Positions 1 through 64,000 of a DNA stretch of 64,000 nt are shown one piece after another. Each line of letters opens with the position of its first letter. The stretch's first letter is position 1. This DNA comes from a virus, in IMG/VR virus record IMGVR_UViG_3300028676_000003, positions 124,001-188,000 of that record; one strand, written 5' to 3'. The notes below the pieces were generated by a model, which saw nothing but the letters and a program-made list of their open reading frames with translations, was not told where the DNA came from and did no database searches. A program made the position numbers and the translations under genes.

Positions 1-2
1 GT

Positions 3-645
3 GCTTATTCACATACTGAAGGTTCAGGTACAACTGCATCAGGAAACTCAGCTCACGCTGAAGGTATGGGGTCAAGAACCCAAGGACAAGCCGCTCACGC
101 TGAAGGTACTAATACAATTGCAAACGCAAATAATGGACACTCAGAAGGTTTAAATACTATCGTTTTAGGTGAAAATGCTCACGCTGAAGGTGAAGGTACA
201 TCTGCTACAACAAGAAATGCGCATGCTCAAGGTTCAGGGACAACAGCATCAGGTAATAACTCACATGCTGAAGGTTCAGGTACTGTTGCATTCGGACCTA
301 ATTCACATGCTGAAGGTTCTAATACTCAAGCAACTGGAAGTTTTTCACATGCTGAAGGTCTTCAAACTCAAGCATCAGGAGATGCATCACATGCTGAAGG
401 TTATGGTAGTGTTGCTTCAGGTCTTTATTCACATGCTCAAAATGATACAACAATTGCTAGTGGAACATATTCACATGCAGAAGGTCATGGTGCTCAAGCT
501 ATTGGTTATACTTCACACGCTGAAGGAAGCTCAACAGCTTATGGTTATTATTCACACGCTGAAGGTAATTCTACTGCCGCTAATGGTGACTATTCACACT
601 CGCAAGGTAATGAAACAACCGCTAATGGTACTTATGGTTTCGTAG
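3..645 (+). repeat. Tandem coding repeats with core HAEG
   Basis: The DNA carries at least 13 imperfect copies of a 39-51 bp unit whose most constant part is TCACATGCTGAAGG or a close variant. The copies keep the protein motif S/A-H-A-E-G while the DNA differs at third positions (cacgctgaagg, catgctgaagg), so the repeats are old or held at protein level rather than freshly duplicated. One copy each reads HAQG, HAQN and HSQG. Confidence 0.8.
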
Positions 646-1367
646 GTGGTTTCCAATCAACAAGTGTTGGTGAATCATCTTTTGCATATGGTACTAAGGT
701 GAATGTATCGGGTGATTGGTCAGTTGGTACTGGAACTGGTTCAACAACTTCTAATGAAGGTTCATTTGTTCACGGTTCAGGTGCTACTTCTGATGGTCTT
801 TGGAGTGTTGCTTTTGGTAGAAACACACAAGTATCAGGAGATTGGTCATTTGGTGCTGGTGCAGGTGTAGTTGTATCAGGTGAGTCATCTGTTGCTTTTG
901 GATGGAATAGTATTGCTGGTGGTTATGCATCTTGTTCTATTGGTGAAAACAATAGAGCTTTAGGTTCTCGTAGTACTGCATTTGGTAGTGGTACACATGC
1001 AAATGACCAATGTTCTTTCTCTTGGGGTCAAAATACACAAGCTAACGGTGCTGGAGCAACAGCCTTTGGAGCAACAACACAAGCTAACGGTGGTGGGTCA
1101 TTTGTTGGTGGTTACTTAAGTAATGCTGACGCTAATAACTCATTCGTATTTGGTTCTGCATCAACTACTAATTCTAATGCTGACTGGTCATTCATTTTAG
1201 GTAATGGAATTACAGCAAACACACCAAATACAGTATTTGTTGAAAGACTTAGTATCAAGACAGCTGGTCCATATGCAAATGATGCGGCCGCAGATGCTGA
1301 TGTGAGTCTTGCATCAGGTGGTCTTTATACTCTAACAGGTTCAAGAGTTGTTTATAGAAAACCATAA
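3..1367 (+). CDS. Tail fibre/adhesin with HAEG beta-roll repeats (5' end outside window)
   Basis: The reading frame is open from base 3, so the gene begins upstream of the window; the first ATG at 66 lies inside a repeat (AEGMGS) and is not the true start. About 455 residues are visible. The first two thirds consist of short repeats of the type SHAEGxxTxASGxY, recurring every 13-17 residues, then degenerate repeats of the type SVAFGxNTxVSGDWS. This is the signature of the left-handed beta-roll found in heads of trimeric autotransporter adhesins (YadA/Hia) and in some phage fibres, where three chains form a stiff rod. The C-terminus (about 45 residues, ending SRVVYRKP) is non-repetitive. A role as tail fibre or decoration that contacts the host is inferred from the repeats and from the neighbouring appendage genes. 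An intramolecular chaperone or peptidase domain is not seen. Confidence 0.8.
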   Translation, partial: AYSHTEGSGTTASGNSAHAEGMGSRTQGQAAHAEGTNTIANANNGHSEGLNTIVLGENAHAEGEGTSATTRNAHAQGSGTTASGNNSHAEGSGTVAFGPNSHAEGSNTQATGSFSHAEGLQTQASGDASHAEGYGSVASGLYSHAQNDTTIASGTYSHAEGHGAQAIGYTSHAEGSSTAYGYYSHAEGNSTAANGDYSHSQGNETTANGTYGFVGGFQSTSVGESSFAYGTKVNVSGDWSVGTGTGSTTSNEGSFVHGSGATSDGLWSVAFGRNTQVSGDWSFGAGAGVVVSGESSVAFGWNSIAGGYASCSIGENNRALGSRSTAFGSGTHANDQCSFSWGQNTQANGAGATAFGATTQANGGGSFVGGYLSNADANNSFVFGSASTTNSNADWSFILGNGITANTPNTVFVERLSIKTAGPYANDAAADADVSLASGGLYTLTGSRVVYRKP

Positions 1368-1373
1368 TAATAT

Positions 1374-1616
1374 ATGCCAATATTAATAAAAAAAATAAGT
1401 GGAGAAGCCTTAAAGAATGTTAGCGATAGCATTCTTTATGTTTCTGCCATTAACGGACAAATTCAAAGAGAAGACTATATTAATTTATATGGTTTCATTG
1501 GATATACCCAAAACTTAAGCAGAGTTGAAGAGACTTCATTATTGAATAAACCTTCACCTTTTGGGTTAAAAAATGCTTATGATAATACAATAGTTACACT
1601 AGAAATAAATTATTAA
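1374..1616 (+). CDS. Small hypothetical protein in fibre operon
   Basis: This 80-residue protein starts 6 nt after the fibre stop and its stop codon overlaps the ATG of the next gene (TAATG), so it is probably translated with them. It has no membrane segment, no cysteines and no motif I recognise; hydrophobic and polar residues are mixed as in a small folded domain. Position after a repetitive fibre suggests a fibre-associated or assembly protein, but this is only inference from context. Confidence 0.65.
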   Translation: MPILIKKISGEALKNVSDSILYVSAINGQIQREDYINLYGFIGYTQNLSRVEETSLLNKPSPFGLKNAYDNTIVTLEINY

Positions 1617-3049
1617 TGAGATATCAAGAACGCATATACATACAAAATGAGAATAAAGCTGTTAGAAATAAAGACATTTTAAATGTTAACATGAGTTCTG
1701 ACATTTGTATTTTCGAGACACCTATGTTTTCATTCAGTGGTGGTACGAAATTAGACTGTAGCACAGGTGCTACCAGTGGTACATCTTATGTTATTACAGG
1801 TTCTACAGATACAATTCCTTTAACGTTTGATTTTACAGCAAATACAAGCAGTTTTATTAACACAAATGCGATATTTAAATACGAAATCTATAAGTATTCA
1901 GATGCAATTGGTGAATTCAACTCAACAGCCGTTTACAAATCAAACCAAATTCCATATTCTGCATTTAGCGCAACAAATTCTACTACACAATATATTCCTT
2001 CAAGTCAATTAGATTTAGATGGTGAATATATTATTAAACCATTTTTCCAATATGGTGCATGTACTGAATTCATGAGCAAGCTTAATAAAAAAATAGATTC
2101 ATCAGTTTATATTACAGGTACTATTTATGGTATTTATAACCCTGAATTGGATTATTATTTTATTGCTGTTAGACAAGCTGAAGTGCCATTCTTTATTGGA
2201 AATACAACTAATAATCCACCAGCATTTGCTTTATTTCAATCAGTTATTCCAGTTGAAAGCGGACAAACTCAAATTGTTATGTCTAATTTATTTGTTGGTG
2301 ATTTTTTATTGTCGTTGAATGGGCTTATTCTTGCTAAGGATGTTGATTACGCTTATAGTGCTCAGATAATCAGTTTATCAGGTTCACTTGTTTCTGATGA
2401 TATCGTAACAATAATTTACACAACTGCTGGTTCTATTCAGTTTAGTAGTGATTATTATAATATTGGTGACCCTATTGTTAGTGGTGCTACTGATATGCAA
2501 GGAACAAATAGTGTTTATTTCAACACAACAACTGGAAAATATGAAGTTTATACCAGTATTACACCAGCAAGTGGTAACGCAATTGTTATGATGCTTAATG
2601 GTGCAACACTAGCAAGTGGGATTGACTACTATCAATCAAGTACTAATCCAAAAAGACTTATTCTTGAAGGTGATTTAATGGTTGGAGATTTAATTACACT
2701 GGTTTATTTACCAGTAATTAGCACTGCTGGTGGTTTAAATACCAACACTCCGCTAGTAACTTGGGTAGTTAGTAACCCACCAACACAAAATAATGGTTAT
2801 TTTTCGTTAGAAGTAAGTACTGGAAATACATTTTCAAATTTTTATTATAGTGGAAATACACCATATGATATTGGTTCGAGTCATTATAGTGATTCATTTG
2901 TTGCAACTGGAAGTGTTGGAACCAAGCTATATTATAGAGTTAAGAATACAAAAGACTATGTAACAATATGTAATGATATTGTAAGTAGCGTTTCGTATAG
3001 TGAGATTATTCCAGTAACAATTCAAACTAATTCGATAAATACATATTAA
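1616..3049 (+). CDS. Virion appendage protein with duplicated fibre-type domain
   Basis: This 477-residue protein starts inside the stop codon of the previous gene (TAATG). It contains two copies of a domain spelled roughly LNGxxLAxxxDYxxS followed by a strand and then GDxIVTIIYxxAG or GDLITLVYLPV (about residues 215-290 and 310-375). Such modules (a loop that names a default value, then a beta sheet) are common in phage fibre and baseplate appendage proteins. The N-terminal 200 residues are Ser/Thr/Asn-rich and beta-strand-like, and the C-terminal 100 residues resemble an Ig/fibronectin-like domain. Probably a structural component of the fibre or its baseplate attachment; exact role unknown. 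Confidence 0.65.
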   Translation: MRYQERIYIQNENKAVRNKDILNVNMSSDICIFETPMFSFSGGTKLDCSTGATSGTSYVITGSTDTIPLTFDFTANTSSFINTNAIFKYEIYKYSDAIGEFNSTAVYKSNQIPYSAFSATNSTTQYIPSSQLDLDGEYIIKPFFQYGACTEFMSKLNKKIDSSVYITGTIYGIYNPELDYYFIAVRQAEVPFFIGNTTNNPPAFALFQSVIPVESGQTQIVMSNLFVGDFLLSLNGLILAKDVDYAYSAQIISLSGSLVSDDIVTIIYTTAGSIQFSSDYYNIGDPIVSGATDMQGTNSVYFNTTTGKYEVYTSITPASGNAIVMMLNGATLASGIDYYQSSTNPKRLILEGDLMVGDLITLVYLPVISTAGGLNTNTPLVTWVVSNPPTQNNGYFSLEVSTGNTFSNFYYSGNTPYDIGSSHYSDSFVATGSVGTKLYYRVKNTKDYVTICNDIVSSVSYSEIIPVTIQTNSINTY

Positions 3050-3064
3050 AATATTTACTATTAG

Positions 3065-3072
3065 ATATTTAT
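3065..3072 (+). promoter_or_regulatory. Late-type promoter box ATATTTAT
   Basis: Box AGATATTTATTAG sits 25 nt upstream of the ATG at 3098. It matches the ATATTTAT(A) element found upstream of most virion genes in this window; no TTG is present about 20 nt upstream. Promoter function is inferred from recurrence. Confidence 0.5.
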
Positions 3073-3097
3073 TAGTAAAATACATAAAAACAAACAT

Positions 3098-5239
3098 ATG
3101 AGTTACATAATTAAAAGTACAAGTCCATTTGTTAGCATTAAGTTAACACAAAAGGGTAGAGAGTCATTAGCACAAGGGAAATTAAATTTCTCATTTTGGG
3201 CTATTGGTGATTCTGAAATAAACTACGGAAGAGAATCTATCGTCGATGCTAATCCTACTGATGTTACATTATCAGCGACTAGTATGGTTTTAAGACCGTT
3301 TGACCAACAACCAAATATAAAAACATTTATTACTCCAAGTAATAATACTGACCCATTCCAAGTAGTTAATAGTTCAGTTATAAACGTTGTAAAAGCAATT
3401 GTAAATAACCAAGCAACTGACAGAGGTTTCTTTAGTCAAAGCGGAAGTACATTTACAACACAAAGTGGTTCAACATATACTCCATATAACACAACAATAG
3501 CAAATACAGTTCTTAACGGTACTAATGTACTTGCTATGACAACAACAAATGTTGCGGTTGGTGACCTTATTATGATTAAGGTTTCAAATACAACTCTTGG
3601 TAACGTAGTTCCTTTTGAAAATGGTAGAGCAATGCCGAATCTTTGGTTCAAGGCCCAAGCAGTTAGTGTTGGTTCAGTAACTCTTGATAGAAACCTACCA
3701 AATTATTCAGCACAATCAACTCTTTCTCAAGTATTTGTTTACAGAGGTGGTGAAGTTTATAATTCAATTGCAACTGGTAGTACAGTAGCTTATTGGGATT
3801 CAGGAACTCTTGCTTTTGATTCAAACAACAGCATTACTTGTGATGATGTTCCAGTTTGGAATATGAACAATGTTTGGTGTGAAAACTTAGCTGGTATTAC
3901 TGGTCTTACTACAACAAATCTTTATGAAGACTACACCAAGTTTGGTTCATTCCCTTATTTAGGAACAAAGTACCCTTATTTGGAGTATGCGTGTGACGGA
4001 ACTGGAATAACTCAATCAACAACATTTGATTGTAACAACGCTGGTGATAGTTATTCTGATGATGTAAGCAAATCTATTAGTATTTTACACTACACAAACA
4101 ATACAATATCAAGTCTTTATGGTGAATTTTTCTATACCGATGTTGATAATGGAAAATATGTTAGAATTTCGTTACCTGACCTTATGTATCATAGAAAATC
4201 AGGTACTACTGCTAGTGGAACTAGTATGGGTATGGATTTTGTTGCTACAGGTACTACAAAATTAATTCAAAATACAGATATTCAATATTTAGATTTATAT
4301 GAGGATTCAGCTTTATTATCAAGCGGTTCAACAGCTCAAGTAGTTGGTAGGGTTTTCCCACAATTAAAAACAGTTGTTATCCATGATGATGAAATCGTGG
4401 CGGCTTCTTCTTACAAATCAAACCGTAATTGGACACTACCTGCATTGACTGCTTCATTACAGTCACCAAGTGGTGGTACTTCTACAGGTATGTTGGATGT
4501 TAACAAAACAATGTATATCACTTATAGCTTACAAAATACGCTTGCAACTGGTTTAAAATCAAGTCTTCCTTGTCAAAAATACACAAAGATTACCAACAAC
4601 ACATCATCTGCTAAGGATATTGCATTTAAAATGAGTGATACTGATTTACTTTCATTCATGCGTAAGATTGAATCAGGTTATGATGGTTATGGTTTCTATG
4701 CTGACAAATTTAAGTTGCTTTACCAAATCGTTGATGATTCTAATGATAGACCTGATGCTGGAGCTTGGAAAGAATATGATTTCACAAGTACTGCTATTAC
4801 TGGTGGAGCTGGGCAAACAATAAACCCTAAATTACTTGAAAATCAATCACCATCAACTCTTGGATTTATCCTTGATTCATTAAAGAATACAGGTGCTACA
4901 ACGTTCGATTTGATTAGCTTGTTAAACTTGCCGACTAATCTTCAACCAACAAATTTACAGTTTGGTGATGAGAGATTCTTCTATGGTAACTTATCAACTT
5001 ACATTGGTGCAACAATTTACAAAACAATCTTTGATATTAGAATAAACGCTAGTCAATTTAACTCGACTACAAACCCTTCTAGAAGCAAAGATATTACAAC
5101 AAGTCTTCCAAATATTAAGGTTAGTGAGATTGGAATTTACGATACAGATAAAAATCTTGTTTGTATTGGAAAATTATCAAATCCAGTAGCTCTTACAAAC
5201 GGAAATACAATCATGATTGAGTTAAGTTTAGATTTCTAA
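3098..5239 (+). CDS. Tail-appendage structural protein, paralogue of the next gene
   Basis: This 713-residue protein begins with a domain whose core is LTQKGRESLAQGKLNF followed by WAIGDSEINYGRE, and ends with a domain containing VSEIGIYDTDKNLVCIGKLS. The next gene has the same two ends (LTPLGRQKL, LGDSDANY; ITEIGLYDDASNLIAVAK) around a different middle, so the two are paralogues. The C-terminal pattern EIGxYDxxxNLxxIxK is common in tail-fibre and tail-collar attachment proteins. The middle is beta-rich, Thr/Ser/Asn-rich and without membrane segments. A late-type box lies upstream and the next gene follows after 3 nt. Likely a baseplate or fibre protein; I cannot match it to a specific T4 gene product. 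Confidence 0.7.
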   Translation: MSYIIKSTSPFVSIKLTQKGRESLAQGKLNFSFWAIGDSEINYGRESIVDANPTDVTLSATSMVLRPFDQQPNIKTFITPSNNTDPFQVVNSSVINVVKAIVNNQATDRGFFSQSGSTFTTQSGSTYTPYNTTIANTVLNGTNVLAMTTTNVAVGDLIMIKVSNTTLGNVVPFENGRAMPNLWFKAQAVSVGSVTLDRNLPNYSAQSTLSQVFVYRGGEVYNSIATGSTVAYWDSGTLAFDSNNSITCDDVPVWNMNNVWCENLAGITGLTTTNLYEDYTKFGSFPYLGTKYPYLEYACDGTGITQSTTFDCNNAGDSYSDDVSKSISILHYTNNTISSLYGEFFYTDVDNGKYVRISLPDLMYHRKSGTTASGTSMGMDFVATGTTKLIQNTDIQYLDLYEDSALLSSGSTAQVVGRVFPQLKTVVIHDDEIVAASSYKSNRNWTLPALTASLQSPSGGTSTGMLDVNKTMYITYSLQNTLATGLKSSLPCQKYTKITNNTSSAKDIAFKMSDTDLLSFMRKIESGYDGYGFYADKFKLLYQIVDDSNDRPDAGAWKEYDFTSTAITGGAGQTINPKLLENQSPSTLGFILDSLKNTGATTFDLISLLNLPTNLQPTNLQFGDERFFYGNLSTYIGATIYKTIFDIRINASQFNSTTNPSRSKDITTSLPNIKVSEIGIYDTDKNLVCIGKLSNPVALTNGNTIMIELSLDF

Positions 5240-5242
5240 GAA

Positions 5243-6436
5243 ATGGGATATATTAATACAGCAACAACACTTACGTTAACTGCAAAGTTAACACCACTTG
5301 GTAGACAAAAACTTGTTTCTACTAATAACGCACTTATAAAAACGTTTAGCTTAGGTGATTCTGACGCTAACTACTACGCAACCAAGACACTACCTACTGG
5401 TCAAGTGCCTAGTCTTGCTGGTAATGTTGGCCCATATGTTAGTACTAGCAATAGTACAACACAATCTATTGGTCTTAAAAGCGTTCTTATGGTTAATACT
5501 TCAGGTTCTCTATACAAGCCTGTTGCATCACAATCATATACGATTCTTTCTGAGATAAAACCTAATGGTGTAAACGTAGTTACTGGTGCCAGTATTACTC
5601 AAAATGTCGTAGATAGAAATAATTTCGCTACTGATGCTCTTGTTAATTTATTTTATTCGTTCGGATTATCGTTGAATAGTGTTGGTGACTCATTATTTAC
5701 AGCAACAACTTATACAAATGGTGGTTTTTCTAATACTGCTTTTAGTGGTCTTGCTCAATCTAAGATTCTTGTTATCGCTATCGATGGTTCACAATATGGT
5801 GAATGTATTGATGGTAAAACAATTAAACTTGAATTACCTACTTCTGCTGGAACATATACTATTTATAGTACTTATCAAGGTGGAGTTTCAAATACTTCAC
5901 AATTAGATGCTTTAAATTCAGATTCTGCTAGTGTTCTTAGTAGATTTGGAAATAATGTTAGCGCATTGGTTTCTGATGATATTATGACACCTAACGGTGG
6001 TGACCCTGCATTGAGTTGGGCAACTGGTTACGGAACTGCAAAGCCATTCTCATTGAATCAGAAACAACCTTATAATTTCCAAACAAACGCAAATCTAGGT
6101 GTAACAGCTGATACTCTTGTGGGTATGGCTTACTTAGATAAAGGTTTCTTGGTTATTACGGACCCTACAATTGTAGGTAATTTTAGTAATATGGCTCCTA
6201 CTATTACTCTTGATAGTGTTTCAACTGATGTTTACCAAAGTATCACTTGTATTGCTGACAGAGGTGAGTTCGGTTCTACAACAAATCCTACATTTAATGT
6301 TGGTGATGTTCCTAGAATTACTGAAATTGGTTTATATGATGACGCAAGCAATCTTATTGCTGTAGCGAAAACTGATAAGCAAATTACCAAAAATGTGAAT
6401 GAATTCCTTGCTTTAGGAATAATTATTAGTCTTTAA
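5243..6436 (+). CDS. Tail-appendage structural protein, paralogue of the previous gene
   Basis: This 397-residue protein shares its N-terminal 45 residues (LTAKLTPLGRQKL, then FSLGDSDANY) and its C-terminal 60 residues (ITEIGLYDDASNLIAVAK) with the preceding 713-residue protein, but has a shorter central domain. It starts 3 nt after that gene, so it is surely in the same operon. Duplication followed by replacement of the middle is the simplest history, and it fits two attachment proteins carrying different distal parts. The function is inferred as structural; no catalytic motif is visible. Confidence 0.7.
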   Translation: MGYINTATTLTLTAKLTPLGRQKLVSTNNALIKTFSLGDSDANYYATKTLPTGQVPSLAGNVGPYVSTSNSTTQSIGLKSVLMVNTSGSLYKPVASQSYTILSEIKPNGVNVVTGASITQNVVDRNNFATDALVNLFYSFGLSLNSVGDSLFTATTYTNGGFSNTAFSGLAQSKILVIAIDGSQYGECIDGKTIKLELPTSAGTYTIYSTYQGGVSNTSQLDALNSDSASVLSRFGNNVSALVSDDIMTPNGGDPALSWATGYGTAKPFSLNQKQPYNFQTNANLGVTADTLVGMAYLDKGFLVITDPTIVGNFSNMAPTITLDSVSTDVYQSITCIADRGEFGSTTNPTFNVGDVPRITEIGLYDDASNLIAVAKTDKQITKNVNEFLALGIIISL

Positions 6437-6485
6437 CCTTTATTTTATTTTTATCTTGATTAGATTAGGATAAAAAGATTAAAAA

Positions 6486-7142
6486 ATGGAAAAAGAATCA
6501 GAATTTTTATTGGCATTAGACGTATCAACTTCAACAATTGGTATTGCTCTATTTGAAGACTTAGGTGATAAAGGGAAACTTAAATTGTTACACCACGTAT
6601 CACCTAAAGTTAAGCCTAAGCCAAATAATAAAATGGAAGAATTATTCAGAAAGGTTGAAATCTTCGAGAATGAATTCTTATCACACTATAGTGATGTTGG
6701 TATCACTAGAATCGTAATTGAGGAACCTCTTTTACAATCAAATAACGTTTATACCATCGCAACTCTTCTTCGTTTTAACGGAATGATTTCTAAATCTTGT
6801 TGGGACACCATTGGTGTGGTCCCTGAGTTCATTTCTTCATACGATGCACGTAAGTATGCCTTCCCTGAACTTATGGCCGTTAGAAAGGCTAAAAAAGATG
6901 GAACTCCTTTGCCTGAAAAAACCATAGCTAAAAATACACCAGTTCTTTTTGGTGACTATGCTTTTGATATAGATAAAAAATATGTTCTTTGGGAGAAAGT
7001 AGCTGATTTAGAGCCACAAATAACTTGGTTCTTCGATAAAAACAACAAACTTAAAAAAGAAACATTTGATACATCTGATGCGTATACTGCCGCACGTGGT
7101 TATATGAACAAGATGGGTTATTGGAAAATCGAAGATAAATAA
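6486..7142 (+). CDS. RuvC-like Holliday junction resolvase
   Basis: This 218-residue protein has the RNase H-fold pattern of RuvC-type resolvases: a first strand LLALDVSTSTIGIALFE with Asp12, a second conserved acidic pair in IVIEEPL (Glu79/Glu80), and a C-terminal helix with DTSDAYTAARGY (Asp195/Asp198). These acidic residues would bind the two metal ions that cut four-way DNA junctions. In T4 this job is done by an unrelated enzyme (endonuclease VII, gp49), so a RuvC-like enzyme would replace it for resolving replication and packaging intermediates. It lies just upstream of the primase with 38 nt between, in which the primase has its own promoter. It could alternatively process R-loops or other branched DNA. 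Confidence 0.75.
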   Translation: MEKESEFLLALDVSTSTIGIALFEDLGDKGKLKLLHHVSPKVKPKPNNKMEELFRKVEIFENEFLSHYSDVGITRIVIEEPLLQSNNVYTIATLLRFNGMISKSCWDTIGVVPEFISSYDARKYAFPELMAVRKAKKDGTPLPEKTIAKNTPVLFGDYAFDIDKKYVLWEKVADLEPQITWFFDKNNKLKKETFDTSDAYTAARGYMNKMGYWKIEDK

Positions 7143-7143
7143 A

Positions 7144-7175
7144 TTTGTGTGAATAAATCTTTTTTCGTACCTTTG
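7144..7175 (+). promoter_or_regulatory. Bacteroidota-type early promoter of the primase gene
   Basis: TTTG at 7144-7147, a 20-nt spacer and TACCTTTG at 7168-7175 match the Bacteroidota consensus TTTG-N19-21-TAnnTTTG. The expected transcription start, about 5 nt after the last G, falls at or next to the ATG at 7181, so the message should be leaderless or almost so. Confidence 0.75.
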
Positions 7176-7180
7176 TCCCT

Positions 7181-8155
7181 ATGGCAATGTTATTAGTTAA
7201 TATATTAGAGAGTTTTCTAGGGGATGTTAGAAAGCATAACGAAGATACGGGACAAATCACTTTTGATTGTCCTGCGTGTTCCGCTGAGCAAAACATGCCT
7301 GATGGAGATGGTAAAGGAAACCTAGAAGTTAACTATAATCGTAGTATTTTCAAGTGTTGGGCCTGTCAAGACACCAATAACATGCATGGAGTGATAATGA
7401 AGCTCCTTAAAAAGTATGCCACCCCTAAGAATATACGTGATTACCTACTAGTTAAACCTGATGCTGATACCATTACACCCCTAGAGAAGAAGGAAGTTGT
7501 AGTTACTCTACCTGAAGGCTATAAAAAACTATCAGAATGTACTACCAAGGATTTTAAATACGGTCAAGCAATGAAATATTTGCGTGAACGTGGTATTACT
7601 GATGAAATAATCAGGTATTTTGAAATAGGATATACATACAAGGGTGATTTTTTCAATAGAATTATCATTCCATCGTATGATTCTGAAGGAAAATTGAATT
7701 ATTTCATTGCAAGATGGTTTGGAAATGAGTATACGAAGTTAAAATACATCAATCCAACTGCCGAAAAACAAGAAATAATATTCAACGAAGGTAAAATTAA
7801 CTTTGATGCAACGATTTATCTTGTTGAAGGGGTTACCGACCATATTGTTGTTCCAAATTCTATACCTCTATTAGGAAAATACATCTCAGATAAGCTTATG
7901 GACCTGTTACATGACAATGCTAATGGTAATATAGTAATTGTTCTAGATGATGATGCCTATGAGGATGCTAAGATTCTATACCACCAACTTAATTTTGGTA
8001 ACCTTAGAGATAGAATACGTATAGTAAAGATACAGAATATTGAGGGTCATGACCCGTTGGACCCGTCTAAGATATTTGAAAAGTGGGGTCCTAAAGCTAT
8101 TGTTAGTTTATTAAGAAGTGCTTTTAAACTGCCTGAGACGGATTATTACGTATAA
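7181..8155 (+). CDS. DNA primase, DnaG type (zinc ribbon plus Toprim)
   Basis: This 324-residue protein has an N-terminal zinc ribbon with Cys30, Cys33, Cys59 and Cys62 (CPAC, CWAC) and a C-terminal Toprim domain: IYLVEGVTDHIV gives the catalytic Glu near residue 216 and VIVLDDDAYEDA the metal-binding Asp cluster near 255. Between them, KYLRERGITDEIIRYFEIGY is typical of DnaG-like primases. It would make RNA primers for the lagging strand with the gp41-like helicase encoded at 46998. It is closer to bacterial DnaG than to T4 gp61 in layout and is about 300 residues shorter than DnaG because it lacks the helicase-binding domain. The last 32 nt overlap the 3' end of the convergent gene. Its codon use (more CTA, ATA, CCC) differs slightly from its neighbours. 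Confidence 0.85.
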   Translation: MAMLLVNILESFLGDVRKHNEDTGQITFDCPACSAEQNMPDGDGKGNLEVNYNRSIFKCWACQDTNNMHGVIMKLLKKYATPKNIRDYLLVKPDADTITPLEKKEVVVTLPEGYKKLSECTTKDFKYGQAMKYLRERGITDEIIRYFEIGYTYKGDFFNRIIIPSYDSEGKLNYFIARWFGNEYTKLKYINPTAEKQEIIFNEGKINFDATIYLVEGVTDHIVVPNSIPLLGKYISDKLMDLLHDNANGNIVIVLDDDAYEDAKILYHQLNFGNLRDRIRIVKIQNIEGHDPLDPSKIFEKWGPKAIVSLLRSAFKLPETDYYV

Positions 8156-8648
8156 TTTTAAGTAATTCATCTCTATCAGGATTACCTTTTTTCATAACAA
8201 CCGTAGCTTTATCATCACTATATGACTCTAACTCAGGGTCATTCGCTAAGCCTTGAATCATCTTTGTAAAATTTGGGTTCAAGGTTCTTGCTTTTGTTAC
8301 ATATATATGACCGAAATCCATAATGAAAGCTTTCATTAATTTTGGAGCAACACCCATTCCTTGTAATTTATCTGATAAAAACAAGTGTGGATGAAAATAT
8401 GTACCTTTAATTTGTTGAATGCTGAAAACTATTGAATCAGAAAACTTATTCAATTCAGGATTTTTAAATTTTACATCAAAATAGAATGTTGATACACCAT
8501 CGTCTTTTTTAACATCAAGAATAATATCGTGCCACGTAATGTTTTTTAACATTTGTAGGTCTTCAGGTGTTGGTTGTGTATTTTGTGGTAAATCAAATGA
8601 TGGCATACTCACAGCCTCACGAATTTTATCTTTTATAAACTTCTTCAT
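8124..8648 (-). CDS. Hypothetical protein with GNAT-like motif
   Basis: This 174-residue reverse-strand protein ends inside the 3' end of the primase gene (32-nt convergent overlap). Residues near 100 read LQGMGVAPKLMKAFI, which fits the acetyl-CoA-binding signature Q-x-x-G-x-A followed by a helix in GNAT acetyltransferases, and the preceding FHPHLFLSD would be the neighbouring strand. The N-terminus (MKKFIKDKIREAV) is a basic amphipathic helix. A late-type box lies 11 nt upstream of the ATG. If it is a GNAT enzyme the substrate is unknown; catalytic residues in this family vary, so the call is tentative. Confidence 0.55.
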   Translation of the reverse strand: MKKFIKDKIREAVSMPSFDLPQNTQPTPEDLQMLKNITWHDIILDVKKDDGVSTFYFDVKFKNPELNKFSDSIVFSIQQIKGTYFHPHLFLSDKLQGMGVAPKLMKAFIMDFGHIYVTKARTLNPNFTKMIQGLANDPELESYSDDKATVVMKKGNPDRDELLKIIRNNPSQAV

Positions 8649-8659
8649 AACTTTTAATT

Positions 8660-8667
8660 ATAAATAT
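8660..8667 (-). promoter_or_regulatory. Late-type promoter box ATATTTAT (reverse strand)
   Basis: Read on the reverse strand the sequence is CAAATATTTATAATTAAAAG, ending 3 nt before the ATG at 8648. It matches the box upstream of neck and tail genes almost letter for letter. Confidence 0.55.
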
Positions 8668-8693
8668 TTGGAACCTACAAGAAAAAATAGTGT

Positions 8694-9389
8694 TTAATAT
8701 TTTTTTCTATTTAAATTACCTTCATAAATAATACCATTAATTTCTCTCGTTGTTGACCATAAAGGTCTTAAGTTTTCTAATGAATTTACAATTATTATTG
8801 GTGTATCTTTATTATAAGTAACAATTGGTTTGATATGGTCAATATGCCACTCACCATAATTTTCCCAAGTCATACCATCTGTGAACAACGATTCAAGATG
8901 TGATTTAAGTTCTAATGCTGAATAACCTAATAAATTAATCGTTTTATTTTCCTTTTTTTGACCTAACCGTTTTAATGAATTATTTAATACATTTCTCCAA
9001 GCTATTATATGTTTTATTTTATCACGATATTCTTTTGTTTTACCACTTTCTTTATAAAATTGTTGTCTTTCTTTTATTTTAGATTTATTATCGTCTGAAT
9101 ATTTTTTAACTGAAGCTTTTATTTCATCTTTATTATCAATGTAGTGTTTTGCTCTTCTATCTTTATTTTTATCACTTTTAGAATATTTATTATTTTTTTG
9201 TTTCACCTTATCTGGATTATTATTAACCCAAATCTTATATTTTTCTTTATTTTTTTCGCTATAATTTTTGTTTAAAGTACTTTGACATGATTTACAAATA
9301 TATTTCAAATTATCTTTAGGGTCATTACCTTTATTGTATTCTGTTAATGATTTATCTTCTAAACATTTTCTACAGTTTTTAGTTTCCAT
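8694..9389 (-). CDS. HNH endonuclease, probable free-standing homing enzyme
   Basis: The protein has an N-terminal zinc-ribbon-like part (CRKC then CKSC), a long Lys/Glu/Asp-rich helical linker, and a C-terminal HNH domain: WHIDHIKPI (His-x-Asp-His) and NSLENLRPLW (the Asn) about 30 residues later. Such stand-alone HNH genes are usual mobile passengers in T4-like genomes; they cut a site in a related phage and spread by repair. I place the start at 9389 (METKNCRKC) because a late-type box CTATTTATAG lies 13 nt upstream of it; the longer frame to 9416 (MQLFIVKRN) would put that box inside the coding sequence. It sits on the opposite strand between primase and polymerase, two common homing targets. 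High A+T and Lys/Asn content suggest a separate origin. Confidence 0.8.
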   Translation of the reverse strand: METKNCRKCLEDKSLTEYNKGNDPKDNLKYICKSCQSTLNKNYSEKNKEKYKIWVNNNPDKVKQKNNKYSKSDKNKDRRAKHYIDNKDEIKASVKKYSDDNKSKIKERQQFYKESGKTKEYRDKIKHIIAWRNVLNNSLKRLGQKKENKTINLLGYSALELKSHLESLFTDGMTWENYGEWHIDHIKPIVTYNKDTPIIIVNSLENLRPLWSTTREINGIIYEGNLNRKKY

Positions 9390-9402
9390 ATTTCTTTTTA
9401 CT

Positions 9403-9410
9403 ATAAATAG
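9403..9410 (-). promoter_or_regulatory. Late-type promoter box variant CTATTTAT (reverse strand)
   Basis: On the reverse strand CTATTTATAGTAAAAAG precedes the preferred HNH start at 9389 by 13 nt. One mismatch (C for A) from the common box. Confidence 0.4.
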
Positions 9411-9441
9411 TTGCAACTATTGAAAAAATTCGGTAACTTTG
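9411..9441 (+). promoter_or_regulatory. Upstream Bacteroidota-type promoter of DNA polymerase
   Basis: TTG at 9411-9413, 20-nt spacer, TAACTTTG at 9434-9441. It is the first of two tandem promoters in front of the polymerase gene and would give a leader of about 80 nt. Confidence 0.55.
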
Positions 9442-9475
9442 TCATACAAAGTTAAAAAAAAATCTTGGTTATCTC

Positions 9476-9506
9476 TTGCATTTACCTTAATTTGGTCGTA
9501 CCTTTG
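9476..9506 (+). promoter_or_regulatory. Proximal Bacteroidota-type promoter of DNA polymerase
   Basis: TTG at 9476-9478, 20-nt spacer, TACCTTTG at 9499-9506, the same -7 box as in front of the primase (7168) and of the gene at 40971. The expected start is near 9511, giving a leader of about 17 nt. Confidence 0.7.
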
Positions 9507-9511
9507 TATAA

Positions 9512-9519
9512 ATATTTAT
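9512..9519 (+). promoter_or_regulatory. Late-type box ATATTTAT at the polymerase start
   Basis: TAAATATTTATAAC lies 8 nt before the ATG at 9528, directly downstream of the early promoter. The polymerase may thus be transcribed both early and late. With only 8 nt to the ATG, a late start here would be leaderless. Confidence 0.4.
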
Positions 9520-9527
9520 AACTAACT

Positions 9528-12500
9528 ATGAGTCAAACAAAAACGAAAGTCGATAACTTGGTTATCGAAAAATTTCTTGAAGGAACTGACCCGCAAAAGT
9601 ATATAGTTGGTGTTGAAGCTGTTTATGATAAACCAATTGTAACGTTGGTAATCAATGATAGAGATACAGACACCAAGTATTTAGAAGAGCACAGGTATAA
9701 ACCATTCCTTTGGTTTAAAGAAGACATTACCACAGTCATTTACGGTGGTAGTAAAACAAAGATACGAGAAGCGGCCGCTAGGCACGGTATCAAAATGGTT
9801 AAGCTTAGAACTGCTAATGATGATGGGTTTACACCTGTACGTCTACAAAATGGTTATAAGTTCTTAGCAACATGTACTAAATCATACAATGAATTAATCA
9901 ATTTCTTTAAATTCGGTGGTGTAGACCCATTTAGTAAAGAATACCAAAAGAACTTCGTTATGTTTAGTCCTACTGAACAATTCCTTATCCAAACAGGTAA
10001 GCGTTTGTTCAAAGGTATCGACGATTATAACGATGTTCACAGGTTCCAATATGACTTGGAGACCGAGGGTTTATTTGCTGACAGTCATGCAATATTCCAA
10101 ATCGGTGTACGAGACAATAGAGGATTCGAAGGTGTTCTAGAAACTGTCGGTGCGAGAACACAAGCACTTATCGAACAAGAGCGTGAAGCTAAGGATGAAA
10201 TAACGAAACTAGCCATTAGAGCTGAGTTAGAATTAATCAAAGATACACCTCAAGAATTACGTGAGGCAGAACGTCAAAATATCAAGAAATTCTTTGAAAT
10301 TATTGACGCTGTTAAACCTGATATTATCACTGGATATAACTCAGAGGACTTTGACTGGCCTTTCTTATTTAAAAGAGCTGAGAGACTTGGTATTTCAATT
10401 ACTGAATTAGCAATTACTCTTAATCGTGCATCTAAGATTAAACGTAAAGAAGCTTCTTTGAAATTGGGTGGTGAGACCCAAAAGTATCAACAAACTCACA
10501 TGTATGGATATAGTATTATCGATATCTCACATGCTGTTCGTAGAGCCATGGCGATTAACTCGGAAATCAAAGGATGGGGATTGAAATATATCACTCAATA
10601 CTCTGAGATTGCGAAGCCAAATAGGGTTTATGTGCCTGGGGATAAGATTAATACAACTTGGAGAGATAAGAAAAACGAGTACGCTTTCAACAATGAAAAT
10701 GGTGATTGGTACAAGATTACAGCAAAGGCTCCATTAAAAGAAAAATATTCAAAAGTTAAAGGTGCTTATATAGTACAACGTTACTTATGTGATGACTTGT
10801 GGGAAACTGAACAAATTGATACTATTTTCAACCAAGCCAGTTTCCTTATTTCGAAGATTCTTCCAACATCATTCCAACGTAGTTCTACAATGGGTACAGC
10901 TGGACAATGGAAGCTTATTATGTCTGCATGGTCTTATGAGAACGGTCTTGCTATTCCTGAGTTACAACAAAAACGTGAATTTACTGGTGGTCTTTCTAGA
11001 CTTCTTGAAGTAGGTTTCGCTAAAAATGTATACAAGTTAGATTATGCCGCTTTATATCCTAAAACACAGTTAACTCACTTTATTTTCCCTGACTTAGATA
11101 TTTCAGGTGTAATGGAAGGAATGCTTACTTATGTTGTTGATAGCCGTGATAAATTTAAGTTCTTGACTGGTGTTGAAAAGAAAACATATAAAGCATTAGA
11201 AGGTAAATTGAAAGCTGAGAAAGCTAATATGACTGACGCTGAAATCGAGGAATTAACTGAGAGAATTGCGAAGCATAAAGCACTATCAAATCTTTACGAT
11301 AAAAAACAATTACCACTTAAGATTCTTGCTAACTCATGGTTCGGTTCATATGGTGCGCCATATATCTTTAATTGGGGTGATTCGGATTCTGCTGAGGAAA
11401 CAACTTGTCGTGGTCGTCAATATTTACGTCTTATGGTTAAACACTTCTATGAGAAATATAAGTTTAGACCTCTTGTAGGTGATACCGATGGTTTCAACTT
11501 TGCGGCACCTGATAACTTGGAAGAAATTACTTATCTTGCTAAAGGTACGCATTGGAAAACTGAAGATGATGCAAACAAGTTACTTGTTGGTATCGATGCT
11601 GTTCTTGCAGAGTTTAACGAAACTTATATGGAAGGTCGTATGGGTCTAGATTTAGATGATGTATGTTCTTCAACAATCAACTTTGCTAGAAAGAACTACG
11701 CCAATGATATTGGTGGTAAGATTAAGCTTGTTGGTAACTCGGTTAAATCTAAGAAAATGTCGGTTTATATAGAAGAATTCTTAGGAAAAGGTATTCGTAT
11801 GCTTTTAGATGGTGATGGTCATTCATTCATAAATTATTACTATGAGTATGTAGATAAAATCTATAATTACCAAATTCCATTGGTTAAGATTGCATCTAAA
11901 GCTAGAGTTAAAACAACAGCTACTGAATACGCTAAGAAAGCAACTCAGAAAAATAAAGCTGGGAATCCAATGCCAAAGCAAGCTCACATGGAGTTAGCAT
12001 TAAAAGATGGACTTGGAATTAACTTAGGTGATACACTTTATTATGTGAATACTGGTCTTATGAAGTCTCACGGAGATTTAAAAACAGAAACAAACAAGGC
12101 TACTGGTTTAAAAACAGTAACTCTTAACTGTAAATTAATCAACCCTGATACTGTAGAAAAAGATTTTGAGCTTATAAAAGAATTGGAGATTCTTAAAAAA
12201 GGTTTACTTGTACTTGAAGAAGCTGAGTCCGAAGCTAAAAAAGATATTGAAGATAGAATTCAAGAAATTGAAAACTCTCTTGTAACTGATGAGTATAATG
12301 TTGCTCGTTACTTGGATAATTTCAACAAAAAGGTTAAACCTCTTTTGGTTTGTTTCAACGAAGAAGTTCGTGGTAAGGTTTTATTAGATATCGTTAAGGT
12401 TAAAAATAAAGAAACCAAAAAAACAACTGACACACTAAAACAAAGAGTTATTTTTTCTCCTTATGAGTGTGAACTAATTTCAGGTATTCCTTTTAAAGAA

Positions 12501-13307
12501 GGTGACCAAGATTCATATGAAGACCTTATGCGTATGGAAGATAAAGAAATTAAGTTTTGGGATAAGGTTGATAAGGTTCCAAATAACATGGAAGAACACG
12601 TTTGGGCCGAGCTTAGAATTGATTATCATGAAAGAATGGTAATTGCTAAGATTGAAGGTGTTGAACGAGAAAAAGAAGTTATGGATGATATCATCAAACA
12701 CTTAGAAGTTAGTGACTTAGAAGGTGCAATGAGAGGTGAATTACCACTAGATGTATTTGTCATGGCTGATATGGCTGACGATGATTCAGGTGCGATTGTT
12801 TCTAGAAAATTTGGAGAAGTACTATGTTATTTCGATGAATTATTTAAATACGAATCTGATGCTATTAGACGTAATGAATTTTACCATCTTAATGGAAATC
12901 TAAATGATGCTATCGACAGATACGAACAATGGTTAGATTACAACGCAGAAAACATTGTAATGACTGGTTCAACAGTTGAAACAAGCGGACAAATGGAATT
13001 ATTCTCAGATTCTGATATTGATTCCGTAATCAAGAGAGTTAAGGTAAAAAGCAAGACAGCTACTAAGAAATCAATAGCTATGCTTAATGCTGAGAAAGCT
13101 GAACCTAAAAAGAAAGCTAGTGAAGATGAAGATGATGAAGAAGTTGTTTTTATTCTTGACGCTAACGGACAATTGGTTAGAAAAGATGAAATATTACAAT
13201 TGGATGACGAATTCGATGATACCTTTGGAGATATGCCTGAAGGATATGTTGTTTATGAAGCACCAATTACTCCAAAAGAACCTGAAAAGGACGAGTGGGG
13301 ATTTTAA
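9528..13307 (+). CDS. DNA polymerase, family B, with long C-terminal extension
   Basis: At 1259 residues this replicative polymerase is about 360 residues longer than T4 gp43. The 3'-5' exonuclease is visible as FQYDLETEGL (Exo I, near 175) and TGYNSEDFDWPFLF (Exo II, near 270). Polymerase motif A is KLDYAALYP (Asp505), motif B KILANSWFGSYG (near 600), and motif C GDTDGFNF (Asp652 and Asp654), with Gly in place of the usual Ser after DTD. The region after about 1000 is acidic and helical and has no counterpart in T4. Near residue 1154 it reads GQMELFS, a match to the bacterial sliding-clamp box QxxLF; the extreme C-terminus is EKDEWGF. It would copy the genome together with the primase, the gp41-like helicase and the SSB. 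Two early promoters and a late-type box precede it and a strong bidirectional terminator follows. Confidence 0.92.
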   Translation: MSQTKTKVDNLVIEKFLEGTDPQKYIVGVEAVYDKPIVTLVINDRDTDTKYLEEHRYKPFLWFKEDITTVIYGGSKTKIREAAARHGIKMVKLRTANDDGFTPVRLQNGYKFLATCTKSYNELINFFKFGGVDPFSKEYQKNFVMFSPTEQFLIQTGKRLFKGIDDYNDVHRFQYDLETEGLFADSHAIFQIGVRDNRGFEGVLETVGARTQALIEQEREAKDEITKLAIRAELELIKDTPQELREAERQNIKKFFEIIDAVKPDIITGYNSEDFDWPFLFKRAERLGISITELAITLNRASKIKRKEASLKLGGETQKYQQTHMYGYSIIDISHAVRRAMAINSEIKGWGLKYITQYSEIAKPNRVYVPGDKINTTWRDKKNEYAFNNENGDWYKITAKAPLKEKYSKVKGAYIVQRYLCDDLWETEQIDTIFNQASFLISKILPTSFQRSSTMGTAGQWKLIMSAWSYENGLAIPELQQKREFTGGLSRLLEVGFAKNVYKLDYAALYPKTQLTHFIFPDLDISGVMEGMLTYVVDSRDKFKFLTGVEKKTYKALEGKLKAEKANMTDAEIEELTERIAKHKALSNLYDKKQLPLKILANSWFGSYGAPYIFNWGDSDSAEETTCRGRQYLRLMVKHFYEKYKFRPLVGDTDGFNFAAPDNLEEITYLAKGTHWKTEDDANKLLVGIDAVLAEFNETYMEGRMGLDLDDVCSSTINFARKNYANDIGGKIKLVGNSVKSKKMSVYIEEFLGKGIRMLLDGDGHSFINYYYEYVDKIYNYQIPLVKIASKARVKTTATEYAKKATQKNKAGNPMPKQAHMELALKDGLGINLGDTLYYVNTGLMKSHGDLKTETNKATGLKTVTLNCKLINPDTVEKDFELIKELEILKKGLLVLEEAESEAKKDIEDRIQEIENSLVTDEYNVARYLDNFNKKVKPLLVCFNEEVRGKVLLDIVKVKNKETKKTTDTLKQRVIFSPYECELISGIPFKEGDQDSYEDLMRMEDKEIKFWDKVDKVPNNMEEHVWAELRIDYHERMVIAKIEGVEREKEVMDDIIKHLEVSDLEGAMRGELPLDVFVMADMADDDSGAIVSRKFGEVLCYFDELFKYESDAIRRNEFYHLNGNLNDAIDRYEQWLDYNAENIVMTGSTVETSGQMELFSDSDIDSVIKRVKVKSKTATKKSIAMLNAEKAEPKKKASEDEDDEEVVFILDANGQLVRKDEILQLDDEFDDTFGDMPEGYVVYEAPITPKEPEKDEWGF

Positions 13308-13313
13308 AATAAG

Positions 13314-13339
13314 AAAGGGACCTTTGGGTCCCTTTTTTT
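13314..13339. terminator. Bidirectional rho-independent terminator
   Basis: Nine-base-pair stem AAAGGGACC/GGTCCCTTT with loop TTTG, followed by seven T on the forward strand and an A-rich upstream arm that gives a T-rich tail on the reverse strand. It lies between the convergent polymerase and gp13-like genes. Confidence 0.85.
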
Positions 13340-13340
13340 A

Positions 13341-14486
13341 TTAGTATACATAGAACCCTAGAGGTCTAAATTGTAATTGTCTGTTTAAGAATTCTGCTTC
13401 TTGTGCTCCACGCTCCAATTGAGCTGTACTTGAAAGCCTAAGAAGTCTTGCATCAAGTCTTTCTAAAACTGCTCTTCTTTCATCGTTTCCTTCTGAAATA
13501 AGTGTTTCATAATCCATGATTCTTTCAGCTTCAGGCGGTCCAACAACACCACCAAACTTTCCACGAGTTCTACCAAGTGCTCTCTTAGCTTCAGCAATAA
13601 ATAATTGTCTGATAAGAGTCTTTGTAGGTGGGTTAAATGATGAGAAATCTAATTCTGATAAAGGAACTTGATTTGGTAATTGGATAATATCAGGATTATC
13701 TTTCTTACACTTGTCAGCATCTTCATCTGTTAATTTTGAAGTATCGTAATAGTGATACCAAACTTGACACCCAGTCATATTGATTGAGTTAGGTACTCCA
13801 CCTAATCCAGTACCAAACGATAACTTAGACCCAGGAACACTCAATAAATGAAGTAATTTCGTTCCATTAGGACCTGCTGTAATCTTGTGAACAAGCTCAC
13901 TTCTAACCATTCTATTCTTAAGGTTCATATCTGCCGCAGTAAGAAGTACATCGAACGCTGGTGTAATGTAGTAACCAGCATTTTGACCACCACCTTGAGC
14001 AACACCTTGTCCAGTTTGGGCAAATCCACCACCGAAACCACCATCAAGTCCACCGTAGCTACCAAATAAGGCTGGCGTAATTGTTGGAGGTGTAATCCAA
14101 AGAACTTCGTTAATTTCACGTCCTGCTGGGATTGTGTAGACTTGTCTACCTGCTTCGATTTCAACGAAGTCTTTCTTTAATTCATAAGGACCATTAGCTT
14201 GTAGACCAACTCCTTTAGAATAAGCATAAGTATATTGTGTAATGAAGTCAAAGCCTCTTACACTTAATGCAAATGCCATATCGGTTGTGTCAATACTTGA
14301 ACCTAACAATGATTGCCATTGGTGTTCAACAAGCCATTCTTGAACGTATTGAGCATAGTCTTCAATAGCTATTTCTAATAGCGTACAAAGTTGCTCATCT
14401 TCCAATTCAATCTGACGGATTGGTGCTCCGACAGAGTGTCTAAATTGACGAAATATTTTATCTCTTTCTGTTGTGCTTACTGCCAT
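13341..14486 (-). CDS. Neck protein, T4 gp13-like
   Basis: This 381-residue protein opens with FRQFRHSVGAPIRQIELEDE followed by LEIAIEDYAQYVQEW; T4 gp13 opens with the same pattern (RRLGAPIINVEL, then a helix ending LYGEY). The C-terminus, KFGGVVGPPEAERIMDYETL followed by a charged helix, also parallels the end of gp13. A Gly-rich stretch (GGLDGGFGGGFAQTGQGVAQ, near 145-165) corresponds to the Gly-rich part of gp13. In T4, gp13 forms the ring that closes the filled head and receives the tail. It is somewhat longer than T4 gp13 (309). It is transcribed opposite to gp14-like and gp15-like genes about 2.2 kb away, which is unusual. A late-type box precedes it. Confidence 0.72.
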   Translation of the reverse strand: MAVSTTERDKIFRQFRHSVGAPIRQIELEDEQLCTLLEIAIEDYAQYVQEWLVEHQWQSLLGSSIDTTDMAFALSVRGFDFITQYTYAYSKGVGLQANGPYELKKDFVEIEAGRQVYTIPAGREINEVLWITPPTITPALFGSYGGLDGGFGGGFAQTGQGVAQGGGQNAGYYITPAFDVLLTAADMNLKNRMVRSELVHKITAGPNGTKLLHLLSVPGSKLSFGTGLGGVPNSINMTGCQVWYHYYDTSKLTDEDADKCKKDNPDIIQLPNQVPLSELDFSSFNPPTKTLIRQLFIAEAKRALGRTRGKFGGVVGPPEAERIMDYETLISEGNDERRAVLERLDARLLRLSSTAQLERGAQEAEFLNRQLQFRPLGFYVY

Positions 14487-14501
14487 GTTTGTTGTTTTAT
14501 T

Positions 14502-14509
14502 ATAAATAT
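14502..14509 (-). promoter_or_regulatory. Late-type promoter box ATATTTAT (reverse strand)
   Basis: Reverse-strand TATATTTATAATAAAAC lies 15 nt before the gp13-like ATG; nearly identical to the box before the sheath and gp14-like genes. Confidence 0.55.
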
Positions 14510-14523
14510 AATAAAACTTGTAA

Positions 14524-14778
14524 TTAAGCTAAAAACTTCTTTGTTAATTCCACAGCCTCATCTATCGAGTGAAACGATACATTAGGGATAAATAATTGCT
14601 TACCAATCTTTACAACTGGCACTTCGTTAGAATTGCTTGCTACAACAACCTTACCATATTCTTCAGCATTTTCAGCCAAGTTAACGTTTATATCATTATA
14701 TTCGATACCTTCAGCTGTTAGCTTTTCTTTTAATTCCTTACAAAAAGGACACTCAGGGAATGTATAAATTATTACCAT
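14524..14778 (-). CDS. Glutaredoxin
   Basis: An 84-residue protein with the dithiol active site C10-P-F-C13 after the first strand, the cis-proline motif EVPVV near residue 54 and a C-terminal helix: a complete glutaredoxin, the same size as T4 NrdC. It would reduce the phage ribonucleotide reductase (NrdA/NrdB at 48.4-51.7 kb), whose large subunit ends in a CxxC tail. It starts inside the stop codon of the SNF2 helicase gene (TAATG on the reverse strand), so the two are translationally coupled. Confidence 0.88.
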   Translation of the reverse strand: MVIIYTFPECPFCKELKEKLTAEGIEYNDINVNLAENAEEYGKVVVASNSNEVPVVKIGKQLFIPNVSFHSIDEAVELTKKFLA

Positions 14779-16619
14779 TACTCTTCTATTAATTCGTTAA
14801 TTAAGATTTCTGTTAATTCTTCATCTGAAGGACGCTTGTCACCCATGATTGTTGAAATAACATCTTTTTTATTATTAAGCATTAACCACATACGACTTGA
14901 AATTGTATCATCAAATAGTTGGTAGTAAACGTTTACGTTATTTTTTTGTCCGATACGGAAAGCTCTATCTTCAGCTTGTTCATTATTCCCAGGCACCCAA
15001 TCAAATGAGTTAAACACAACAACCGTTCCTTCAGTAAGTGTAATACCAACACCCGCTGACTTAATATTCCCTACAAATACCTTAACCTTGTCATTTTGTT
15101 GGAAAGCATCGACAGATTTTTGTTTTTGAATAGTAGACATAGGCCCGTTGTGTTTAACCGCTTGTTTTCCGAAGTGGTTAGCAATCATTTCTAATTCTTC
15201 AGTAAAGCTTGTAAATACAATAACCTTTCTTCCCATTTCAATAGCATTCTCAACCATTTCAATTGTTTGTGGAATAGCTTGTATCGCAATGAATTGTCTA
15301 AGGAGAATTAGTTCAACTAAATCCTTTTGAGATTCAACACTACGCTTTCCTTCAAGCTTACGCTTCAGCATATATTCATCCCAAAGCAACTCATATTGTT
15401 TAAGACCTTTTTTATCAAGTAAATGGTGCATCGGTGTGATAACCTTATCAGGCATATCAAGAACTTCAGTTTTTAAACGTCTTAGAATGATGTTTTTTGT
15501 TTTAGAAGCTAATTCTTCTAAGTTGCTGGCACCATCGGTAAGCCATATCTGCTTTTTAACACCATTTTTAAGCGTTCTAAAGAACTGTCTTCCGTCACAG
15601 TACCTTAGAGCGTAGTGCTTCCAATTCTCTGCAATAGGAGACTTTATAATCTTTAATAGATTAAAGAAGTCCATTGGTCTGTTTGCAACTGGTGTTCCAG
15701 TAAGAAGCCAAGTCTTATTTATTCCGTATTTGTTAGTCAATTCAACCATAATCTTTCCACGGATGCTTTCATTGTTTTTAAGGTAGTGAGCCTCATCAAT
15801 GATACATAGGTCAAATCCAGCTTCAGCTAATTGTCTGTTGATTACTTCTTCAGGTTCACCTTCTTTTTTCTTTGTTGTTTTAGCTAGAGTATGGAAATTT
15901 TTAAGAATATCAAAATTAATGATAACAAATTTAGCATCTGACCATTTTTTACCATCAATAATTGTTGTATCATCACAAAAAACGTTAATTTCACGTTCCC
16001 AATTTATCTTCGTTGCCGAAGGACAAACAATTAGAATCTTCTTAGCTCCACTTTCAAGGGCCGCAATGATGGATTGAATACTCTTTCCAAGACCCATATC
16101 ATCTGCAAGAATACAACCATTTCTAGCTAAAAGGAACTTGATTCCTTCCTCTTGGTGTTGATAGAGTTTTTTACCGTCTTTAGCCAATACATTATTGTAA
16201 GGTGTGAAGTCTACATCAATGTTGATTGGTTCAAAGTAAGGGTCATCAAGAACCTGAGTCTTTGCGAGCCAATACATTTTAGAAACCGTTTGGTTTTGTT
16301 TCAGCTTCCCATAAACGTGAAATGCTTTTTCAGTTTCACCCAAGATAAATTCAATTAGAACCTTTTGTGGTGTAAAAGCTACATTATCTGCTTTTTGTAA
16401 TTCAAGTCCTAGGTATTCAGTTATTCCAACTACTCGGTTAACGAATATTGGTTGTCTGTTATGGTTATCAATAATGTACTTTGATTGGTTTTCAGTCAAA
16501 GGTATTTTTTTATTTTTCAAATAAGCATTTTTAAGCTTTATAAGGTACGGATTTATCCCTTCGTAACCCTCAAGTAGCGCAACTGCTGATTGTGACTTTA
16601 AATCGTTTAATGTTATCAA
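14778..16619 (-). CDS. SNF2-family DNA helicase/translocase
   Basis: This 613-residue protein has both RecA-like lobes of superfamily 2. Lobe 1: YQHQEEGIKFLLARNGCILA (Q motif), DDMGLGKS (Walker A, 173-180), DEAH (275-278), LLTGTPVANR (motif III). Lobe 2 ends with FNSFDWVPGNNEQAEDRAFR followed by IGQ (motifs V-VI). The order and spacing are those of SMARCAL1/HARP-like annealing helicases, which act on stalled forks and junctions; in T4 the comparable helicase UvsW is a different subfamily. The first 140 residues are a separate domain. The start codon is TTG at 16619: the frame upstream contains no ATG or GTG before the stop, and the next Met is more than 100 residues in. A Bacteroidota-type promoter lies upstream. 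Confidence 0.88.
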   Translation of the reverse strand: MITLNDLKSQSAVALLEGYEGINPYLIKLKNAYLKNKKIPLTENQSKYIIDNHNRQPIFVNRVVGITEYLGLELQKADNVAFTPQKVLIEFILGETEKAFHVYGKLKQNQTVSKMYWLAKTQVLDDPYFEPINIDVDFTPYNNVLAKDGKKLYQHQEEGIKFLLARNGCILADDMGLGKSIQSIIAALESGAKKILIVCPSATKINWEREINVFCDDTTIIDGKKWSDAKFVIINFDILKNFHTLAKTTKKKEGEPEEVINRQLAEAGFDLCIIDEAHYLKNNESIRGKIMVELTNKYGINKTWLLTGTPVANRPMDFFNLLKIIKSPIAENWKHYALRYCDGRQFFRTLKNGVKKQIWLTDGASNLEELASKTKNIILRRLKTEVLDMPDKVITPMHHLLDKKGLKQYELLWDEYMLKRKLEGKRSVESQKDLVELILLRQFIAIQAIPQTIEMVENAIEMGRKVIVFTSFTEELEMIANHFGKQAVKHNGPMSTIQKQKSVDAFQQNDKVKVFVGNIKSAGVGITLTEGTVVVFNSFDWVPGNNEQAEDRAFRIGQKNNVNVYYQLFDDTISSRMWLMLNNKKDVISTIMGDKRPSDEELTEILINELIEE

Positions 16620-16650
16620 AATTATATGTGTTTCTTTTAAAAATTATATC

Positions 16651-16680
16651 TAAATATAATTAAAATTAAAGAAAAATCAA
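16651..16680 (-). promoter_or_regulatory. Early promoter of the SNF2-glutaredoxin operon (reverse strand)
   Basis: On the reverse strand TTG (16678-16680), 19-nt spacer and TATATTTA (16651-16658). The last base is A instead of G, as in the promoter at 24971-25001. Expected leader of about 25 nt to the TTG start codon. Confidence 0.5.
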
Positions 16681-16708
16681 TAGTTATGGTATATTAAGTA
16701 AATTATAA

Positions 16709-16716
16709 ATATTTAT
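16709..16716 (+). promoter_or_regulatory. Late-type promoter box ATATTTAT
   Basis: TAAATATTTATAATAAAAC, 14 nt before the ATG at 16731; the region between this and the divergent SNF2 promoter is only about 30 nt. Confidence 0.55.
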
Positions 16717-16730
16717 AATAAAACAAAATT

Positions 16731-17261
16731 ATGGACGAAACTAATAAAAAAGTAACACCGATTACTAGAATAAACAAATGGTTTTCTCATGAAGATTTCG
16801 CTTTAGAAGTTTCAATGGGAAGAGAAGCTATCGAAGGTGATGGAAATTTTACCATCATTTTATATAGAGTTAATAGAGATGAAACGGAATATGACAAGTT
16901 ATATGGTGAAGCAACCAAAGATGGTATTAGATTTCATCCACCTCTTGAACTTAAGGTTGTTCCTATCATGGCAACACCTGAAAATAAAGCATATAATTCA
17001 AGTGCTGGTTCACTTCAACACTTACAAGATGGGCCATTTACATTTGGAATATATGACCAACAATTATCTGAAATGGACGCTGAAATTAGCCACGGTGACT
17101 ACATTGGATATCCAGTGACTGAGACAGATGTTAGATATTTTTCAGTTGTAAATTCAGGAATAAAAAATTACGATAACAGACACACCATCATGGGTTACAA
17201 AGGAGCTTTCAGAACAGTAGTATGTGCTGGAGTTGACGATAGTGAATTCAGAGGTATTTAA
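16731..17261 (+). CDS. Neck protein, T4 gp14-like
   Basis: This 176-residue protein contains YDKLYGEATKDGIRFHPP and later SHGDYIGYPVTETDVRYFSV. T4 gp14 has the same two signatures in the same order (a YGED-type segment, and EGDLIYFP followed by LFEI). gp14 joins gp13 to build the neck onto which the tail is fixed and where whiskers attach. It is shorter than T4 gp14 (256), lacking the acidic C-terminal tail. The gp15-like gene follows after 14 nt, as it does in T4, which supports the call. Confidence 0.7.
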   Translation: MDETNKKVTPITRINKWFSHEDFALEVSMGREAIEGDGNFTIILYRVNRDETEYDKLYGEATKDGIRFHPPLELKVVPIMATPENKAYNSSAGSLQHLQDGPFTFGIYDQQLSEMDAEISHGDYIGYPVTETDVRYFSVVNSGIKNYDNRHTIMGYKGAFRTVVCAGVDDSEFRGI

Positions 17262-17275
17262 TAAAGACATAAAAC

Positions 17276-18070
17276 ATGGTAATGCAAAAAGGATATTTAA
17301 CTAATATCAACACACAAAATCAAAAAATTGGATTCGAAAGAAGACAAGAAATACTTGACGACATATCAGATAAAGGCACATTCCTTCCAAAGGGTGTTCT
17401 TGAAGAAGACATGGACGGAAGCTTTATTGAACATATGGAAAATAACTTGTCTATTGTAGTTGATGGTGAGAAGGTACCTGTTATATTCTTAACTATTCAA
17501 AGATGGTCAGAGTTTACTAAGACTTGGCAATTTACTGATAAGTACAAGAATATACAAATGCCTTTTATAACTGTTGTAAGAAAACCTGATATTCAACAAG
17601 GACAAAATCAAGCTGGACTTTGGAATATTCCAATGAATCACACATATACTTACATGAAGGTACCAACCTTTGATGGTGTTAGACGTGGTGTAGATTTATA
17701 TAAGATTCCTCAACCAACTAGTGTTGATTTACTTTATGAAGTGCGTATCTTTACTGGAAAGATGAAAGACTTGAATAAATTCAACAGAAAGGTTCAAAAA
17801 GCTTTCCAATCAAGACAATCATATTTAAATGTTAACGGACATCCAATGCCGCTTCACTTAGAAAGTATCGGTGATGAGAGTAATATTGAAGATTTTGAGA
17901 ACAGAAGATTTTATGTTCAAATGTTTGAAATGAAACTACTTGGATATATCCTTGATGAAGATGACTTTGAAGTAATTACAACAGTTAACAGAGCAATAAT
18001 ATCGACAGAATCAATAGAAACAACTAGTGTTGTTCCACAAAATAATAACCCATACCAAAAATATATCTAA
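17276..18070 (+). CDS. Tail terminator/completion protein, T4 gp15-like
   Basis: This 264-residue protein (T4 gp15 has 272) has the gp15 layout: an N-terminal segment with KVPVIFLTIQRWSEF, a central STxDLLYEVRIFTGKMKDLN (T4: MIYELSIFTRYEDDM) and NRRFYVQMFEMKLLGYIL (T4: RRRIEWSLTFEVNGWMYPP). gp15 caps the finished tail tube and sheath and binds the neck. It sits directly after the gp14-like gene and shortly before sheath and tube, as expected. The ATG at 17276 is used; a second ATG two codons later is possible. Confidence 0.72.
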   Translation: MVMQKGYLTNINTQNQKIGFERRQEILDDISDKGTFLPKGVLEEDMDGSFIEHMENNLSIVVDGEKVPVIFLTIQRWSEFTKTWQFTDKYKNIQMPFITVVRKPDIQQGQNQAGLWNIPMNHTYTYMKVPTFDGVRRGVDLYKIPQPTSVDLLYEVRIFTGKMKDLNKFNRKVQKAFQSRQSYLNVNGHPMPLHLESIGDESNIEDFENRRFYVQMFEMKLLGYILDEDDFEVITTVNRAIISTESIETTSVVPQNNNPYQKYI

Positions 18071-19651
18071 ATGGCAATAACAATAAATTCAGTAGACTTA
18101 GGCCCTATATGGTTTCAGAGTGGTAATGGTATTCCTGACCACATGGCTTTTAAAGGAACTCTTTTCATTGATTTGGACACGGCTATTGAATATATTAATA
18201 AAGATGGATTTTTTCTTTGGGAAGTAAATGGTGGTGGTGGTCCTGTAGGACCTGATATTTATATTTCAGGTATGTCATTTAACAATGGAAACTATGACCT
18301 TATTTTAAATAGAAATGATGGAGTTAACTTTACCCAAAATTTAGGTATATTAGCGAGTGACATGACAGTTACTGGTGGAACATACAATGTTAATACAGGT
18401 ATAGTTACGTTCACCAATAATTCAGGTGGTACATTCAATGTTACTGGGTTTACTAGTGGTATGACTGATAGTTATACTACTGGTGCTACACTAGTTGGTA
18501 ATTCTATTGAATTTGATAACAACATTTATGGTTCTGATTTTTATAGTGTTGATTTGACACCTGTTATATCTGGTAAAACAGATAATTCTTTATTTAATTT
18601 ACATACTGGTAACACTAGTAATCCACATCAAACATCTTTTAATAATCTAATATCAACTGCACATACACATTCAATTAGTGATATTGATAATTTACAAACT
18701 ATTTTAAATTCAAAATTTGATAATACAGGTGGAACAATAAGTGGTAATATAACAGTAAATACTATTTCTGCAACTACCTATCAAAACTTACCAACAAATC
18801 TTTTTGTTGGTGGTACAGGTACAACAAATACAGTTCCAAAGTTTACTAGTTTAAACAATATTGGTAATAGTTCTATTATTGATAACGGTAGTTTTATAAG
18901 AATAAATGGTCAAATAACTGGTACTACATCCATGTACGATTTTTATGATTCTAGTAGTACACTTAGAACACGTTTAACTGGTTCAGGTGCTCAAACTTGG
19001 TTTTTAAACAATGGTTTAGCAAATGTTGGGTCTGTAGCATATTCGACCCCTAATAGTAACCCAGGAATTGTATTCCTTGGTCTTACTGGTAATGGTCGAA
19101 CAGATATTAGGTTAAATTCACAAACTGGTGGTTTAGCTTTTGCAACTGGAACTGGTAGTGGTACCACATCAACCCAAGTTTTACTTACTACAAATGGTAA
19201 TTTTTTAATAAACACTACTACTGATAATAATACCGATAAATTACAAATAAATGGTTCATTAGTTGCAACAACGATTAAAAAAAGTGGTGGTTTATCAACA
19301 CAATTTTTAAAGGCAGATGGTAGCGTTGATACTAATCCTTCACAGATTAGACTTTCTGCCAGTACAGCAATTTCAACTCTAACTAATGATGTTAGTGGAT
19401 TTGGTCAGAATGGTCGAAATGTAATCATTGATAATTCAACTGCTATTACACTTACAACTAGTGTTTCATCTGAATCTAACTTTATTGCATCATATTTAAA
19501 ACATGGTATAACTCCTGTAACATTTTCTGCTGGAAGTGGTACTGTTGTATCTGCTTTAACTGGAACCTTATTAATGAATGGTGGAGCTGGAAGTCGTGCT
19601 ACTTTAAATAGAGTGGATAATTTATTTTATTTAACAATTACAAATGTTTAA
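18071..19651 (+). CDS. Tail fibre protein
   Basis: This 526-residue protein follows the gp15-like stop codon without a gap. It has an N-terminal domain ending in VNGGGGPVGPD, then repeats of the form TGGTYNVNTGIVTFTNNSGG, a short HTHSISDIDNLQTILNSK stretch typical of fibre shafts, and FDNTGGTISGNITVNTISAT, the classical repeated shaft unit of phage tail fibres. Near residue 395-420 GGLSTQFLKADGSVD precedes a C-terminal beta-rich head. Gly/Ser/Thr/Asn dominate and there is no charged core. It most likely forms a trimeric side fibre with the LamG protein encoded next. Confidence 0.75.
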   Translation: MAITINSVDLGPIWFQSGNGIPDHMAFKGTLFIDLDTAIEYINKDGFFLWEVNGGGGPVGPDIYISGMSFNNGNYDLILNRNDGVNFTQNLGILASDMTVTGGTYNVNTGIVTFTNNSGGTFNVTGFTSGMTDSYTTGATLVGNSIEFDNNIYGSDFYSVDLTPVISGKTDNSLFNLHTGNTSNPHQTSFNNLISTAHTHSISDIDNLQTILNSKFDNTGGTISGNITVNTISATTYQNLPTNLFVGGTGTTNTVPKFTSLNNIGNSSIIDNGSFIRINGQITGTTSMYDFYDSSSTLRTRLTGSGAQTWFLNNGLANVGSVAYSTPNSNPGIVFLGLTGNGRTDIRLNSQTGGLAFATGTGSGTTSTQVLLTTNGNFLINTTTDNNTDKLQINGSLVATTIKKSGGLSTQFLKADGSVDTNPSQIRLSASTAISTLTNDVSGFGQNGRNVIIDNSTAITLTTSVSSESNFIASYLKHGITPVTFSAGSGTVVSALTGTLLMNGGAGSRATLNRVDNLFYLTITNV

Positions 19652-20375
19652 TCCAAATTTACATTACGAATATAGTAGTAATGTTGTATTACCTAATATA
19701 GCAACAGGTAGTATGGTATTATATTTAGATGCTGGGAATCCATTGTCATATCCTGGAACTGGTACAACATGGAATGATTTGAGTGGTAATAATTATAACT
19801 CAACAATAAGTGGTGCAACTTTTAATAATTCTAATTATTATAATAACTTTTTATTAGATGGAATAAATGATAATGTAATATCTCCATTAGCCGCAGCTAA
19901 AACAAATACTGATAGTTTTACTATTTCTTTTTGGTCAACACCAAGACAAAGTGGAGGAGGGCCAACTATTTCTAGAGGAAATGATAATTTTGGTTCTGGT
20001 TGGAGTATGTCGTGTGCAATGTTTAGTGGTGGTAGTAGTTTTGCCTTAGTTATAAATGGTGTTCAATATACAACTAGTTATACTGGGGCAAGTTTTGATT
20101 TAAATACATTTTATCATTTCAGTGGTACTTATAATAGACCAAGTGGTGTTATTAAAATGTATGTACAAGGTATTTTAGTTAGTAGTGGTACTACTGTTGT
20201 TAATGGAACACTTAGAGATTCAACCAGAGGGTTTGTTTTAGGTCAGATAAGTAATAGTAGTTTTGGTAAATATAATATTAGTGAGGTCATAGTATATAAT
20301 AGAGTTTTAACTGATAATGAAATAAGAGGTAATTATTTATATGGTTTGAACCGTTATAACTATTATAAACACTAA
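19644..20375 (+). CDS. LamG/concanavalin-like lectin, probable receptor-binding protein
   Basis: This 243-residue protein overlaps the fibre gene by 8 nt. From residue 20 it reads SMVLYLDAGNPLSYPGTGTT then WNDLSGN, then FLLDGINDNV, SFTISFWSTPRQ, FYHFSGTYN and VIVYNRVLTDNEIRGNYLYG: the series of strands of the LamG jelly-roll family (PF13385-type). These domains bind glycans or surface proteins; in phages they are found at fibre tips. Overlap with the fibre gene suggests that the product is the separate tip or an adaptor that binds it. One of only four GCAGC sites in the window lies here (19893), a hint of recent acquisition. Confidence 0.75.
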   Translation: MFNPNLHYEYSSNVVLPNIATGSMVLYLDAGNPLSYPGTGTTWNDLSGNNYNSTISGATFNNSNYYNNFLLDGINDNVISPLAAAKTNTDSFTISFWSTPRQSGGGPTISRGNDNFGSGWSMSCAMFSGGSSFALVINGVQYTTSYTGASFDLNTFYHFSGTYNRPSGVIKMYVQGILVSSGTTVVNGTLRDSTRGFVLGQISNSSFGKYNISEVIVYNRVLTDNEIRGNYLYGLNRYNYYKH

Positions 20376-20525
20376 TTATTCTCCATATAAATCCTTCTTT
20401 TGAACACATTTTTCTTTGATAAGTTTCTCAACAAAAGCAAACATTTTAAGTCCATTTTCCTCACAGTACTTTTTAAGTATCTCATGTGTATTAGGTGTGA
20501 TTTTAAGGTTTTTATCTCGTTTCAT
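20376..20525 (-). CDS. Small ribbon-helix-helix-like DNA-binding protein
   Basis: A 49-residue reverse-strand gene in the gap between LamG and sheath genes. The protein starts MKRDKNLKITPNTHEILKKY and continues with NGLKMFAFVEKLIKE: a basic beta strand, a helix (THEILKKYCEENG) and a second helix (KMFAFVEKLIKEK), the layout of ribbon-helix-helix regulators of phages and small replicons. The forward strand has a longer but unconvincing frame here. Upstream of the ATG is an inverted repeat AGTATG-N8-CATACT plus a direct repeat (20541-20572), a candidate operator for self-regulation. Stop codon is TAA at 20376-20378. Assignment is from pattern only. Confidence 0.65.
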   Translation of the reverse strand: MKRDKNLKITPNTHEILKKYCEENGLKMFAFVEKLIKEKCVQKKDLYGE

Positions 20526-20540
20526 AAGGTCTTTTACAAT

Positions 20541-20572
20541 AAGTATGACGAAAGTATGAAAAAAAACATACT
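20541..20572. promoter_or_regulatory. Direct and inverted repeat, candidate operator of the RHH gene
   Basis: AAGTATGA occurs at 20541-20548 and 20552-20559 (11-nt period, one helical turn), and the second copy forms an inverted repeat with CATACT (20567-20572) across eight A. On the reverse strand TACTTTCG (20549-20556) resembles the TAnnTTTG box but without a TTG at the right distance. Ribbon-helix-helix proteins bind such paired half-sites. Confidence 0.4.
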
Positions 20573-20619
20573 AAAAGTTAGATATCGAAGAAACTTATCT
20601 TTCTTTTGATAAAACGTGA

Positions 20620-20627
20620 ATATTTAT
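20620..20627 (+). promoter_or_regulatory. Late-type promoter box ATATTTAT before the sheath gene
   Basis: GAATATTTATAATAAAG lies 50 nt upstream of the sheath ATG (20678), the largest distance of the set, leaving a leader of about 40 A-rich nt. Confidence 0.55.
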
Positions 20628-20677
20628 AATAAAGAAAACTACAAAGTAAATAATAACATAAAACAAAAAAAGAAAAT

Positions 20678-23512
20678 ATGTCAACAAAAGTATTTGTAAG
20701 TCCTGGGGTTTATACATCAGAAAAAGACTTAACTTTTATTACACGTCAAGTAGGGGTAACTCAACTTGGTTTGGTGGGTGAGACTACAATCGGTCCAGCT
20801 TTCCAACCAATCTTCATTAGCAACTACGGTGAATTCCAATCATTCTTTGGTGGCCTAAACGCTACTAAGGTTAAAGATACTGGTGCGCCTCAATATGAAT
20901 TACCTTATATTGCCAAATCATATTTAACTCAAGCAAATCAATTATTCGTAACAAGAGTATTAGGTTTCTCAGGTTACTATGCTGGTAAAGCATGGGGTAT
21001 TACTCTTGATGCCGCTGTAGATACTACAACCGTTGCACCTACAGGTGGAAGTAACGTAGCAAACATCATAACATACTCAACAACATCTGCTGGAACAAGT
21101 ACATTTACATCGGCTAGTCCTATTGTAACTGCGCTTTTAGCTGATAACTTGATACAAGACCAATTACAATACATTTCTTTATTGAATGTAGGTCAAACAG
21201 GTAGTGTTACAACAACATTTATTAAAACTGGAAACTCATTTACTGGTGCTTCATTCAACTATATCATTACCGCTACTGGTAGTACTGGTAGTACTTTAAC
21301 AGGTGTTGCTTCAGGTGTAACTGTAACTTATTCAGGTACAGGTTATACAGATGTTGAAAACCAATTGGTTGCGTTATTACGTTCAAGAGGTACAACAGAC
21401 TTAGCTACACAATTTCCAGCATTTGAGGTAACTGGTGCTACTGGTGTTATCTTCGACCCAGCATTTACTGATTCTGAAATGAATCCATTAGGAGATTTCT
21501 CTTTAAGTGGTTTCTCTCAAACTCAAGGTGCTTTTGATAACTTGGTATCTTTAGATAGAACTAAAAAGAATTACTTACCAAGAGTTCTTGGTAGAAGCGT
21601 TCAAAATGGTAATACACCATTATACCTTGAAGAATTCTACAACAGTATGTTCGAAGAACTTGTTGCTGAAGGAAAAGTAAGAGGACTTAAACAAACAATC
21701 GTTAGTTATAATAATGAATTCTCTGATTACCAACAACAATACTCGCCAGCGGTTACACCTTATGTTGTATCTGAGTTACGTGGTACAAAGGTGTTGAAAT
21801 TATTCAGATTCCATACAATTTCTGATGGTAATGCGGCTAATGAGCAATTCAAAATCTCATTCGTTAACATTAAACCTGATACAAGAGAGTTTGACGTAAT
21901 CATTAGAAGCTACTACGATAGTGATGCTTCACCAACAGTATTAGAAAGCTTTAGCCGTTGTACAATGGACCCAAATTCTAATAACTATATTGGTAGAAGA
22001 ATTGGTACACTTGATGGTTTATATCCTTCTAAATCAACTTACGTTCTTATAGAAATGGATGATACATCTGATACAAGTGATGCATTCCCAGCTGGTTTCA
22101 TTGGATTCCCAATTAGAGACTACCAAGAGAATAGCAACACAAGTGTTGTAGCTCCAAAATTAACATACAAAACTGCTTATGGTGCTTTTGAAAACAAACG
22201 TAAATTCTATTTAGGTTTATCTGAGACAATTGGTATTGATGCTGATTTCTTCGATTACAAAGGTGTACCACAAACAAATAATCCAAACGTTTGGACTGGA
22301 ATGACTAACGGTTTCCACATGGATATCGATGCTACTGGTGCAACAATTGACAACGTTAACGTTGTTATAAATACTTCAGGTGGAACTTACTCTCCTATAT
22401 TCTTATTCGACACAGGTGATGCTGAGTTTAGAACTGAATCAGGACTTGCTGGTGGACCATATGAAAAAATCTACGCTCGTAAATTTACATTCGCACCTTA
22501 TGGTGGATTTGATGGATGGGATGTTTACAGAACTAGAAGAAGTAATCTTGATAGCTACATAATCAATGGTACCAACGGTGCTAACGGTTTAACTTCAGGT
22601 GCATTTAGTAACAAAGCTTTATCTAATGGAGACATGGGTATTACATCTGATTACTATGCGTTTTTAGAGGCTATTTGGACATTCAGAAACCCTGAAGCGA
22701 TTAACATTAACGTGTTTGCTACACCTGGGATTGATAATTTCGATAATACTAACTTAATTGAAGATACTATCGAGATGATTGAAGAAGAAAGAGCGGATTC
22801 ACTTTACATCATGACAACACCTGATTTAAACACTGGTGGAGATGTGATGAGTGTTGAAGATGTTACTGACTATTTAGATGGTATGTACGATAGTAACTAT
22901 TCTTGTACATATTGGCCTTGGGTACAAATCAACGATACTGAAAATAACGTGTTTATCTACGTTCCACCAACAAGAGATGTTGTAAGAAATATTGCCTTAA
23001 CTGATAATGTTTCATTCCCTTGGTTTGCGGTTGCGGGTATTCAACGTGGTGATGTTGATGCGGTTCAAGCTAGAAAGAAATTAACACTTTCTGAAAGAGA
23101 TGAATTGTATGAAAACAGAATTAATCCGATTGCTACATTTACATCTGATGGTATCAAAATTTGGGGTAATAAAACACTTCAAGTTAGAGAATCTGCTCTT
23201 AATAGAATCAACGTAAGAAGACTTTTATTACAAGCAAGAAAACTTATCTCTGCTGTATCTATTAGATTGTTATTTGAACAAAATGATAACGTGGTTAGAA
23301 ACCAATTCTTATCTATAGTTACTCCTATCTTGGATAACATTAGAAGCGAAAGAGGTTTAACAGATTTCCGTGTGGTTCTTTCAAACGACCCTGAAGATAT
23401 CGACAGAAACCAATTAACTGGTCAAATATTCTTGAAACCAACAAGAGCCCTAGAATTTATTCAATTAGAGTTCGTAATCATGAATACAGGTGCTTCATTT
23501 GATAATGTATAA
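20678..23512 (+). CDS. Tail sheath protein, gp18-like
   Basis: This 944-residue protein is the contractile sheath subunit. The N-terminus TKVFVSPGVYTSEKDLTFIT is the standard start of sheath proteins, and the C-terminal 130 residues are diagnostic: IWGNKTLQVRESALNRINVR, LLLQARKLISAVSIRLLFEQ, then DNIRSERGLTDFRVVLS and a final strand. T4 gp18 has 659 residues, so this protein carries some 280 extra residues in the surface-exposed central domains (for example around 120-260, Thr/Ser/Gly-rich). The sheath wraps the tube made by the gene at 24043 and contracts on infection. It has its own late-type box and terminator, so it is a single-gene unit, as suits a very abundant protein. Confidence 0.93.
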   Translation: MSTKVFVSPGVYTSEKDLTFITRQVGVTQLGLVGETTIGPAFQPIFISNYGEFQSFFGGLNATKVKDTGAPQYELPYIAKSYLTQANQLFVTRVLGFSGYYAGKAWGITLDAAVDTTTVAPTGGSNVANIITYSTTSAGTSTFTSASPIVTALLADNLIQDQLQYISLLNVGQTGSVTTTFIKTGNSFTGASFNYIITATGSTGSTLTGVASGVTVTYSGTGYTDVENQLVALLRSRGTTDLATQFPAFEVTGATGVIFDPAFTDSEMNPLGDFSLSGFSQTQGAFDNLVSLDRTKKNYLPRVLGRSVQNGNTPLYLEEFYNSMFEELVAEGKVRGLKQTIVSYNNEFSDYQQQYSPAVTPYVVSELRGTKVLKLFRFHTISDGNAANEQFKISFVNIKPDTREFDVIIRSYYDSDASPTVLESFSRCTMDPNSNNYIGRRIGTLDGLYPSKSTYVLIEMDDTSDTSDAFPAGFIGFPIRDYQENSNTSVVAPKLTYKTAYGAFENKRKFYLGLSETIGIDADFFDYKGVPQTNNPNVWTGMTNGFHMDIDATGATIDNVNVVINTSGGTYSPIFLFDTGDAEFRTESGLAGGPYEKIYARKFTFAPYGGFDGWDVYRTRRSNLDSYIINGTNGANGLTSGAFSNKALSNGDMGITSDYYAFLEAIWTFRNPEAININVFATPGIDNFDNTNLIEDTIEMIEEERADSLYIMTTPDLNTGGDVMSVEDVTDYLDGMYDSNYSCTYWPWVQINDTENNVFIYVPPTRDVVRNIALTDNVSFPWFAVAGIQRGDVDAVQARKKLTLSERDELYENRINPIATFTSDGIKIWGNKTLQVRESALNRINVRRLLLQARKLISAVSIRLLFEQNDNVVRNQFLSIVTPILDNIRSERGLTDFRVVLSNDPEDIDRNQLTGQIFLKPTRALEFIQLEFVIMNTGASFDNV

Positions 23513-23527
23513 TAAATAAAAATCAAG

Positions 23528-23549
23528 AAACCCCTTAATGGGGTTTTTT
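23528..23549 (+). terminator. Rho-independent terminator after the sheath gene
   Basis: Stem AAACCCC/GGGGTTT, loop TTAAT, then six T. Confidence 0.85.
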
Positions 23550-23559
23550 GTTTTATCAC

Positions 23560-23567
23560 ATATTTAT
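23560..23567 (+). promoter_or_regulatory. Late-type promoter box ATATTTAT
   Basis: CACATATTTATAATTAAAAC, 12 nt before the ATG at 23580 and just after the sheath terminator; no -33 TTG at the expected spacing. Confidence 0.55.
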
Positions 23568-23579
23568 AATTAAAACACA

Positions 23580-23981
23580 ATGTCAAAGTTAAAGATAACA
23601 CAAAAACAATATGATGCAATTATTCTTCACGAGCAAAATTCTCGTAAGGAGTTGCTTAGTGAGAATATCAAAGATTTAACATTAACAATTGCTTTGTTGA
23701 CTGGAATTAAATTAACTGGTCAAAATGAGCATACTGTTAATAATTTAATCAAAGATAAAAAAAATATGCAAGAGATGAAATCTACTCTTGAAGATGAGAA
23801 TAAGATGCAAGATTTGGTTGATGCTCTGACTGAAAAAGGTATGAAAGACCCCGAAGGTAGACTATCTAGAAATGCTGACAAGATTGTAGCTAAATTCAAC
23901 GAGATTGCAGAAAAAGAGAAATTAAACTTAAAATTAGACTTTTTAACTTCTAATAATTTAAAAAATTTAACTGATAAGTAA
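23580..23981 (+). CDS. Hypothetical protein between sheath and tube genes
   Basis: A 133-residue, highly charged and helix-rich protein with no cysteines. Its N-terminus SKLKITQKQYDAIILHEQ resembles that of the 492-residue protein encoded at 26666 (KKLKITEAQYNRLL), so the two share a short N-terminal motif despite different bodies. It has its own late-type box. Position between sheath and tube suggests a tail assembly or virion role, but no family is recognised. Confidence 0.6.
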   Translation: MSKLKITQKQYDAIILHEQNSRKELLSENIKDLTLTIALLTGIKLTGQNEHTVNNLIKDKKNMQEMKSTLEDENKMQDLVDALTEKGMKDPEGRLSRNADKIVAKFNEIAEKEKLNLKLDFLTSNNLKNLTDK

Positions 23982-23999
23982 AAGAAAATAAATTTTATG

Positions 24000-24007
24000 A
24001 TATTTAT
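24000..24007 (+). promoter_or_regulatory. Late-type promoter box ATATTTAT before the tube gene
   Basis: TGATATTTATTATAAAATAAAAC, 35 nt before the ATG at 24043. Confidence 0.5.
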
Positions 24008-24042
24008 TATAAAATAAAACAATTTAAAAAATACAAACGAAC

Positions 24043-24531
24043 ATGGCTGATTTATTGATGAAAATGCCCCTACCATACGAACCTAAGAAAAAGAATCGTT
24101 GGTTAATTACTTTCCCAGCAGACCTAGGAATCCAACAATGGTGGTTAGCTTCTGCTTCAAGACCTTCAATCACACAAAATGAGGTTGAAATTCCGTTCCT
24201 TAATACTTCTACATGGGTAATCGGTAGATTTACTTGGGAAGCTATTGATGTTACTTTCCGTGACCCAATAGGGCCATCTGCAACACAAGCTATCATGGAG
24301 TGGGTTCGTCTTCACTCTGAATCTATCACAGGTCGTCAAGGTTATGCGGCAGGTTATAAAAGACCAGTTGAACTTGAGATGCTTGACCCAACAGGTGTAG
24401 TTATTGAAAAATGGCTTCTTGATGGAACGATGCTTACAAACGTTGGATTTGGTGACTTATCTATGGATGATGATGGTATCGCTGAGATTACAGCAACTCT
24501 TAGATTTGATAGAGCAATCTTATTATTCTAA
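24043..24531 (+). CDS. Tail tube protein, gp19-like
   Basis: This 162-residue protein matches T4 gp19 (163 residues) in length and layout. It has the tube fold pattern: an N-terminal arm, RWLITFPADLG, ASASRPSITQNEVEIPFLNT (the loop that contacts the next ring), WEAIDVTFRDPIGPSATQAI, then VELEMLDPTGVVIEKWLLDG and a final GIAEITATLRFDRAIL. Hexamers stack to form the DNA channel inside the sheath. It has its own late-type box and a bidirectional terminator, again a single-gene unit. Confidence 0.92.
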   Translation: MADLLMKMPLPYEPKKKNRWLITFPADLGIQQWWLASASRPSITQNEVEIPFLNTSTWVIGRFTWEAIDVTFRDPIGPSATQAIMEWVRLHSESITGRQGYAAGYKRPVELEMLDPTGVVIEKWLLDGTMLTNVGFGDLSMDDDGIAEITATLRFDRAILLF

Positions 24532-24547
24532 TTTAAAACAAAACTTA

Positions 24548-24967
24548 TTAAAATGCCTCGTCTGAGGCATTTTTTTTGTTTATATGTGTCATTATTTGTT
24601 TTTCAATATCACGATAATCGGCCGCTTGCTGATACTCTTGCAGACTTACATGATAAATCTTAAGTTCATAGACTTGCTTATGAATTTGTAAAAGAAATTT
24701 ATATAAATCATCATGTGTTTCATACATCTTGTTTAAATCATCAATTAGTGTCTCTGTTCTGAATGGAAAAACACTAAATTCTTCAAACTTGCTTTTTTCT
24801 TTGATTATTTTGCCAATAGCCTCATTTACCTTTTTTTTACTAATTGCAAAAATACTAGAAACACTTTGAATGAAACCTTTATCAATAACTGCGATATAAC
24901 CTTCACCAACGCTTATTTTTATTTTTTCTAACTCATTAGAAATGTAGTCTTTAATAATTTCATCCAT
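24548..24967 (-). CDS. Hypothetical early protein, antisense within the tail cluster
   Basis: This 139-residue reverse-strand protein lies between tube and gp26-like genes. It is helix-rich and charged; near the C-terminus LQEYQQAADYRDIEKQI resembles the UVR helical hairpin of UvrB/UvrC and Clp-associated proteins, which mediates protein contacts. Its promoter (24971-25001) is of the early type and places transcription start at or next to the ATG. The last codons coincide with the terminator hairpin it shares with the tube gene. The name of a family cannot be given; a host take-over or regulatory role is possible because early, small, isolated genes often have one. Confidence 0.65.
   Translation of the reverse strand: MDEIIKDYISNELEKIKISVGEGYIAVIDKGFIQSVSSIFAISKKKVNEAIGKIIKEKSKFEEFSVFPFRTETLIDDLNKMYETHDDLYKFLLQIHKQVYELKIYHVSLQEYQQAADYRDIEKQIMTHINKKNASDEAF
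24553..24577. terminator. Bidirectional terminator overlapping the end of the antisense gene
   Basis: Stem ATGCCTC/GAGGCAT with loop GTCT and eight T on the forward strand, AAAA/TTTT flanks for the reverse. It lies inside the last codons of the reverse-strand gene ending at 24548, so the hairpin also encodes protein. Confidence 0.85.
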
Positions 24968-24970
24968 AAG

Positions 24971-25001
24971 TAAAGATACTAAATATCTAAAAAAATGTCA
25001 A
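24971..25001 (-). promoter_or_regulatory. Early promoter of the antisense gene (reverse strand)
   Basis: TTG (24999-25001), 20-nt spacer, TATCTTTA (24971-24978), then CTT and the ATG at 24967. The message would be leaderless. Confidence 0.6.
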
Positions 25002-25028
25002 GCTATTTACAAAAAAATTTAAATTTCT

Positions 25029-25036
25029 ATATTTAT
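25029..25036 (+). promoter_or_regulatory. Late-type promoter box ATATTTAT
   Basis: TCTATATTTATTTTTATAC, 32 nt before the ATG at 25069; divergent to the early promoter above. Confidence 0.5.
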
Positions 25037-25068
25037 TTTTATACATAATAATTTAAACACGTTTCATA

Positions 25069-26334
25069 ATGGATAGAAAACCAAATGTTGTTCCAACAAA
25101 AGAACAAATAAATTCAGTTAAATCTGAAAAAGAAAAAAAAGAACTTTACGAACAAGAAAAAGCTCTAGCAACAAATGAAATCTACTCGGCTTCATTTAGA
25201 GAAGCTGAAATGCCGACAGGTCAATTATCTGCCATTGAGCAAATGCAACAACGTACAGCACATCAATTAAATCTTAACGCACAAGGAATGCAAGTTAAAG
25301 ATGAAACTTTAGCTGAAGCACCTACTTATAGTGATGTCGCAAGATTTCGTAACGAAGAACAAATGAGACTTCGTGATGTGCAATTACAACAAAATCTAGA
25401 TAATATACAAAAGTTTCAAGACCAAACCGCTGAGGCTACAGTAAGACACCAATCTTACCAAAATCAACAACAAAAACCAATCATGGAAATCGACAACGGA
25501 TATCAAAAACCACCAACTCCACCTGTAACACCAAAAAACGGTAGCATTTGGGACGACTATTCTAACCAAAGTAGTGATGAACACATCAACGAAATTAGTC
25601 AACCAAACTATAACGCTCCTTTTGATGTAATTTCATTACCATCGTTAGGAAAAACTTATAAAAATAAGAAATCTAACATCAAGTTAAGTTATATGACAAC
25701 TGCTGATGAGAACATTCTTTCAAGTCCTAACTTATTACAAAGTGGTGAGTTTCTTGAGATTCTTATCAATAGAAAAATGCTTGAACCAAGCCTTAGATAT
25801 AAGGATTTATTGCCTGGGGACAGGAACGCTATTATGATTTGGTTAAGAGCTACTGGTTACGGTGAAATGTACCCTGTTGTTATCGAAGATGAGAAAGGAA
25901 TTCCATTTGAAACTGTTGTTAATTTAGATGACTTAAAAACGGTAGAATTAACGGTTGAGCCTGATGAAAATGGACTTTTCACGTTTGATTTACCATTAGC
26001 TAGACAAACCATCAAGTTCAGATTATTAACTTGTGGTGAAATTGATTTCTTGGACAAGAAAATGGAAGAAGAAAAAGAGAATAACGTTTTAATTAACAAT
26101 TATAATACTTACAAATTAGAGAGAATGATTGTTGAAGTTGATGGGTCTAAGGATAGAACTTTTATTTCTAGCGTTGCTAACAATATGAGACTACCTGATT
26201 CAAAAAAACTAACGGAATTTATGAACACAATTGATTGTGGGATTGACTTGGATATTGTTGTTAAGACTCCTGGGGGTGGGTCTGTAGCCACCTTTCTTCC
26301 ACTTAACCTCAACTTTTTTTGGCCTAACCTCTAA
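25069..26334 (+). CDS. Baseplate hub/tail-chaperone protein, T4 gp26-like
   Basis: This 421-residue protein has a Gln/Glu-rich, probably coiled N-terminal half (1-180) and a C-terminal half of the T4 gp26 type (PF12322-like): FDVISLPSLGKTYKNKKSNI, LSYMTTADENILSSPNLLQS, LLPGDRNAIMIWLRATGYGE and a terminal strand before NLNFFWPNL. T4 gp26 (208 residues) is needed for hub assembly, lies directly before gp51, and precedes the tape-measure gene. That gene position and the out-of-frame coding extension downstream make this look like the first half of a tail-assembly chaperone pair. Ribosomes that do not shift stop at 26334, 14 nt after a run of seven T. The long N-terminal half is not present in T4. 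Confidence 0.75.
   Translation: MDRKPNVVPTKEQINSVKSEKEKKELYEQEKALATNEIYSASFREAEMPTGQLSAIEQMQQRTAHQLNLNAQGMQVKDETLAEAPTYSDVARFRNEEQMRLRDVQLQQNLDNIQKFQDQTAEATVRHQSYQNQQQKPIMEIDNGYQKPPTPPVTPKNGSIWDDYSNQSSDEHINEISQPNYNAPFDVISLPSLGKTYKNKKSNIKLSYMTTADENILSSPNLLQSGEFLEILINRKMLEPSLRYKDLLPGDRNAIMIWLRATGYGEMYPVVIEDEKGIPFETVVNLDDLKTVELTVEPDENGLFTFDLPLARQTIKFRLLTCGEIDFLDKKMEEEKENNVLINNYNTYKLERMIVEVDGSKDRTFISSVANNMRLPDSKKLTEFMNTIDCGIDLDIVVKTPGGGSVATFLPLNLNFFWPNL
26314..26320 (+). promoter_or_regulatory. Candidate programmed frameshift site (C TTT TTT T)
   Basis: The gp26-like frame reads AAC TTT TTT TGG up to a stop 14 nt later. The frame that encodes the gp51-like part continues ... TTT GGC CTA ACC TCT AAT TAT. 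Moving from the first to the second requires a -2 or +1 shift in the T run; a -1 shift meets TAA after two codons. The region of overlap in the second frame is open only from 26288. Confidence 0.6.
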
Positions 26335-26599
26335 TTATAAAGTTCCGTTACTAGAAGAAATTTATATTTGCACACAATATTTAAAAGGTTTTACGTATAA
26401 TGATGTTTTAAGTATGCCTGTTTATGAAAGAAGATTCTTTTTAGGGTTATTGAATAAAGAAAACTTTGAAAAACAGGAAAAAATTGAAGAAATGAAGGAG
26501 CAAAGTAAAACTACTGGCTCAAAAGGTACTAGAACAACCAAAATCAGCGGACAGAATCTTAAAAATAGGATGAACAACGGTGATTTACCATTATCATAA
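26321..26599 (+). CDS. gp51-like frameshift extension of the gp26-like gene
   Basis: The frame is open from 26288 to 26599 but has no ATG, GTG or TTG before 26414. The part upstream of that ATG clearly encodes protein of the same family as what follows: VPLLEEIYICTQYLKGFTYN, DVLSMPVYERRFFLGLL, then a charged helix. The pattern E-I-(6-9 residues)-G-F-T-Y-x-x-V-x-x-MPVYERRF belongs to the second half of contractile-tail chaperones (T4 gp51). Starting at the internal Met (26414) would remove half of it. The product is therefore best explained as a fusion to the upstream protein made by ribosomal frameshifting at 26314-26320, 92 extra residues. Alternatives are start at a rare codon (ATT at 26360 or 26366) or a sequencing/assembly error in the T run. 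Confidence 0.65.
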   Translation, partial: GLTSNYKVPLLEEIYICTQYLKGFTYNDVLSMPVYERRFFLGLLNKENFEKQEKIEEMKEQSKTTGSKGTRTTKISGQNLKNRMNNGDLPLS

Positions 26600-26604
26600 C
26601 TAAA

Positions 26605-26632
26605 AATGCCCGCAGAAATGTGGGTATTTTTT
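26605..26632 (+). terminator. Rho-independent terminator with GAAA tetraloop
   Basis: Stem AATGCCCGCA/TGTGGGTATT (two G-T pairs) closed by a GAAA tetraloop, followed by T residues. It ends the chaperone-like unit. Confidence 0.75.
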
Positions 26633-26642
26633 ATTTAATATG

Positions 26643-26650
26643 ATATTTAT
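26643..26650 (+). promoter_or_regulatory. Late-type promoter box ATATTTAT
   Basis: TGATATTTATAAACAAAG, 15 nt before the ATG at 26666 and just after the preceding terminator. Confidence 0.55.
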
Positions 26651-26665
26651 AAACAAAGATTAATC

Positions 26666-28144
26666 ATGAATAATAAAAAACTTAAGATAACTGAAGCACA
26701 ATACAATAGACTACTACAGTTTATTGTTGAAACTCCTTTTGACACAATGGTTAAACAAAGTATCGATATAGGTGATGTTGTTTCTATTAATTGGAAAGGT
26801 AGTAAGAATAATTTCAAGGTAATTGATAATTCAGGTGGGCAAATCATTATGGATAACATCGATAAAGGTTCAACCAACATCAACAATAGATACTTCATGA
26901 GCTTTACATCGTTGAATGGTGATGACCTAGAGATGAGAAAGGTAAACAAGGTTAAAGAACCTGAAAAACTTAACGATATCAAGTCATGGTCACCAGTAAC
27001 TGTTAAAGATATTTCAAACATACAAATCTTCAGAGACGGTGAATTAATTGATACGGTTGACCCAGTTTCTCCTACTGCTGAAAAACAACAAAAAAATGGT
27101 CCAAAACCTGATACAAACACAGATAATAACCCAAGTCCTGACTTCATGAATGAGGTTAATAACGACTTGGCTATTATTCTTGAACAATTGGAAAAAGGAA
27201 AAGGAATCAATTTTATATTTAATTCAGGGTTTATTAATTTCTGTTGCTTAGATAGAGTTGATTCTACATTTATCTTAGAAATTAATGAAGAACAAAATAC
27301 AATCATCGATAGTCTTAATAAATGGGACACCTTCATTTTGGATATCAAGGGTAATCCTCAAACAGATAACCTATATCTTAAAAACAAAGACATTGTTTCA
27401 ACTAATGATGGAGTAACTTATAACCTTAAATTCAAGGTTTCAGCTGGAAATACACACAAAGAGACTGTTATAAAAGCAATCAAAGGTGTTAGTGTTTTGA
27501 GCTCTTGTGATACAACTGAAGAAGATGAAGATGAGAAACCTGAAGTAAATGGCCCTGAAGAACAGAAAGCGGATGCTGAAAAGGCACTACAAATGATTCT
27601 TAAGGATAAAGATTTACAAGATGCGTTTTATAAACAACCTGGATTTTGGGAGATGTTTAAAGCTGAACTTTCAGGTGAAAAAGCTGTTGGTACTGGTATA
27701 ATTACCGTATTAGACGTTATGCGTAAAGTAACTGAATCTAGACTTGTTAAAAAGGTAGGTAAAGGGTTTAATGTTGGTAAAAAAGCCAAGTTTATTCCTA
27801 TTGAAAACGTTAACGTTAAGTATCGTGATGATAAAGATATAATCCATAATTATGACCTTCCAATGGTTGAAGATATGATTACGGTTAGAAGACACCTTAT
27901 CGATGATGTTAGTCAAGTTTTACAAAAAAGAGTTGAGGGTGGAAATGGACTAATTCTAAGAATCCTAGTTAAAGACCAAACAGACGAACCAAATATCAAG
28001 AATTGTGATGTTCAGATTGGTATTAAAAATAAAAGCGATAAATTCGTTGAGAAGGGACAAACATCAGATGTTAACATAAAATTCTTAAATTCAGAAGGTT
28101 ATGAAGCACAAGTTCAACAACCACAAACACAAAATACTAACTAA
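26666..28144 (+). CDS. Virion-associated protein of unknown function
   Basis: This 492-residue protein precedes the tape measure gene and overlaps it by one base (TAATG), so the two are coupled. Its N-terminus (KKLKITEAQYNRLLQF) shares the short LKITxxQY motif with the protein at 23580. Residues 30-70 look like a small beta barrel (VVSINWKGSKNNFKVIDNSG), followed by a linker rich in Pro, Asp and Asn and by an acidic stretch (DTTEEDEDEKPEVNGPEEQK) near residue 290. The C-terminal 170 residues are mixed alpha/beta. No catalytic motif is seen. A role in baseplate hub or tape measure assembly is inferred from position only. Confidence 0.6.
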   Translation: MNNKKLKITEAQYNRLLQFIVETPFDTMVKQSIDIGDVVSINWKGSKNNFKVIDNSGGQIIMDNIDKGSTNINNRYFMSFTSLNGDDLEMRKVNKVKEPEKLNDIKSWSPVTVKDISNIQIFRDGELIDTVDPVSPTAEKQQKNGPKPDTNTDNNPSPDFMNEVNNDLAIILEQLEKGKGINFIFNSGFINFCCLDRVDSTFILEINEEQNTIIDSLNKWDTFILDIKGNPQTDNLYLKNKDIVSTNDGVTYNLKFKVSAGNTHKETVIKAIKGVSVLSSCDTTEEDEDEKPEVNGPEEQKADAEKALQMILKDKDLQDAFYKQPGFWEMFKAELSGEKAVGTGIITVLDVMRKVTESRLVKKVGKGFNVGKKAKFIPIENVNVKYRDDKDIIHNYDLPMVEDMITVRRHLIDDVSQVLQKRVEGGNGLILRILVKDQTDEPNIKNCDVQIGIKNKSDKFVEKGQTSDVNIKFLNSEGYEAQVQQPQTQNTN

Positions 28145-30633
28145 TGGCAGATACATCAAATATGAGTCAAGACGAGTTAAATGCGCATAACAGATTAGTC
28201 GCAGAGGCTCTTAAACTCGCAAAACAAGAAGCTAGATATAGAAAAGAAGTTAGCACCAGTCTTGCTGATTATTTAGCTGGTGTTGAGAAGGCAAATAAGA
28301 TGAAAAAAACTTATAATGCCAACTTAAAAATTCAATCTAAATTTGAGAAAGAATTAGAAAAAGCACAGCAAGATAATGATGCTCAAGCTATTCTTAATGC
28401 TCAAGTTAAGCTAGACCTTATAAAGAAACAAAATAAAGAACTTAAGAAACAACAAGAAGCTCTAGAAGACGCTTTGGCAACTGTTAATAAGACTTCTATG
28501 GTTACTGCCAAGTTAGGTGCTGAAGCTTTAAAAGGTATCGCAAAGCTTGCAACAAACATCCCAGGTCTTATCACCAAGGGTTACGGTCAAATCAAGAGTG
28601 CTGGTTTATTCGATATGGATAAAGCCATTAAGCAATCAGGTTTAAGTATGGGTCTTTTATCTAAACAAACTAGTGATTATAGAGCTAATATTACTGCGGC
28701 CGCTAAAAGAACAACTACCTTTGGTATTGGAATTGAAGAACTTGCTCAAATGCAAGCTAGTTATTCTGAAGAATTAGGTAGAGCTGTTGTTTTAACTGAA
28801 CAAGAAAGCGTTGCTATGGCTAAGATTGCCGCTGATGCTCAATTGAGTACCGAAGCAATGGGTCAAATGACTGCTGAATTAGATAGACAAGGTGTTTCTG
28901 CTGAAAGAACTGCTGACTATATTCACAAGGTTATGGAAGACACCCATAAAATGGGTCTTAATTCATCTAAGGTTATTAAGAATATCAATGCTAATTTCAA
29001 GATGCTTAATAGATATAACTTCAAAAATGGAGTTGATGGACTAGCTAAAATGGCCCAAACAGTATCTAAATTAGGTGTTTCTATGGAATTTGCCGCTGGT
29101 TTTGCAGATAAGTTATGGGATGTTGAAGGAGCTGTTGATATGTCTGCACAATTACAAGTATTAGGTGGTGAATGGTCTAAGTTAGCGGACCCATTCAAGC
29201 TTATGTATCAAGCTCGTAATGATATTGAAGGATTGACTGAAGAATTAGGTAAAGCCGCATCGGCTTCTGCTCACTTGAATAAAAAAGGTGAAATAGAAAT
29301 TGCCGCTGTTGAAATGCATAAATTAAAAATCATTGCTCAACAAACTGGTGTTGCATATGATGAGTTAGCTCAAGCTGGTAAAAATGCATTCAAGTTGAAT
29401 AAGATTAAAGGTCAAGTTCAATTCCAAATGTCTGATGAAGAAAAAGAATTCCTTACAAATCAAGCTCACTTAGATAAAGACGGAAAAGCCTATATCGTAG
29501 TTAAAGGTGATAAGAAATTCCTTGGACAATTAGGAGCTAATGCTCAAAGTATTGTTAAGGCCCAAATGGAAGAACAAAAAGCTATGGGTGAAAGAGCTAA
29601 GGATGCTCAAACATTTGATGAGGCGTTGAATAATACAATCAACGGTATGAAGGTTTATTTGCTTCCAATCATTACAGCTATAAACGAAAAATTACTTCCT
29701 AAATTGAAAGATTTTGGTGATAGATTCGAAAACGAAAAATGGGGTGATAAAATAGAGAAATTTGCTGGTATTGTTGGTGACTTGGTTACTACCATCGGTG
29801 GATTTATTATTGATAACCCAATCAAAACTGGTCTTATTTATCTTACAACTAAATTAGGTGGTTTCCTTATGGATAAAGCTACTTGGTTTAGTAATGGTCT
29901 TATACTTGCACAAGGATTTAACGCTGGGTCTGCTGGTGGTGGAGCCGCAAGTGCTGTAGCTGGTGGTGTCGGTAAATTTGCTAAGTTAGGTAAGTTTGCT
30001 AAGATTGGTGGTGGTGTAATTGCCGCTGGTGCTAGTGGATATGATGAATGGACAACCAATAAAGAAAATGGAGTTGAAGCTGGTGAAAACGCTGGCCGTA
30101 CTGCTATTAGAGCAGGGGGTGCTGGTTTAGGAGCATGGGGTGGTGCGGCCGCAGGTGCCGCATTGGGTTCTGTTGTTCCAGTTATCGGTACAGTTGTTGG
30201 TGGGATTATTGGTGGTATCTTAGGTGGACTTGCTGGTGATAAACTAGGTGATATGGGTGGTGATGCCGCTTATGGTGTTCACGATGGTAAATTCCCTGCA
30301 ATTGGTAAGAACTTAGGTAGCGATTTTTCTCAAGGTAGAGGAATTATTCAAGGTGGAAAAATTACACCTATTGATAATAAAGATGACCTTATGGCAATGA
30401 AACGTGGTGGTCCAGTCGATAATGCGTTGAGAGATGGTGGTGGAAGTGTGAACACTACTAGAGTTGATTTTGGTTCTATTACAATCAATGGTGAAATCTT
30501 GATTAAATCTCCTGGAAGTCCAGGTATGTCTGAAGACCTTATGAAGGACCCTTCATTTAGACGTGATATCACAAGAACAATCCAAGTTGAATTAGAGAAA
30601 AATAAAATTGGTGGAAAAAATAAAGGTCAATAA
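28144..30633 (+). CDS. Tape measure protein
   Basis: This 829-residue protein begins with a long charged coiled-coil region (about residues 15-120), continues with Ala-rich helices, and contains a hydrophobic Gly/Ala-rich segment in the C-terminal third (about 600-720), including GGAAAGAALGSVVPVIGTVV. This is the layout of tape measure proteins, which set tail length, occupy the tube and are released into the host envelope. Order gp26-like, gp51-like, unknown, tape measure mirrors the T4 order 26-51-27-28-29. T4 gp29 has 590 residues. The following gene is separated by a 281-nt A+T-rich gap. Confidence 0.75.
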   Translation: MADTSNMSQDELNAHNRLVAEALKLAKQEARYRKEVSTSLADYLAGVEKANKMKKTYNANLKIQSKFEKELEKAQQDNDAQAILNAQVKLDLIKKQNKELKKQQEALEDALATVNKTSMVTAKLGAEALKGIAKLATNIPGLITKGYGQIKSAGLFDMDKAIKQSGLSMGLLSKQTSDYRANITAAAKRTTTFGIGIEELAQMQASYSEELGRAVVLTEQESVAMAKIAADAQLSTEAMGQMTAELDRQGVSAERTADYIHKVMEDTHKMGLNSSKVIKNINANFKMLNRYNFKNGVDGLAKMAQTVSKLGVSMEFAAGFADKLWDVEGAVDMSAQLQVLGGEWSKLADPFKLMYQARNDIEGLTEELGKAASASAHLNKKGEIEIAAVEMHKLKIIAQQTGVAYDELAQAGKNAFKLNKIKGQVQFQMSDEEKEFLTNQAHLDKDGKAYIVVKGDKKFLGQLGANAQSIVKAQMEEQKAMGERAKDAQTFDEALNNTINGMKVYLLPIITAINEKLLPKLKDFGDRFENEKWGDKIEKFAGIVGDLVTTIGGFIIDNPIKTGLIYLTTKLGGFLMDKATWFSNGLILAQGFNAGSAGGGAASAVAGGVGKFAKLGKFAKIGGGVIAAGASGYDEWTTNKENGVEAGENAGRTAIRAGGAGLGAWGGAAAGAALGSVVPVIGTVVGGIIGGILGGLAGDKLGDMGGDAAYGVHDGKFPAIGKNLGSDFSQGRGIIQGGKITPIDNKDDLMAMKRGGPVDNALRDGGGSVNTTRVDFGSITINGEILIKSPGSPGMSEDLMKDPSFRRDITRTIQVELEKNKIGGKNKGQ

Positions 30634-30687
30634 TCGTTGAAAATCAATCATTTGATAAATTCTTTAGAAAAAATCTTTTACACTTAC

Positions 30688-30718
30688 TTGACAATGTCGA
30701 AAAAAAACCGTATATTTG
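30688..30718 (+). promoter_or_regulatory. Bacteroidota-type promoter before an A+T tract
   Basis: TTG (30688-30690), 20-nt spacer, TATATTTG (30711-30718). The expected start at about 30723 leads straight into a 103-nt tract of almost pure A+T and then a terminator, with no reading frame. Confidence 0.65.
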
Positions 30719-30846
30719 TCTAAATTAAATAATAATATAAAAAATTAATATTAATAAATAAATTATAATAATTAAAATATTTAAATATATAATATAACCT
30801 AATATTATATATAATAATTAAAAGGCACTAATTGTGTCTTTTTTTA
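30719..30846 (+). ncRNA. Putative short transcript or origin-like unit
   Basis: Between promoter and terminator lies 30721-30823, in which only two bases (CC at 30798-30799) are not A or T. Transcription would yield an RNA of about 120 nt without coding capacity. Two readings are possible. It may be a small RNA. Alternatively it may be an origin of the T4 type, where a promoter is followed by an easily melted element so that the transcript stays as an R-loop and primes replication. Neither can be shown from sequence alone. Confidence 0.35.
30822..30846 (+). terminator. Rho-independent terminator after the A+T tract
   Basis: Stem AAGGCAC/GTGTCTT (one G-T pair), loop TAATT, T-rich tail to 30845. 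It separates the short unit from the late gene at 30915. Confidence 0.65.
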
Positions 30847-30883
30847 TTTGGTCTAAAACCATTTATTTTTATAAAAATTCAAG

Positions 30884-30898
30884 TACTATAGTATTTAT
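30884..30898 (+). promoter_or_regulatory. Palindrome and late-type box before the gene at 30915
   Basis: A perfect 10-bp palindrome TACTATAGTA (30884-30893) runs into GTATTTAT (30891-30898) and TATAAATA (30900-30907), 7 nt before the ATG. The last octamer equals the T4 late promoter consensus. Which of the elements is active is unknown. Confidence 0.45.
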
Positions 30899-30914
30899 AT
30901 ATAAATAAGTTACT

Positions 30915-33900
30915 ATGCAAAATTTTTATAACTCTTCTAAACCAAGTCCTACTACTAGAAACACTATTAACAGTGTAAGTATAGATATTAGAGATTATCT
31001 TTTAACGAAGAATTTAAAACCACAATACCCACAATTATCAACGACACTTAACGGTGCTCCTAAGATTGGTGAACCAGTTGTTGATACAACTATTGGTGAG
31101 AACGCTGTATTGGTTCCAATTGGTCTTCCATTGGAAACCGAAGGTATTTCATTTAAAAATAAGAACATCTCAACTAATCAATTTAAAAATGATGTTCAAA
31201 TTGCTGATGAACTTAAGAACATTGACCTATCAACGAAAGATGTAAATAAAGACTACCCTCAAGCAGTTTGGCCTCAAGGAACACAAAAATATCCTAATTC
31301 AGCTACTGAAGAAGTTACAAAGTATGGACTTATTGGAAAAACAGATGAAGCAGGATATCGTAAAAGAAATACAATCAAGAACTTATATCTAGATGCTGAT
31401 AAACAAATAGATATTTCAACTTTCATTGATTTAAACCCTACAGATACTACTCAACAAATAAAAGGATATTTAGACACTTATGGTGGTTTAAATACTGGAA
31501 ATGGTGGAGCAACAAAAGCAATCAATATCATTGGTAGCGTACTAAACGGACAAGGTTTAGGTATAGCTAAGGGTGGTGTTGTGACTAACTATGATGTTAG
31601 AGCAACGTTAGTTGGTAGAGTTCTTGGAGCAACAGGTTTCATCAACGATACAAAGCTTGGAACAATCGGTGGACAGCAATTAGCACTAGCATTGGCAAAC
31701 AATGCGGCATTTAATGTTCAACAAGATATTTTAGGGTCCTTCAATGTTACTGATAACATGATGAGCCTTGTTAAAAATGGTACACTTGCTGGATTTAGGT
31801 CAGATTATACTATTACAAAACCTTCAAGTACAGGTGGACAAATTGCTGATTATACTTCAAGAATCCTAGGATTCACACTACCTAAGAGTTATTTAGATGA
31901 TTCAGGGTCTATTTTCCAAAGTGAAAATAACAACGCTGAAAATGTAACTAGAGCCAACGCAATGATTCTAAATACTGGTAAGGGTCAAAATCAAGCCCTT
32001 TTAACGAACGTTAATGCGAATTTGATAGGGATTAGTCCATCAGGTATAGATAATCCTTCTAACTCGTCATTTAGGGTTGGTTATGCACCAGCATATACAA
32101 ACAACAACGGTGAGGTACAAATTACCAATGGAGTTATCTATGCTTTCTCAAATCAAGGTAAAACAATATCTCTATTTGGTTCAGACGATAATATCATTCC
32201 AAACTTGTCTTATAACAGAGAACAAAAGGTTCAAGCTTCAGGTTTTGAGGCTCCTGAAGACTTATTCTTTGTAGGACACAAATCAAACCCAGGTTATTCT
32301 GACCGTAAAATCAGTGACGTTACCTTCTCATGGGGTACTGAGATTGGTGGTAAGGTAAATTCAGATGCTAATTATTATCCATTTAGTGGTGATAAGAAAA
32401 GTCTTCTTGCTAAAACTCAAAAGCTTTTCAACAGTAAAGGTATGTTGAATATCGTTACAGCCAAAGGTGATATGGACAAGACTTCAACACAAATACAACA
32501 AGCTAACGGTAATGGTTTCTCTAAGGGTAGCCAAGTACTTAAAGCTGATTTATACGATGATAATGGACGTTATAACAACGCAACTGGTAAAACAGCTGAC
32601 GAAACATATTGCCGTAGTTGGACTACGCTTGACAGATATGATTCTGTTAATAATCTTATTAGAAAACACGGACTTTGGAAATCTCCAACGGTTCCATATA
32701 GATTCAATACTGAAAACTCAGTATTAGATGAGTATGGAATACCTAAGATTGCACCATATACAACAGATAAACCTGAAGACCCTAAGAAATTTATGTTCTC
32801 AATTGAGAACTTAGCTTGGGCCGATGAGAGTTCATATGCAAACCTACCACAATCAGAACGTGGACCAGGAGACCTTATCTCAGGTAAAAGAGGTCGTATC
32901 ATGTGGTTCCCGCCTTATAATATTAATTTCACAGAAAATAGTAGTGTAAATTGGGATTCTAATAATTTCATTGGTCGTGGAGAACCATTATACACATACA
33001 ATAACACCGAAAGAACAGGTACACTTTCTTTCCAAGTAATTGTTGACCATCCTAGTTATGCAAATTCATTTAGAGGTGTTAACGGACCCGATGATAACTA
33101 TATTGCTTCATTTTGGGCTGGATGTGTTGACCCTAGTAGTGAAATATCTAAAAAATTAACACCAAGTCAAGTAAGTTCACTTGTAGTTGAGTCTTTAACG
33201 GTTCAAGAACCTAAAAAGATTACTAGTGAGCCAACACCTGATGATATGGTTGTTTATTTCCCTAATGATAATGCTAATATTCCAGCAACATATGAAAATG
33301 GGTTAAGTGGTGCAACAACTGCTAATACAATCAATTATAATGTATCTGCAACTGGTTTAGGTTTCGGATTAGGCTCTTATCCAAGTAACTTCACCCCAGG
33401 TGTCACAAGTGCTTGGCCTGATAGATATAACTTCGGTTTAAACTACAAAGGTGAAAGAGCTCCTGTTTCTAATGTTGATGGTGTGCCTTATTATGGTTAT
33501 TTTGACCCAAGATACGACCAAGCTATTGTTAATTTCTTGAATACCAAGTGTAAGTATTGTGTAGTTGAGGTAACTGGTTATGCCAGCCCACAAGGTTCTG
33601 CACCATATAATCAAAAATTAGCTAACGCTAGAGCCAAGGCTATCCGTGATGAGTTAAGAGATACGAAATGGGGACCATTATTAACAGATAAAAGAAATTT
33701 TGATAAGAGATTTAAAACAATGCCAAGCATCGCTTTGACAAATACTCAGTGTATTCCTAACCATGGTGAAGATACTGATACTATTTGGTGTAAATTAGAT
33801 AGAAAAGCTGTTATTCATTTCAGATTTAGTCCTGAATTAGCAGCGGCCGACTATGCGAAAGCAACACCTGTTATTAAAAAATCATCTAAAACTGTTAATA

Positions 33901-34940
33901 CGCTTATAACAAATAAATTCTATGATGAATCTAAGTATTTTGACCAATTGGTTAATGATGATGCTTTTGTTTTTGATAGATTTAGAGATAAAATTAAGTA
34001 TTTTCACCCAGCGTTCCACTCAACAACACCTGAAGGGTTGAATTCTAGACTTACATTCTTATTGCAATGTACAAGACAAGGACCAACTTCAGAGGACCAA
34101 GGGGCAAATAACTTGGCATTCGGTAGACCGCCAGTTTGTATTTTAAGAATTGGAGATTTTTATAATACTAAGATTGTAATCGATAATATTGGAATTGATT
34201 ATGAGCCGTTGGTATGGGATTTAAACCCTGAAGGTATTGGAGTTCAGCCAATGATTGCGAATGTTAACATGTCGTTTAAATTTATCGGTGGTTCAACACT
34301 TATGGGTCCAATCAACAAGTTACAAAATGCGTTATCATTTAACTATTTCGCTAATACACAAGTGTATGACCCAAGAGCTGATTATATTGCTAAGACAGAT
34401 TTAACTGTTACTAAAAAATATAAAAAGAGTGATGGAACTGAAGTATCAGAAACAAACCCTGTTTATAAAATTAGCAATGGACAAGTTGATATTTCAAATC
34501 CTGAAACTGCGATTACACCTGATGTTATTGCTGATAATACACCTGAAGTAAATCAAACAGCGGCCGCAGAGCAAGCAATTAGTGGAACAACAGCACAAGA
34601 TGCTCAACCGCCAGCGGGTACATCGGCTACAACTAACAATGACATTTATGTTTATGTTACTGGTGATAGAACAACAGATGCTTATAATGGAACAATTGAT
34701 ATTAAATTGGTAACACCAGCACTGGCTGATTCTTACGATATGAAGGTTAGCATTTTTGATGCAACAAATAAGAGAGTTGAAATAGGTGTTGGACGTGTTG
34801 ATAAAACCAAGATGGAACAATCATACACTTATCCAATAAACCTAACAAGTAGTAACTTTAAGTTTTCTACAACAAATGCATATGTGATTAGAATCGATTT
34901 TATCGGTTACAAATCATTTAATATAACAAAAGAATTTTAA
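30915..34940 (+). CDS. Baseplate/tail-tube-junction protein with OmpA-like domain
   Basis: This 1341-residue protein has two parts I recognise. Residues about 865-915 (YDQAIVNFLNTK, VEVTGYASPQGS, NQKLANARAKAIRDEL) form an OmpA/MotB-type peptidoglycan-binding domain. The stretch around 1035-1145 reads LTFLLQCTRQGP, FGRPPVCILRIGDFYNTKIV, WDLNPEGIGVQPMIANVNMS and FIGGSTLMGPIN, a pattern of tube-like baseplate proteins in contractile tails. Residues 615-715 (IMWFPPYNINFTENSSVNWD, GTLSFQVIVDHPSY) form another beta-rich domain that probably packs against the first. Gene position between tape measure and gp53-like fits a gp48/gp54-type or hub-associated protein. An internal cell-wall-binding domain would help anchor the baseplate to peptidoglycan during infection. 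The C-terminus carries a small beta sandwich. Confidence 0.65.
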   Translation: MQNFYNSSKPSPTTRNTINSVSIDIRDYLLTKNLKPQYPQLSTTLNGAPKIGEPVVDTTIGENAVLVPIGLPLETEGISFKNKNISTNQFKNDVQIADELKNIDLSTKDVNKDYPQAVWPQGTQKYPNSATEEVTKYGLIGKTDEAGYRKRNTIKNLYLDADKQIDISTFIDLNPTDTTQQIKGYLDTYGGLNTGNGGATKAINIIGSVLNGQGLGIAKGGVVTNYDVRATLVGRVLGATGFINDTKLGTIGGQQLALALANNAAFNVQQDILGSFNVTDNMMSLVKNGTLAGFRSDYTITKPSSTGGQIADYTSRILGFTLPKSYLDDSGSIFQSENNNAENVTRANAMILNTGKGQNQALLTNVNANLIGISPSGIDNPSNSSFRVGYAPAYTNNNGEVQITNGVIYAFSNQGKTISLFGSDDNIIPNLSYNREQKVQASGFEAPEDLFFVGHKSNPGYSDRKISDVTFSWGTEIGGKVNSDANYYPFSGDKKSLLAKTQKLFNSKGMLNIVTAKGDMDKTSTQIQQANGNGFSKGSQVLKADLYDDNGRYNNATGKTADETYCRSWTTLDRYDSVNNLIRKHGLWKSPTVPYRFNTENSVLDEYGIPKIAPYTTDKPEDPKKFMFSIENLAWADESSYANLPQSERGPGDLISGKRGRIMWFPPYNINFTENSSVNWDSNNFIGRGEPLYTYNNTERTGTLSFQVIVDHPSYANSFRGVNGPDDNYIASFWAGCVDPSSEISKKLTPSQVSSLVVESLTVQEPKKITSEPTPDDMVVYFPNDNANIPATYENGLSGATTANTINYNVSATGLGFGLGSYPSNFTPGVTSAWPDRYNFGLNYKGERAPVSNVDGVPYYGYFDPRYDQAIVNFLNTKCKYCVVEVTGYASPQGSAPYNQKLANARAKAIRDELRDTKWGPLLTDKRNFDKRFKTMPSIALTNTQCIPNHGEDTDTIWCKLDRKAVIHFRFSPELAAADYAKATPVIKKSSKTVNTLITNKFYDESKYFDQLVNDDAFVFDRFRDKIKYFHPAFHSTTPEGLNSRLTFLLQCTRQGPTSEDQGANNLAFGRPPVCILRIGDFYNTKIVIDNIGIDYEPLVWDLNPEGIGVQPMIANVNMSFKFIGGSTLMGPINKLQNALSFNYFANTQVYDPRADYIAKTDLTVTKKYKKSDGTEVSETNPVYKISNGQVDISNPETAITPDVIADNTPEVNQTAAAEQAISGTTAQDAQPPAGTSATTNNDIYVYVTGDRTTDAYNGTIDIKLVTPALADSYDMKVSIFDATNKRVEIGVGRVDKTKMEQSYTYPINLTSSNFKFSTTNAYVIRIDFIGYKSFNITKEF

Positions 34941-34954
34941 TAAAAATATAAAGA

Positions 34955-35275
34955 ATGGCTAGTTATTTCGATAGATACGGAAGCTTTAGAGTTAATGCGG
35001 GTATGAAAACAATACCTGGAATCCAGGTCCCACAACTCGACTCAGATAAGAACATGGTTTATAAACAAGGTGTCTCTAGACTTGACAAATTGAGTCTTAT
35101 GTATTATAATAACCCTTACAGTGGTTGGTTAATTATGTTAGCCAACCCTGAATTTGGTGGTTTGGAGTTTAATATTCCTGATATGGCCCTGATTAGAATC
35201 CCATTTCCATTTGAGAGTGCGGTTTCTAGATATATAACACAAGTAACGAATCATAAAGCACTATATGGCGAATAA
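34955..35275 (+). CDS. Baseplate wedge protein, gp53-like
   Basis: This 106-residue protein reads RLDKLSLMYYNNPYSGWLIM then LANPEFGGLEFNIPDMALIR, then IPFP. This is the LysM-related core of gp53-type wedge proteins, which clip onto the gp25/gp6 wedge. T4 gp53 has 196 residues, so this is the minimal form. It starts 14 nt after the previous gene and overlaps the next by 11 nt, so the three are one operon. Confidence 0.8.
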   Translation: MASYFDRYGSFRVNAGMKTIPGIQVPQLDSDKNMVYKQGVSRLDKLSLMYYNNPYSGWLIMLANPEFGGLEFNIPDMALIRIPFPFESAVSRYITQVTNHKALYGE

Positions 35276-38200
35276 CATAACAAATAAGATAGGTTGTCAA
35301 ACAAGCGGAATAAAGATTGTAGACCCTAACGATTTTGACGGTTTTAACTCATCATCAAATATGTCAGTTCTAACTGAAGATTTAAATATCTCAGTTGTCC
35401 TTAGAACAAAGAAAAAAGGTAGAACTGTTTTAACAAAAACTGGTGATAATTCTACAGGTACTAGAGAAAGTACCAGCAATATAGCAATCAACTTCATTGA
35501 AGGTAGTGATATTAGCGGTAAAAAGGTTTTAACTACAAAATACACTGATTTAACAACAATCTTTGATAAGGATATAATTAATAACGAAACACTTGGAATT
35601 ACAGGTATCGATATTGATTTTAATTCGTCTATGGCTCCAATGATTAACATTAATTTTGTTGATGTTAGAGGTTCTAGTATTTTCCAAAACGAAGAAAATA
35701 TTTCAGGGAATAATTCAGCAAATAAATATTCAACATTCTTCCAACTTCCATATCCAATCTTCGAATTGGAAATTAAGGGTTATTACGGGAAACCAGTAAC
35801 CTATTGTCTTCACATGCTTAAGTTTAGTTCTAAATTTAACTCTAAGACTGGAAACTTTGAGATTCAATGTCAATTCATCGGATATACTTATGCGATGCTT
35901 TCTGACATGCTTATTGGTTTCCTTAAAGCTATTCCATTTACAACAATTGGTGCTTCAAAATTTAAGGACTACAAAGCAAATAGTGCAAACCCTGATAATA
36001 TCATAACACTTGTTGATTTGATGCGTAACATTTCTAGAATAAATGATGGTGTTAAAAAACTATCATCAACATCTCCAAATGCGGTAGCTGATAACTCAAT
36101 AAAGGTTGGTATTGAAAAATTGGGTGCTATTACTAGCATCATTAATTTTTTGGGTTCTGAATTACAATACGGTCATAGTACTGATAAGGCTTCAAACCCT
36201 GATACTTATGAATTTATTGTTAAATCATCAACTGTATTAACACAAGCTGAAATAGATTCAATTAAATTATACCAAGATAATGTAAAGACAGCAATTGATA
36301 ACTTTAATGGGTTGAGTCTTGGTGTAACACTTAATGTTGCAGATTTTCAATCAATAACACTTGTTGGTTCAGGTACTGGTTTCTATCATGATATCACAAA
36401 AGCTCAATTATCACCTACAAGTGGAGATATTGCTGGTGATGCTAACTTAGGTGCTAGTATTGGTTCAAATGCTGATTTGGTTACACTTAAAAGAAACTTA
36501 TTAGCTTATTTAGAGAAAAATTACTCAGGTATAAGGGATGATTATAAATTAGATGTTTATGATATGAATTCTCTATTAGCTAAATTAACTACAGCTACTG
36601 AAACACTTACAAAAAGTGCAAAAACAGTTCGTGAAAATCTAGCTCTTGAATTAAAATCAACAGTTCGTGAACAGTTAGGTTTTGAACCAACTGTTAGAAA
36701 TATCATTGAAATATTTACTGCGGCAATCGAAACTTTTATGGAAACAATCTATGAAGTGTCTAGACGTGCTGAAGCAACAACTAACAATGTTAGAACTGCT
36801 CAATTGGAAAACAAATTCAAAGATGACCTTGTTAAGGTAGACTCAAAAAAAGAATACATAGATGCTAAGAAATTCTTTGCTTGGCCTGATTATAGAGAAA
36901 AAGATGAAAAAACAAAAACCTTTGTTGAAAAATACTTAGGTTCAAGTGGTGTATTAGATAACCCAAAACAAGTTGATGAAATTGATTTTATCGATGACCT
37001 TCTTAAGGCGTTTTTAATTGCGGCTGAGAAGAGTGCAGATGTTGTAAATCAAATGCAAAGTGAAGCAACTACTTGGTTTCCAATAAACCCAATGGATAGT
37101 CAAATATTTGTTGATGGTGAACCTTATCAAAGAACTCAATTAAGTAGCAATGAAGATATAACAAGACTTATGGTTATCAGAGGTATGACTTATTTAGGGT
37201 ATACAAACGATGAAACTATTCTAACTGAAGATGAAATCAAAGCAATGGCTGAAATTGAAGCTGAAGCTATTCTTAGAGGTGTTAAAAACCCTACACTTAA
37301 AACTTCACTTACGTTTGTAAATTTAGATTATGTAAAAAACATTAAAGGTGTTATTAATAATATCTCTGAAAATGTTGTTGTACCTAAAGACGATAGATTT
37401 GTTTATAATTATATCTATGGTAAACAACCTGAAGGGCCTAATAGTGTTGTTATTCCAATTAGTGATACATTTACTGGTAATTGGCCTACAAAGACTTCTG
37501 ATTTAAAAATAAAAGCAGATGATGGTTCTACTTTCTTAACAAACTATAGTTCAGATAACTATTTGGTTGGTAAAAAGGTATTGGATGGTGGTCAGTATGT
37601 TAAAATAATTCCAAAAAATAAATTAAATGGTAATGCGCTTATCTCGACAACAGCAAAGGTAAAACCTGAAAGTATTTTTAGTCTTGATAAAATGAAATCT
37701 GATAGTGTTGATGCAACAGCTGGATTCAACTCTTTCGGTGGTAGTATGGGTACTCAAGAATATGTGAATATGGACTTCGGTGGCCTTGATGGGTTACCGC
37801 TTATGTATGTATTTTACAAGAATTCTGATAATGGTATGTCTATGAACAGAACCAATACTGGAATAGAACAGAAAGTACCTAAGAATGCACCAACTAGTTC
37901 AGTTTATGATATAAAATCTAGTGGTTTCATACCAGCAATACTTGGTAGAGATAAAGAAGAAGGTTATGAGGGTAAAAATGGTAGACATATTGTTAGTAAT
38001 CTTGGAAAAAATAGAGAATTATTCCATGGATTTATTAAAAATAGTGATACTAGCCTAACATATCCATATGTTGAGCAAAGATATCGTGATGAAGATAGAG
38101 ATGCGTATGATGAAAACTCATTTAGTCTTTTTGGTAGTCAATGGTATTATAATCAAGATAAAGCTAGGTGTATTCTTTCTGATAACACACAATATAATTG

Positions 38201-40931
38201 TGAACAATACGCTAAAGCTACGTTATTTTTAAACACGCTTCCATTTAATATTGATAATGAACTTGGAAACCCATTTGGTCCAAATGAAATCAAACACTTA
38301 TTTGATAAAAAAGGTGGTTTTATACATGCACCAAGACTTTGGTGTGCTTATGTTGGAAGTATTCTTTGGAGAATAAATGATGGTGTTAACTTAACTACAT
38401 TTAAAGACCCAATTATCCAAGATGGAAAAATTGTAGGTGGTGGTAGTGGTAAATCTGACCCATTTATTTGGACCAAAGGTAAAATGGTTGAAGATGGTCA
38501 AGTAGTTCTTAGAAAATACAAGGCGGCAACCCGTACTGAGTATTTCCCAAATACTCTTGAATTAGTTGAAACTGATAGTGTTGATTATCCAATAATCTAT
38601 GCTACAGATATCATTATTAACCTACCACAACAAGTTAAAGACGCTTTTAAACAAGTTTTCTTTGATTTCGTTAATGGTACTGACGAAATGATTTCATGGG
38701 ATATGATTAGAGAGAAACTTGAGGTTTGGAAAGGAACAGGAGATGCATTCAATGCATTCTTCATAAACCTATATAATAAAACAATTCCTGAAGGAAATGG
38801 TTATAAGTTTAATGCTAATTTAATTAATAATAATACCAATATTAAAAACGTATCAAATTATCAAATAGTTACTTATGTGACTGGTCTTGATGATGCGGAT
38901 GCTCTATTCCTAGAATTGAAAGGTGATTATAGAACAAATCCAGCAGTAACGACTCTTATTAATGCTTTAAATCAAGAACTTATAATTGTTAACAATAACT
39001 ATAAGATTTGGACCAAAGATACCAATACAGTAAGAAACGTATATTCTGATATTTCAGTTAGTGCAAAAAACTTTGATTTGTATTTCAATACAATAATTGG
39101 TAAAATTAAAGAATCAGGTAGTAAGTTCTCTGATACTGCTCTTAAAAAAGAATTTGAACAAAGCTTATTCGGAACAACAAATGAAGATACAATTAAACTT
39201 CTTCTTTATAGAACTTGTAAGAATATACACGATAAATGGCTTGCTGGTGTAACTGATAACAATGATATTATGTATCAGTGTGGTGGTGCGTCAGGAAGAA
39301 GCTCTGTAGATGCAGAATTAGGTAAGCGTTACGGTAATGCTAGTCCTAAGTTCATCGATTCATTCAGATTCGTTTCAAGGTCATTCAAAGATATTGGAGA
39401 CAAGCTATATATCAATCCTATTCCAATCAATGATTATCTTATTGATGGAGTAAATTCAGGTGCTTATGATGCAATTAGTTCATTATTAGCGGCTAATGGA
39501 TTCGATTTTATTGCGTTACCTAACTTCATCAACTATCGTGACCAAGCAGAAGTTGAAGCAATCTTCAAACCATACGGAAACTATGGAGAAGCAATTGCTA
39601 ATGGTTCTTGTGGTCCAGCTTTTGTTAGCGTTTATGTTGGTGAACCATCTAAACACTTAGATTTCAAAAATTCAGAATATAATAATGATGGAATGGATTT
39701 AAGATGTGTTAATGGTGGTATTGATGCAACCAGCATCCCTGATGATTTTACTGAAAATCTAAATTCATATGAAGATGGAATCGGTGTGTTTACTGTAAAG
39801 TATTCACAACAAAATCAGAATATTTTCAAAGATATAAACCTTGACCAAAATGAATTCACTGAAACAAATGAATCACTTCAAATTCAAGATGATATATCTC
39901 AAAAGGGTTCTGAAACAAATAGAACAATTGCTGGTCAAAATATCTATAATGTTTATTCGGTTAGAAGCTACACAGCTGAGGTAGAGATGATGGGTAATGC
40001 CATGATTCAACCAATGATGTATTTCCAATTAGATAATATTCCTATGTTCCATGGGGGTTATATGATTAAGAGAGTAAGACACTCAATACAGCCAAACTCA
40101 ATGAGTACATCATTTAGTGGAACACGTATAAAGTTTAGTGAAACTCCATTGATTACAGCATTAGATTTGTATATGTCTATGGCAGACAACCTAAATACTG
40201 AATCGGCTGGAACGGGTCCTGTGAACATTGTTGACGGTGTTGTAAGCTCAGCAAATAGAAGTCCTAAGAAATCTATTGGATGTAGTGCAATCAAAAAACC
40301 AGTTGTTTCATTTGAAGATACTCTTAGAAATGTTGTATTATACTTGGAAGGAAATTACTGTTCAGGTGGTTATAACTGTGGAGATGATAAAACACGTGCT
40401 CCTAGAAGTGGTGAGACACTTTGGGGTCTTGATAGAAAAAATCACGGTGTTGGTAAAGCGATTGATAATACATTTTGGACAGCAGTTGATGCGGTTAAAA
40501 ATACTCCAAGAAAATGGGGTCAATCATATCCAAACCCAACACAGGCAGATAAATTGGATTCAACGCTATTCGCTAAGTATTCAGCTGTAATTAAGAAAGA
40601 CTTTGATACATTTATGAAATCATATTTAAAAACAGAGGCTCTTAAACAAGCGATACTAAGTGATGGTAGACTTTATTTCAATATGGTTTACGCTGTTTAT
40701 AATGGTCAAGGATTCTTTAGAGGATTTGCTAATCTTCTTGAGACAGCTTATGCCAGCGGAACAACAACAGCTGACGGATTAAACACTGTATTCGTAAACG
40801 AAAGGGTTTATGGTGGTAAAAACGCATACAAATCAGGTACTGGTAAGAACCTAGGAAATCCATCGGCAACACTTATAGCAAATACAGGTGTTGATATTGG
40901 TAAATTGACTGGTGAGTCTAAATTCTGTTAA
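35265..40931 (+). CDS. Giant baseplate hub protein with C-terminal lysozyme-like domain
   Basis: At 1888 residues this is the largest protein in the window. Near the N-terminus, about 160-225, FQLPYPIFELEIKGYYGKPV followed by FEIQCQFIGYTYAML is beta-rich and conserved-looking. About 1570-1620, MGNAMIQPMMYFQLDNIPMF then HGGYMIKRVRHSIQPNSMST resembles hub proteins of contractile tails (gp27/gpD-type). From about 1670 to the end is a cell-wall hydrolase-like domain: YLEGNYCSGG, then SGETLWGLDRKNHG, then YAVYNGQGFFRG. The E-G-x-Y and G-E-T-x-W-G spacing matches GH108-type lysozymes, where that Glu is catalytic. T4 has lysozyme fused to the hub protein gp5, so this would be a parallel solution. 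Several hundred residues in the middle are unassigned. Confidence 0.7.
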   Translation: MANNITNKIGCQTSGIKIVDPNDFDGFNSSSNMSVLTEDLNISVVLRTKKKGRTVLTKTGDNSTGTRESTSNIAINFIEGSDISGKKVLTTKYTDLTTIFDKDIINNETLGITGIDIDFNSSMAPMININFVDVRGSSIFQNEENISGNNSANKYSTFFQLPYPIFELEIKGYYGKPVTYCLHMLKFSSKFNSKTGNFEIQCQFIGYTYAMLSDMLIGFLKAIPFTTIGASKFKDYKANSANPDNIITLVDLMRNISRINDGVKKLSSTSPNAVADNSIKVGIEKLGAITSIINFLGSELQYGHSTDKASNPDTYEFIVKSSTVLTQAEIDSIKLYQDNVKTAIDNFNGLSLGVTLNVADFQSITLVGSGTGFYHDITKAQLSPTSGDIAGDANLGASIGSNADLVTLKRNLLAYLEKNYSGIRDDYKLDVYDMNSLLAKLTTATETLTKSAKTVRENLALELKSTVREQLGFEPTVRNIIEIFTAAIETFMETIYEVSRRAEATTNNVRTAQLENKFKDDLVKVDSKKEYIDAKKFFAWPDYREKDEKTKTFVEKYLGSSGVLDNPKQVDEIDFIDDLLKAFLIAAEKSADVVNQMQSEATTWFPINPMDSQIFVDGEPYQRTQLSSNEDITRLMVIRGMTYLGYTNDETILTEDEIKAMAEIEAEAILRGVKNPTLKTSLTFVNLDYVKNIKGVINNISENVVVPKDDRFVYNYIYGKQPEGPNSVVIPISDTFTGNWPTKTSDLKIKADDGSTFLTNYSSDNYLVGKKVLDGGQYVKIIPKNKLNGNALISTTAKVKPESIFSLDKMKSDSVDATAGFNSFGGSMGTQEYVNMDFGGLDGLPLMYVFYKNSDNGMSMNRTNTGIEQKVPKNAPTSSVYDIKSSGFIPAILGRDKEEGYEGKNGRHIVSNLGKNRELFHGFIKNSDTSLTYPYVEQRYRDEDRDAYDENSFSLFGSQWYYNQDKARCILSDNTQYNCEQYAKATLFLNTLPFNIDNELGNPFGPNEIKHLFDKKGGFIHAPRLWCAYVGSILWRINDGVNLTTFKDPIIQDGKIVGGGSGKSDPFIWTKGKMVEDGQVVLRKYKAATRTEYFPNTLELVETDSVDYPIIYATDIIINLPQQVKDAFKQVFFDFVNGTDEMISWDMIREKLEVWKGTGDAFNAFFINLYNKTIPEGNGYKFNANLINNNTNIKNVSNYQIVTYVTGLDDADALFLELKGDYRTNPAVTTLINALNQELIIVNNNYKIWTKDTNTVRNVYSDISVSAKNFDLYFNTIIGKIKESGSKFSDTALKKEFEQSLFGTTNEDTIKLLLYRTCKNIHDKWLAGVTDNNDIMYQCGGASGRSSVDAELGKRYGNASPKFIDSFRFVSRSFKDIGDKLYINPIPINDYLIDGVNSGAYDAISSLLAANGFDFIALPNFINYRDQAEVEAIFKPYGNYGEAIANGSCGPAFVSVYVGEPSKHLDFKNSEYNNDGMDLRCVNGGIDATSIPDDFTENLNSYEDGIGVFTVKYSQQNQNIFKDINLDQNEFTETNESLQIQDDISQKGSETNRTIAGQNIYNVYSVRSYTAEVEMMGNAMIQPMMYFQLDNIPMFHGGYMIKRVRHSIQPNSMSTSFSGTRIKFSETPLITALDLYMSMADNLNTESAGTGPVNIVDGVVSSANRSPKKSIGCSAIKKPVVSFEDTLRNVVLYLEGNYCSGGYNCGDDKTRAPRSGETLWGLDRKNHGVGKAIDNTFWTAVDAVKNTPRKWGQSYPNPTQADKLDSTLFAKYSAVIKKDFDTFMKSYLKTEALKQAILSDGRLYFNMVYAVYNGQGFFRGFANLLETAYASGTTTADGLNTVFVNERVYGGKNAYKSGTGKNLGNPSATLIANTGVDIGKLTGESKFC

Positions 40932-40934
40932 TGA

Positions 40935-40966
40935 TTTGGTAGATTTAAAAAGTTTTAGTACCTTTG
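40935..40966 (+). promoter_or_regulatory. Bacteroidota-type promoter, leaderless
   Basis: TTTG (40935-40938), 20-nt spacer, TACCTTTG (40959-40966), CGGT, ATG at 40971. Same boxes, spacing and distance as before the primase. Confidence 0.75.
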
Positions 40967-40970
40967 CGGT

Positions 40971-41600
40971 ATGAAGATAGCAAATATTGTTACAACGCAA
41001 AGCACAAATGTTTCAGAAGACTTTAATGTAGTGGGGTCTATGGATGAGATAATCCATGGACTTCCTACGTTGATAGTTGGTTTTGATTATGTTAACAAAC
41101 ACTATCCTGATTTCGATATTATGGAACGTGAAGTGGAGCCTAACTTATATTGGATTTTCAAGAAGACAGAAAAAAGAGATGATTTCGAAACTGGTATGTA
41201 TTGGTTCACAAAAAAAGTCTACTCTGACTTAACCCAAGAAATATCTTACATTTATGTTGACTTTATCCAATACTCACAAAAAACTCTATTTAAAATAGTA
41301 AGAAAAATTTTAAATATTGAAAATAAAATTTCTTTTATTTTTGGCGATATGGTTTACATTTATGGCGAAAACATTATCTTTGGAGTCGATTTGAAATTAT
41401 TGAAATATATGGAGTTTGATGTTGATAAGTTAAAATTGAGAATTCAGGCCAAAAGTTCAGTCTTTTTGGGACTTAGCGATATACTTATAGAAGATAAAAA
41501 CACAGTTGAAGAACTTGGAATACAAGTTAGATACATTCCTTATTTATACTCTATACGAAATGAACAAAACGATACTACTAGCAGCATTTATATTCCCTGA
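40971..41600 (+). CDS. Hypothetical early protein
   Basis: This 209-residue protein has a promoter of its own and no leader. It starts MKIANIVTTQSTNVSEDFNV then VGSMDEIIHGLPTLIVGFDY: alternating strands and helices, suggesting a small alpha/beta domain, followed by aromatic- and charge-rich helices. There is no membrane segment or catalytic motif that I can name. It overlaps the next gene by 41 nt, so the two are coupled and their products likely work together. Its place between late baseplate and replication genes and its early promoter argue for a regulatory or host-directed role, which is inference. Confidence 0.6.
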   Translation: MKIANIVTTQSTNVSEDFNVVGSMDEIIHGLPTLIVGFDYVNKHYPDFDIMEREVEPNLYWIFKKTEKRDDFETGMYWFTKKVYSDLTQEISYIYVDFIQYSQKTLFKIVRKILNIENKISFIFGDMVYIYGENIIFGVDLKLLKYMEFDVDKLKLRIQAKSSVFLGLSDILIEDKNTVEELGIQVRYIPYLYSIRNEQNDTTSSIYIP

Positions 41601-41961
41601 AAGACTTGATTGGTTTATGAATTATTTGCAAACAAAATTCAATATAAGCGAAGATAAAATTTTCTGTTATAAGAACTTAGATGATGAGTCAAAGTTGATT
41701 ATAACATTCAAATTAACAATACAAGAGGATAAACCACTTAATCTTAAGAATTTATTCCCTAGTGCTGTTACTATACACAAAAAAGGTGGTGCTTTATACA
41801 CTATAAATGCCTTAAATAAACTGATAGAAGAGATGTACCCTGAATCAATTGGGAATATCAATAATAAATCAGTTAAGATTGATTGGAATAAATATCAAGA
41901 TAAGTTTATCTTGATAAACGGTAAAGAACTGTCTATTTTGAACATAAGTAGAGTTTTTTAA
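41560..41961 (+). CDS. Hypothetical protein coupled to the preceding gene
   Basis: I place the start at the ATG at 41560, MNKTILLAAFIFPERLDWFM, which gives a 133-residue protein and a 41-nt overlap with the gene before; the same frame is open to an ATG at 41506, but that would make a 95-nt overlap and adds residues that look like read-through of the upstream gene. The protein is alpha/beta with a motif TFKLTIQEDKPLNLKNLFPS then AVTIHKKGGALYTINALNKL. No family is recognised. Confidence 0.6.
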   Translation: MNKTILLAAFIFPERLDWFMNYLQTKFNISEDKIFCYKNLDDESKLIITFKLTIQEDKPLNLKNLFPSAVTIHKKGGALYTINALNKLIEEMYPESIGNINNKSVKIDWNKYQDKFILINGKELSILNISRVF

Positions 41962-41971
41962 TGATTTTATG

Positions 41972-41979
41972 ATATTTAT
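41972..41979 (+). promoter_or_regulatory. Late-type promoter box ATATTTAT
   Basis: TGATATTTATATATAAATAAAAAT, 34 nt before the ATG at 42014; the sequence TATAAATA (the T4 late consensus) follows directly. Confidence 0.5.
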
Positions 41980-42013
41980 ATATAAATAAAAATATATAAA
42001 AACAATAATAATC

Positions 42014-42214
42014 ATGGAAAATCCAAAAAATAATACAGATTCAAAAAAAGTTGATAACTTAAACAAAGCTATCGATGGTTATTTAAATAACGAAAGTCAA
42101 GACCCTAACTTAGATTGTAGTTCAGGTGTTTGTGTAATTAAAGGTGATAAAAGCCTAGTTGAAAGAATCAACAAAAAAATAATTACTGAAGACGGTAGAC
42201 AATTATTGTACTAA
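42014..42214 (+). CDS. Small hypothetical protein
   Basis: A 66-residue protein, very polar at the N-terminus (MENPKNNTDSKKVDN), with two cysteines as CSSGVC in the middle and a C-terminal basic helix KSLVERINKKIITEDGRQLL. Ends 7 nt before the next gene. Function unknown. Confidence 0.6.
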   Translation: MENPKNNTDSKKVDNLNKAIDGYLNNESQDPNLDCSSGVCVIKGDKSLVERINKKIITEDGRQLLY

Positions 42215-42221
42215 TTTACTA

Positions 42222-42998
42222 ATGAGAAAAAATAAATTTAATCCTGAATTACTAAAAGAGGAACTTAAAAGATTCAAGCTATTAGAAAACTACGATTTCT
42301 ATCATGAAGACAAATCGGCACCTGAATATGAGAAAATCATAGATGAAGACGATGAGGAAAAAGATGTTGACGTAGATATTGATGCTGATGTTGATGCGCA
42401 AGCTCCAGCACCTGATGCAACTGGTGAAGACCCTAATGCGGCTGGTGATGCGATTGCTAACGATTTAGGTGTAGGTGGTGATGCTCCAACAGGAGACATG
42501 CCTGAGCCTGAAGCTGAAGAATTACCTGTTGAGGAACCTGTAGCTCCAGCTCCACCAGCTGAAGATGAAGTAGAAATTGATGTAACAAGTCTTGTTCAAG
42601 CAAGTGATGACGCTAAAGCGGCCGCAGACAGAGCAACACAGAATTCTGAAATTCTATTACAAAAATTATCTGATTTAGAAGCTAGACTTGGAAATATGAG
42701 TGTTATCAACGATAAAATTGATAATCTTGAACACGAACTTGTTAAAAGAAATCCTACACCAGTAGAGAAGCTTGAAATGCGTTCATTCGACTCATACCCT
42801 TACAATCAAAAGTTAACTGATTATTGGGCAGATAAAGAGGGTCCTTACGATGTACTAGATACAGAAGGTAAACCAAAAAAGAAAGAATACATCTTAACAA
42901 AAGACGACATAGACCATGAATATTCAGAGCCAGCTGTTAAAAAAAGCTTTGATGTTACAAATGGTGACGCTGATTACGAAGAAGAAGACATATACTAA
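42222..42998 (+). CDS. Acidic coiled-coil protein, possible scaffold or core protein
   Basis: This 258-residue protein is strongly acidic in residues 30-130 (EDDEEKDVDVDIDADVDAQA and a Pro/Ala/Glu-rich linker), then has a predicted coiled coil (AKAAADRATQNSEILLQKLS then DLEARLGNM) and a C-terminal region of mixed charge. Such composition is seen in prohead core/scaffold proteins and in regulators, but no specific match is evident. The start is at 42222, 7 nt after the preceding gene, and a strong terminator follows. Ala-Ala-Ala near residue 135 is spelled GCG GCC GCA (one of the seven NotI sites). Confidence 0.55.
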   Translation: MRKNKFNPELLKEELKRFKLLENYDFYHEDKSAPEYEKIIDEDDEEKDVDVDIDADVDAQAPAPDATGEDPNAAGDAIANDLGVGGDAPTGDMPEPEAEELPVEEPVAPAPPAEDEVEIDVTSLVQASDDAKAAADRATQNSEILLQKLSDLEARLGNMSVINDKIDNLEHELVKRNPTPVEKLEMRSFDSYPYNQKLTDYWADKEGPYDVLDTEGKPKKKEYILTKDDIDHEYSEPAVKKSFDVTNGDADYEEEDIY

Positions 42999-43009
42999 AA
43001 ATATTAAGA

Positions 43010-43036
43010 AAAGGACTCCAAAAGGGTCCTTTTTTT
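43010..43036 (+). terminator. Rho-independent terminator
   Basis: Stem AAAGGACTC/GGGTCCTTT (one G-T pair), loop CAAAA, seven T. Very similar to the terminator at 51749. Confidence 0.85.
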
Positions 43037-43065
43037 ATCGATTTAAAAGAAAAAATACTATTTTG

Positions 43066-43096
43066 TTGCATTCTCTGCGATAAAGTAGTATATTTG
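43066..43096 (+). promoter_or_regulatory. Upstream promoter of SSB (first of two)
   Basis: TTG (43066-43068), 20-nt spacer, TATATTTG (43089-43096) in the context GTAGTATATTTGT. Leader of about 135 nt. Confidence 0.65.
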
Positions 43097-43148
43097 TTTA
43101 TACGACAAAATAAAATGAATTTATTCACAATAAAGATGTCAAAATGTA

Positions 43149-43178
43149 TTGACTTTTTTTTGATATGTAGTATATTTG
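43149..43178 (+). promoter_or_regulatory. Proximal promoter of SSB (second of two)
   Basis: TTG (43149-43151), 19-nt spacer, TATATTTG (43171-43178) in the context GTAGTATATTTGT, identical over 13 nt to the upstream promoter. Leader of about 50 nt, AT-rich, without a Shine-Dalgarno sequence. The 236-nt gap 42999-43234 holds these promoters, a terminator and nothing else that I can support. Confidence 0.65.
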
Positions 43179-43234
43179 TGTAACTTTAAATGAGAACATA
43201 AATAACATACATACAAAAAAAATTAATTAAGAAA

Positions 43235-44146
43235 ATGGAAAAAAATAACCAATTAGAAGCAATGTTAGCAGATTATGCTAAGACTTTAGTACCTAAATTT
43301 GCGCCTAAAGTTGAAGCTAATGTTTTTAACGAAAACAACTACTTTACTATCTATGATATGAAAGAAGGTGTTCAGTCAGCTGAAAAAGAAATCAGAATAC
43401 TTCCTGATGCTAACGGTGGTTCACCAATTGCTGAAGTTTGGATTCACGAAACAACAGTTGATGGTAAAAAAGCTAAATTCCCATGCTTGAAACACTTAAA
43501 AGACGAAGCTTGTCCTTTCTGTGAAGCTAGAGAAGAGTTGCTTGCAACAGGAACTGAAACTAACAAAGAGTTCGCTAAAAGATACAGAGCTAGAAAATAT
43601 CATATCGTTAAATTGATTGATAGAGCTAACCCTGACCACGGACCAAAATTTTGGAGATTCCCTGACGCTTACGATAAAAAAGGTCCTTACGACATGATTA
43701 TGGGAGTTGTTAAGGGACTTAAAAAACACCAAGCGATTATGGACCCTAACGAAGGTCGTGATTTAACTCTTATGATTGGAAGAAGCGACAGAAATGTACC
43801 AACAGTTTCATCAATCGTAGCTCAAGATTCAGACGTTTTATCAGAAGATGCTGAATTACAAGCAAAATGGTTGGCTGATGACAGAACTTGGGAAAAAGTA
43901 TTCTCAGTTAAAAATTACGATTATTTAGAAATCGTAGTTAAAGGTGGAGTTCCAGTTTGGGATAAGGAACTTAAACAATTCGTAGACAAAAACGGAGTAA
44001 AAGCAGTAGAAGCTGAATTACCTGAAGGAGAAAGCGAAATTACAATGGGTGTTGAAAACATCAAAGCTAATATATTAGCAGCGACTGAAACAACACAAGA
44101 AAACAATGTAGATGCTGGCGACGAAGTTGATGACTTGCCTTTCTAA
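43235..44146 (+). CDS. Single-stranded DNA-binding protein, gp32-like
   Basis: This 303-residue protein (T4 gp32: 301) keeps the gp32 layout: basic N-terminal region, an OB-fold core with a zinc site formed by Cys84, His87, Cys93 and Cys96 (CLKH, CPFC), Lys/Tyr/Phe-rich strands for DNA contact (RARKYHIVKLIDRANPDHGP then KFWRFP), and an acidic C-terminal tail. It covers single-stranded DNA in replication and recombination, recruits UvsX mediators, polymerase and helicase loader. The tail ends DEVDDLPF, which is the tip of bacterial SSB (DDIPF) and not that of T4 gp32. Two promoters precede it, a weak terminator follows. It heads the replication operon. Confidence 0.92.
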   Translation: MEKNNQLEAMLADYAKTLVPKFAPKVEANVFNENNYFTIYDMKEGVQSAEKEIRILPDANGGSPIAEVWIHETTVDGKKAKFPCLKHLKDEACPFCEAREELLATGTETNKEFAKRYRARKYHIVKLIDRANPDHGPKFWRFPDAYDKKGPYDMIMGVVKGLKKHQAIMDPNEGRDLTLMIGRSDRNVPTVSSIVAQDSDVLSEDAELQAKWLADDRTWEKVFSVKNYDYLEIVVKGGVPVWDKELKQFVDKNGVKAVEAELPEGESEITMGVENIKANILAATETTQENNVDAGDEVDDLPF

Positions 44147-44165
44147 TTATAAAATTGTTCATAAC

Positions 44166-44192
44166 AAAAAGGGGTATAAAAGCCTCTTTTTT
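44166..44192 (+). terminator. Terminator or attenuator between SSB and UvsX
   Basis: Stem AAAAAGGGG/CCTCTTTTT with one G-T pair, 8-nt loop, T-run to 44192. No clear promoter follows before UvsX, so partial read-through would set a high SSB to low UvsX ratio. Confidence 0.6.
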
Positions 44193-44217
44193 GTTCTAGT
44201 ATAACGAAAAAAGAAAA

Positions 44218-45345
44218 ATGTATGGGGAAATGGCTAAAAAGCATCCTGAAAAAAAATCTATTGACAAACCAGCGTTTGACAATAAAGCATTCAAAAAGAA
44301 CCTAGGATTAGGGGAACAAGTAATTAAAGAAAAAGAATTAACGTGGCTTCCGTTCAAAAAAGCGTTCCACGATGCCGTTGGACTCCCAGGTGTTCCACGT
44401 GGTTACACATCACAATTCAGAGGATTCTCCGATGTAGGTAAATCAACTGGTATTTATGAGTCACTTGCTGGCGCACAAAAAATTGGTGATTACTGTATCA
44501 TTATTGACACAGAGGGTTCATTCAATTGGGAACACGCAAGACTTGTAGGTTTCAATTATGAAGAAATTGTAGATGAAGAAACAGGACTTGTAATCGATTA
44601 TGATGGAGACGACTTTATGTACTTCGGTGGTAGTGATTTATTAGCAATGTATCAAAATTTTGATTACAAAGAAGCTAAGATGAAAACTACTCCACAAAGA
44701 TATATTCCAGTTGTTGAAGACGTTGCAAAATTAATCAATGATTTGTTAGACAAACAAGCTAAAGGTGAGTTTCCTCACAACCTAGTTTTCCTTTGGGATT
44801 CAATTGGTTCGATAGGATGTTACCAAGGAGCCGTTTCTAACACAAACAATAACCAATGGACCGCTGGTGCATTAAAAAGAGAGTTTGAATCTATCCTTAA
44901 CTTTAGAATTCCAGCCTCAAGACGTGAAGGTGCGCCTTACACAAATACATTTGTAGCAGTACAAAAGATTTGGCTTAGACCTAACGCAGTTGGACAACCA
45001 ACAGTTATGCATAATGGTGGTGAAGGTTTCAAATACGGTGTGAGAATGATTTTCCACATGGGTGGTATGACAACATCATCTTCTAAGAAATTAGATGCAG
45101 TAAATAGTGGTAAAAGTTTTAACTTCGGTGTTAGAACTGATATCAAGTGTGTGAAGAACCACGTAAATGGTATCGAGAAAATGGGTACTATTTGTTCAAC
45201 ACCACACGGGTTCCTAAACCCTGATGAGAAAAATGCTTATGTTAAAGAAAACAAGGATTTTATCAATATGAAATTGGGAACTAATTTTGATGATTTCAAA
45301 GTTGAAGAAGAAAGCTTCGATGATGATGCATTCGAAAAAGAGTAA
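44218..45345 (+). CDS. uvsX: UvsX, RecA-family recombinase
   Basis: This 375-residue protein (T4 UvsX: 391) has the Walker A segment GFSDVGKST (69-77), a Walker B strand in LVFLWDSIGSIG, and the RecA/UvsX motif GAQKIGDYCIIIDTEGSFNW. It forms filaments on single-stranded DNA covered by the SSB and pairs it with duplex DNA, the basis of recombination-dependent replication. The C-terminus is acidic (EEESFDDDAFEKE). Two starts are possible, ATG at 44218 or four codons later at 44230. No promoter of its own is evident. Confidence 0.92.
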   Translation: MYGEMAKKHPEKKSIDKPAFDNKAFKKNLGLGEQVIKEKELTWLPFKKAFHDAVGLPGVPRGYTSQFRGFSDVGKSTGIYESLAGAQKIGDYCIIIDTEGSFNWEHARLVGFNYEEIVDEETGLVIDYDGDDFMYFGGSDLLAMYQNFDYKEAKMKTTPQRYIPVVEDVAKLINDLLDKQAKGEFPHNLVFLWDSIGSIGCYQGAVSNTNNNQWTAGALKREFESILNFRIPASRREGAPYTNTFVAVQKIWLRPNAVGQPTVMHNGGEGFKYGVRMIFHMGGMTTSSSKKLDAVNSGKSFNFGVRTDIKCVKNHVNGIEKMGTICSTPHGFLNPDEKNAYVKENKDFINMKLGTNFDDFKVEEESFDDDAFEKE

Positions 45346-45377
45346 AAAAAAGAATATTAAATTAAAAATTTGTTATT

Positions 45378-46430
45378 GTGAGCAAAAGACCTCCACGTAA
45401 CGGTGAAAAAAGAAAAAAAATACAAAATACTTTATTGGTAGACGGAAATGCCCTGTTTAAAACAGGGTTTTTCGGAGCCAAAAATAGCTTTAACCAACAC
45501 GGGCATCATATTGGTGGAATATACCAATTTATGACCACACTACGGATGCTATTAACCGAGGACCTATACCACAGAGTATATGTTTTTTGGGATGGTAATT
45601 TTAGTGGCAAGCTTAGATATGATATCTATAAGCCATATAAAAGTGATAGAGGTAAAGACTATATCAACGGTACTCAACCGATTGATGCCTCAGAATTAAA
45701 TCAACGAGAAATTGTTTGGGAATACCTGAACGAAATGTATGTAAGACAACTGAAGGACCCTATTATTGAGGGTGATGATTTCATTGCTTATTACTGTTTG
45801 ACAAAAAAAGACAACGAAAAAATTACAATATGTACGAACGATAGAGATATGGCTCAATTAGTTACGAAAGACGTTAAGATATATTTCGTAGATTTGAAGA
45901 AATATGTTGATAATACCAACTTTTCTTCGTACTTTTGCTATAATCCCGATAATGCGTGTTTAATGAAAACAATGCTTGGTGATAAATCCGATTCTATTAA
46001 AGGAATTAAAGGGTTAGGGGAAAAGACCCTTATAACTCACTTTCCTGAATTAGCAGAACGAAAGGTGCTTATAGAAGAGATTATCGAAAGTGCAGAAAGA
46101 CAGCAAATCGAACGTAAAAAACAGAAACTAAAACCCCTAAAGGTCTTAGATAACATCATCAACAAAGTAACTGAAGGAGTACAAGGTGAAAAGATTTATG
46201 AGATAAATGAAAGACTTGTAAATCTTCAAAAGCCAATGATGACCATTGATGGTATTGAAGCTTTGGAGCAATTGATGGATGGAACACTAGATGGTAGTGG
46301 TCGTGAACTAAAAAATGTCATGGACATGATGAAACGTGACGGACTAGACAGAGCCATTGGTGAACACAGATATCCTGATTATTTGATTCCTTTTAAGGAA
46401 TTGATAGGGAGAGAAAAATTGAATTTTTAA
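45378..46430 (+). CDS. 5'-3' exonuclease/flap endonuclease, T4 RNase H-like
   Basis: This 350-residue protein has the FEN-family metal sites: LLVDGNALFK (Asp22), a region after VYVFWDGNFSG, then IEGDDFIAYY, TNDRDMAQL and the helix-hairpin-helix GDKSDSIKGIKGLGEKT. It would remove RNA primers and flaps on the lagging strand. It starts with GTG at 45378, with no in-frame ATG nearby; the UvsX gene ends 32 nt upstream. Order SSB, UvsX, RNase H differs from T4 (rnh, dsbA, 33, 59, 32) but the same set of functions is together. About 45 residues longer than T4 RNase H. Confidence 0.85.
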   Translation: MSKRPPRNGEKRKKIQNTLLVDGNALFKTGFFGAKNSFNQHGHHIGGIYQFMTTLRMLLTEDLYHRVYVFWDGNFSGKLRYDIYKPYKSDRGKDYINGTQPIDASELNQREIVWEYLNEMYVRQLKDPIIEGDDFIAYYCLTKKDNEKITICTNDRDMAQLVTKDVKIYFVDLKKYVDNTNFSSYFCYNPDNACLMKTMLGDKSDSIKGIKGLGEKTLITHFPELAERKVLIEEIIESAERQQIERKKQKLKPLKVLDNIINKVTEGVQGEKIYEINERLVNLQKPMMTIDGIEALEQLMDGTLDGSGRELKNVMDMMKRDGLDRAIGEHRYPDYLIPFKELIGREKLNF

Positions 46431-46450
46431 TTAAACAGAATATAACAAAA

Positions 46451-46942
46451 ATGAACACAGAAAAAAACACACAGTCAGGTAAAAAAATTGAAGAACAACG
46501 ATTTGAATTCGTATTCTATGTAAACAACAACATCATTTGTCAAAGATATTTTCATATCTACGACTTCAATGAAGATGCTCTTAAATCTTTAGAACTAAAA
46601 GATATGATGGACAACATCGGTGGTATGAACAACGGACAATTCGGAGAATTGGGAATAATCCCTAATTACTTAAAAACGAAATCGTTAAACTACCTTTGGG
46701 AAAATTATAACCCATATTCAGTTCAAAATGATGACAGTTACAAGGCACCCGCTAAAAAAGGAGATGTCTTTAAATTTGAATTTAAAGTTGACAAAAGGTC
46801 AGTTTCAGAGATTCAATTTAGTAACGAATTCTTTACTTTAAACCCAAAGATTAACGTTGATATTAGAGAAATCATCCCAGCAGTAATGTCTGAGATTAGA
46901 CAATCAACTAGTCAAAAAAATTATACAATAATTAAGCGTTAA
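46451..46942 (+). CDS. Hypothetical protein in the replication operon
   Basis: This 163-residue protein lies 20 nt after RNase H and before the gp41-like helicase, without a terminator between. It starts with a polar stretch, then RFEFVFYVNNNIICQRYFHI as two strands, and helical segments. No T4 counterpart is obvious. By position it could be a helicase loader (gp59-like), a late-transcription factor (gp33-like) or a dsbA-like protein, since these lie here in T4, but no motif supports one over the others. Confidence 0.6.
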   Translation: MNTEKNTQSGKKIEEQRFEFVFYVNNNIICQRYFHIYDFNEDALKSLELKDMMDNIGGMNNGQFGELGIIPNYLKTKSLNYLWENYNPYSVQNDDSYKAPAKKGDVFKFEFKVDKRSVSEIQFSNEFFTLNPKINVDIREIIPAVMSEIRQSTSQKNYTIIKR

Positions 46943-46955
46943 TAGAAATTAGTCT

Positions 46956-46963
46956 ATATTTAT
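46956..46963 (+). promoter_or_regulatory. Late-type promoter box before the gp41-like helicase gene
   Basis: TCTATATTTATATTAACAAAAAG, 34 nt before the ATG at 46998. A late-type box before a replication gene, as with the polymerase. Confidence 0.45.
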
Positions 46964-46997
46964 ATTAACAAAAAGGTTTTAAAAGAAAGTAAAAAGC

Positions 46998-48419
46998 ATG
47001 GCAAAAATTGATAAGAATAGTTTGGGTTACTTAGGTTATGAATACCAAGTACGATTATTAGCACAAATTCTAACAGATAGAAAATTCGCTAATTCCATTC
47101 TAGATATCGTTGACCCTAATTATTTCGAAGACCAGTACTTAAGAGTTATTGCCGCAACTATCAAAGATGCGAAACGTGTAGACGATATTGTACCTGATGT
47201 AGGTAGTTTAGAATTTAGATTATTAAAAGATGTGAAAGATGACATACAAAGAAAGTATGTCATCTCACAACTTCGTAAAGTCCAAGAAGCCAATCTAAAC
47301 GACACATTAGAGGTTCAAGATATCGCTATGAAGTTCTGTAAACAACAAGAGTTGAAGAAATCAATAGCTGAAATTACCAAAATCATCAACAAAGGTGATA
47401 TCGAAAATTATGACCAATGTGAAGCAATCCTTAGAAAGGCGTTGGAACACGGTGATAACAAAGATGATGGTATGGACGTATTGGATAACATCGCTGATGT
47501 TTTGGTGGAAGATTTTAGAAAACCAATCCGTACTGGAATTGAAGGATTAGATGAAATTATGGACGGTGGATTGTCCAAAGGTGAATTAGCTGTTATCCTA
47601 GCACCATTCGGTGTTGGTAAAACAACAATGATTACCAAATTCGCAAACACGGCCATGTTAGATGGTCACAACGTTTTACAAATATTCTTTGAAGATAATC
47701 CAAAGGTTATCCAAAGAAAACACTTATCATGTTGGTCAGGTTATGATTTAAATAGTCTTTCGCTTCACAGTGAAGAAATTTTGGCTATGGTCGAAGGAAT
47801 GGCTAATGATGGTAAAAAAGGTAAGTTAAGGCTTAAAAAGTTTTCAAGTGATGGAACAACGATTCCAGTTATTAGACAATACATTAGAAAATTAATCGCA
47901 AGTGGATTTAGACCTGATTTAATTTTATTGGATTACATTGATTGTGTTGAACCGTCAAGAAAATTCGATGATGTTAACGCAGGAGAAGGAAGTGTTATGC
48001 GTCAATTCGAAGCAATGCTTGCGGAATTGGACATGGCAGGGTGGACAGCTATTCAAGGTAATAGAAGTTCGATTAAAGCAGAGGTAGTTGAGGCTGACCA
48101 AATGGGTGGTTCTATTAAGAAAGCACAAATTGCTCACTTCGTATTATCTATTGCAAAAACACTTGAACAAAAAGAGGATGATACCGCTACAATGGCGATT
48201 CTTAAGTCTCGTTTTGGTAAATCAGGTGAGGTATTCGAAAACATTCGATTTGATAACGCAAGAATTCAAATTGATATGGGTCAAAGCAATGGTGCTAGAA
48301 CTCGTACAGAATACAAGCAAGATAAAGAGGTTACAGACCAAGTTAAGATAAATGCAGTATTGGCGGCCGCTGAGAATCGCAAAAAATTACTTAACGGAGT
48401 TACTGTAGTGCCTCAATAA
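46998..48419 (+). CDS. Replicative DNA helicase, gp41/DnaB-like
   Basis: This 473-residue protein (T4 gp41: 475) has an N-terminal DnaB-like helical domain and a RecA-like ATPase domain: APFGVGKTT (Walker A, Gly205), [37 protein letters not shown] (Walker B), [20 protein letters not shown] and [20 protein letters not shown] (arginine finger region). It is the hexameric 5'-3' helicase of the fork, working with the primase encoded at 7181. Ala-Ala-Ala near residue 457 is GCG GCC GCT, a NotI site. The NrdB gene follows after 20 nt. Confidence 0.88.
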
Positions 48420-48439
48420 AAGAAATATTAACAATTAAA

Positions 48440-49393
48440 ATGAATGAACCAATATTAGTTCCTAATGACAATAGGTTTGTTTTATTTCCAATTGAACATG
48501 ATGACCTTTGGGGATTTTATGAAGAATCGTTAAAGGCAATGTGGACAGTAAGTGAAGTAGACTTATCAAAAGACGTTGACCATTGGAATAATAAATTAAC
48601 AGACAATGAAAGATTTTTTGTCAAAAATGTTTTAGCATTCTTTGCGGCTTCAGATGGAATCGTAAATGAAAACTTAGCGATAAACTTCTTGAATGAAGTA
48701 CAGTATACAGAAGCGAAGTTCTTCTATGGTTTTCAAATCATGATGGAGAATATACATAGTCATATGTACTCTTTGCTTATTGATACGTACATCAAGGATA
48801 TTAAAGAAAGAAACGAATGTTTCAAAGCTATTGAATACATGCCACCAGTTAAGAAAAAAGCTGAATGGGCCCTTAAATGGATTGAATCAGATTCATTTGT
48901 TGAAAGACTGATAGCGTTTGTAGCTGTAGAAGGTATTTTCTTCTCAGGTTCGTTCTGTAGTATTTTTTATCTTAAATCACGTGGTCTAATGCCAGGACTC
49001 TGCGACTCAAACACCTTCATCAACAGAGATGAATCAATGCATGCCGATTTTGCGATACACTTGTTAAACAACCACATCGTAAACAAAGCATCAAAGGAGA
49101 GAATAACTGAAATTTTATTATCAGCTCTAGAAATCGAAAAAGAATTCATTACTGAATCACTTCCAGTTTCACTAATCGGAATGAACTCTGATTTAATGAA
49201 ACAATACCTAGAGTTTGTTGTTGACGGTTTATTAAACCAATTACAATGTGATAAAGTATTCAATGCTTCAAACCCATTTGAGTTTATGAACCAAATTGCA
49301 CTGAAAACGAAGACAAATTTCTTCGAAGGACGTTCAACAGAATACAAAGCGGCTGATTTAAGCGGTCCAATCTCATTTGATGAGGAAATATAA
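48440..49393 (+). CDS. nrdB: Ribonucleotide reductase small subunit, class Ia (eukaryote/Bacteroidota type)
   Basis: This 317-residue protein has all features of the radical-generating subunit: SDGIVNENL (Asp72), [10 protein letters not shown], then ENIHSHMY with Glu103, His106 and the tyrosyl radical residue Tyr110, [29 protein letters not shown] (second Glu/His set) and GLMPGL. The sequence is far closer to the eukaryotic R2 type ([29 protein letters not shown]) than to E. coli or T4 NrdB; Bacteroidota own this same type. It makes the deoxyribonucleotides for phage DNA together with NrdA and the glutaredoxin at 14524. It is 20 nt after the helicase. Confidence 0.93.
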
Positions 49394-49419
49394 TAAAGAG
49401 TACAAGAACTAAAACACTA

Positions 49420-51732
49420 ATGCAAGTAATTAAAAGAAATGGTAGTAAAATAGATTTTAATCCAAATAAAATCTTAAGCAGAATTAAAAAACAATCAGAA
49501 GGGTTAAAAGTTAATCCTGATGATGTCTTCATCAAAGTAACACAGGGTATTGCTAACGAAATGACGACAAACGAATTAGATGATTTAATTTCAGTGGTTT
49601 CAGAATCACTAGCAATGAATCATCCTGATTATTCAAAATTAGCGGCAAACATCGCAATTAGTAAGCTACATAAAGAAACTGAAGATTCTTTCATGAAAGC
49701 AATCAAGAAGATGTACAACGCTGGATTGTTAAACGATTCATATTTCAATAAAGTTAAAGAAAATATTGAACTTATCGAATCAACAATCGATTATAAAAGA
49801 GACTACCATTTCGATTACTTTGGTTGGTGTTCATTAAAAGATATCTATCTTTTGAAAACAAAAGGGAATGTAATTCTAGAAAGACCTCAACAAATGTATG
49901 TTAGGGTTGCACTGATGGTAACAAATACACCTGAAGATTTCATTGAGAAATACAATGACTTAAGCCAACAAAAAGAGAGCCCAGCTACTCCGCTTAAGAT
50001 GAATATTGGTACTAAGATTGGACAGATTGCATCTTGTAACCTTTCAATAGTACCTGACGATTCAACTGATGGTTTATTAGGTATCTTGAATAGAATTGCT
50101 GTATCATCTTCAAAAGCTGAAGGTATTGGTCTTGCAATTTCTAACATTCGTTCAAAAGAAAGCAATGTAGGTAATTCTAATGGAAAAGCTGGTGGACTTT
50201 TGAAATACCTTAAGGTTGTAAATGAAACACTTAGATTTTGGAATCAAAGAGGTAAGAGACCTGGGTCTTGTGCGGTATACATCGAGCCTTGGCATAAGGA
50301 TATCTTCGACGTATTAGATATCAGAAAGAAAACAGGTCAAGAAGAATTAAGAGCTCGTGATTTATTTACAGCACTTTGGATTCCTGACAATTTCATGAGA
50401 GCTATTGAAGCAAATGGAGATTGGTACCTGTTTTGTCCGCACGACATAAAATTAGCTGGTTTAAAGCCACTTTATGAGATTTATGGTGACGAATATGAAG
50501 CAGAGTATAATAAGGCCGTAGAGCTTGGAATTGGTACCAAGATTAAAGCGCATGATTTATGGTTGAAAATCCTTGAAGCACAAATTGAGACAGGAATGCC
50601 TTATATGTGTTTTAAAGACCACGCAAACAAAAAGTCAAACCAAAAGAACATCGGAGTAATTCACAGTTCTAACTTGTGTGCTGAGATTATGGAAGTTACT
50701 GACGCTAAAACGACAGCAATTTGTACCCTTACAAGTATTCCACTTCAAAAATTCGTGGTTGATGGTAAATACGATTTCTTAGGATTAGGTAAGGTTACAC
50801 GTTCTATTACAAAGTCACTTAACATTGCCTTGGAAGTAAACGAGTATTCAACTGAAGAAGGACGTAAAGGTGGACTTGAACAAAGAGCCCTAGGTATAGG
50901 AACTCAAGGACTTGCAGATGTATTTGCTATCCTTAAGTTAGAGTTTACTGGAGCTGAAGCTAGAAAGCTTAATAAAGAAATTTATGAAACAATCTACTTC
51001 AACGCACTTAGAGAATCTTGTAACTTGGCAAAAGAAAGCGGATTAACTTATGATGGTTATGAAGGTTCACCAATATCTGAGGGTATTTTCCAATGGGAAA
51101 TGTGGGGACTTACTGAAGCTGATTTAAGTGGAATGTATGATTGGGCTGGACTTAGAGCTGATATCTTGTTATACGGTGTAAGAAATTCACTTGTAACATG
51201 TGAGCCACCAACAGCTAGTTCTGCTCGTGTAATCGGTTCTAACGAAGCATTTGAAGCTTTTACTTCAAATCTTTATGTACGTAGAGTAACAGGTGGTGAG
51301 TTTGCTATGGTAAACAAACACTTGGTTAGAGACTTAGAAGCTGAAGGATTATGGAATAGAGAAACGCTTAGTGAATTGATTAAAAATGAAGGTAGTGTAC
51401 AAAACATACCAACAATTAGTCAAGAAATCAAAAATAGATACAAAACTGTTTGGGAGTTATCACAAAAAGCACTTATTGAAATGTCTGCAGAAAGAGGTCC
51501 ATTCATTGACCAATCTCAAAGTCTTAACATTTTCTTCTCTACACCAACAGTAGGAAAATTGACTACTTCACACATGTTATCATGGAAGTTAGGTTTAAAA
51601 ACTGGTCAATACTACTTAAGAAGTGAATCAGTAGAAATGAAAGCGAAGCACTTAGCTATCGACGTTTCTAAACAAAAAGAAGTCGAAAGACCAACTGAAA
51701 GCCAATTCGAATGTGTTGGTTGTTCATCTTAA
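49420..51732 (+). CDS. nrdA: Ribonucleotide reductase large subunit, class Ia
   Basis: This 770-residue protein has an N-terminal ATP cone (VIKRNGSKIDFNPNKI) and the full catalytic set: Cys206 (ASCNLSIV), Asn418, Cys420 and Glu422 (NLCAEIMEV) and Cys435 (AICTLTS), with the same 15-residue spacing between Cys420 and Cys435 as between Cys429 and Cys444 of mouse R1. Two C-terminal cysteines in FECVGCSS form the redox tail re-reduced by glutaredoxin. It follows NrdB after 26 nt and is ended by a strong terminator. The order nrdB-nrdA is inverted relative to T4. Type as for NrdB: eukaryote/Bacteroidota-like. Confidence 0.93.
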   Translation: MQVIKRNGSKIDFNPNKILSRIKKQSEGLKVNPDDVFIKVTQGIANEMTTNELDDLISVVSESLAMNHPDYSKLAANIAISKLHKETEDSFMKAIKKMYNAGLLNDSYFNKVKENIELIESTIDYKRDYHFDYFGWCSLKDIYLLKTKGNVILERPQQMYVRVALMVTNTPEDFIEKYNDLSQQKESPATPLKMNIGTKIGQIASCNLSIVPDDSTDGLLGILNRIAVSSSKAEGIGLAISNIRSKESNVGNSNGKAGGLLKYLKVVNETLRFWNQRGKRPGSCAVYIEPWHKDIFDVLDIRKKTGQEELRARDLFTALWIPDNFMRAIEANGDWYLFCPHDIKLAGLKPLYEIYGDEYEAEYNKAVELGIGTKIKAHDLWLKILEAQIETGMPYMCFKDHANKKSNQKNIGVIHSSNLCAEIMEVTDAKTTAICTLTSIPLQKFVVDGKYDFLGLGKVTRSITKSLNIALEVNEYSTEEGRKGGLEQRALGIGTQGLADVFAILKLEFTGAEARKLNKEIYETIYFNALRESCNLAKESGLTYDGYEGSPISEGIFQWEMWGLTEADLSGMYDWAGLRADILLYGVRNSLVTCEPPTASSARVIGSNEAFEAFTSNLYVRRVTGGEFAMVNKHLVRDLEAEGLWNRETLSELIKNEGSVQNIPTISQEIKNRYKTVWELSQKALIEMSAERGPFIDQSQSLNIFFSTPTVGKLTTSHMLSWKLGLKTGQYYLRSESVEMKAKHLAIDVSKQKEVERPTESQFECVGCSS

Positions 51733-51748
51733 CAACATTAAACTAAAC

Positions 51749-51777
51749 AAAAGGACTCCAATCGGGGTCCTTTTTTT
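51749..51777 (+). terminator. Rho-independent terminator after nrdA
   Basis: Stem AAAAGGACTCC/GGGGTCCTTTT (one G-T pair), loop AATC, seven T. It ends the replication/nucleotide operon that began with SSB. Confidence 0.88.
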
Positions 51778-51812
51778 ATTTGCCATATTTACTTCTAAAA
51801 AATAATTAGTAT

Positions 51813-51820
51813 ATATTTAT
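51813..51820 (+). promoter_or_regulatory. Late-type promoter box ATATTTAT before gp25
   Basis: TATATATTTATCTAATAAAC, 15 nt before the ATG at 51836. Confidence 0.5.
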
Positions 51821-51835
51821 CTAATAAACAATAAC

Positions 51836-52222
51836 ATGGCAAACGGAAAATTCATAAACATAAACTATCCATTCAAGGATAGCAAAAAGGGTTTCTTCTT
51901 AGATTTAAATGATGAAGATTCTCAAGCAATCAAAGCAGATTTACTACATTTGATACTTACTAGAAAAGGTCAAAGACTCTACAATCCAAACTTTGGAACT
52001 GATTTGATTAAATTCATTTTCGAACCTGAAGATGGAATGACTCTAAATGCAATCAAGCAAGAAATAACTTCAGCGGTAAAAATCTATTTACCAAAGCTTC
52101 AATTAGATGATATTTCTATTGAAGAATCAACTGAGAGCGAATATGCGGCAGTTGTAACAATAAAATACACAATAAGTGATGATGTTTTTAGTACTAAAGA
52201 TATCGTAGTTGTAAAATTATAA
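51836..52222 (+). CDS. Baseplate wedge subunit, gp25-like
   Basis: This 128-residue protein (T4 gp25: 132) shows the gp25/lysozyme-like wedge pattern: DLLHLILTRKGQRLYNPNFG then TDLIKFIFEPED. The segment TRKGQRxxxPxFGxxL is the diagnostic core shared by contractile phages, type VI secretion and R-type pyocins. gp25 starts sheath assembly on the baseplate. It opens a late unit and is followed after 5 nt by gp6-like, the same order as in other contractile tails. Confidence 0.88.
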   Translation: MANGKFININYPFKDSKKGFFLDLNDEDSQAIKADLLHLILTRKGQRLYNPNFGTDLIKFIFEPEDGMTLNAIKQEITSAVKIYLPKLQLDDISIEESTESEYAAVVTIKYTISDDVFSTKDIVVVKL

Positions 52223-52227
52223 TTAAA

Positions 52228-54048
52228 ATGGCAAATCAAGGAATACAATATACTTCAAGAAACTTCGCAGACATTAGAACTGACTTAATAAACATGGCTA
52301 GACAATACTATCCTGATATCTTTAATGATTTTAATGATGCATCGGTAGGTATGATGCTTTTAGAGCTAAATGCGGCCGTAGGAGACATGCTTTCGTTTAA
52401 TACCGATAGAATGTTCCAAGAAACACAAATTGACTACGCTACGGAAAGAAAATCAGTTTTATCACTTGCTAGAACCTTCGGATTAAATATCCCAGGAAAG
52501 CGTCCAAGTGTAACAATCGTTGATTTCAGCGTAACCATTCCAGTTCTAGGAGATACATTCGATATCTCATATGCACCAATAATAAAAGCAGGTTCACAAG
52601 TAACTGGTGGTGGAAAGGTATTCGAAGCTTCAGACGATATCGATTTTTCAAGTCCGTTTACAATAGGTGGAATTCCAAACAGAATCATCATTCCTAATTT
52701 CAATGCAAATGGGAATCTTTTAAACTATACTGTAACAAAAAGAGAGATTGTTCTAAATGGTTATACAAAGACTTTTAAGAGAGTTATGACAGCATCTGAT
52801 GTTAGACCATTCCTAGAAATAGTTCTTCCTGAAAACAACGTATTATCGATTGAATCAATCATTACACTTAGTGGGACCAATTTCATTCAAGACCCAAGCC
52901 TTGGAGACTATTTAAACTTGGATAACCAATGGTTTGAAGTTCCAGCACTTGCAGAAGATAAAGTTTTTATTGAAGATAATTCAAGAATCTCAGATAATCC
53001 AGGTGTACGCCCAGGTAAATGGATATCAGTAAACAAGAAATTCATCAAAGAATACACCGATTTAGGGTTCACAAAAATCATACTTGGTGGTGGTTCACAA
53101 GACCTAAGCAGTATTTCACAATTCGATACAAATTCAGCACTTGCTGGACAAATAGGAAATTTCATAAATAATATGTCTTTAGGTACTGTTCCAACAGCTA
53201 ATACAACAATGTTCATTAAGTATCGTGTTGGTGGTGGTGCTGATACAAACTTAGGACCTAACGTATTAAGAGGTGTAGGTGTGTTGAGTATTGATGTTAA
53301 CGGGCAAGACAACACAATTAACCAAGCGGTAAAGAATTCACTTAAAGTAAACAATGCTTTCCCAGCACTAGGTGGTAAAGATTCTCCAAGCATAGATGAA
53401 ATCAAGAATATGGTGAGATATAATTTTGCTTCTCAAAATAGAGCGGTAACAATTAAGGATTATCAAACGAGAATTGCTCAGATGCCTGGGAAATATGGGG
53501 TTCCATTTAGATGTGGAGTATTTGAAGAACAAAATAAGATAAAAACTTACATTCTTGGACTTGATGCCAGCTCTAAATTAACAAACGAATCAACAAGTGC
53601 TCTTAGAGAGAATATTGCGACATACTTAGCTGATTATAGAATGCTTAATGACTACGTTCAAATTACCAATGGTAGAATCATAAACTTGTCATTCGAGATT
53701 GATTTATACATTGATAAAAAGGTTCCATCATCTCAAATCATATCACAAGTAATCACGGATGTACAACAATACTTGGATATCAATAAATTCCAAATGGGTG
53801 ATAACATTTATATCTCTCCGCTTATTGAAACAATCAATAATGTTGGTGGTGTTATGAACGTTACAGATATCAGAATATTCAACAAGGTAGATGAAGGAAT
53901 TTATAGCCTTAATGAAATTTCACAACCTTACATTGATGAAACAACAAGACAAATCGACTTAAGTGATGATTATACTCTTTTTGGTGAGCCAACTAGTATG
54001 TTTGAGATTAAATTCCCGACAAAGGATATTGTATGTAGAGTAAAATAA
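52228..54048 (+). CDS. Baseplate wedge protein, gp6-like
   Basis: This 606-residue protein (T4 gp6: 660) has the gp6/gpJ features: YYPDIFNDFNDASVGMMLLE near the N-terminus, a beta domain, then KNMVRYNFASQNRAVTIKDY then QTRIAQMPG, and a C-terminal domain NLSFEIDLYIDKKVPSSQII, ending with a strand that would dimerise. gp6 forms the ring of wedges around the hub. It follows gp25 in one operon, and the next gene has its own weak promoter. Confidence 0.88.
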   Translation: MANQGIQYTSRNFADIRTDLINMARQYYPDIFNDFNDASVGMMLLELNAAVGDMLSFNTDRMFQETQIDYATERKSVLSLARTFGLNIPGKRPSVTIVDFSVTIPVLGDTFDISYAPIIKAGSQVTGGGKVFEASDDIDFSSPFTIGGIPNRIIIPNFNANGNLLNYTVTKREIVLNGYTKTFKRVMTASDVRPFLEIVLPENNVLSIESIITLSGTNFIQDPSLGDYLNLDNQWFEVPALAEDKVFIEDNSRISDNPGVRPGKWISVNKKFIKEYTDLGFTKIILGGGSQDLSSISQFDTNSALAGQIGNFINNMSLGTVPTANTTMFIKYRVGGGADTNLGPNVLRGVGVLSIDVNGQDNTINQAVKNSLKVNNAFPALGGKDSPSIDEIKNMVRYNFASQNRAVTIKDYQTRIAQMPGKYGVPFRCGVFEEQNKIKTYILGLDASSKLTNESTSALRENIATYLADYRMLNDYVQITNGRIINLSFEIDLYIDKKVPSSQIISQVITDVQQYLDINKFQMGDNIYISPLIETINNVGGVMNVTDIRIFNKVDEGIYSLNEISQPYIDETTRQIDLSDDYTLFGEPTSMFEIKFPTKDIVCRVK

Positions 54049-54050
54049 GG

Positions 54051-54081
54051 TTTCCTTATTGTTTCAAAATAACTATATTTG
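54051..54081 (+). promoter_or_regulatory. Possible early-type promoter (weak -33)
   Basis: TATATTTG at 54074-54081 is a good -7 box, but the -33 position (54051-54053) reads TTT rather than TTG. Leader about 25 nt to the ATG at 54111. Confidence 0.4.
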
Positions 54082-54110
54082 TTGAATAACAAATAATTAA
54101 ATAAATTAAA

Positions 54111-54464
54111 ATGGGTTGTAATTGCAAATCGGGGAATCCAAAGATGGATGAATCCTCATATAAAATAGGAAAAAAATCAGCATTAGAAATGGGACTACAT
54201 TATACTGCTAAGATAATAGGTTTTTTAGTTGGTGTGGTTTTATCACCTTTAATGTTACTTGGTATTCTTTGGTTTATGTTTGATATTATTGTTTTGAACA
54301 AAAATGTTGATTTAACCATTATCATGAAGAAAATCGTTAAGATTCACAAAGCCGTAATGGAAGAAGATGAATTGGAAGAAGAAGATGAAGAATATGATGA
54401 AAACTTCGATGAAGAAGATTACGTAACAATAAACGTAGAAGACCTAACACCAAAAAGCGAATAA
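54111..54464 (+). CDS. Small membrane protein with acidic tail
   Basis: This 117-residue protein starts MGCNCKSGNPKMDESSYKIG, then has a hydrophobic segment from about residue 38 to 66 (IIGFLVGVVLSPLMLLGILW and FMFDIIV), long enough for one or two membrane passes, and a strongly acidic C-terminal third (EEDELEEEDEEYDENFDEED). The two N-terminal Cys in CNC could bind metal or form a disulfide. The next gene starts 1 nt after its stop codon. Possible roles are superinfection exclusion, a spanin- or holin-like function, or anchoring of assembly complexes; no family is evident. Confidence 0.6.
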   Translation: MGCNCKSGNPKMDESSYKIGKKSALEMGLHYTAKIIGFLVGVVLSPLMLLGILWFMFDIIVLNKNVDLTIIMKKIVKIHKAVMEEDELEEEDEEYDENFDEEDYVTINVEDLTPKSE

Positions 54465-54465
54465 A

Positions 54466-57400
54466 ATGTCAAATAGTATTAGAATAAGAACAACACCAAA
54501 TGGTGAAGATAAATACCTTAAGGTTAACCTTGAACAAGACTTCGATTTTCTTGAAATTCTTTCTTTAAAGATATCACAAGAAGATGCTTATAGAAACTTT
54601 TGTTCAGACTATGGTGTTGTTGTTGGTAGAGTAGTAATTAACAGCGGTTTTGGAGTACCAAATGCCAAGGTTAGTATATTTGTACCAATTGATGAAATCG
54701 ATAGCTTAGACCCTGAAATAAAGGGCCTATATCCATATGAAATAGTTTCAGATAAAAACATAGATGGAATTAGGTATAATCTTTTCCCTAAAACGTCAGA
54801 AACAGATAATGAGTGCTTTACACCAATAGGTACATTTCCAAGCAAGAGAGAAGTTCTAGATAACGACATACTTTCAGACATATACTCAAAATACTATAAA
54901 TTCACCACAAATACAAATCATGCTGGTGATTTTATGATTTTTGGGGTACCTCTTGGTACGTATGTTCTTCACGTAGATGCCGACTTATCAGATATTGGAA
55001 TTGCTTCACAAAGACCATATGATAGCATCAGCCAAGGAACACCAACCAAGTTTTTTGATAGTCCAACCAAGTATAAAGGTGGTACAAACTTAGATACCCT
55101 TATTCAGGTTAAATCTGCGAATATGGGTGTTAATGTGCAACCATTTTGGGGAAGCCAAGATAATTGTGAGATTGGGATTACAAGAGTTGATTTAGACTTA
55201 AATTATAATATCATTCCTTCTGCAATGTTTATGGGAAGCCTTTTTGGTGACCAAGACAAGGATTCTGTTAATAAAAACTGTAGACCTAGAAAGGGTCTTG
55301 GTGAATTATGTAGCCAAATTTCAGGTGAAGGAACAATCGAAATGATTAGAGAAACTATTGATGGTGGAATTGAATCATTTGATGTTGAAGGTGGACGTGT
55401 GATTGATTCTGACGGTACTTGGGCCTACCAAATACCTATGAATTTAGATTATATGGTTACAGACGAATTTGGTAACCTAGCACCTTCTGATAATCCAAAT
55501 GTTGGACTTGCGACAAGAGCCAGCGTTCGTTTCAGAATTGGTATGGATGAAACAGGTGGAATTGGTAGACTTAGAACAAGAGCCAAGTATTTAATACCAC
55601 ATAATCCAAGTCTTGGAGTACCAAGTGAAATTGACTACGAATTTGGACCTAAAACTAAAAAAACAAGCTTTAGAAGCCTTTATTGGAATAAGATTTATTC
55701 AGTAAATAACTTCATAGCAAGATTTCAGCCAAATGGTACTGTAAGAAGCCGTAACATGACTGGTATCAAGGATGTTGATAGTTGTGTTGGTACAAAGAAT
55801 CCATTTCCGTATAACAAAGTAAATACAAGCTTTAGCCCAATCTTCTTCATTATTTGTTTATTGATTAAGATTGTTGGTGGTATCATTTATATTTTCAATA
55901 ATGTACTTATTCCAGTTATCAATTTTGTTATTGGTATCATTAAAGGAATCTTTGATGCATTATGTGGTGTAAAACTCCCAGGTGGTAAACGTCTATTTAA
56001 ATTTGCTTGTAAATCTTGGGAATATGTACCTTGTATTTTCATCAAGTGCCCATTTGATGGGGAAGGAGCCATCTATGCCCCAGGTTGTAAAAAAGGTTCA
56101 AGAGGATTCGATGCAGTACAACCACCACCGAATTATTATCCAAACGATGGTTTCTGTCACGGTAAAGGATTCTTAGACCTTGCAGGTTTAGATGACTGTG
56201 TGGCGGCAACTATGGCTGTAGAATTAAACCTATTCCAATTCGATTTCTATAATGATTGGATAAATGGTAGTCTTTTCCATTTCTTATTAAAATATAAGAG
56301 AAGAAAAAATTCAGGAAAGTTCTGTGAATTTGATTGTGATGATTTTGAGGGTTCTTCAATGAATGATTGTCATACAAACTATATCATGGACACTTGTTAT
56401 GATGGTGGAGATAATTCAGAAGACAAATCATATTCAACAACAATAAGAGAAGGTCTTATAAAAAAGGTTGGTAATGATTTCTATTATGCGGCCAGTACTC
56501 ACGATGCTAGAGTTAAGATGTTTGCAACAGATATAATCAACTTAGGAAGTGTATTCAGTTGTGATTGGCAAGGTGTGCCTAAGATTCAACAATACTTGAT
56601 TCCAACAACATATAAATTACCACCAATTACACAAGAACTTCTTGAAGAAGATAATAAGATAGTAGATGTTTCAGGTCAATTTAATATTGGTTGTGAATCA
56701 AGCTCATTATTCTTTAAGATTAACTGTTTGGGTATTGAATCAAGTTACAGAAACTGTTTAAATATCAGACACATATCAGAGTTTGGAGTTGAATTAGATG
56801 AGTATCGTTTTGCTTCTAACGGAACACCTATTTTTGTTGATGGTATCATTAGTATGGCAGATATAGATGCAGATGAGAATGGTGGAAAATGGGTTAGAGA
56901 TGTATTTTATGGTCTTAATAAGAACAGAGAACAATTCAATTTAAATTTCCCATTTACAACAAACTTTAATATCGGCCAACCACTTCCTGAAGCTACATAT
57001 GACTTTACAAGTTATGCAAGCAACGGTGTTGATTATGTTGATTTTAGAGGGTATGCTTTGAATTCTAAAAATTCGTTTTCACAACCTAAAAATTCATTCT
57101 TTTTCTATTTTGGTTTAAATCCAAGTAGTTCAGGTTTAGATAAATTAAATCAAAGATTCTTTACACCTTGTACTGCTATTGTAGAAGATGAATTCATCAT
57201 TGAAATTAAAACAACTCCAACAACTCGTCAAACTACAGCTGATGCAACAATGACATTTAATTTTGTTAATGGAACATCACCGTTTACATACAGTGTAAGT
57301 GGACCAAACTCATACCTAAGAACTGGTAGTGTGATTGGTAGTTCAGCTACAACGCTAACAGGTTTAGCTGTTGGTACATATCAAATAACAAGTACAGATG

Positions 57401-58326
57401 ATAGTGGGCTTAGTGTTATTCAATCGTTCAGTATTAGTGGACCGCCAAGACTTTATGGTACAGCGGCAGTAACACAAAATGCTACTACTGATGCGGCTAA
57501 TGATGGACAAATAACAATATCTAGTGTTGGTGGTGGTTCAGGAACGTATTACTATCAATTATATGATAATAATGGTGGAACAGTAAGACCAAAAACACTT
57601 CTTACTAGTGTACCAACAACGATTACAAACTTGCCAATTAATATACTAACAAATGGTCAAACACCACCTAATTTTGGTTATAGACTTGTTATAAGTGATT
57701 CTGATGATAACTTATTAACAATTCCTAACTTATCAGTAAGTGGGCCTAATGTATTGAAATCAAATGTAGTTGTTTCTGATGTAACATGTTTCGGTGGAAA
57801 TAATGGTTCAATCAACTTAAATATTAGTGGCGGTCAACCACCATACTCAATATCAACAACAGGACCAGTAAATGAGGGTGAAGTATTCGAATCACCATTC
57901 GGAAGTATGTCAGATTTATTTGCTGGAACATATACATCGACTGTTATTGATGCACAAAGTAAAACACTAGTATTAACAACGGTTCTACCAACAATAAATA
58001 GTGAGATGTTGATAACTAAAGGATTCACATTTGATTTACAAAATCAAACTGATATTAATAATTTTATCATTCCGATATATGTATTAAAAGGTGGTGTTAG
58101 TGGACAACCAGTTAAGATTCAATTTAACTTGGATGGAGCTATTGATTCAAACGAAGATTACATTTGGATTAACACAAACGGTACATTTGTAGATACAACA
58201 ACACTAGTAACATTCAGTGTTCCAAGAACATCGTTGAATAGTTACATAACAATTAGAATAGCAAATACTAGTATGGCTTGTTTCAGTGAAGAAATAGATA
58301 TACAAGTTAGCGAAATGACACTTTAA
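54466..58326 (+). CDS. Giant virion protein with hydrophobic segment, Cys-rich core and SprB-like repeats
   Basis: This 1286-residue protein starts 1 nt after the previous gene. Residues about 40-170 resemble a carboxypeptidase-regulatory-like beta sandwich (GRVVINSGFGVPNAKVSIFV, GDFMIFGVPLGTYVLHVDAD). Near 456-503 is a 45-residue hydrophobic stretch (SPIFFIICLLIKIVGGIIYI, then VLIPVINFVIGIIKGIF). Around 503-660 a Cys-rich region follows (CGVKLPGGKRLFKFACKSWE, CDDFEGSSMNDCHTNYIMDTC spacing). From about 918 to 1172 three beta-rich units follow the SprB repeat pattern (DVTCFGGNNGSINLNISGGQ, PPYSIST, LFAGTYTSTVIDAQ), known from the gliding adhesin SprB of flavobacteria. The protein is probably part of the baseplate periphery or a fibre, with membrane-active and host-surface-like modules. 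Direct proof of virion location is lacking. Confidence 0.65.
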   Translation: MSNSIRIRTTPNGEDKYLKVNLEQDFDFLEILSLKISQEDAYRNFCSDYGVVVGRVVINSGFGVPNAKVSIFVPIDEIDSLDPEIKGLYPYEIVSDKNIDGIRYNLFPKTSETDNECFTPIGTFPSKREVLDNDILSDIYSKYYKFTTNTNHAGDFMIFGVPLGTYVLHVDADLSDIGIASQRPYDSISQGTPTKFFDSPTKYKGGTNLDTLIQVKSANMGVNVQPFWGSQDNCEIGITRVDLDLNYNIIPSAMFMGSLFGDQDKDSVNKNCRPRKGLGELCSQISGEGTIEMIRETIDGGIESFDVEGGRVIDSDGTWAYQIPMNLDYMVTDEFGNLAPSDNPNVGLATRASVRFRIGMDETGGIGRLRTRAKYLIPHNPSLGVPSEIDYEFGPKTKKTSFRSLYWNKIYSVNNFIARFQPNGTVRSRNMTGIKDVDSCVGTKNPFPYNKVNTSFSPIFFIICLLIKIVGGIIYIFNNVLIPVINFVIGIIKGIFDALCGVKLPGGKRLFKFACKSWEYVPCIFIKCPFDGEGAIYAPGCKKGSRGFDAVQPPPNYYPNDGFCHGKGFLDLAGLDDCVAATMAVELNLFQFDFYNDWINGSLFHFLLKYKRRKNSGKFCEFDCDDFEGSSMNDCHTNYIMDTCYDGGDNSEDKSYSTTIREGLIKKVGNDFYYAASTHDARVKMFATDIINLGSVFSCDWQGVPKIQQYLIPTTYKLPPITQELLEEDNKIVDVSGQFNIGCESSSLFFKINCLGIESSYRNCLNIRHISEFGVELDEYRFASNGTPIFVDGIISMADIDADENGGKWVRDVFYGLNKNREQFNLNFPFTTNFNIGQPLPEATYDFTSYASNGVDYVDFRGYALNSKNSFSQPKNSFFFYFGLNPSSSGLDKLNQRFFTPCTAIVEDEFIIEIKTTPTTRQTTADATMTFNFVNGTSPFTYSVSGPNSYLRTGSVIGSSATTLTGLAVGTYQITSTDDSGLSVIQSFSISGPPRLYGTAAVTQNATTDAANDGQITISSVGGGSGTYYYQLYDNNGGTVRPKTLLTSVPTTITNLPINILTNGQTPPNFGYRLVISDSDDNLLTIPNLSVSGPNVLKSNVVVSDVTCFGGNNGSINLNISGGQPPYSISTTGPVNEGEVFESPFGSMSDLFAGTYTSTVIDAQSKTLVLTTVLPTINSEMLITKGFTFDLQNQTDINNFIIPIYVLKGGVSGQPVKIQFNLDGAIDSNEDYIWINTNGTFVDTTTLVTFSVPRTSLNSYITIRIANTSMACFSEEIDIQVSEMTL

Positions 58327-58327
58327 G

Positions 58328-60133
58328 ATGGAAAGAATAAAACAAAGACTTAACGTAATTAAATCAAAGAGTTCGGTAAATACGGACACTTTATTTAAGG
58401 TTAATATTGAAGGTAAAGAAAGACTCTTACCGACAAATGAAATAAACAAGGTACTTAATGTTGCTGACAGATTTAACACTGAAAGACAACGTTGCAGTTA
58501 TTATAGAATCATTGGAACAATAAACCCAACGATTTCAAATCCATTATTTAATTTAACTGATTCAAGTCTTCTAAACAAATATACATTCGCTGGATTCAAT
58601 AATCTTGAATTCCTAGATTCATCATACCCAAAAGATAATGATGTAATCGACCAATCAGATTTTACATATCCAAATTCTATCAAAAAATTTTTAAAAGAAC
58701 ATGATGGATGGTTTGGTTATTCTGAACCTGATTTAACCAAGGCTAGTCTTTGTGGTTATTATGATATGGAACCTAAAAGACAAAGATTTTCATTCTTGCC
58801 TGATACAAACCCATACCATAGTAATGTTTCTACTCCATTAAAAAATTGGGAGCTAACAATTACCTACCCTAAAACTACTGATAAGGTACACCCTATAGTA
58901 AATGGGGGGTTACTAATTATAGATATACAACCAGTTATAGTGGCTAGTAGGGGTATGACAGCCTTTGGTATACCATGTAATCACAATGTATTGGTAGGGG
59001 ATGTAGTTAGAATAACAGGTACACAGGGTTTTGATGGTGATTTCGTTGTTGTAAGACTAGGTTTAGATGATGGAGACCTTAAATTAAACTATTTTGTACT
59101 AGATATTCCAAGTACAGGTAGTATAAATCAGAATTCTAGGTTCAAAAAGATGATAGGTGGTGTTGAATCAGAGTATTATTTTAGAAAATTCAGAAAAATT
59201 GCTACAAAAATGTCTAGTATTATCGAAACTGACGATTATGAAACGTATCAAGCAGGTTTTTCTGAGAATATTTACAATGATGCTATAACACAATTCGTTT
59301 TTAATGAAGATATTGATGTAAATGGACTTACTGATAATCTAAATAGACCACTTAGTGAGTTATTTTTTAGTGTAATTAAGACAAATAGCAATAATTTATT
59401 CACAAATGTTGCTTCAGGTATAGAAATTCCATTCATTCCTAGTCTTAATACTAGTAATGTGAACACATATTTGCAAAAAGTACCATGTATTAGCAAGATT
59501 CATAACGGAAATCAGATACCTTTTCCTTCACATGTACCCCTAGAGGCAAATATTACTATTAATAATAACAATGGTATAGTGGGTAATAATGATTTTTATG
59601 GTGATTTGGTAGAATATAACACTACTACACTACTAGAAACAGTATTATCGGTAGTATCACATAGGTTTAATACTCTAAATAGGGAGACCCCTTCTAATAT
59701 AAGCTATGTAAATGGCCTTTCTAGTATACTACCTATAGTACCTATACTAGCTAATATAGACCTAGGTCCTAGACAAGAGGGGTATTATTACCAAGCACAC
59801 TATCTAATAAAGATTAGAGAGTTTTCTAACTATATAGAAGAAGGGAATTCACTAACGATTGATATACCTGATTATGCAACTAATTTAGGTGATGGTAGAT
59901 ATTTATGGAGAGACCTTATAGAAATTGGTTTTAATGAAAGTAGTGAAAAAGCATTAGACTATCCGTTTTTAAATGGTAGTCATTATATGTACGATAATTA
60001 TGTTTTTAATTTAAAAAGACAAGACCCATTTGCTACTTGGGGATTATATTACAGTAAGTTCCCGTCAGACCCAATTGGTGATAGAATAACAGATATATTT
60101 ACAACAAAAACAACAGATACAGATGTTTGCTAA
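58328..60133 (+). CDS. Virion structural protein of unknown function
   Basis: This 601-residue protein starts 1 nt after the previous stop and overlaps the next gene by 11 nt. It has a charged N-terminus (ERIKQRLNVIKSKSSVNTDT), beta-rich body and no membrane segment. Two blocks, about 58860-59110 and 59520-59830, use a clearly different codon style (CTA, GTA, ATA, AGG, CCC) from the rest of the gene. The operon context with large baseplate-type proteins suggests a structural role; no homologue recognised. Confidence 0.6.
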   Translation: MERIKQRLNVIKSKSSVNTDTLFKVNIEGKERLLPTNEINKVLNVADRFNTERQRCSYYRIIGTINPTISNPLFNLTDSSLLNKYTFAGFNNLEFLDSSYPKDNDVIDQSDFTYPNSIKKFLKEHDGWFGYSEPDLTKASLCGYYDMEPKRQRFSFLPDTNPYHSNVSTPLKNWELTITYPKTTDKVHPIVNGGLLIIDIQPVIVASRGMTAFGIPCNHNVLVGDVVRITGTQGFDGDFVVVRLGLDDGDLKLNYFVLDIPSTGSINQNSRFKKMIGGVESEYYFRKFRKIATKMSSIIETDDYETYQAGFSENIYNDAITQFVFNEDIDVNGLTDNLNRPLSELFFSVIKTNSNNLFTNVASGIEIPFIPSLNTSNVNTYLQKVPCISKIHNGNQIPFPSHVPLEANITINNNNGIVGNNDFYGDLVEYNTTTLLETVLSVVSHRFNTLNRETPSNISYVNGLSSILPIVPILANIDLGPRQEGYYYQAHYLIKIREFSNYIEEGNSLTIDIPDYATNLGDGRYLWRDLIEIGFNESSEKALDYPFLNGSHYMYDNYVFNLKRQDPFATWGLYYSKFPSDPIGDRITDIFTTKTTDTDVC

Positions 60134-60974
60134 TACATACAAAATTAACCTTAAAACAATGAATAGTGGAGCTACAGCTACCACTATTACTTTTCCTATT
60201 GATATGAGTTTTCAAGCCGTTGACCAAGGAGAGTTGATTGAACGTGTTTTTGTTGAAACTGAGACTGAAAACGCTATTAATCCAATCCTTAATTACGACA
60301 AGGTTAGATTCATGCCAACAACTCCTAATGACGTAATTGTAAATAAAATAATTTACAATGTAAATGTATTGGATGAGAACAGCCAATATGTTAATGTGTA
60401 TGGAAAGATTGGATTTACAGATGATGATATAAAATTTAAAAAAGAATCATTTAAACAAACGTTTGTTGAATTGGTATTTTTCGATACGGATAATGCATTA
60501 ACACAGAAACCTATCAACGACCTGACAATATTTTCAAATCTTAATTCAAGTGATTTATTGCCAATAGGTTCAAATAATGGAATCGGTGGACAACCTAAGC
60601 CAGCTATTCAGATTCCAATTAATTTTGTTCTTGAAAATCCAATAATAAATCCAATGGGTTTTGCTGAAGGATATCATTTATATGATTATAAAGATGAATT
60701 AGCTATAGGTCAGTCTAAAGATATCTATATGAGAGCAACATTTAAAAATGCAAAGACTGGTAAAGCGGTTAACCTTATGGTTAAACAATCACCACAGGCC
60801 ATTGATAAATTGGTTAATGAACTATATACTAGGTTTATTCTAACCCGTACTAGTAGTGGGTACTACTATAAATTAGATACTACATACCAAGGTAATGGTA
60901 TAGTAGGGGTAAATAACGTGGTTTATACCTCGAATTCGGTTACAATTGACCTATATGAAATAAAAGCACTATAA
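60123..60974 (+). CDS. Virion structural protein of unknown function
   Basis: This 283-residue protein overlaps its neighbours on both sides (11 nt upstream, one base downstream in TAATG). It is beta-rich and has no motif I recognise. The 3' part, about 60838-60965, changes to the CTA/GTA/AGT-rich codon style also seen in the neighbouring genes. Likely baseplate or fibre component by context. Confidence 0.55.
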   Translation: MFANTYKINLKTMNSGATATTITFPIDMSFQAVDQGELIERVFVETETENAINPILNYDKVRFMPTTPNDVIVNKIIYNVNVLDENSQYVNVYGKIGFTDDDIKFKKESFKQTFVELVFFDTDNALTQKPINDLTIFSNLNSSDLLPIGSNNGIGGQPKPAIQIPINFVLENPIINPMGFAEGYHLYDYKDELAIGQSKDIYMRATFKNAKTGKAVNLMVKQSPQAIDKLVNELYTRFILTRTSSGYYYKLDTTYQGNGIVGVNNVVYTSNSVTIDLYEIKAL

Positions 60975-61816
60975 TGAAAGTAGAAAAACGTAAAATATAT
61001 TTAGAAAGTAGTACTGATAGAAGTGCAAATAGTGAAACATGGGGTACAATGACTGCATCTACGTTTTATTTGAATGTTTTTATCACACAAGACGTGGATG
61101 ATATGGGTTTATTTACGGATATGTCATTTATTCCAAAGAATATTTCATCATCAACACCAAATTATCAAATATTATCAGATAAATTAAGAGATATTGGAGT
61201 AATTTTTCCATTTATGAATGGTTATGTACCAAATCAAATAACAAACTTAACTGAATCAGAGAAAAAAACACTTAGAATTCCTCAAAAAGTTGAATCTGAT
61301 TACTATAATTTTGGAAATTTACCGATAACTGGTAGAACTGATAGTAAAATTGATGATGTTAAGTCATATTCTAGTATAAATCCGTATAGAATTAACTTTA
61401 ATGTTAACAAAGCGGCCTATATTAACTACCAAAACACTACTATAGTAGGTGTAGATAGGATAAAAACTCTAGGAGACCCTAATATATACGTATTTGATAC
61501 GGTAGAGGATGTAAATTTAGGTACCCCTACACAAATTTATGGTATACAGTACCATGATTATACAGGTAGTACTACCCCATACACTACCTTTAGAATTCTA
61601 GGTGAGGGATGGAACCAAACTAACACTAGTATTTCTGCACTAGGTAAAGAAGAATACTTATTTGGAATTATTTCTAGACCAGAAGTTGAAAGTGATGTAT
61701 TTATAGATAGAGGTGCAATTAGTGTAATGGATATGCATTTGAAATTATCTGAAATTAAAAATCTTGGACAACTAACAAGATATGGAAACGGTTTTTATAA
61801 GATAAATAAACAATAA
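60974..61816 (+). CDS. Virion structural protein of unknown function
   Basis: This 280-residue protein starts inside the stop of the previous gene (TAATG). It begins MKVEKRKIYLESSTDRSANS and appears as alternating strands and loops, rich in Asn, Thr and Tyr. The block 61419-61645 has the deviating codon style. A 70-nt A+T-rich gap with a short inverted repeat (TTAAAT-TTAG-ATTTAA) follows before the next gene. Function unknown. Confidence 0.55.
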   Translation: MKVEKRKIYLESSTDRSANSETWGTMTASTFYLNVFITQDVDDMGLFTDMSFIPKNISSSTPNYQILSDKLRDIGVIFPFMNGYVPNQITNLTESEKKTLRIPQKVESDYYNFGNLPITGRTDSKIDDVKSYSSINPYRINFNVNKAAYINYQNTTIVGVDRIKTLGDPNIYVFDTVEDVNLGTPTQIYGIQYHDYTGSTTPYTTFRILGEGWNQTNTSISALGKEEYLFGIISRPEVESDVFIDRGAISVMDMHLKLSEIKNLGQLTRYGNGFYKINKQ

Positions 61817-61886
61817 CAAGTGCTTACTTTTAGCAATCTTGTATTAAATTTAGATTTAATAATAAATAAAAAAATAAACAAATAAT

Positions 61887-62810
61887 ATGGCAACAGGAAC
61901 ATATGGAATAGTTAGACCAGCGGATATAAACCCTGAAGATGTAGAAATTTTCTACCATTATACTCCATCTAGAGATAATGTAGGGAACTCTACACTAATT
62001 AAACTAGATTCAGCGAGCGTTCTATCTAAGGTAGATAACCCTAACAAAACACAGTCAAATGTTACTGGTTTTGAGGTTTTCGGTGGAATGTATACACTAA
62101 AATTACCAGCGGCACAATTCGGAGCCAAAGGATTTTATTCGATTATGATTAAACCAGTCGAAATTAGAACAACTATCGTAGATGTTGGTGTTTTATCAGC
62201 ATTTCCTGATATTAAAGGACTAGTATTCGATTTATCGACAATTCCAAACACATTCCTTAGTAAGTTTGAGAATAATGGTCTTGTTGGGTATAGAATTGAG
62301 TATTTAAACACGAATACTGGTGGAAGTGATGCTAAATTGAACAATTTCTTTAGAGTTATTACATCAAACAACAGAGCTGAACCAGTTAACCAAAATCTTA
62401 CGAATTCTAATCAAAAAGCAATACGTTACAGATTCAACGACAATTCAACTCTTACATTTTGTACACTAACACCAGCTTCAGCATCAAATGTTAAACCAAA
62501 TGCGTTGCCATTCATTGGACAACCTAATCAACAAGTGATTATTACAAATACATTATTCAATCCATTTATGCTTGAAGTAGAAATGGTTGAACACGATATT
62601 GAAACTCTTGCATATGCATTGTTAGGAAACCAAAGCAAGTCTCTTGAAGATGGTATTTATACAATTTACAATTTCAGCAACGATATCTACAAACAATATA
62701 ACTTGTATGAAATAAAAGACCAATTTACTGGTAAACCATTGTTCGAGGTTAGAGAAGAAAGAACGGCTATAGATTTTAGCAAAACATTTAATAATGTAAC
62801 AACAATTTAA
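61887..62810 (+). CDS. Virion structural protein of unknown function
   Basis: This 307-residue protein starts MATGTYGIVRPADINPEDVE and has beta-rich segments (GGMYTLKLPAAQFGAKGFYS) and a C-terminal helix-strand (LFEVREERTAIDFSKTFNNV). The first 160 nt show the deviating codon style, the remainder the usual one. It is followed after 4 nt by the last gene of the window. Its regular alternation of strands suggests a beta sandwich; role inferred as structural from context. Confidence 0.55.
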   Translation: MATGTYGIVRPADINPEDVEIFYHYTPSRDNVGNSTLIKLDSASVLSKVDNPNKTQSNVTGFEVFGGMYTLKLPAAQFGAKGFYSIMIKPVEIRTTIVDVGVLSAFPDIKGLVFDLSTIPNTFLSKFENNGLVGYRIEYLNTNTGGSDAKLNNFFRVITSNNRAEPVNQNLTNSNQKAIRYRFNDNSTLTFCTLTPASASNVKPNALPFIGQPNQQVIITNTLFNPFMLEVEMVEHDIETLAYALLGNQSKSLEDGIYTIYNFSNDIYKQYNLYEIKDQFTGKPLFEVREERTAIDFSKTFNNVTTI

Positions 62811-62814
62811 TAAA

Positions 62815-64000
62815 ATGAGTGATAAAAAAATAAAAGTAGCGGGGTATGCAAAGAAGGTTGTATATGACGGTAACATAGAATACAGAAATTTCAGTCCTGA
62901 CCTAGTTGGTGTACAATTAGCTAGTAATGGTGGAACCCCTTTGTTTACAATGGGGAATTTTTCTATTACAACCAATCTTGACCCTAAAACCAATAAGTCT
63001 TTTATTACCAATAGTTTTTCAAATTTTACGTCTCTTGATGACTTACAGTTAACACTTGACCAAACCAAGGCTCTTTTAACAAATAATGCTGGTGTAATTC
63101 TTAACTTGGATAAAACCAATCTTAAATACTACTCATTATTTGGTTCACTTACTGAGTTTGTTAGAGTTTCATTGGAAAATGTTATTACTACTTGGCCCGC
63201 TTCATTGTATATGTATTCAGTGAATACTAATGCGGCAGGTACAACAATTACAAATAATACATTCGATAATTATACTTATGATAGTATTTCAGATACTTCT
63301 AGCTTTAGAGTTAATACAAATTCAATCATAAACAGCTTTGATATCAATTACCTTTTAAACGGAACTATCCAAGATACTTTCAATGCATCAAATGATATAA
63401 GAAACTTAACAGTAAACTTTTATTCATATGCTGTATTATTTGAAGGTGTGGAATTTCCAGTAATTGGATATACTGGTTCAACTGATACCGTAAACGATTT
63501 TATCTATTTTGATATCAAAGGAAACCCGTTTTCAGGACAACCAAACAATATAACTTATCACGTAAAGCCAAATAAGACGATTGAAGACACGTTCTTTAAT
63601 ACGTTGGATGATTTTACCTCTTATCTATTAAATCGTCTTATAACACCTGTTTATACGGCTACATTCAGTTATCCAATCAAATCTGAAGATGGATTGATTC
63701 TTTATGTAGATAAATCAGTAACTTGGCCTGTAAGTGATGGTTATAACATTGATTTTGATTCAGGTGAGTATTTGTCGTATGCAACAGAATTATTTGAAAT
63801 TGCAACAAATAATGACTTGTATACAAGTAACCTTATGAATAGATTTCTTGTATCGGAATCTATTACATCATTTGATACACAACCTGTATTCCTTGCCGAT
63901 GAGCATATGGATTCTTCAGGTCAAAAAATGAACAAGACTCTTAATCTTTATGGTCAAGAATTTGATGATATTAATAAGTTTATTACTGGTATTTCTTTTG
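62815..64000 (+). CDS. Large structural protein (3' end outside window)
   Basis: The frame is open from the ATG at 62815, 4 nt after the previous stop, to the right edge (395 codons visible). The protein starts MSDKKIKVAGYAKKVVYDGN then IEYRNFSPDLVGVQLASNGG and continues as beta-rich sequence with many Thr, Asn and Ser. No family is recognised. Together with the preceding genes it forms one operon of baseplate or fibre type proteins. Confidence 0.6.
   Translation, partial: MSDKKIKVAGYAKKVVYDGNIEYRNFSPDLVGVQLASNGGTPLFTMGNFSITTNLDPKTNKSFITNSFSNFTSLDDLQLTLDQTKALLTNNAGVILNLDKTNLKYYSLFGSLTEFVRVSLENVITTWPASLYMYSVNTNAAGTTITNNTFDNYTYDSISDTSSFRVNTNSIINSFDINYLLNGTIQDTFNASNDIRNLTVNFYSYAVLFEGVEFPVIGYTGSTDTVNDFIYFDIKGNPFSGQPNNITYHVKPNKTIEDTFFNTLDDFTSYLLNRLITPVYTATFSYPIKSEDGLILYVDKSVTWPVSDGYNIDFDSGEYLSYATELFEIATNNDLYTSNLMNRFLVSESITSFDTQPVFLADEHMDSSGQKMNKTLNLYGQEFDDINKFITGISF

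What the first reader, a model, noticed from the sequence alone, without database searches (positions are those of the whole stretch)
1..64000. GATC appears to be completely absent
Reading every line, including joins between blocks, I found no GATC, while composition predicts roughly 150-200 in 64 kb of this base content. Codons show the avoidance: Asp before a codon starting with C is GAC (GAC CCT for Asp-Pro, GAC CAA for Asp-Gln, GAC CTT) although Asp is otherwise mostly GAT; Ile after a codon ending in G is ATT (AAG ATT, GAG ATT), while AAA ATC and GAA ATC are common. GATATC and GAATC are frequent, so the avoidance is specific. It suggests long selection by a host enzyme that cuts GATC (Sau3AI/DpnII/MboI-type), or Dam-linked effects, and it spans late and early genes alike.
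Basis: seen in the sequence. Interest (0 to 1): 0.8.

Follow-up and report, generated by a model that had tools for sequence, protein, structure and literature searches.

The report
Huge phage purged of restriction sites
A 368,549-base bacterial virus contains not one GATC, CCGG or CGCG and almost none of a dozen other short words that bacterial restriction enzymes cut; its relatives share much of this, so the word list looks like a record of the defences their hosts have used, a known kind of escape at unusual scale.

Summary
GATC is absent from the window (0 against 194 expected) and from the whole 368,549-base phage record (0 against about 1,140). The claim that the avoidance is specific is wrong. 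CCGG (0/197) and CGCG (0/121) are also absent, and about a dozen further words are nearly absent, many of them known restriction sites. Of 39 records of one phage clade, 36 (about 3.97 Mb) lack GATCWWWW, and GATC and CCGG are absent from all 12 genomes read at length. On a DNA-polymerase tree, GATC elimination needs two changes (one gain, one loss) and CCGG one. GCGC needs ten, no fewer than shuffled labels. No methyltransferase of three Pfam families was found in 39 records, apart from one C5 enzyme. No known GATC endonuclease was found in the phages. Bacteroidota, the host phylum inferred from translation and promoter signals, do carry Sau3AI, DpnII and other Dam-paired nucleases. The unrelated phages Twort and crAss001 also lack GATC in the 50 kb read. 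Best explanation: long selection by host type II restriction, countered by losing sites rather than methylating them. This is a known strategy at extreme scale. Host and enzymes remain unidentified; a self-encoded nuclease is not excluded.

The parts
1..64000 (.). Stretch free of GATC, CCGG and CGCG (part of a 368,549-base record free of all three)
   Evidence: 0 observed against 194, 29 and 18 expected; whole record 0 against 1143, 197 and 121
9528..13307 (+). Family B-like DNA polymerase, 1259 aa, used as the marker to find and order 59 clade relatives
   Evidence: PHROG 262 DNA polymerase 1e-61; relatives and trees
6486..7142 (+). RuvC-like resolvase, one of the few recognisable nucleases in the window; not a restriction enzyme
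   Evidence: PHROG 159 2.5e-7
7181..8155 (+). DNA primase (phage replication module)
   Evidence: PHROG 47 3.9e-36
46998..48419 (+). DnaB-like replicative helicase (phage replication module)
   Evidence: PHROG 19 3.7e-55
28144..30633 (+). Tape-measure-like protein, showing that the record is a tailed phage
   Evidence: PHROG 167 7.7e-18

Best explanation
The phage lineage has been selected for a long time by type II restriction-modification systems of its hosts, probably Bacteroidota, and has escaped by losing the recognition sites one by one, mostly through synonymous changes, until none was left, instead of carrying protective methyltransferases. Sites whose enzymes are met almost always (GATC, CCGG, largely CGCG, CGNCG and PstI) are fixed as eliminated across the clade. 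Sites whose enzymes are met by only some lineages (GCGC, KCAGG-like, CCTCC, NheI, and in this phage CCAGA, GCWGC, GTATCC, MscI, ApaLI) come and go. Shown: the absence, its size, its distribution over the clade, the lack of known methyltransferases and GATC endonucleases in the phages. Inferred: that restriction by hosts is the selecting force, which enzymes, and which hosts.
For: Zero GATC, CCGG and CGCG in 368,549 bases; the other depleted words include GCWGC, GTATCC (BciVI), CTGCAG (PstI), GCTAGC (NheI), TGGCCA (MscI), GACGTC (AatII) and GTGCAC (ApaLI), and also CCAGA and CCTCC, for which I know no enzyme. Most non-palindromic words are depleted similarly on both strands (CCAGA 12/10, CCTCC 10/13, GTATCC 1/1, GACATC 9/8; GCAGC 17/7), so selection acts on double-stranded DNA. 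36 of 39 clade records, 3,965,511 bases, contain no GATCWWWW, where the reversed control is frequent. Two tiers on the tree: GATC 2 Fitch changes and CCGG 1, against GCGC 10 (shuffled mean 9.8). Outgroups and the basal L073 hold GATC (27/62, 31/53, 30/48), and one nested lineage regained it (L051 24/59). No D12 or N6/N4 methyltransferase in 39 records and one C5 enzyme. Bacteroidota encode Dam-family methyltransferases next to DpnII, DpnI and DUF6996/6997 proteins, as well as Sau3AI. Precedents: phage K lost GATC against Sau3A (PMC6532042); GATC is low in all 46 phages whose hosts encode such enzymes (PMC6286503); Twort 0/114 and crAss001 0/148 in 50 kb each.
Against: The host is unknown, so no cognate enzyme was matched. 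Recognisable GATC endonucleases are uncommon in one-genome-per-species Bacteroidota (about 15 of 396 by known or Dam-paired families), which sits uneasily with near-universal retention over a tree of about 13.6 substitutions per site, although strain-level accessory systems and unknown endonuclease families would be missed. The very stable inheritance of the GATC and CCGG traits is also what a phage-encoded factor would give.
Confidence: 0.8

Rival explanations
1. Self-imposed: the phage encodes its own endonuclease(s) cutting GATC (and CCGG) to destroy host DNA, without a methyltransferase, so its own genome must lack the site.
For: GATC and CCGG avoidance is inherited like a phage trait: one origin, absolute zero, one loss. 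No protective methyltransferase. Many conserved phage proteins have no known family.
Against: No DpnII, MutH/Sau3AI or DUF6997 (where no control genome rang) in the clade records searched. No restriction endonuclease family among the PADLOC hits of 196 proteins of this phage; only PtuB-like HNH and homing-endonuclease models. Self-cutting cannot explain a dozen further eliminated words, including labile ones such as GCGC.
Confidence: 0.08
2. Dam-linked or mismatch-repair effects: methylation or nicking at GATC (MutH/SeqA-like) in the host selects against the site.
For: Dam-type D12 methyltransferases occur in 151 of 396 Bacteroidota genomes.
Against: MutH-family hits are few (6 of 396), and the one tested is a Sau3AI restriction enzyme. 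It gives no reason for CCGG, CGCG, CCAGA, GCWGC or GTATCC being lost at the same time.
Confidence: 0.03
3. Mutational or compositional bias, codon usage, or an assembly artefact removes the words.
For: The genome is A+T-rich, which lowers expectations for CCGG and CGCG.
Against: Codon-preserving shuffles still give 695, 124 and 88 for GATC, CCGG and CGCG. GATATC and GATTC are common. Coding and non-coding parts are equally empty. Many independent assemblies from different samples agree, while three records in the same collection do contain GATC.
Confidence: 0.01
4. Selection by modification-dependent or non-restriction host defences, or a phage-internal signal such as packaging or replication, that happens to target these words.
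For: A DpnI-family gene sits beside a Dam-type methyltransferase in one Bacteroidota genome.
Against: Modification-dependent enzymes need methylated phage DNA and show only weak avoidance (PMC6286503). A replication or packaging signal would be kept, not purged.
Confidence: 0.04

Closest known systems
GATC elimination in Staphylococcus phage K / Twort (Herelleviridae) against Sau3A
   Same: Tailed staphylococcal phages with complete loss of GATC; Twort first 50 kb: GATC 0/114, GCAGC 0/16; phage K 140 kb (PMC6532042)
   Different: Here the genome is about 2.5 times larger, three 4-base palindromes and about a dozen longer words are lost, host and enzyme are unknown, and the trait is followed over about 45 polymerase lineages
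Bacteroides phage crAss001 (Crassvirales)
   Same: Bacteroidota phage with GATC 0/148 and several other words gone (CTAG 2/170, GGCC 0/25, CCAGG 3/46, PstI 0/16) in 50 kb
   Different: Crassvirales, about 103 kb; a different set of words: CTAG and GGCC are not avoided here, CCGG and CGCG are
Restriction-site avoidance catalogued by Rusinov et al. 2018 (PMC6286503)
   Same: Meets their definition of site elimination (ratio below 0.1, expectation above 15) for orthodox type II palindromes
   Different: They report elimination in 3.9% (7.5% in another count) of phage-site pairs; here many sites are eliminated together, and the fingerprint is compared over a phylogeny without knowing the host
Freshwater Bacteroidetes bS21 phages (Chen et al. 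2022, PMC9723584)
   Same: Similar size (293-331 kb) and GC 31-34%; predicted Bacteroidetes hosts
   Different: bS21 was not found in this record or its relatives; 62 tRNA genes here against 5-25

Membership tests
Restriction-site elimination by a phage (sensu Rusinov 2018) | Observed/expected below 0.1 with expectation above 15 | tested here: met
   GATC 0/1143, CCGG 0/197, CGCG 0/121, CCAGA 22/272, GTATCC 2/91; codon-shuffle control
Restriction-site elimination by a phage (sensu Rusinov 2018) | Words are recognition sites of known restriction enzymes, mainly palindromic type II | tested here: met
   GATC, CCGG, CGCG, PstI, NheI, MscI, AatII, ApaLI, GCWGC, BciVI (enzyme names from own knowledge). 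CCAGA, CCTCC and GACATC are not matched to a known enzyme by me
Restriction-site elimination by a phage (sensu Rusinov 2018) | Depletion on both strands of double-stranded DNA | tested here: met
   CCAGA 12/10, CCTCC 10/13, GTATCC 1/1, GACATC 9/8; GCAGC 17/7 is less even
Restriction-site elimination by a phage (sensu Rusinov 2018) | Host encodes the cognate restriction enzymes | not testable with these tools
   Host not identified. At phylum level Sau3AI, DpnII and Dam-paired nucleases exist in Bacteroidota
Protection by phage-encoded methyltransferase | A DNA methyltransferase gene in the phage | tested here: not met
   PF02086 and PF01555 0 of 39 clade records; PF00145 only in G013; no DPPY/PCQ motif methyltransferase gene in this record
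Self-restriction by a phage-encoded endonuclease | A GATC endonuclease encoded by the phage | tested here: inconclusive
   Known families absent, but unknown nuclease families cannot be excluded
Freshwater bS21 phages (Chen 2022) | Reverse-strand bS21 gene among the structural genes | tested here: not met
   phmmer with E. coli and Bacteroidota-like S21 found none; a conserved 59-aa reverse-strand ORF matched no Pfam family
Nucleus-forming jumbo phages (Chimalliviridae) | Nuclear shell protein chimallin / PhuN | not tested
   T4-like large terminase and family B-like polymerase seen; chimallin not searched

The most novel reading that the evidence does not exclude
The two-tier pattern is real and causal. 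The fixed tier (GATC, CCGG) is enforced by something inherited with the phage, such as a phage-encoded, methyltransferase-free nuclease that cuts host DNA at GATC/CCGG, while the labile tier (GCGC, KCAGG, CCTCC, 6-mers) records successive hosts.
Probability: 0.08. Interest if true: 0.85.

Novelty: new member of a known kind. Interest (0 to 1): 0.5.

Why it matters
It shows how complete this escape route can become: over a thousand expected sites purged from one large genome, and the purge kept through a deep clade with hardly any protective methyltransferase. Because the set of missing words differs between relatives, it is a readable fingerprint of host restriction. It could help predict hosts of uncultured phages, reveal unknown enzyme specificities (CCAGA, KCAGG, CGNCG), and let gain and loss of defence pressure be placed on phage trees.

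Tried and rejected
Looked for phage-encoded methyltransferases by motif and by three Pfam families: none in this record. Tested the idea that lineages which regained a site did so by acquiring a methyltransferase: no convincing DPPY-type gene in the small fragments G016 and G033, and none of the three families in the CGCG-containing G021 and G006. Scanned 196 proteins of this phage against Pfam and PADLOC and ten selected, mostly conserved proteins against Pfam for nucleases: only HNH/PtuB-like and homing-endonuclease hits; the pooled Pfam output shows only 25 families per call. A conserved PD-ExK-like pattern scan was too unspecific. The bipartite (type I-like) motif scan was dominated by codon periodicity and was not used. 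The search for the polymerase in cellular genomes gave only two distant hits, a Prochlorococcus single-cell contig and a Saprospirales MAG contig, which do not fix the host. Assignment to the bS21 phages was tried and failed. Structure prediction was not used because no single candidate nuclease justified it.
Full report
OBSERVATION. GATC is absent from the 64,000-base window against 194 expected from its own trinucleotides. The window is 124001-188000 of a 368,549-base virus record, which I fetched and read whole. GATC is absent there too, against 1,112-1,143 expected. Shuffling synonymous codons over 246,634 coding bases gives a mean of 695 and never fewer than 645 in 40 shuffles. The codon mechanism is absolute: Asp before a C is always GAC (448 to 0) although GAT is otherwise preferred 4,480 to 1,369; Ile after G is never ATC (0 of 1,018); no AGA, CGA or GGA codon is followed by TC (0 of 4,316).

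NOT ONLY GATC. CCGG (0/197) and CGCG (0/121) are also absent, and further words are nearly gone: CCAGA 22/272, GCAGC 24/225, CCTCC 23/152, CGCCG 1/55, GTATCC 2/91, GACATC 17/100, GCTAGC 0/29, TGGCCA 0/22, CTGCAG 2/21, GACGTC 0/16, GTGCAC 0/14. The codon-shuffle null agrees for CCGG (124), CGCG (88), CCAGA (337), CCTCC (220), GCWGC (152), GTATCC (73), AGCGCT (21), CCTNAGG (24) and CGSCG (37), with 0-17 observed. Most non-palindromic words are depleted similarly on both strands, which points to double-stranded DNA as the target. Many words are recognition sites of known enzymes; I do not know an enzyme for CCAGA, CCTCC or GACATC.

WHAT CARRIES IT. The record is a tailed phage: family B-like polymerase, primase, DnaB-like helicase, ribonucleotide reductase, tape measure and a T4-like large terminase. 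It has 62 predicted tRNA genes, A-rich leaders without Shine-Dalgarno, and TTG-N17-23-TAnnTTTG promoter-like sites biased to the mainly coding strand, which fits a Bacteroidota host (inference). No isolated phage is close: the best polymerase matches are Salinibacter phages at about 23% identity.

RELATIVES. The polymerase found 59 loci in public viral contigs; one (L020) is essentially the same phage from another sample. In loci of 5-25 kb, GATC and CCGG are zero nearly everywhere. Over 39 full records, 36 (3,965,511 bases) hold no GATCWWWW while the reversed control is abundant; the exceptions are G016/G020 (one lineage) and G033. I read 12 large genomes at length (2,243,211 bases): all are free of GATC and CCGG. 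They also show lineage-specific lists: GCGC is gone in G003, G011, G012 and G022; CCTGA and CCTGC (KCAGG) in G003, G011 and nearly in G034; CCTCC in G003; CTTAAG in G012. CCAGA, GCWGC and GTATCC are depleted only in this phage.

HISTORY. A polymerase tree rooted on two distant sequences that contain GATC and CCGG (L179, L180) puts CCGG elimination before the split of L073 and GATC elimination just after it. GATC then stays at zero in all other lineages except nested L051/L057, where it has returned to about 40% of expectation. Parsimony gives 2 changes for GATC, 1 for CCGG, 4 for CGCG and 10 for GCGC, the last no fewer than shuffled labels. So there is a fixed tier and a labile tier.

PROTECTION GENES. 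No D12 or N6/N4 methyltransferase was found in 39 records, and one C5 methyltransferase, in G013. No DpnII or MutH/Sau3AI endonuclease was found in the clade records searched, nor DUF6997 (though no control genome rang for that family). PADLOC scans of 196 proteins of this phage gave no restriction system, only HNH/PtuB-like and homing-endonuclease hits. Avoidance seems to replace methylation here.

HOST SIDE. In 396 Bacteroidota genomes, 151 pass the D12 methyltransferase cut-off, 2 have full-length DpnII-family enzymes with about 9 more partial, weak matches over the cut-off, 6 have MutH/Sau3AI-family hits (the one tested is a Sau3AI equivalog at 5e-166), and 11 have DUF6997, at least seven of them within about a kilobase of a Dam-type methyltransferase. 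One Dam-type methyltransferase is followed by a DpnI-family gene. The tools of such restriction therefore exist in the phylum, but known GATC endonucleases are not common per species.

MECHANISM. I conclude that host type II restriction selected for complete removal of sites (confidence 0.8). Removing the last sites gives full immunity, which explains zero rather than few. Sites met by nearly all hosts become fixed as absent; others follow the host. What is shown: absence, statistics, clade distribution, tree pattern, lack of known protective genes. What is inferred: the enzymes, the hosts and the selecting force. The main rival, a phage-encoded nuclease without methyltransferase, would also give the vertical pattern of GATC and CCGG, but cannot explain the long labile list and found no support among known families.

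KNOWN OR NEW. Site elimination is established: phage K lost GATC against Sau3A (PMC6532042); Rusinov et al. found elimination in 3.9% (7.5% in another count) of phage-site pairs and GATC low in all 46 phages whose hosts encode such enzymes (PMC6286503); a recent review lists site removal as an escape strategy (PMC12707154). My controls agree: Twort GATC 0/114, crAss001 GATC 0/148 with six other words gone or nearly so. The case is therefore a new member of a known kind. Its distinction is scale, the number of sites at once, and a phylogeny-wide two-tier pattern, for which I found no earlier description in the literature searched.

LIMITS. Genes are mechanical ORFs. Expectations for 6-base words are small, so individual 6-mers with fewer than about 15 expected are weaker. 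Small loci cannot score GCGC or CGCG well. Several inner tree nodes have low support, though the splits placing L073 (0.997) and L051/L057 (0.998) are good. The habitat of the clade was not checked sample by sample.

Noticed in passing
L059, L061, L068, L073: about 350-aa insertion at DNA polymerase residues 652-653 (window 9528-13307 lacks it): Intein-like insertion in the polymerase active-site motif GD|TDG, starting with Ser, with LAGLIDADG-like blocks (FFLGDGS, SDGYGD), ending HN before TDG in two of the four; present in scattered lineages and GATC-free in GATC-free phages.
   Followed up: partly
L198 2369-3157, L206 2389-3147; places listed: DUF6996/DUF6997 proteins lie beside Dam-type methyltransferases in at least seven Bacteroidota genomes: a candidate uncharacterised restriction endonuclease family, possibly for GATC.
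   Followed up: partly
L199 1468-3202: A Dam-family methyltransferase followed directly by a DpnI-family gene, an odd pairing since DpnI cuts methylated GATC.
   Followed up: no
G012 (L100-L109): CAGG is 47 against 440 expected, and every remaining copy lies in CCAGG/CCTGG, while relatives G003 and G011 avoid only TCAGG and GCAGG: perhaps protection of CCWGG by a second, overlapping methyltransferase.
   Followed up: no
Whole record (L001-L019): 62 predicted tRNA genes plus tRNA synthetase, IF3, RF-1 and SmpB domains, Clp protease/ATPase, PARP, NADAR, macro, Sir2 and ADP-ribosylglycohydrolase domains: an unusually large translation and NAD/ADP-ribose toolkit.
   Followed up: no
Record 20001-40000 (L002): A region of about 14 kb with very few ORFs above 90 aa.
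   Followed up: no
window 24043-24531: 162-aa protein, probably a tail-tube protein, 97.5% identical to that of G021 while most shared proteins are 50-80% identical.
   Followed up: no
Whole record: CGGCCG is over-represented about tenfold (24 against 2.2 in codon shuffles) and GCSGC fourfold, next to the depleted GCWGC.
   Followed up: no
L149 about 13,500-15,300 (G013 73973-74785): The only methyltransferase found in the clade, a C5 enzyme whose best-scoring solved structures are DNMT3A; no site clearly released in that genome.
   Followed up: partly

Follow-up and report, generated by a model that had tools for sequence, protein, structure and literature searches.

A programmed frameshift, probably +1, predicted to join gp26-like and gp51-like tail chaperone halves in a very large phage

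How is a gp51-like reading frame that lacks a usable start codon expressed from within the tail gene cluster of a very large phage? The window analysed here is a 64,000-nucleotide stretch (positions 124,001 to 188,000) of the 368.5 kb virus record IMGVR_UViG_3300028676_000003, and in it a gp26-like frame (ORF A, 421 aa, ending with the TAA at 26332–26334) is overlapped near its 3′ end by a second frame (ORF B) whose first ATG, GTG or TTG is the ATG at 26414. A preliminary description of this DNA had proposed that the two frames encode halves of a tail chaperone that are joined by a programmed frameshift of +1 or −2, rather than −1, at a run of seven T in the overlap. Its account of the gp26-like stop at 26334, the overlapping frame open from 26288 to 26599 and the lack of a start codon before 26414 agrees with the sequence, and the T run occupies exactly 26314–26320 as it said. 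The features of the locus and the evidence for each are as follows:

20678–23512, + strand: tail sheath protein (phrog_23 tail sheath, E=1.2e-58)
24043–24531, + strand: tail tube protein (phrog_4542 tail tube, E=2.6e-25)
25069–26334, + strand: ORF A, putative gp26-like short tail assembly chaperone (TAC-N; ORF list, phrog_150, predicted fold)
26285–26287, + strand: TAG stop in frame B, which fixes the 5′ limit of the shift (sequence)
26288–26599, + strand: ORF B, open frame without a usable start (sequence, hhalign, coding-type variation)
26293–26310, + strand: subclade-specific 5′ element TTTCTTCC-N-CTTAAC-NTC (frozen at synonymous sites)
26314–26322, + strand: putative shift site TTT_TTT_TGG in frame A (T7GG invariant in 55/55 close loci)
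26666–28144, + strand: 492-aa ORF between the chaperone and tape measure genes (Pfam and PHROG searches)
28144–30633, + strand: tape measure protein, the expected chaperone client (phrog_167 tail length tape measure protein, E=7.7e-18)

Frame A reads AAC TTT TTT TGG CCT AAC CTC TAA through the site, and the −1 frame past the T run is TTG GCC TAA, so that a −1 shift stops at once, as had been noted. T runs of seven or more occur 14 times on the + strand of the window, and TTTTTTTGG is present once, at the shift site. The part of B translated after a shift would be 26321–26599 (92 aa plus the stop), a gp51-like C-terminal extension (TAC-C). The preliminary description gave the fusion as 92 residues longer than A; 92 codons of B do follow the shift, but the residues WPNL at the end of A are lost, and the net gain is 88 residues for +1 or 89 for −2. 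The conserved core of ORF A (about 25606–26322) matches phrog_150 with E=3.7e-9 and is preceded by a Q-rich N-terminal extension. This extension (25069–25605) is about 180 residues long, and T4 gp26 has none like it.

Related loci keep both the T run and the frame relation. A scan found 54 close loci with the B frame, 45–100% identical over B, and in these and the window (55/55) B lies in the same (+1/−2) frame relative to A and TTTTTTTGG is in codon phase 0. A query built from aligned gp26-like cores found more distant loci (relatives 28–67% identical), and B was located in them with an HMM of B on all three frames (E<0.01); it lies in the +1/−2 frame in 78 of 82, in −1 in one, and is weak in three. 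The same relation is present in all 16 loci from cellular assemblies and in 137 of 139 further loci. No relative with a single continuous frame was found: B is never in frame 0 to A among the close, distant, cellular-assembly or further loci. Isolated phages with this arrangement include Flavobacterium phage immuto, Microcystis phage Mel-JY01, Listeria LIS04, Streptococcus GXN1 and the Bacillus SP-15 and Rhodothermus RM378 phages. A +1/−2 version in a T4-like phage had been thought unusual. Other T4-like groups use −1, but among the window's own relatives the arrangement is the rule and not an oddity.

In the close loci synonymous sites along A are ordinary (observed/expected ~1.0), and those in its last 20 codons are frozen (1.46 and 1.38). 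Outside the overlap B has a mismatch of 0.47 at third positions versus 0.17 at second positions and a median dN/dS of 0.16; it evolves there as a coding sequence under purifying selection. A programmed frameshift that would produce a long tail chaperone is near certain from this comparative evidence, and the proposal of a +1 or −2 rather than a −1 shift has held up in a frame relation kept by hundreds of relatives.

What would the fused protein be? The conceptual A+B fusion matches phrog_150 (baseplate hub; the T4 gp26/gp51 family) with 45.8 bits (E=1e-11), and A alone with 37.4 bits; residues 8–286 of the fusion align with positions 9–280 of the 282-position profile, across the junction, whereas the alignment of A alone ends at profile position 219. 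Of the fused relatives compared (62), phrog_150 is matched by 60 and PF12322 (T4_baseplate) by 49; the window member itself has no match to PF12322. T4 gp26 and gp51 are paralogues (BLASTP 2e-6), and T4 gp51 is the N-domain fused to an extra C-terminal stretch that it has in common with short cyanophage gp51 via phrog_634. When the B family was compared by hhalign it scored 97% with the gp51 of the −1 group (below) and 82% with the T4 gp51 C-terminus, with column-shuffled controls below 1%, a comparison that identifies ORF B as a homologue of the T4 gp51 C-terminal extension. Because the fusion matches the gp26/gp51 family and B is homologous to the gp51 extension, A would be the short form of the tail assembly chaperone, with A+B as its long form, in line with the gp26-like and gp51-like halves and the chaperone role first proposed. 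Set against four T4-type gp51 proteins in a plain profile comparison, the fused family gave a weak N-domain match only; the link to gp51 is carried by the PHROG and Pfam matches and the C-terminal comparison. The A core was modelled with AlphaFold (pLDDT 91); the model resembles predicted structures of hub and hub assembly proteins from T4-like baseplates, and no relative was found among solved structures. Likeness in sequence to the lambda gpG/gpGT and P2 E/E′ chaperones was limited to a sub-threshold NCBIfam match (NF047426, E=0.0086).

We consider it probable that A and B belong to a single tail assembly chaperone locus, comparable to lambda gpG/gpGT but with a +1 shift, a chaperone function being suggested by homology and gene position. 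The tail tube gene lies upstream; the tape measure gene follows downstream, set apart from B by one additional ORF, and this separation (by ORF 26666–28144, which has 0 Pfam matches and PHROG matches at chance level only) counts against the proposal. Most ribosomes would stop at the end of A and release the short, gp26-like chaperone. We infer that in cells a minority, with tRNA-Phe on UUU 26317–26319 and the UGG codon waiting, would slip forward one base in the P site, so that the tRNA re-pairs with UUU 26318–26320, the next codon is GGC 26321–26323, and reading goes on GGC-CUA-ACC in frame B to give the long, gp51-like form. The two products would be expected to cover the tape measure protein and bring in tube subunits.

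In which direction, then, would the ribosome slip? In loci with a pure T7 run, including the window, re-pairing after a −2 slip is on paper as good as after a +1 slip, and the variant sites bear on the choice. Among 273 distinct loci (13 of them −1 references) the site is TTT_TTT_TGG in 209, TTT_TTT_TAY in 17, TTC_TTT_TGG in 14 and TTT_CTT_TGG in 14, and parsimony indicates that the TTC form was gained at least 12 times and the CTT form at least five times, with B still in frame. In TTC_TTT the −2 target becomes UCU, with a mismatch in the middle and no homopolymer, while the UUU_U needed for +1 is kept; because only the needs of +1 re-pairing are kept in the TTC_TTT_TGG and TTT_CTT_TGG variants, the direction is most likely +1. 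The bases fixed in nearly all of 255 junctions (non-deduplicated) are the two U's that end the P-site codon and the U that follows, and these are the bases required for a tRNA reading UUU or CUU to slip by +1. The P-site codon can re-pair one base downstream (UUU_U or CUU_U), as at RF2-type sites, and re-pairing two bases upstream in all members, as would be expected of a Mu-type site, fails at TTC_TTT_TGG. Two further sites, TTC_TTT_CGT in GXN1 and TTT_CTA_TTC in LR756508, re-pair by +1 only. CUU_U is the documented RF2-type +1 slip (PMC10885494), and UUU_CGU is the proven +1 site of PA-X (PMC3498833).

Some observations do not fit +1 so well. The first TTT is kept more strictly than a +1 slip at the second codon would require: TTC takes its place in 2 of 116 cases where TTC makes up 20% of Phe codons and in 12 of 139 further loci where it makes up about one third, and the A-site codon GGC is rare in the window's phage (0.9 per 1000 versus 8.4 for TGG), which is the reverse of the hungry-codon pattern. 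Both points would suit a −2 slip of the kind known from phage Mu (PMC5009743), in which tRNA-Phe would move from UUU 26317–26319 to UUU 26315–26317, with perfect re-pairing in the window's T7 run, and the common codon UUU would be re-read in the A site before GGC. Set against the repeated gains of the TTC and CTT forms and the GXN1 and LR756508 sites, such a slip is nonetheless unlikely.

The +1 frame would also be reached if RNA polymerase lost one U or added two in the homopolymer run, giving a mixed mRNA pool. Loci with TTC_TTT or TTT_CTT, however, have runs of at most four T yet keep B, and a longer run (T8) is avoided, not favoured: T stands directly before the run in 2 of 101 codons where 61 (sd 4.6) were expected, and in a second set in 10 of 120 where 56 were expected. 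A T at this place would make the −1 heptamer U_UUU_UUU, and the deficit is as expected if −1 shifting is selected against; its scarcity thus points to avoidance of −1 and argues against slippage in the transcript, which we regard as very unlikely. In the window C precedes the run (AAC_TTT_TTT) and B is not in −1, unlike a canonical −1 site (X_XXY_YYZ with B in −1).

Another possibility is that B is a separate protein, made with no shift by reinitiation or from a non-standard start near the A stop, for which the TAATG overlaps of some distant relatives (Cygsa01 and LR756511, below) and the annotation of cyanophage gp51 from an ATG just past the gp26 stop are precedents. Internal initiation of B was rejected on its start-codon content: 17 of 39 distinct close loci have no ATG, GTG or TTG in frame B ahead of its conserved part. 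Conservation of B moreover begins at the slip site, the synonymous freezing of A is limited to the last 20 codons around that site, and T4 gp51 has the N-domain fused to the same extension, all of which makes a separately started B hardly credible. Homopolymers are error-prone, but a sequencing or assembly error (the seven-T miscount raised at the outset) or gene decay has a negligible chance of explaining the locus, because the same count and phase recur in the 55 loci, in hundreds of divergent loci and across many assemblies, the GenBank phages Mel-JY01 and RM378 agree, and the frame, the TTTTTTTGG phase, the synonymous freezing and the coding-type variation of B under purifying selection are all kept.

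Are there stimulators of the proposed +1 shift? No 3′ stem-loop or pseudoknot was found at the site (z=+0.34), no Shine-Dalgarno-like stretch lies within about 25 nt upstream (26293–26313 has no purine-rich stretch), and Rfam gave nothing above chance; the A site is UGG and not a stop codon. RNAalifold proposes only a UUUCUUC/GAAGAAA pairing around the slip site, without two-sided changes, and Glu codons force the purines at GAAGAAA. At synonymous sites the 5′ element TTTCTTCC-N-CTTAAC-NTC shows little or no variation across the window and loci L012–L065; it is confined to the window's subclade and absent from the wider family. The frame-A wobble positions that are frozen in it coincide with second codon positions of frame B, and it could pair with the downstream GAAGAAA, with no covariation seen. 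The element could be a stimulator, a second UUU_C slip site or a case of dual coding. The upstream UUU_CUU (26293–26298) was rejected as the main slip site, since the wider family lacks it and keeps only TTT_TTT_TGG; it may serve as an auxiliary slip site.

T4 gp26 (short) and gp51 (long) have the same N-domain (phrog_150, PF12322) and the same C-terminal extension in short and long forms as the predicted products here, but T4 makes them from two divergently placed genes with no shift, whereas the window has one locus with a +1/−2 overlap. A T4-like −1 group (cyanophages, phiAS5/Aeh1 type, VmeM-32, Rhizobium LG08/RL38J1, PA5oct, RaK2 and XacN1) has the same gene pair and the same Phe-Phe position at the end of gp26; there a T precedes the run (T_TTT_TTY heptamer) and B is in −1, whereas the window's family has B in +1 and avoids a T at that place. 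All 58 distinct cyanophage and phiAS5-type junctions carry the canonical −1 heptamer in the form NNT_TTT_TTC, gp51 following in the −1 frame, and −1 sites are also present in VmeM-32, LG08, RL38J1, S13, PA5oct, RaK2, fEgEco12 and XacN1. One 324 kb contig (L091, 3125–3202) has GAT_TTT_TTT_TTC with B in −1 and nests, with support 99, in a 35-row clade that includes the window's relatives; the shift direction thus appears to have changed at this very position, where a T stands ahead of the run.

Lambda gpG/gpGT and P2 E/E′ resemble the window in that a short and a long chaperone come from one locus beside the tape measure gene, but they differ in using a −1 shift on canonical sites. The tail chaperone of Mu arrives in the same resulting frame by −2, whereas the variants found here fit +1. 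At the RF2 (prfB, CUU_UGA) and influenza PA-X (UUU_CGU) sites the P-site tRNA moves from CUU or UUU one base onward, as proposed here, and the family has UUU_CGU in GXN1 and CUU_UGG in 14 loci; unlike them, the window has UGG in place of a stop codon, no adjacent Shine-Dalgarno sequence, and the site in a phage structural gene.

Parts of this picture have already been published. A 2016 review named T4 as an exception to tail-chaperone frameshifting and considered +1 very likely for the tail chaperone of one archaeal virus, HSTV-2 (PMC5009743). T4-like tail chaperone genes were identified by Vladimirov, Gautam and Davidson (Virology 2022), as cited in PMC10885494 and PMC12846349; according to the former some T4-like phages have separate short and long chaperone genes, and according to the latter T4-like TAC-N genes are known to carry poly-T signals for −1. 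As represented in these papers, the role of gp26/gp51 as tail chaperones, a −1 shift in part of the T4-like phages and T4's pair of separate genes are thus prior knowledge. No report of a +1 T4-like group was found in the searchable literature, the 2022 study being represented there by the papers that cite it, and the +1 family with its UUU_UUU_UGG signal appears from these comparisons to be new. We give somewhat less than an even chance to a broader reading, that it represents a so far undescribed class of bacterial +1 signal, in which slippage on a sense codon ([U/C]UU_UGG_CC) would proceed without a stop codon, Shine-Dalgarno sequence or 3′ structure and into a rare codon, in a very large contractile-tail phage family. 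In that reading at least one lineage (L091) went back to −1, together with a T ahead of the run, and the window's subclade has UUUCUUCC as an additional 5′ element.

The gp26/gp51 family would thereby reach the same short/long pair in three ways, by a −1 shift, by a +1 shift and by separate genes. A handful of bases about a single Phe-Phe pair apparently decides the direction, which makes it testable with simple reporters, and the family is a large natural data set for the requirements of a +1 signal. GenBank annotation can also be corrected: in immuto, LIS04, SP-15 and VmeM-32 the long form is absent, or a fragment of B is given as a small hypothetical ORF.

Several smaller observations concern relatives and neighbouring genes. 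Cyanophages keep T_TTT_TTC in all distinct loci though TTC is only about 17% of their Phe codons, and their gp51 has an ATG two bases past the gp26 stop; they may thus make both fused and free gp51. A TAATG overlap joins gp26 and gp51, with no slippery site, in Pseudomonas phage Cygsa01 (L076, 2809) and in LR756511 (L426, 3262), which suggests coupling instead; such phages may have one more mode of expressing the two proteins, or may have lost the fused product. Between the tail tube and chaperone genes of the window lies a 139-aa ORF (24548–24967, − strand) without a confident family match. The ORFs at 23580–23981 and 26666–28144 have a KLKIT..QY N-terminal stretch in common, and the DNA around the start of the latter (26627–26678) is repeated elsewhere in the same genome (G000:C1:236982–237032) with 81% identity; together these suggest a possible repeated leader sequence.
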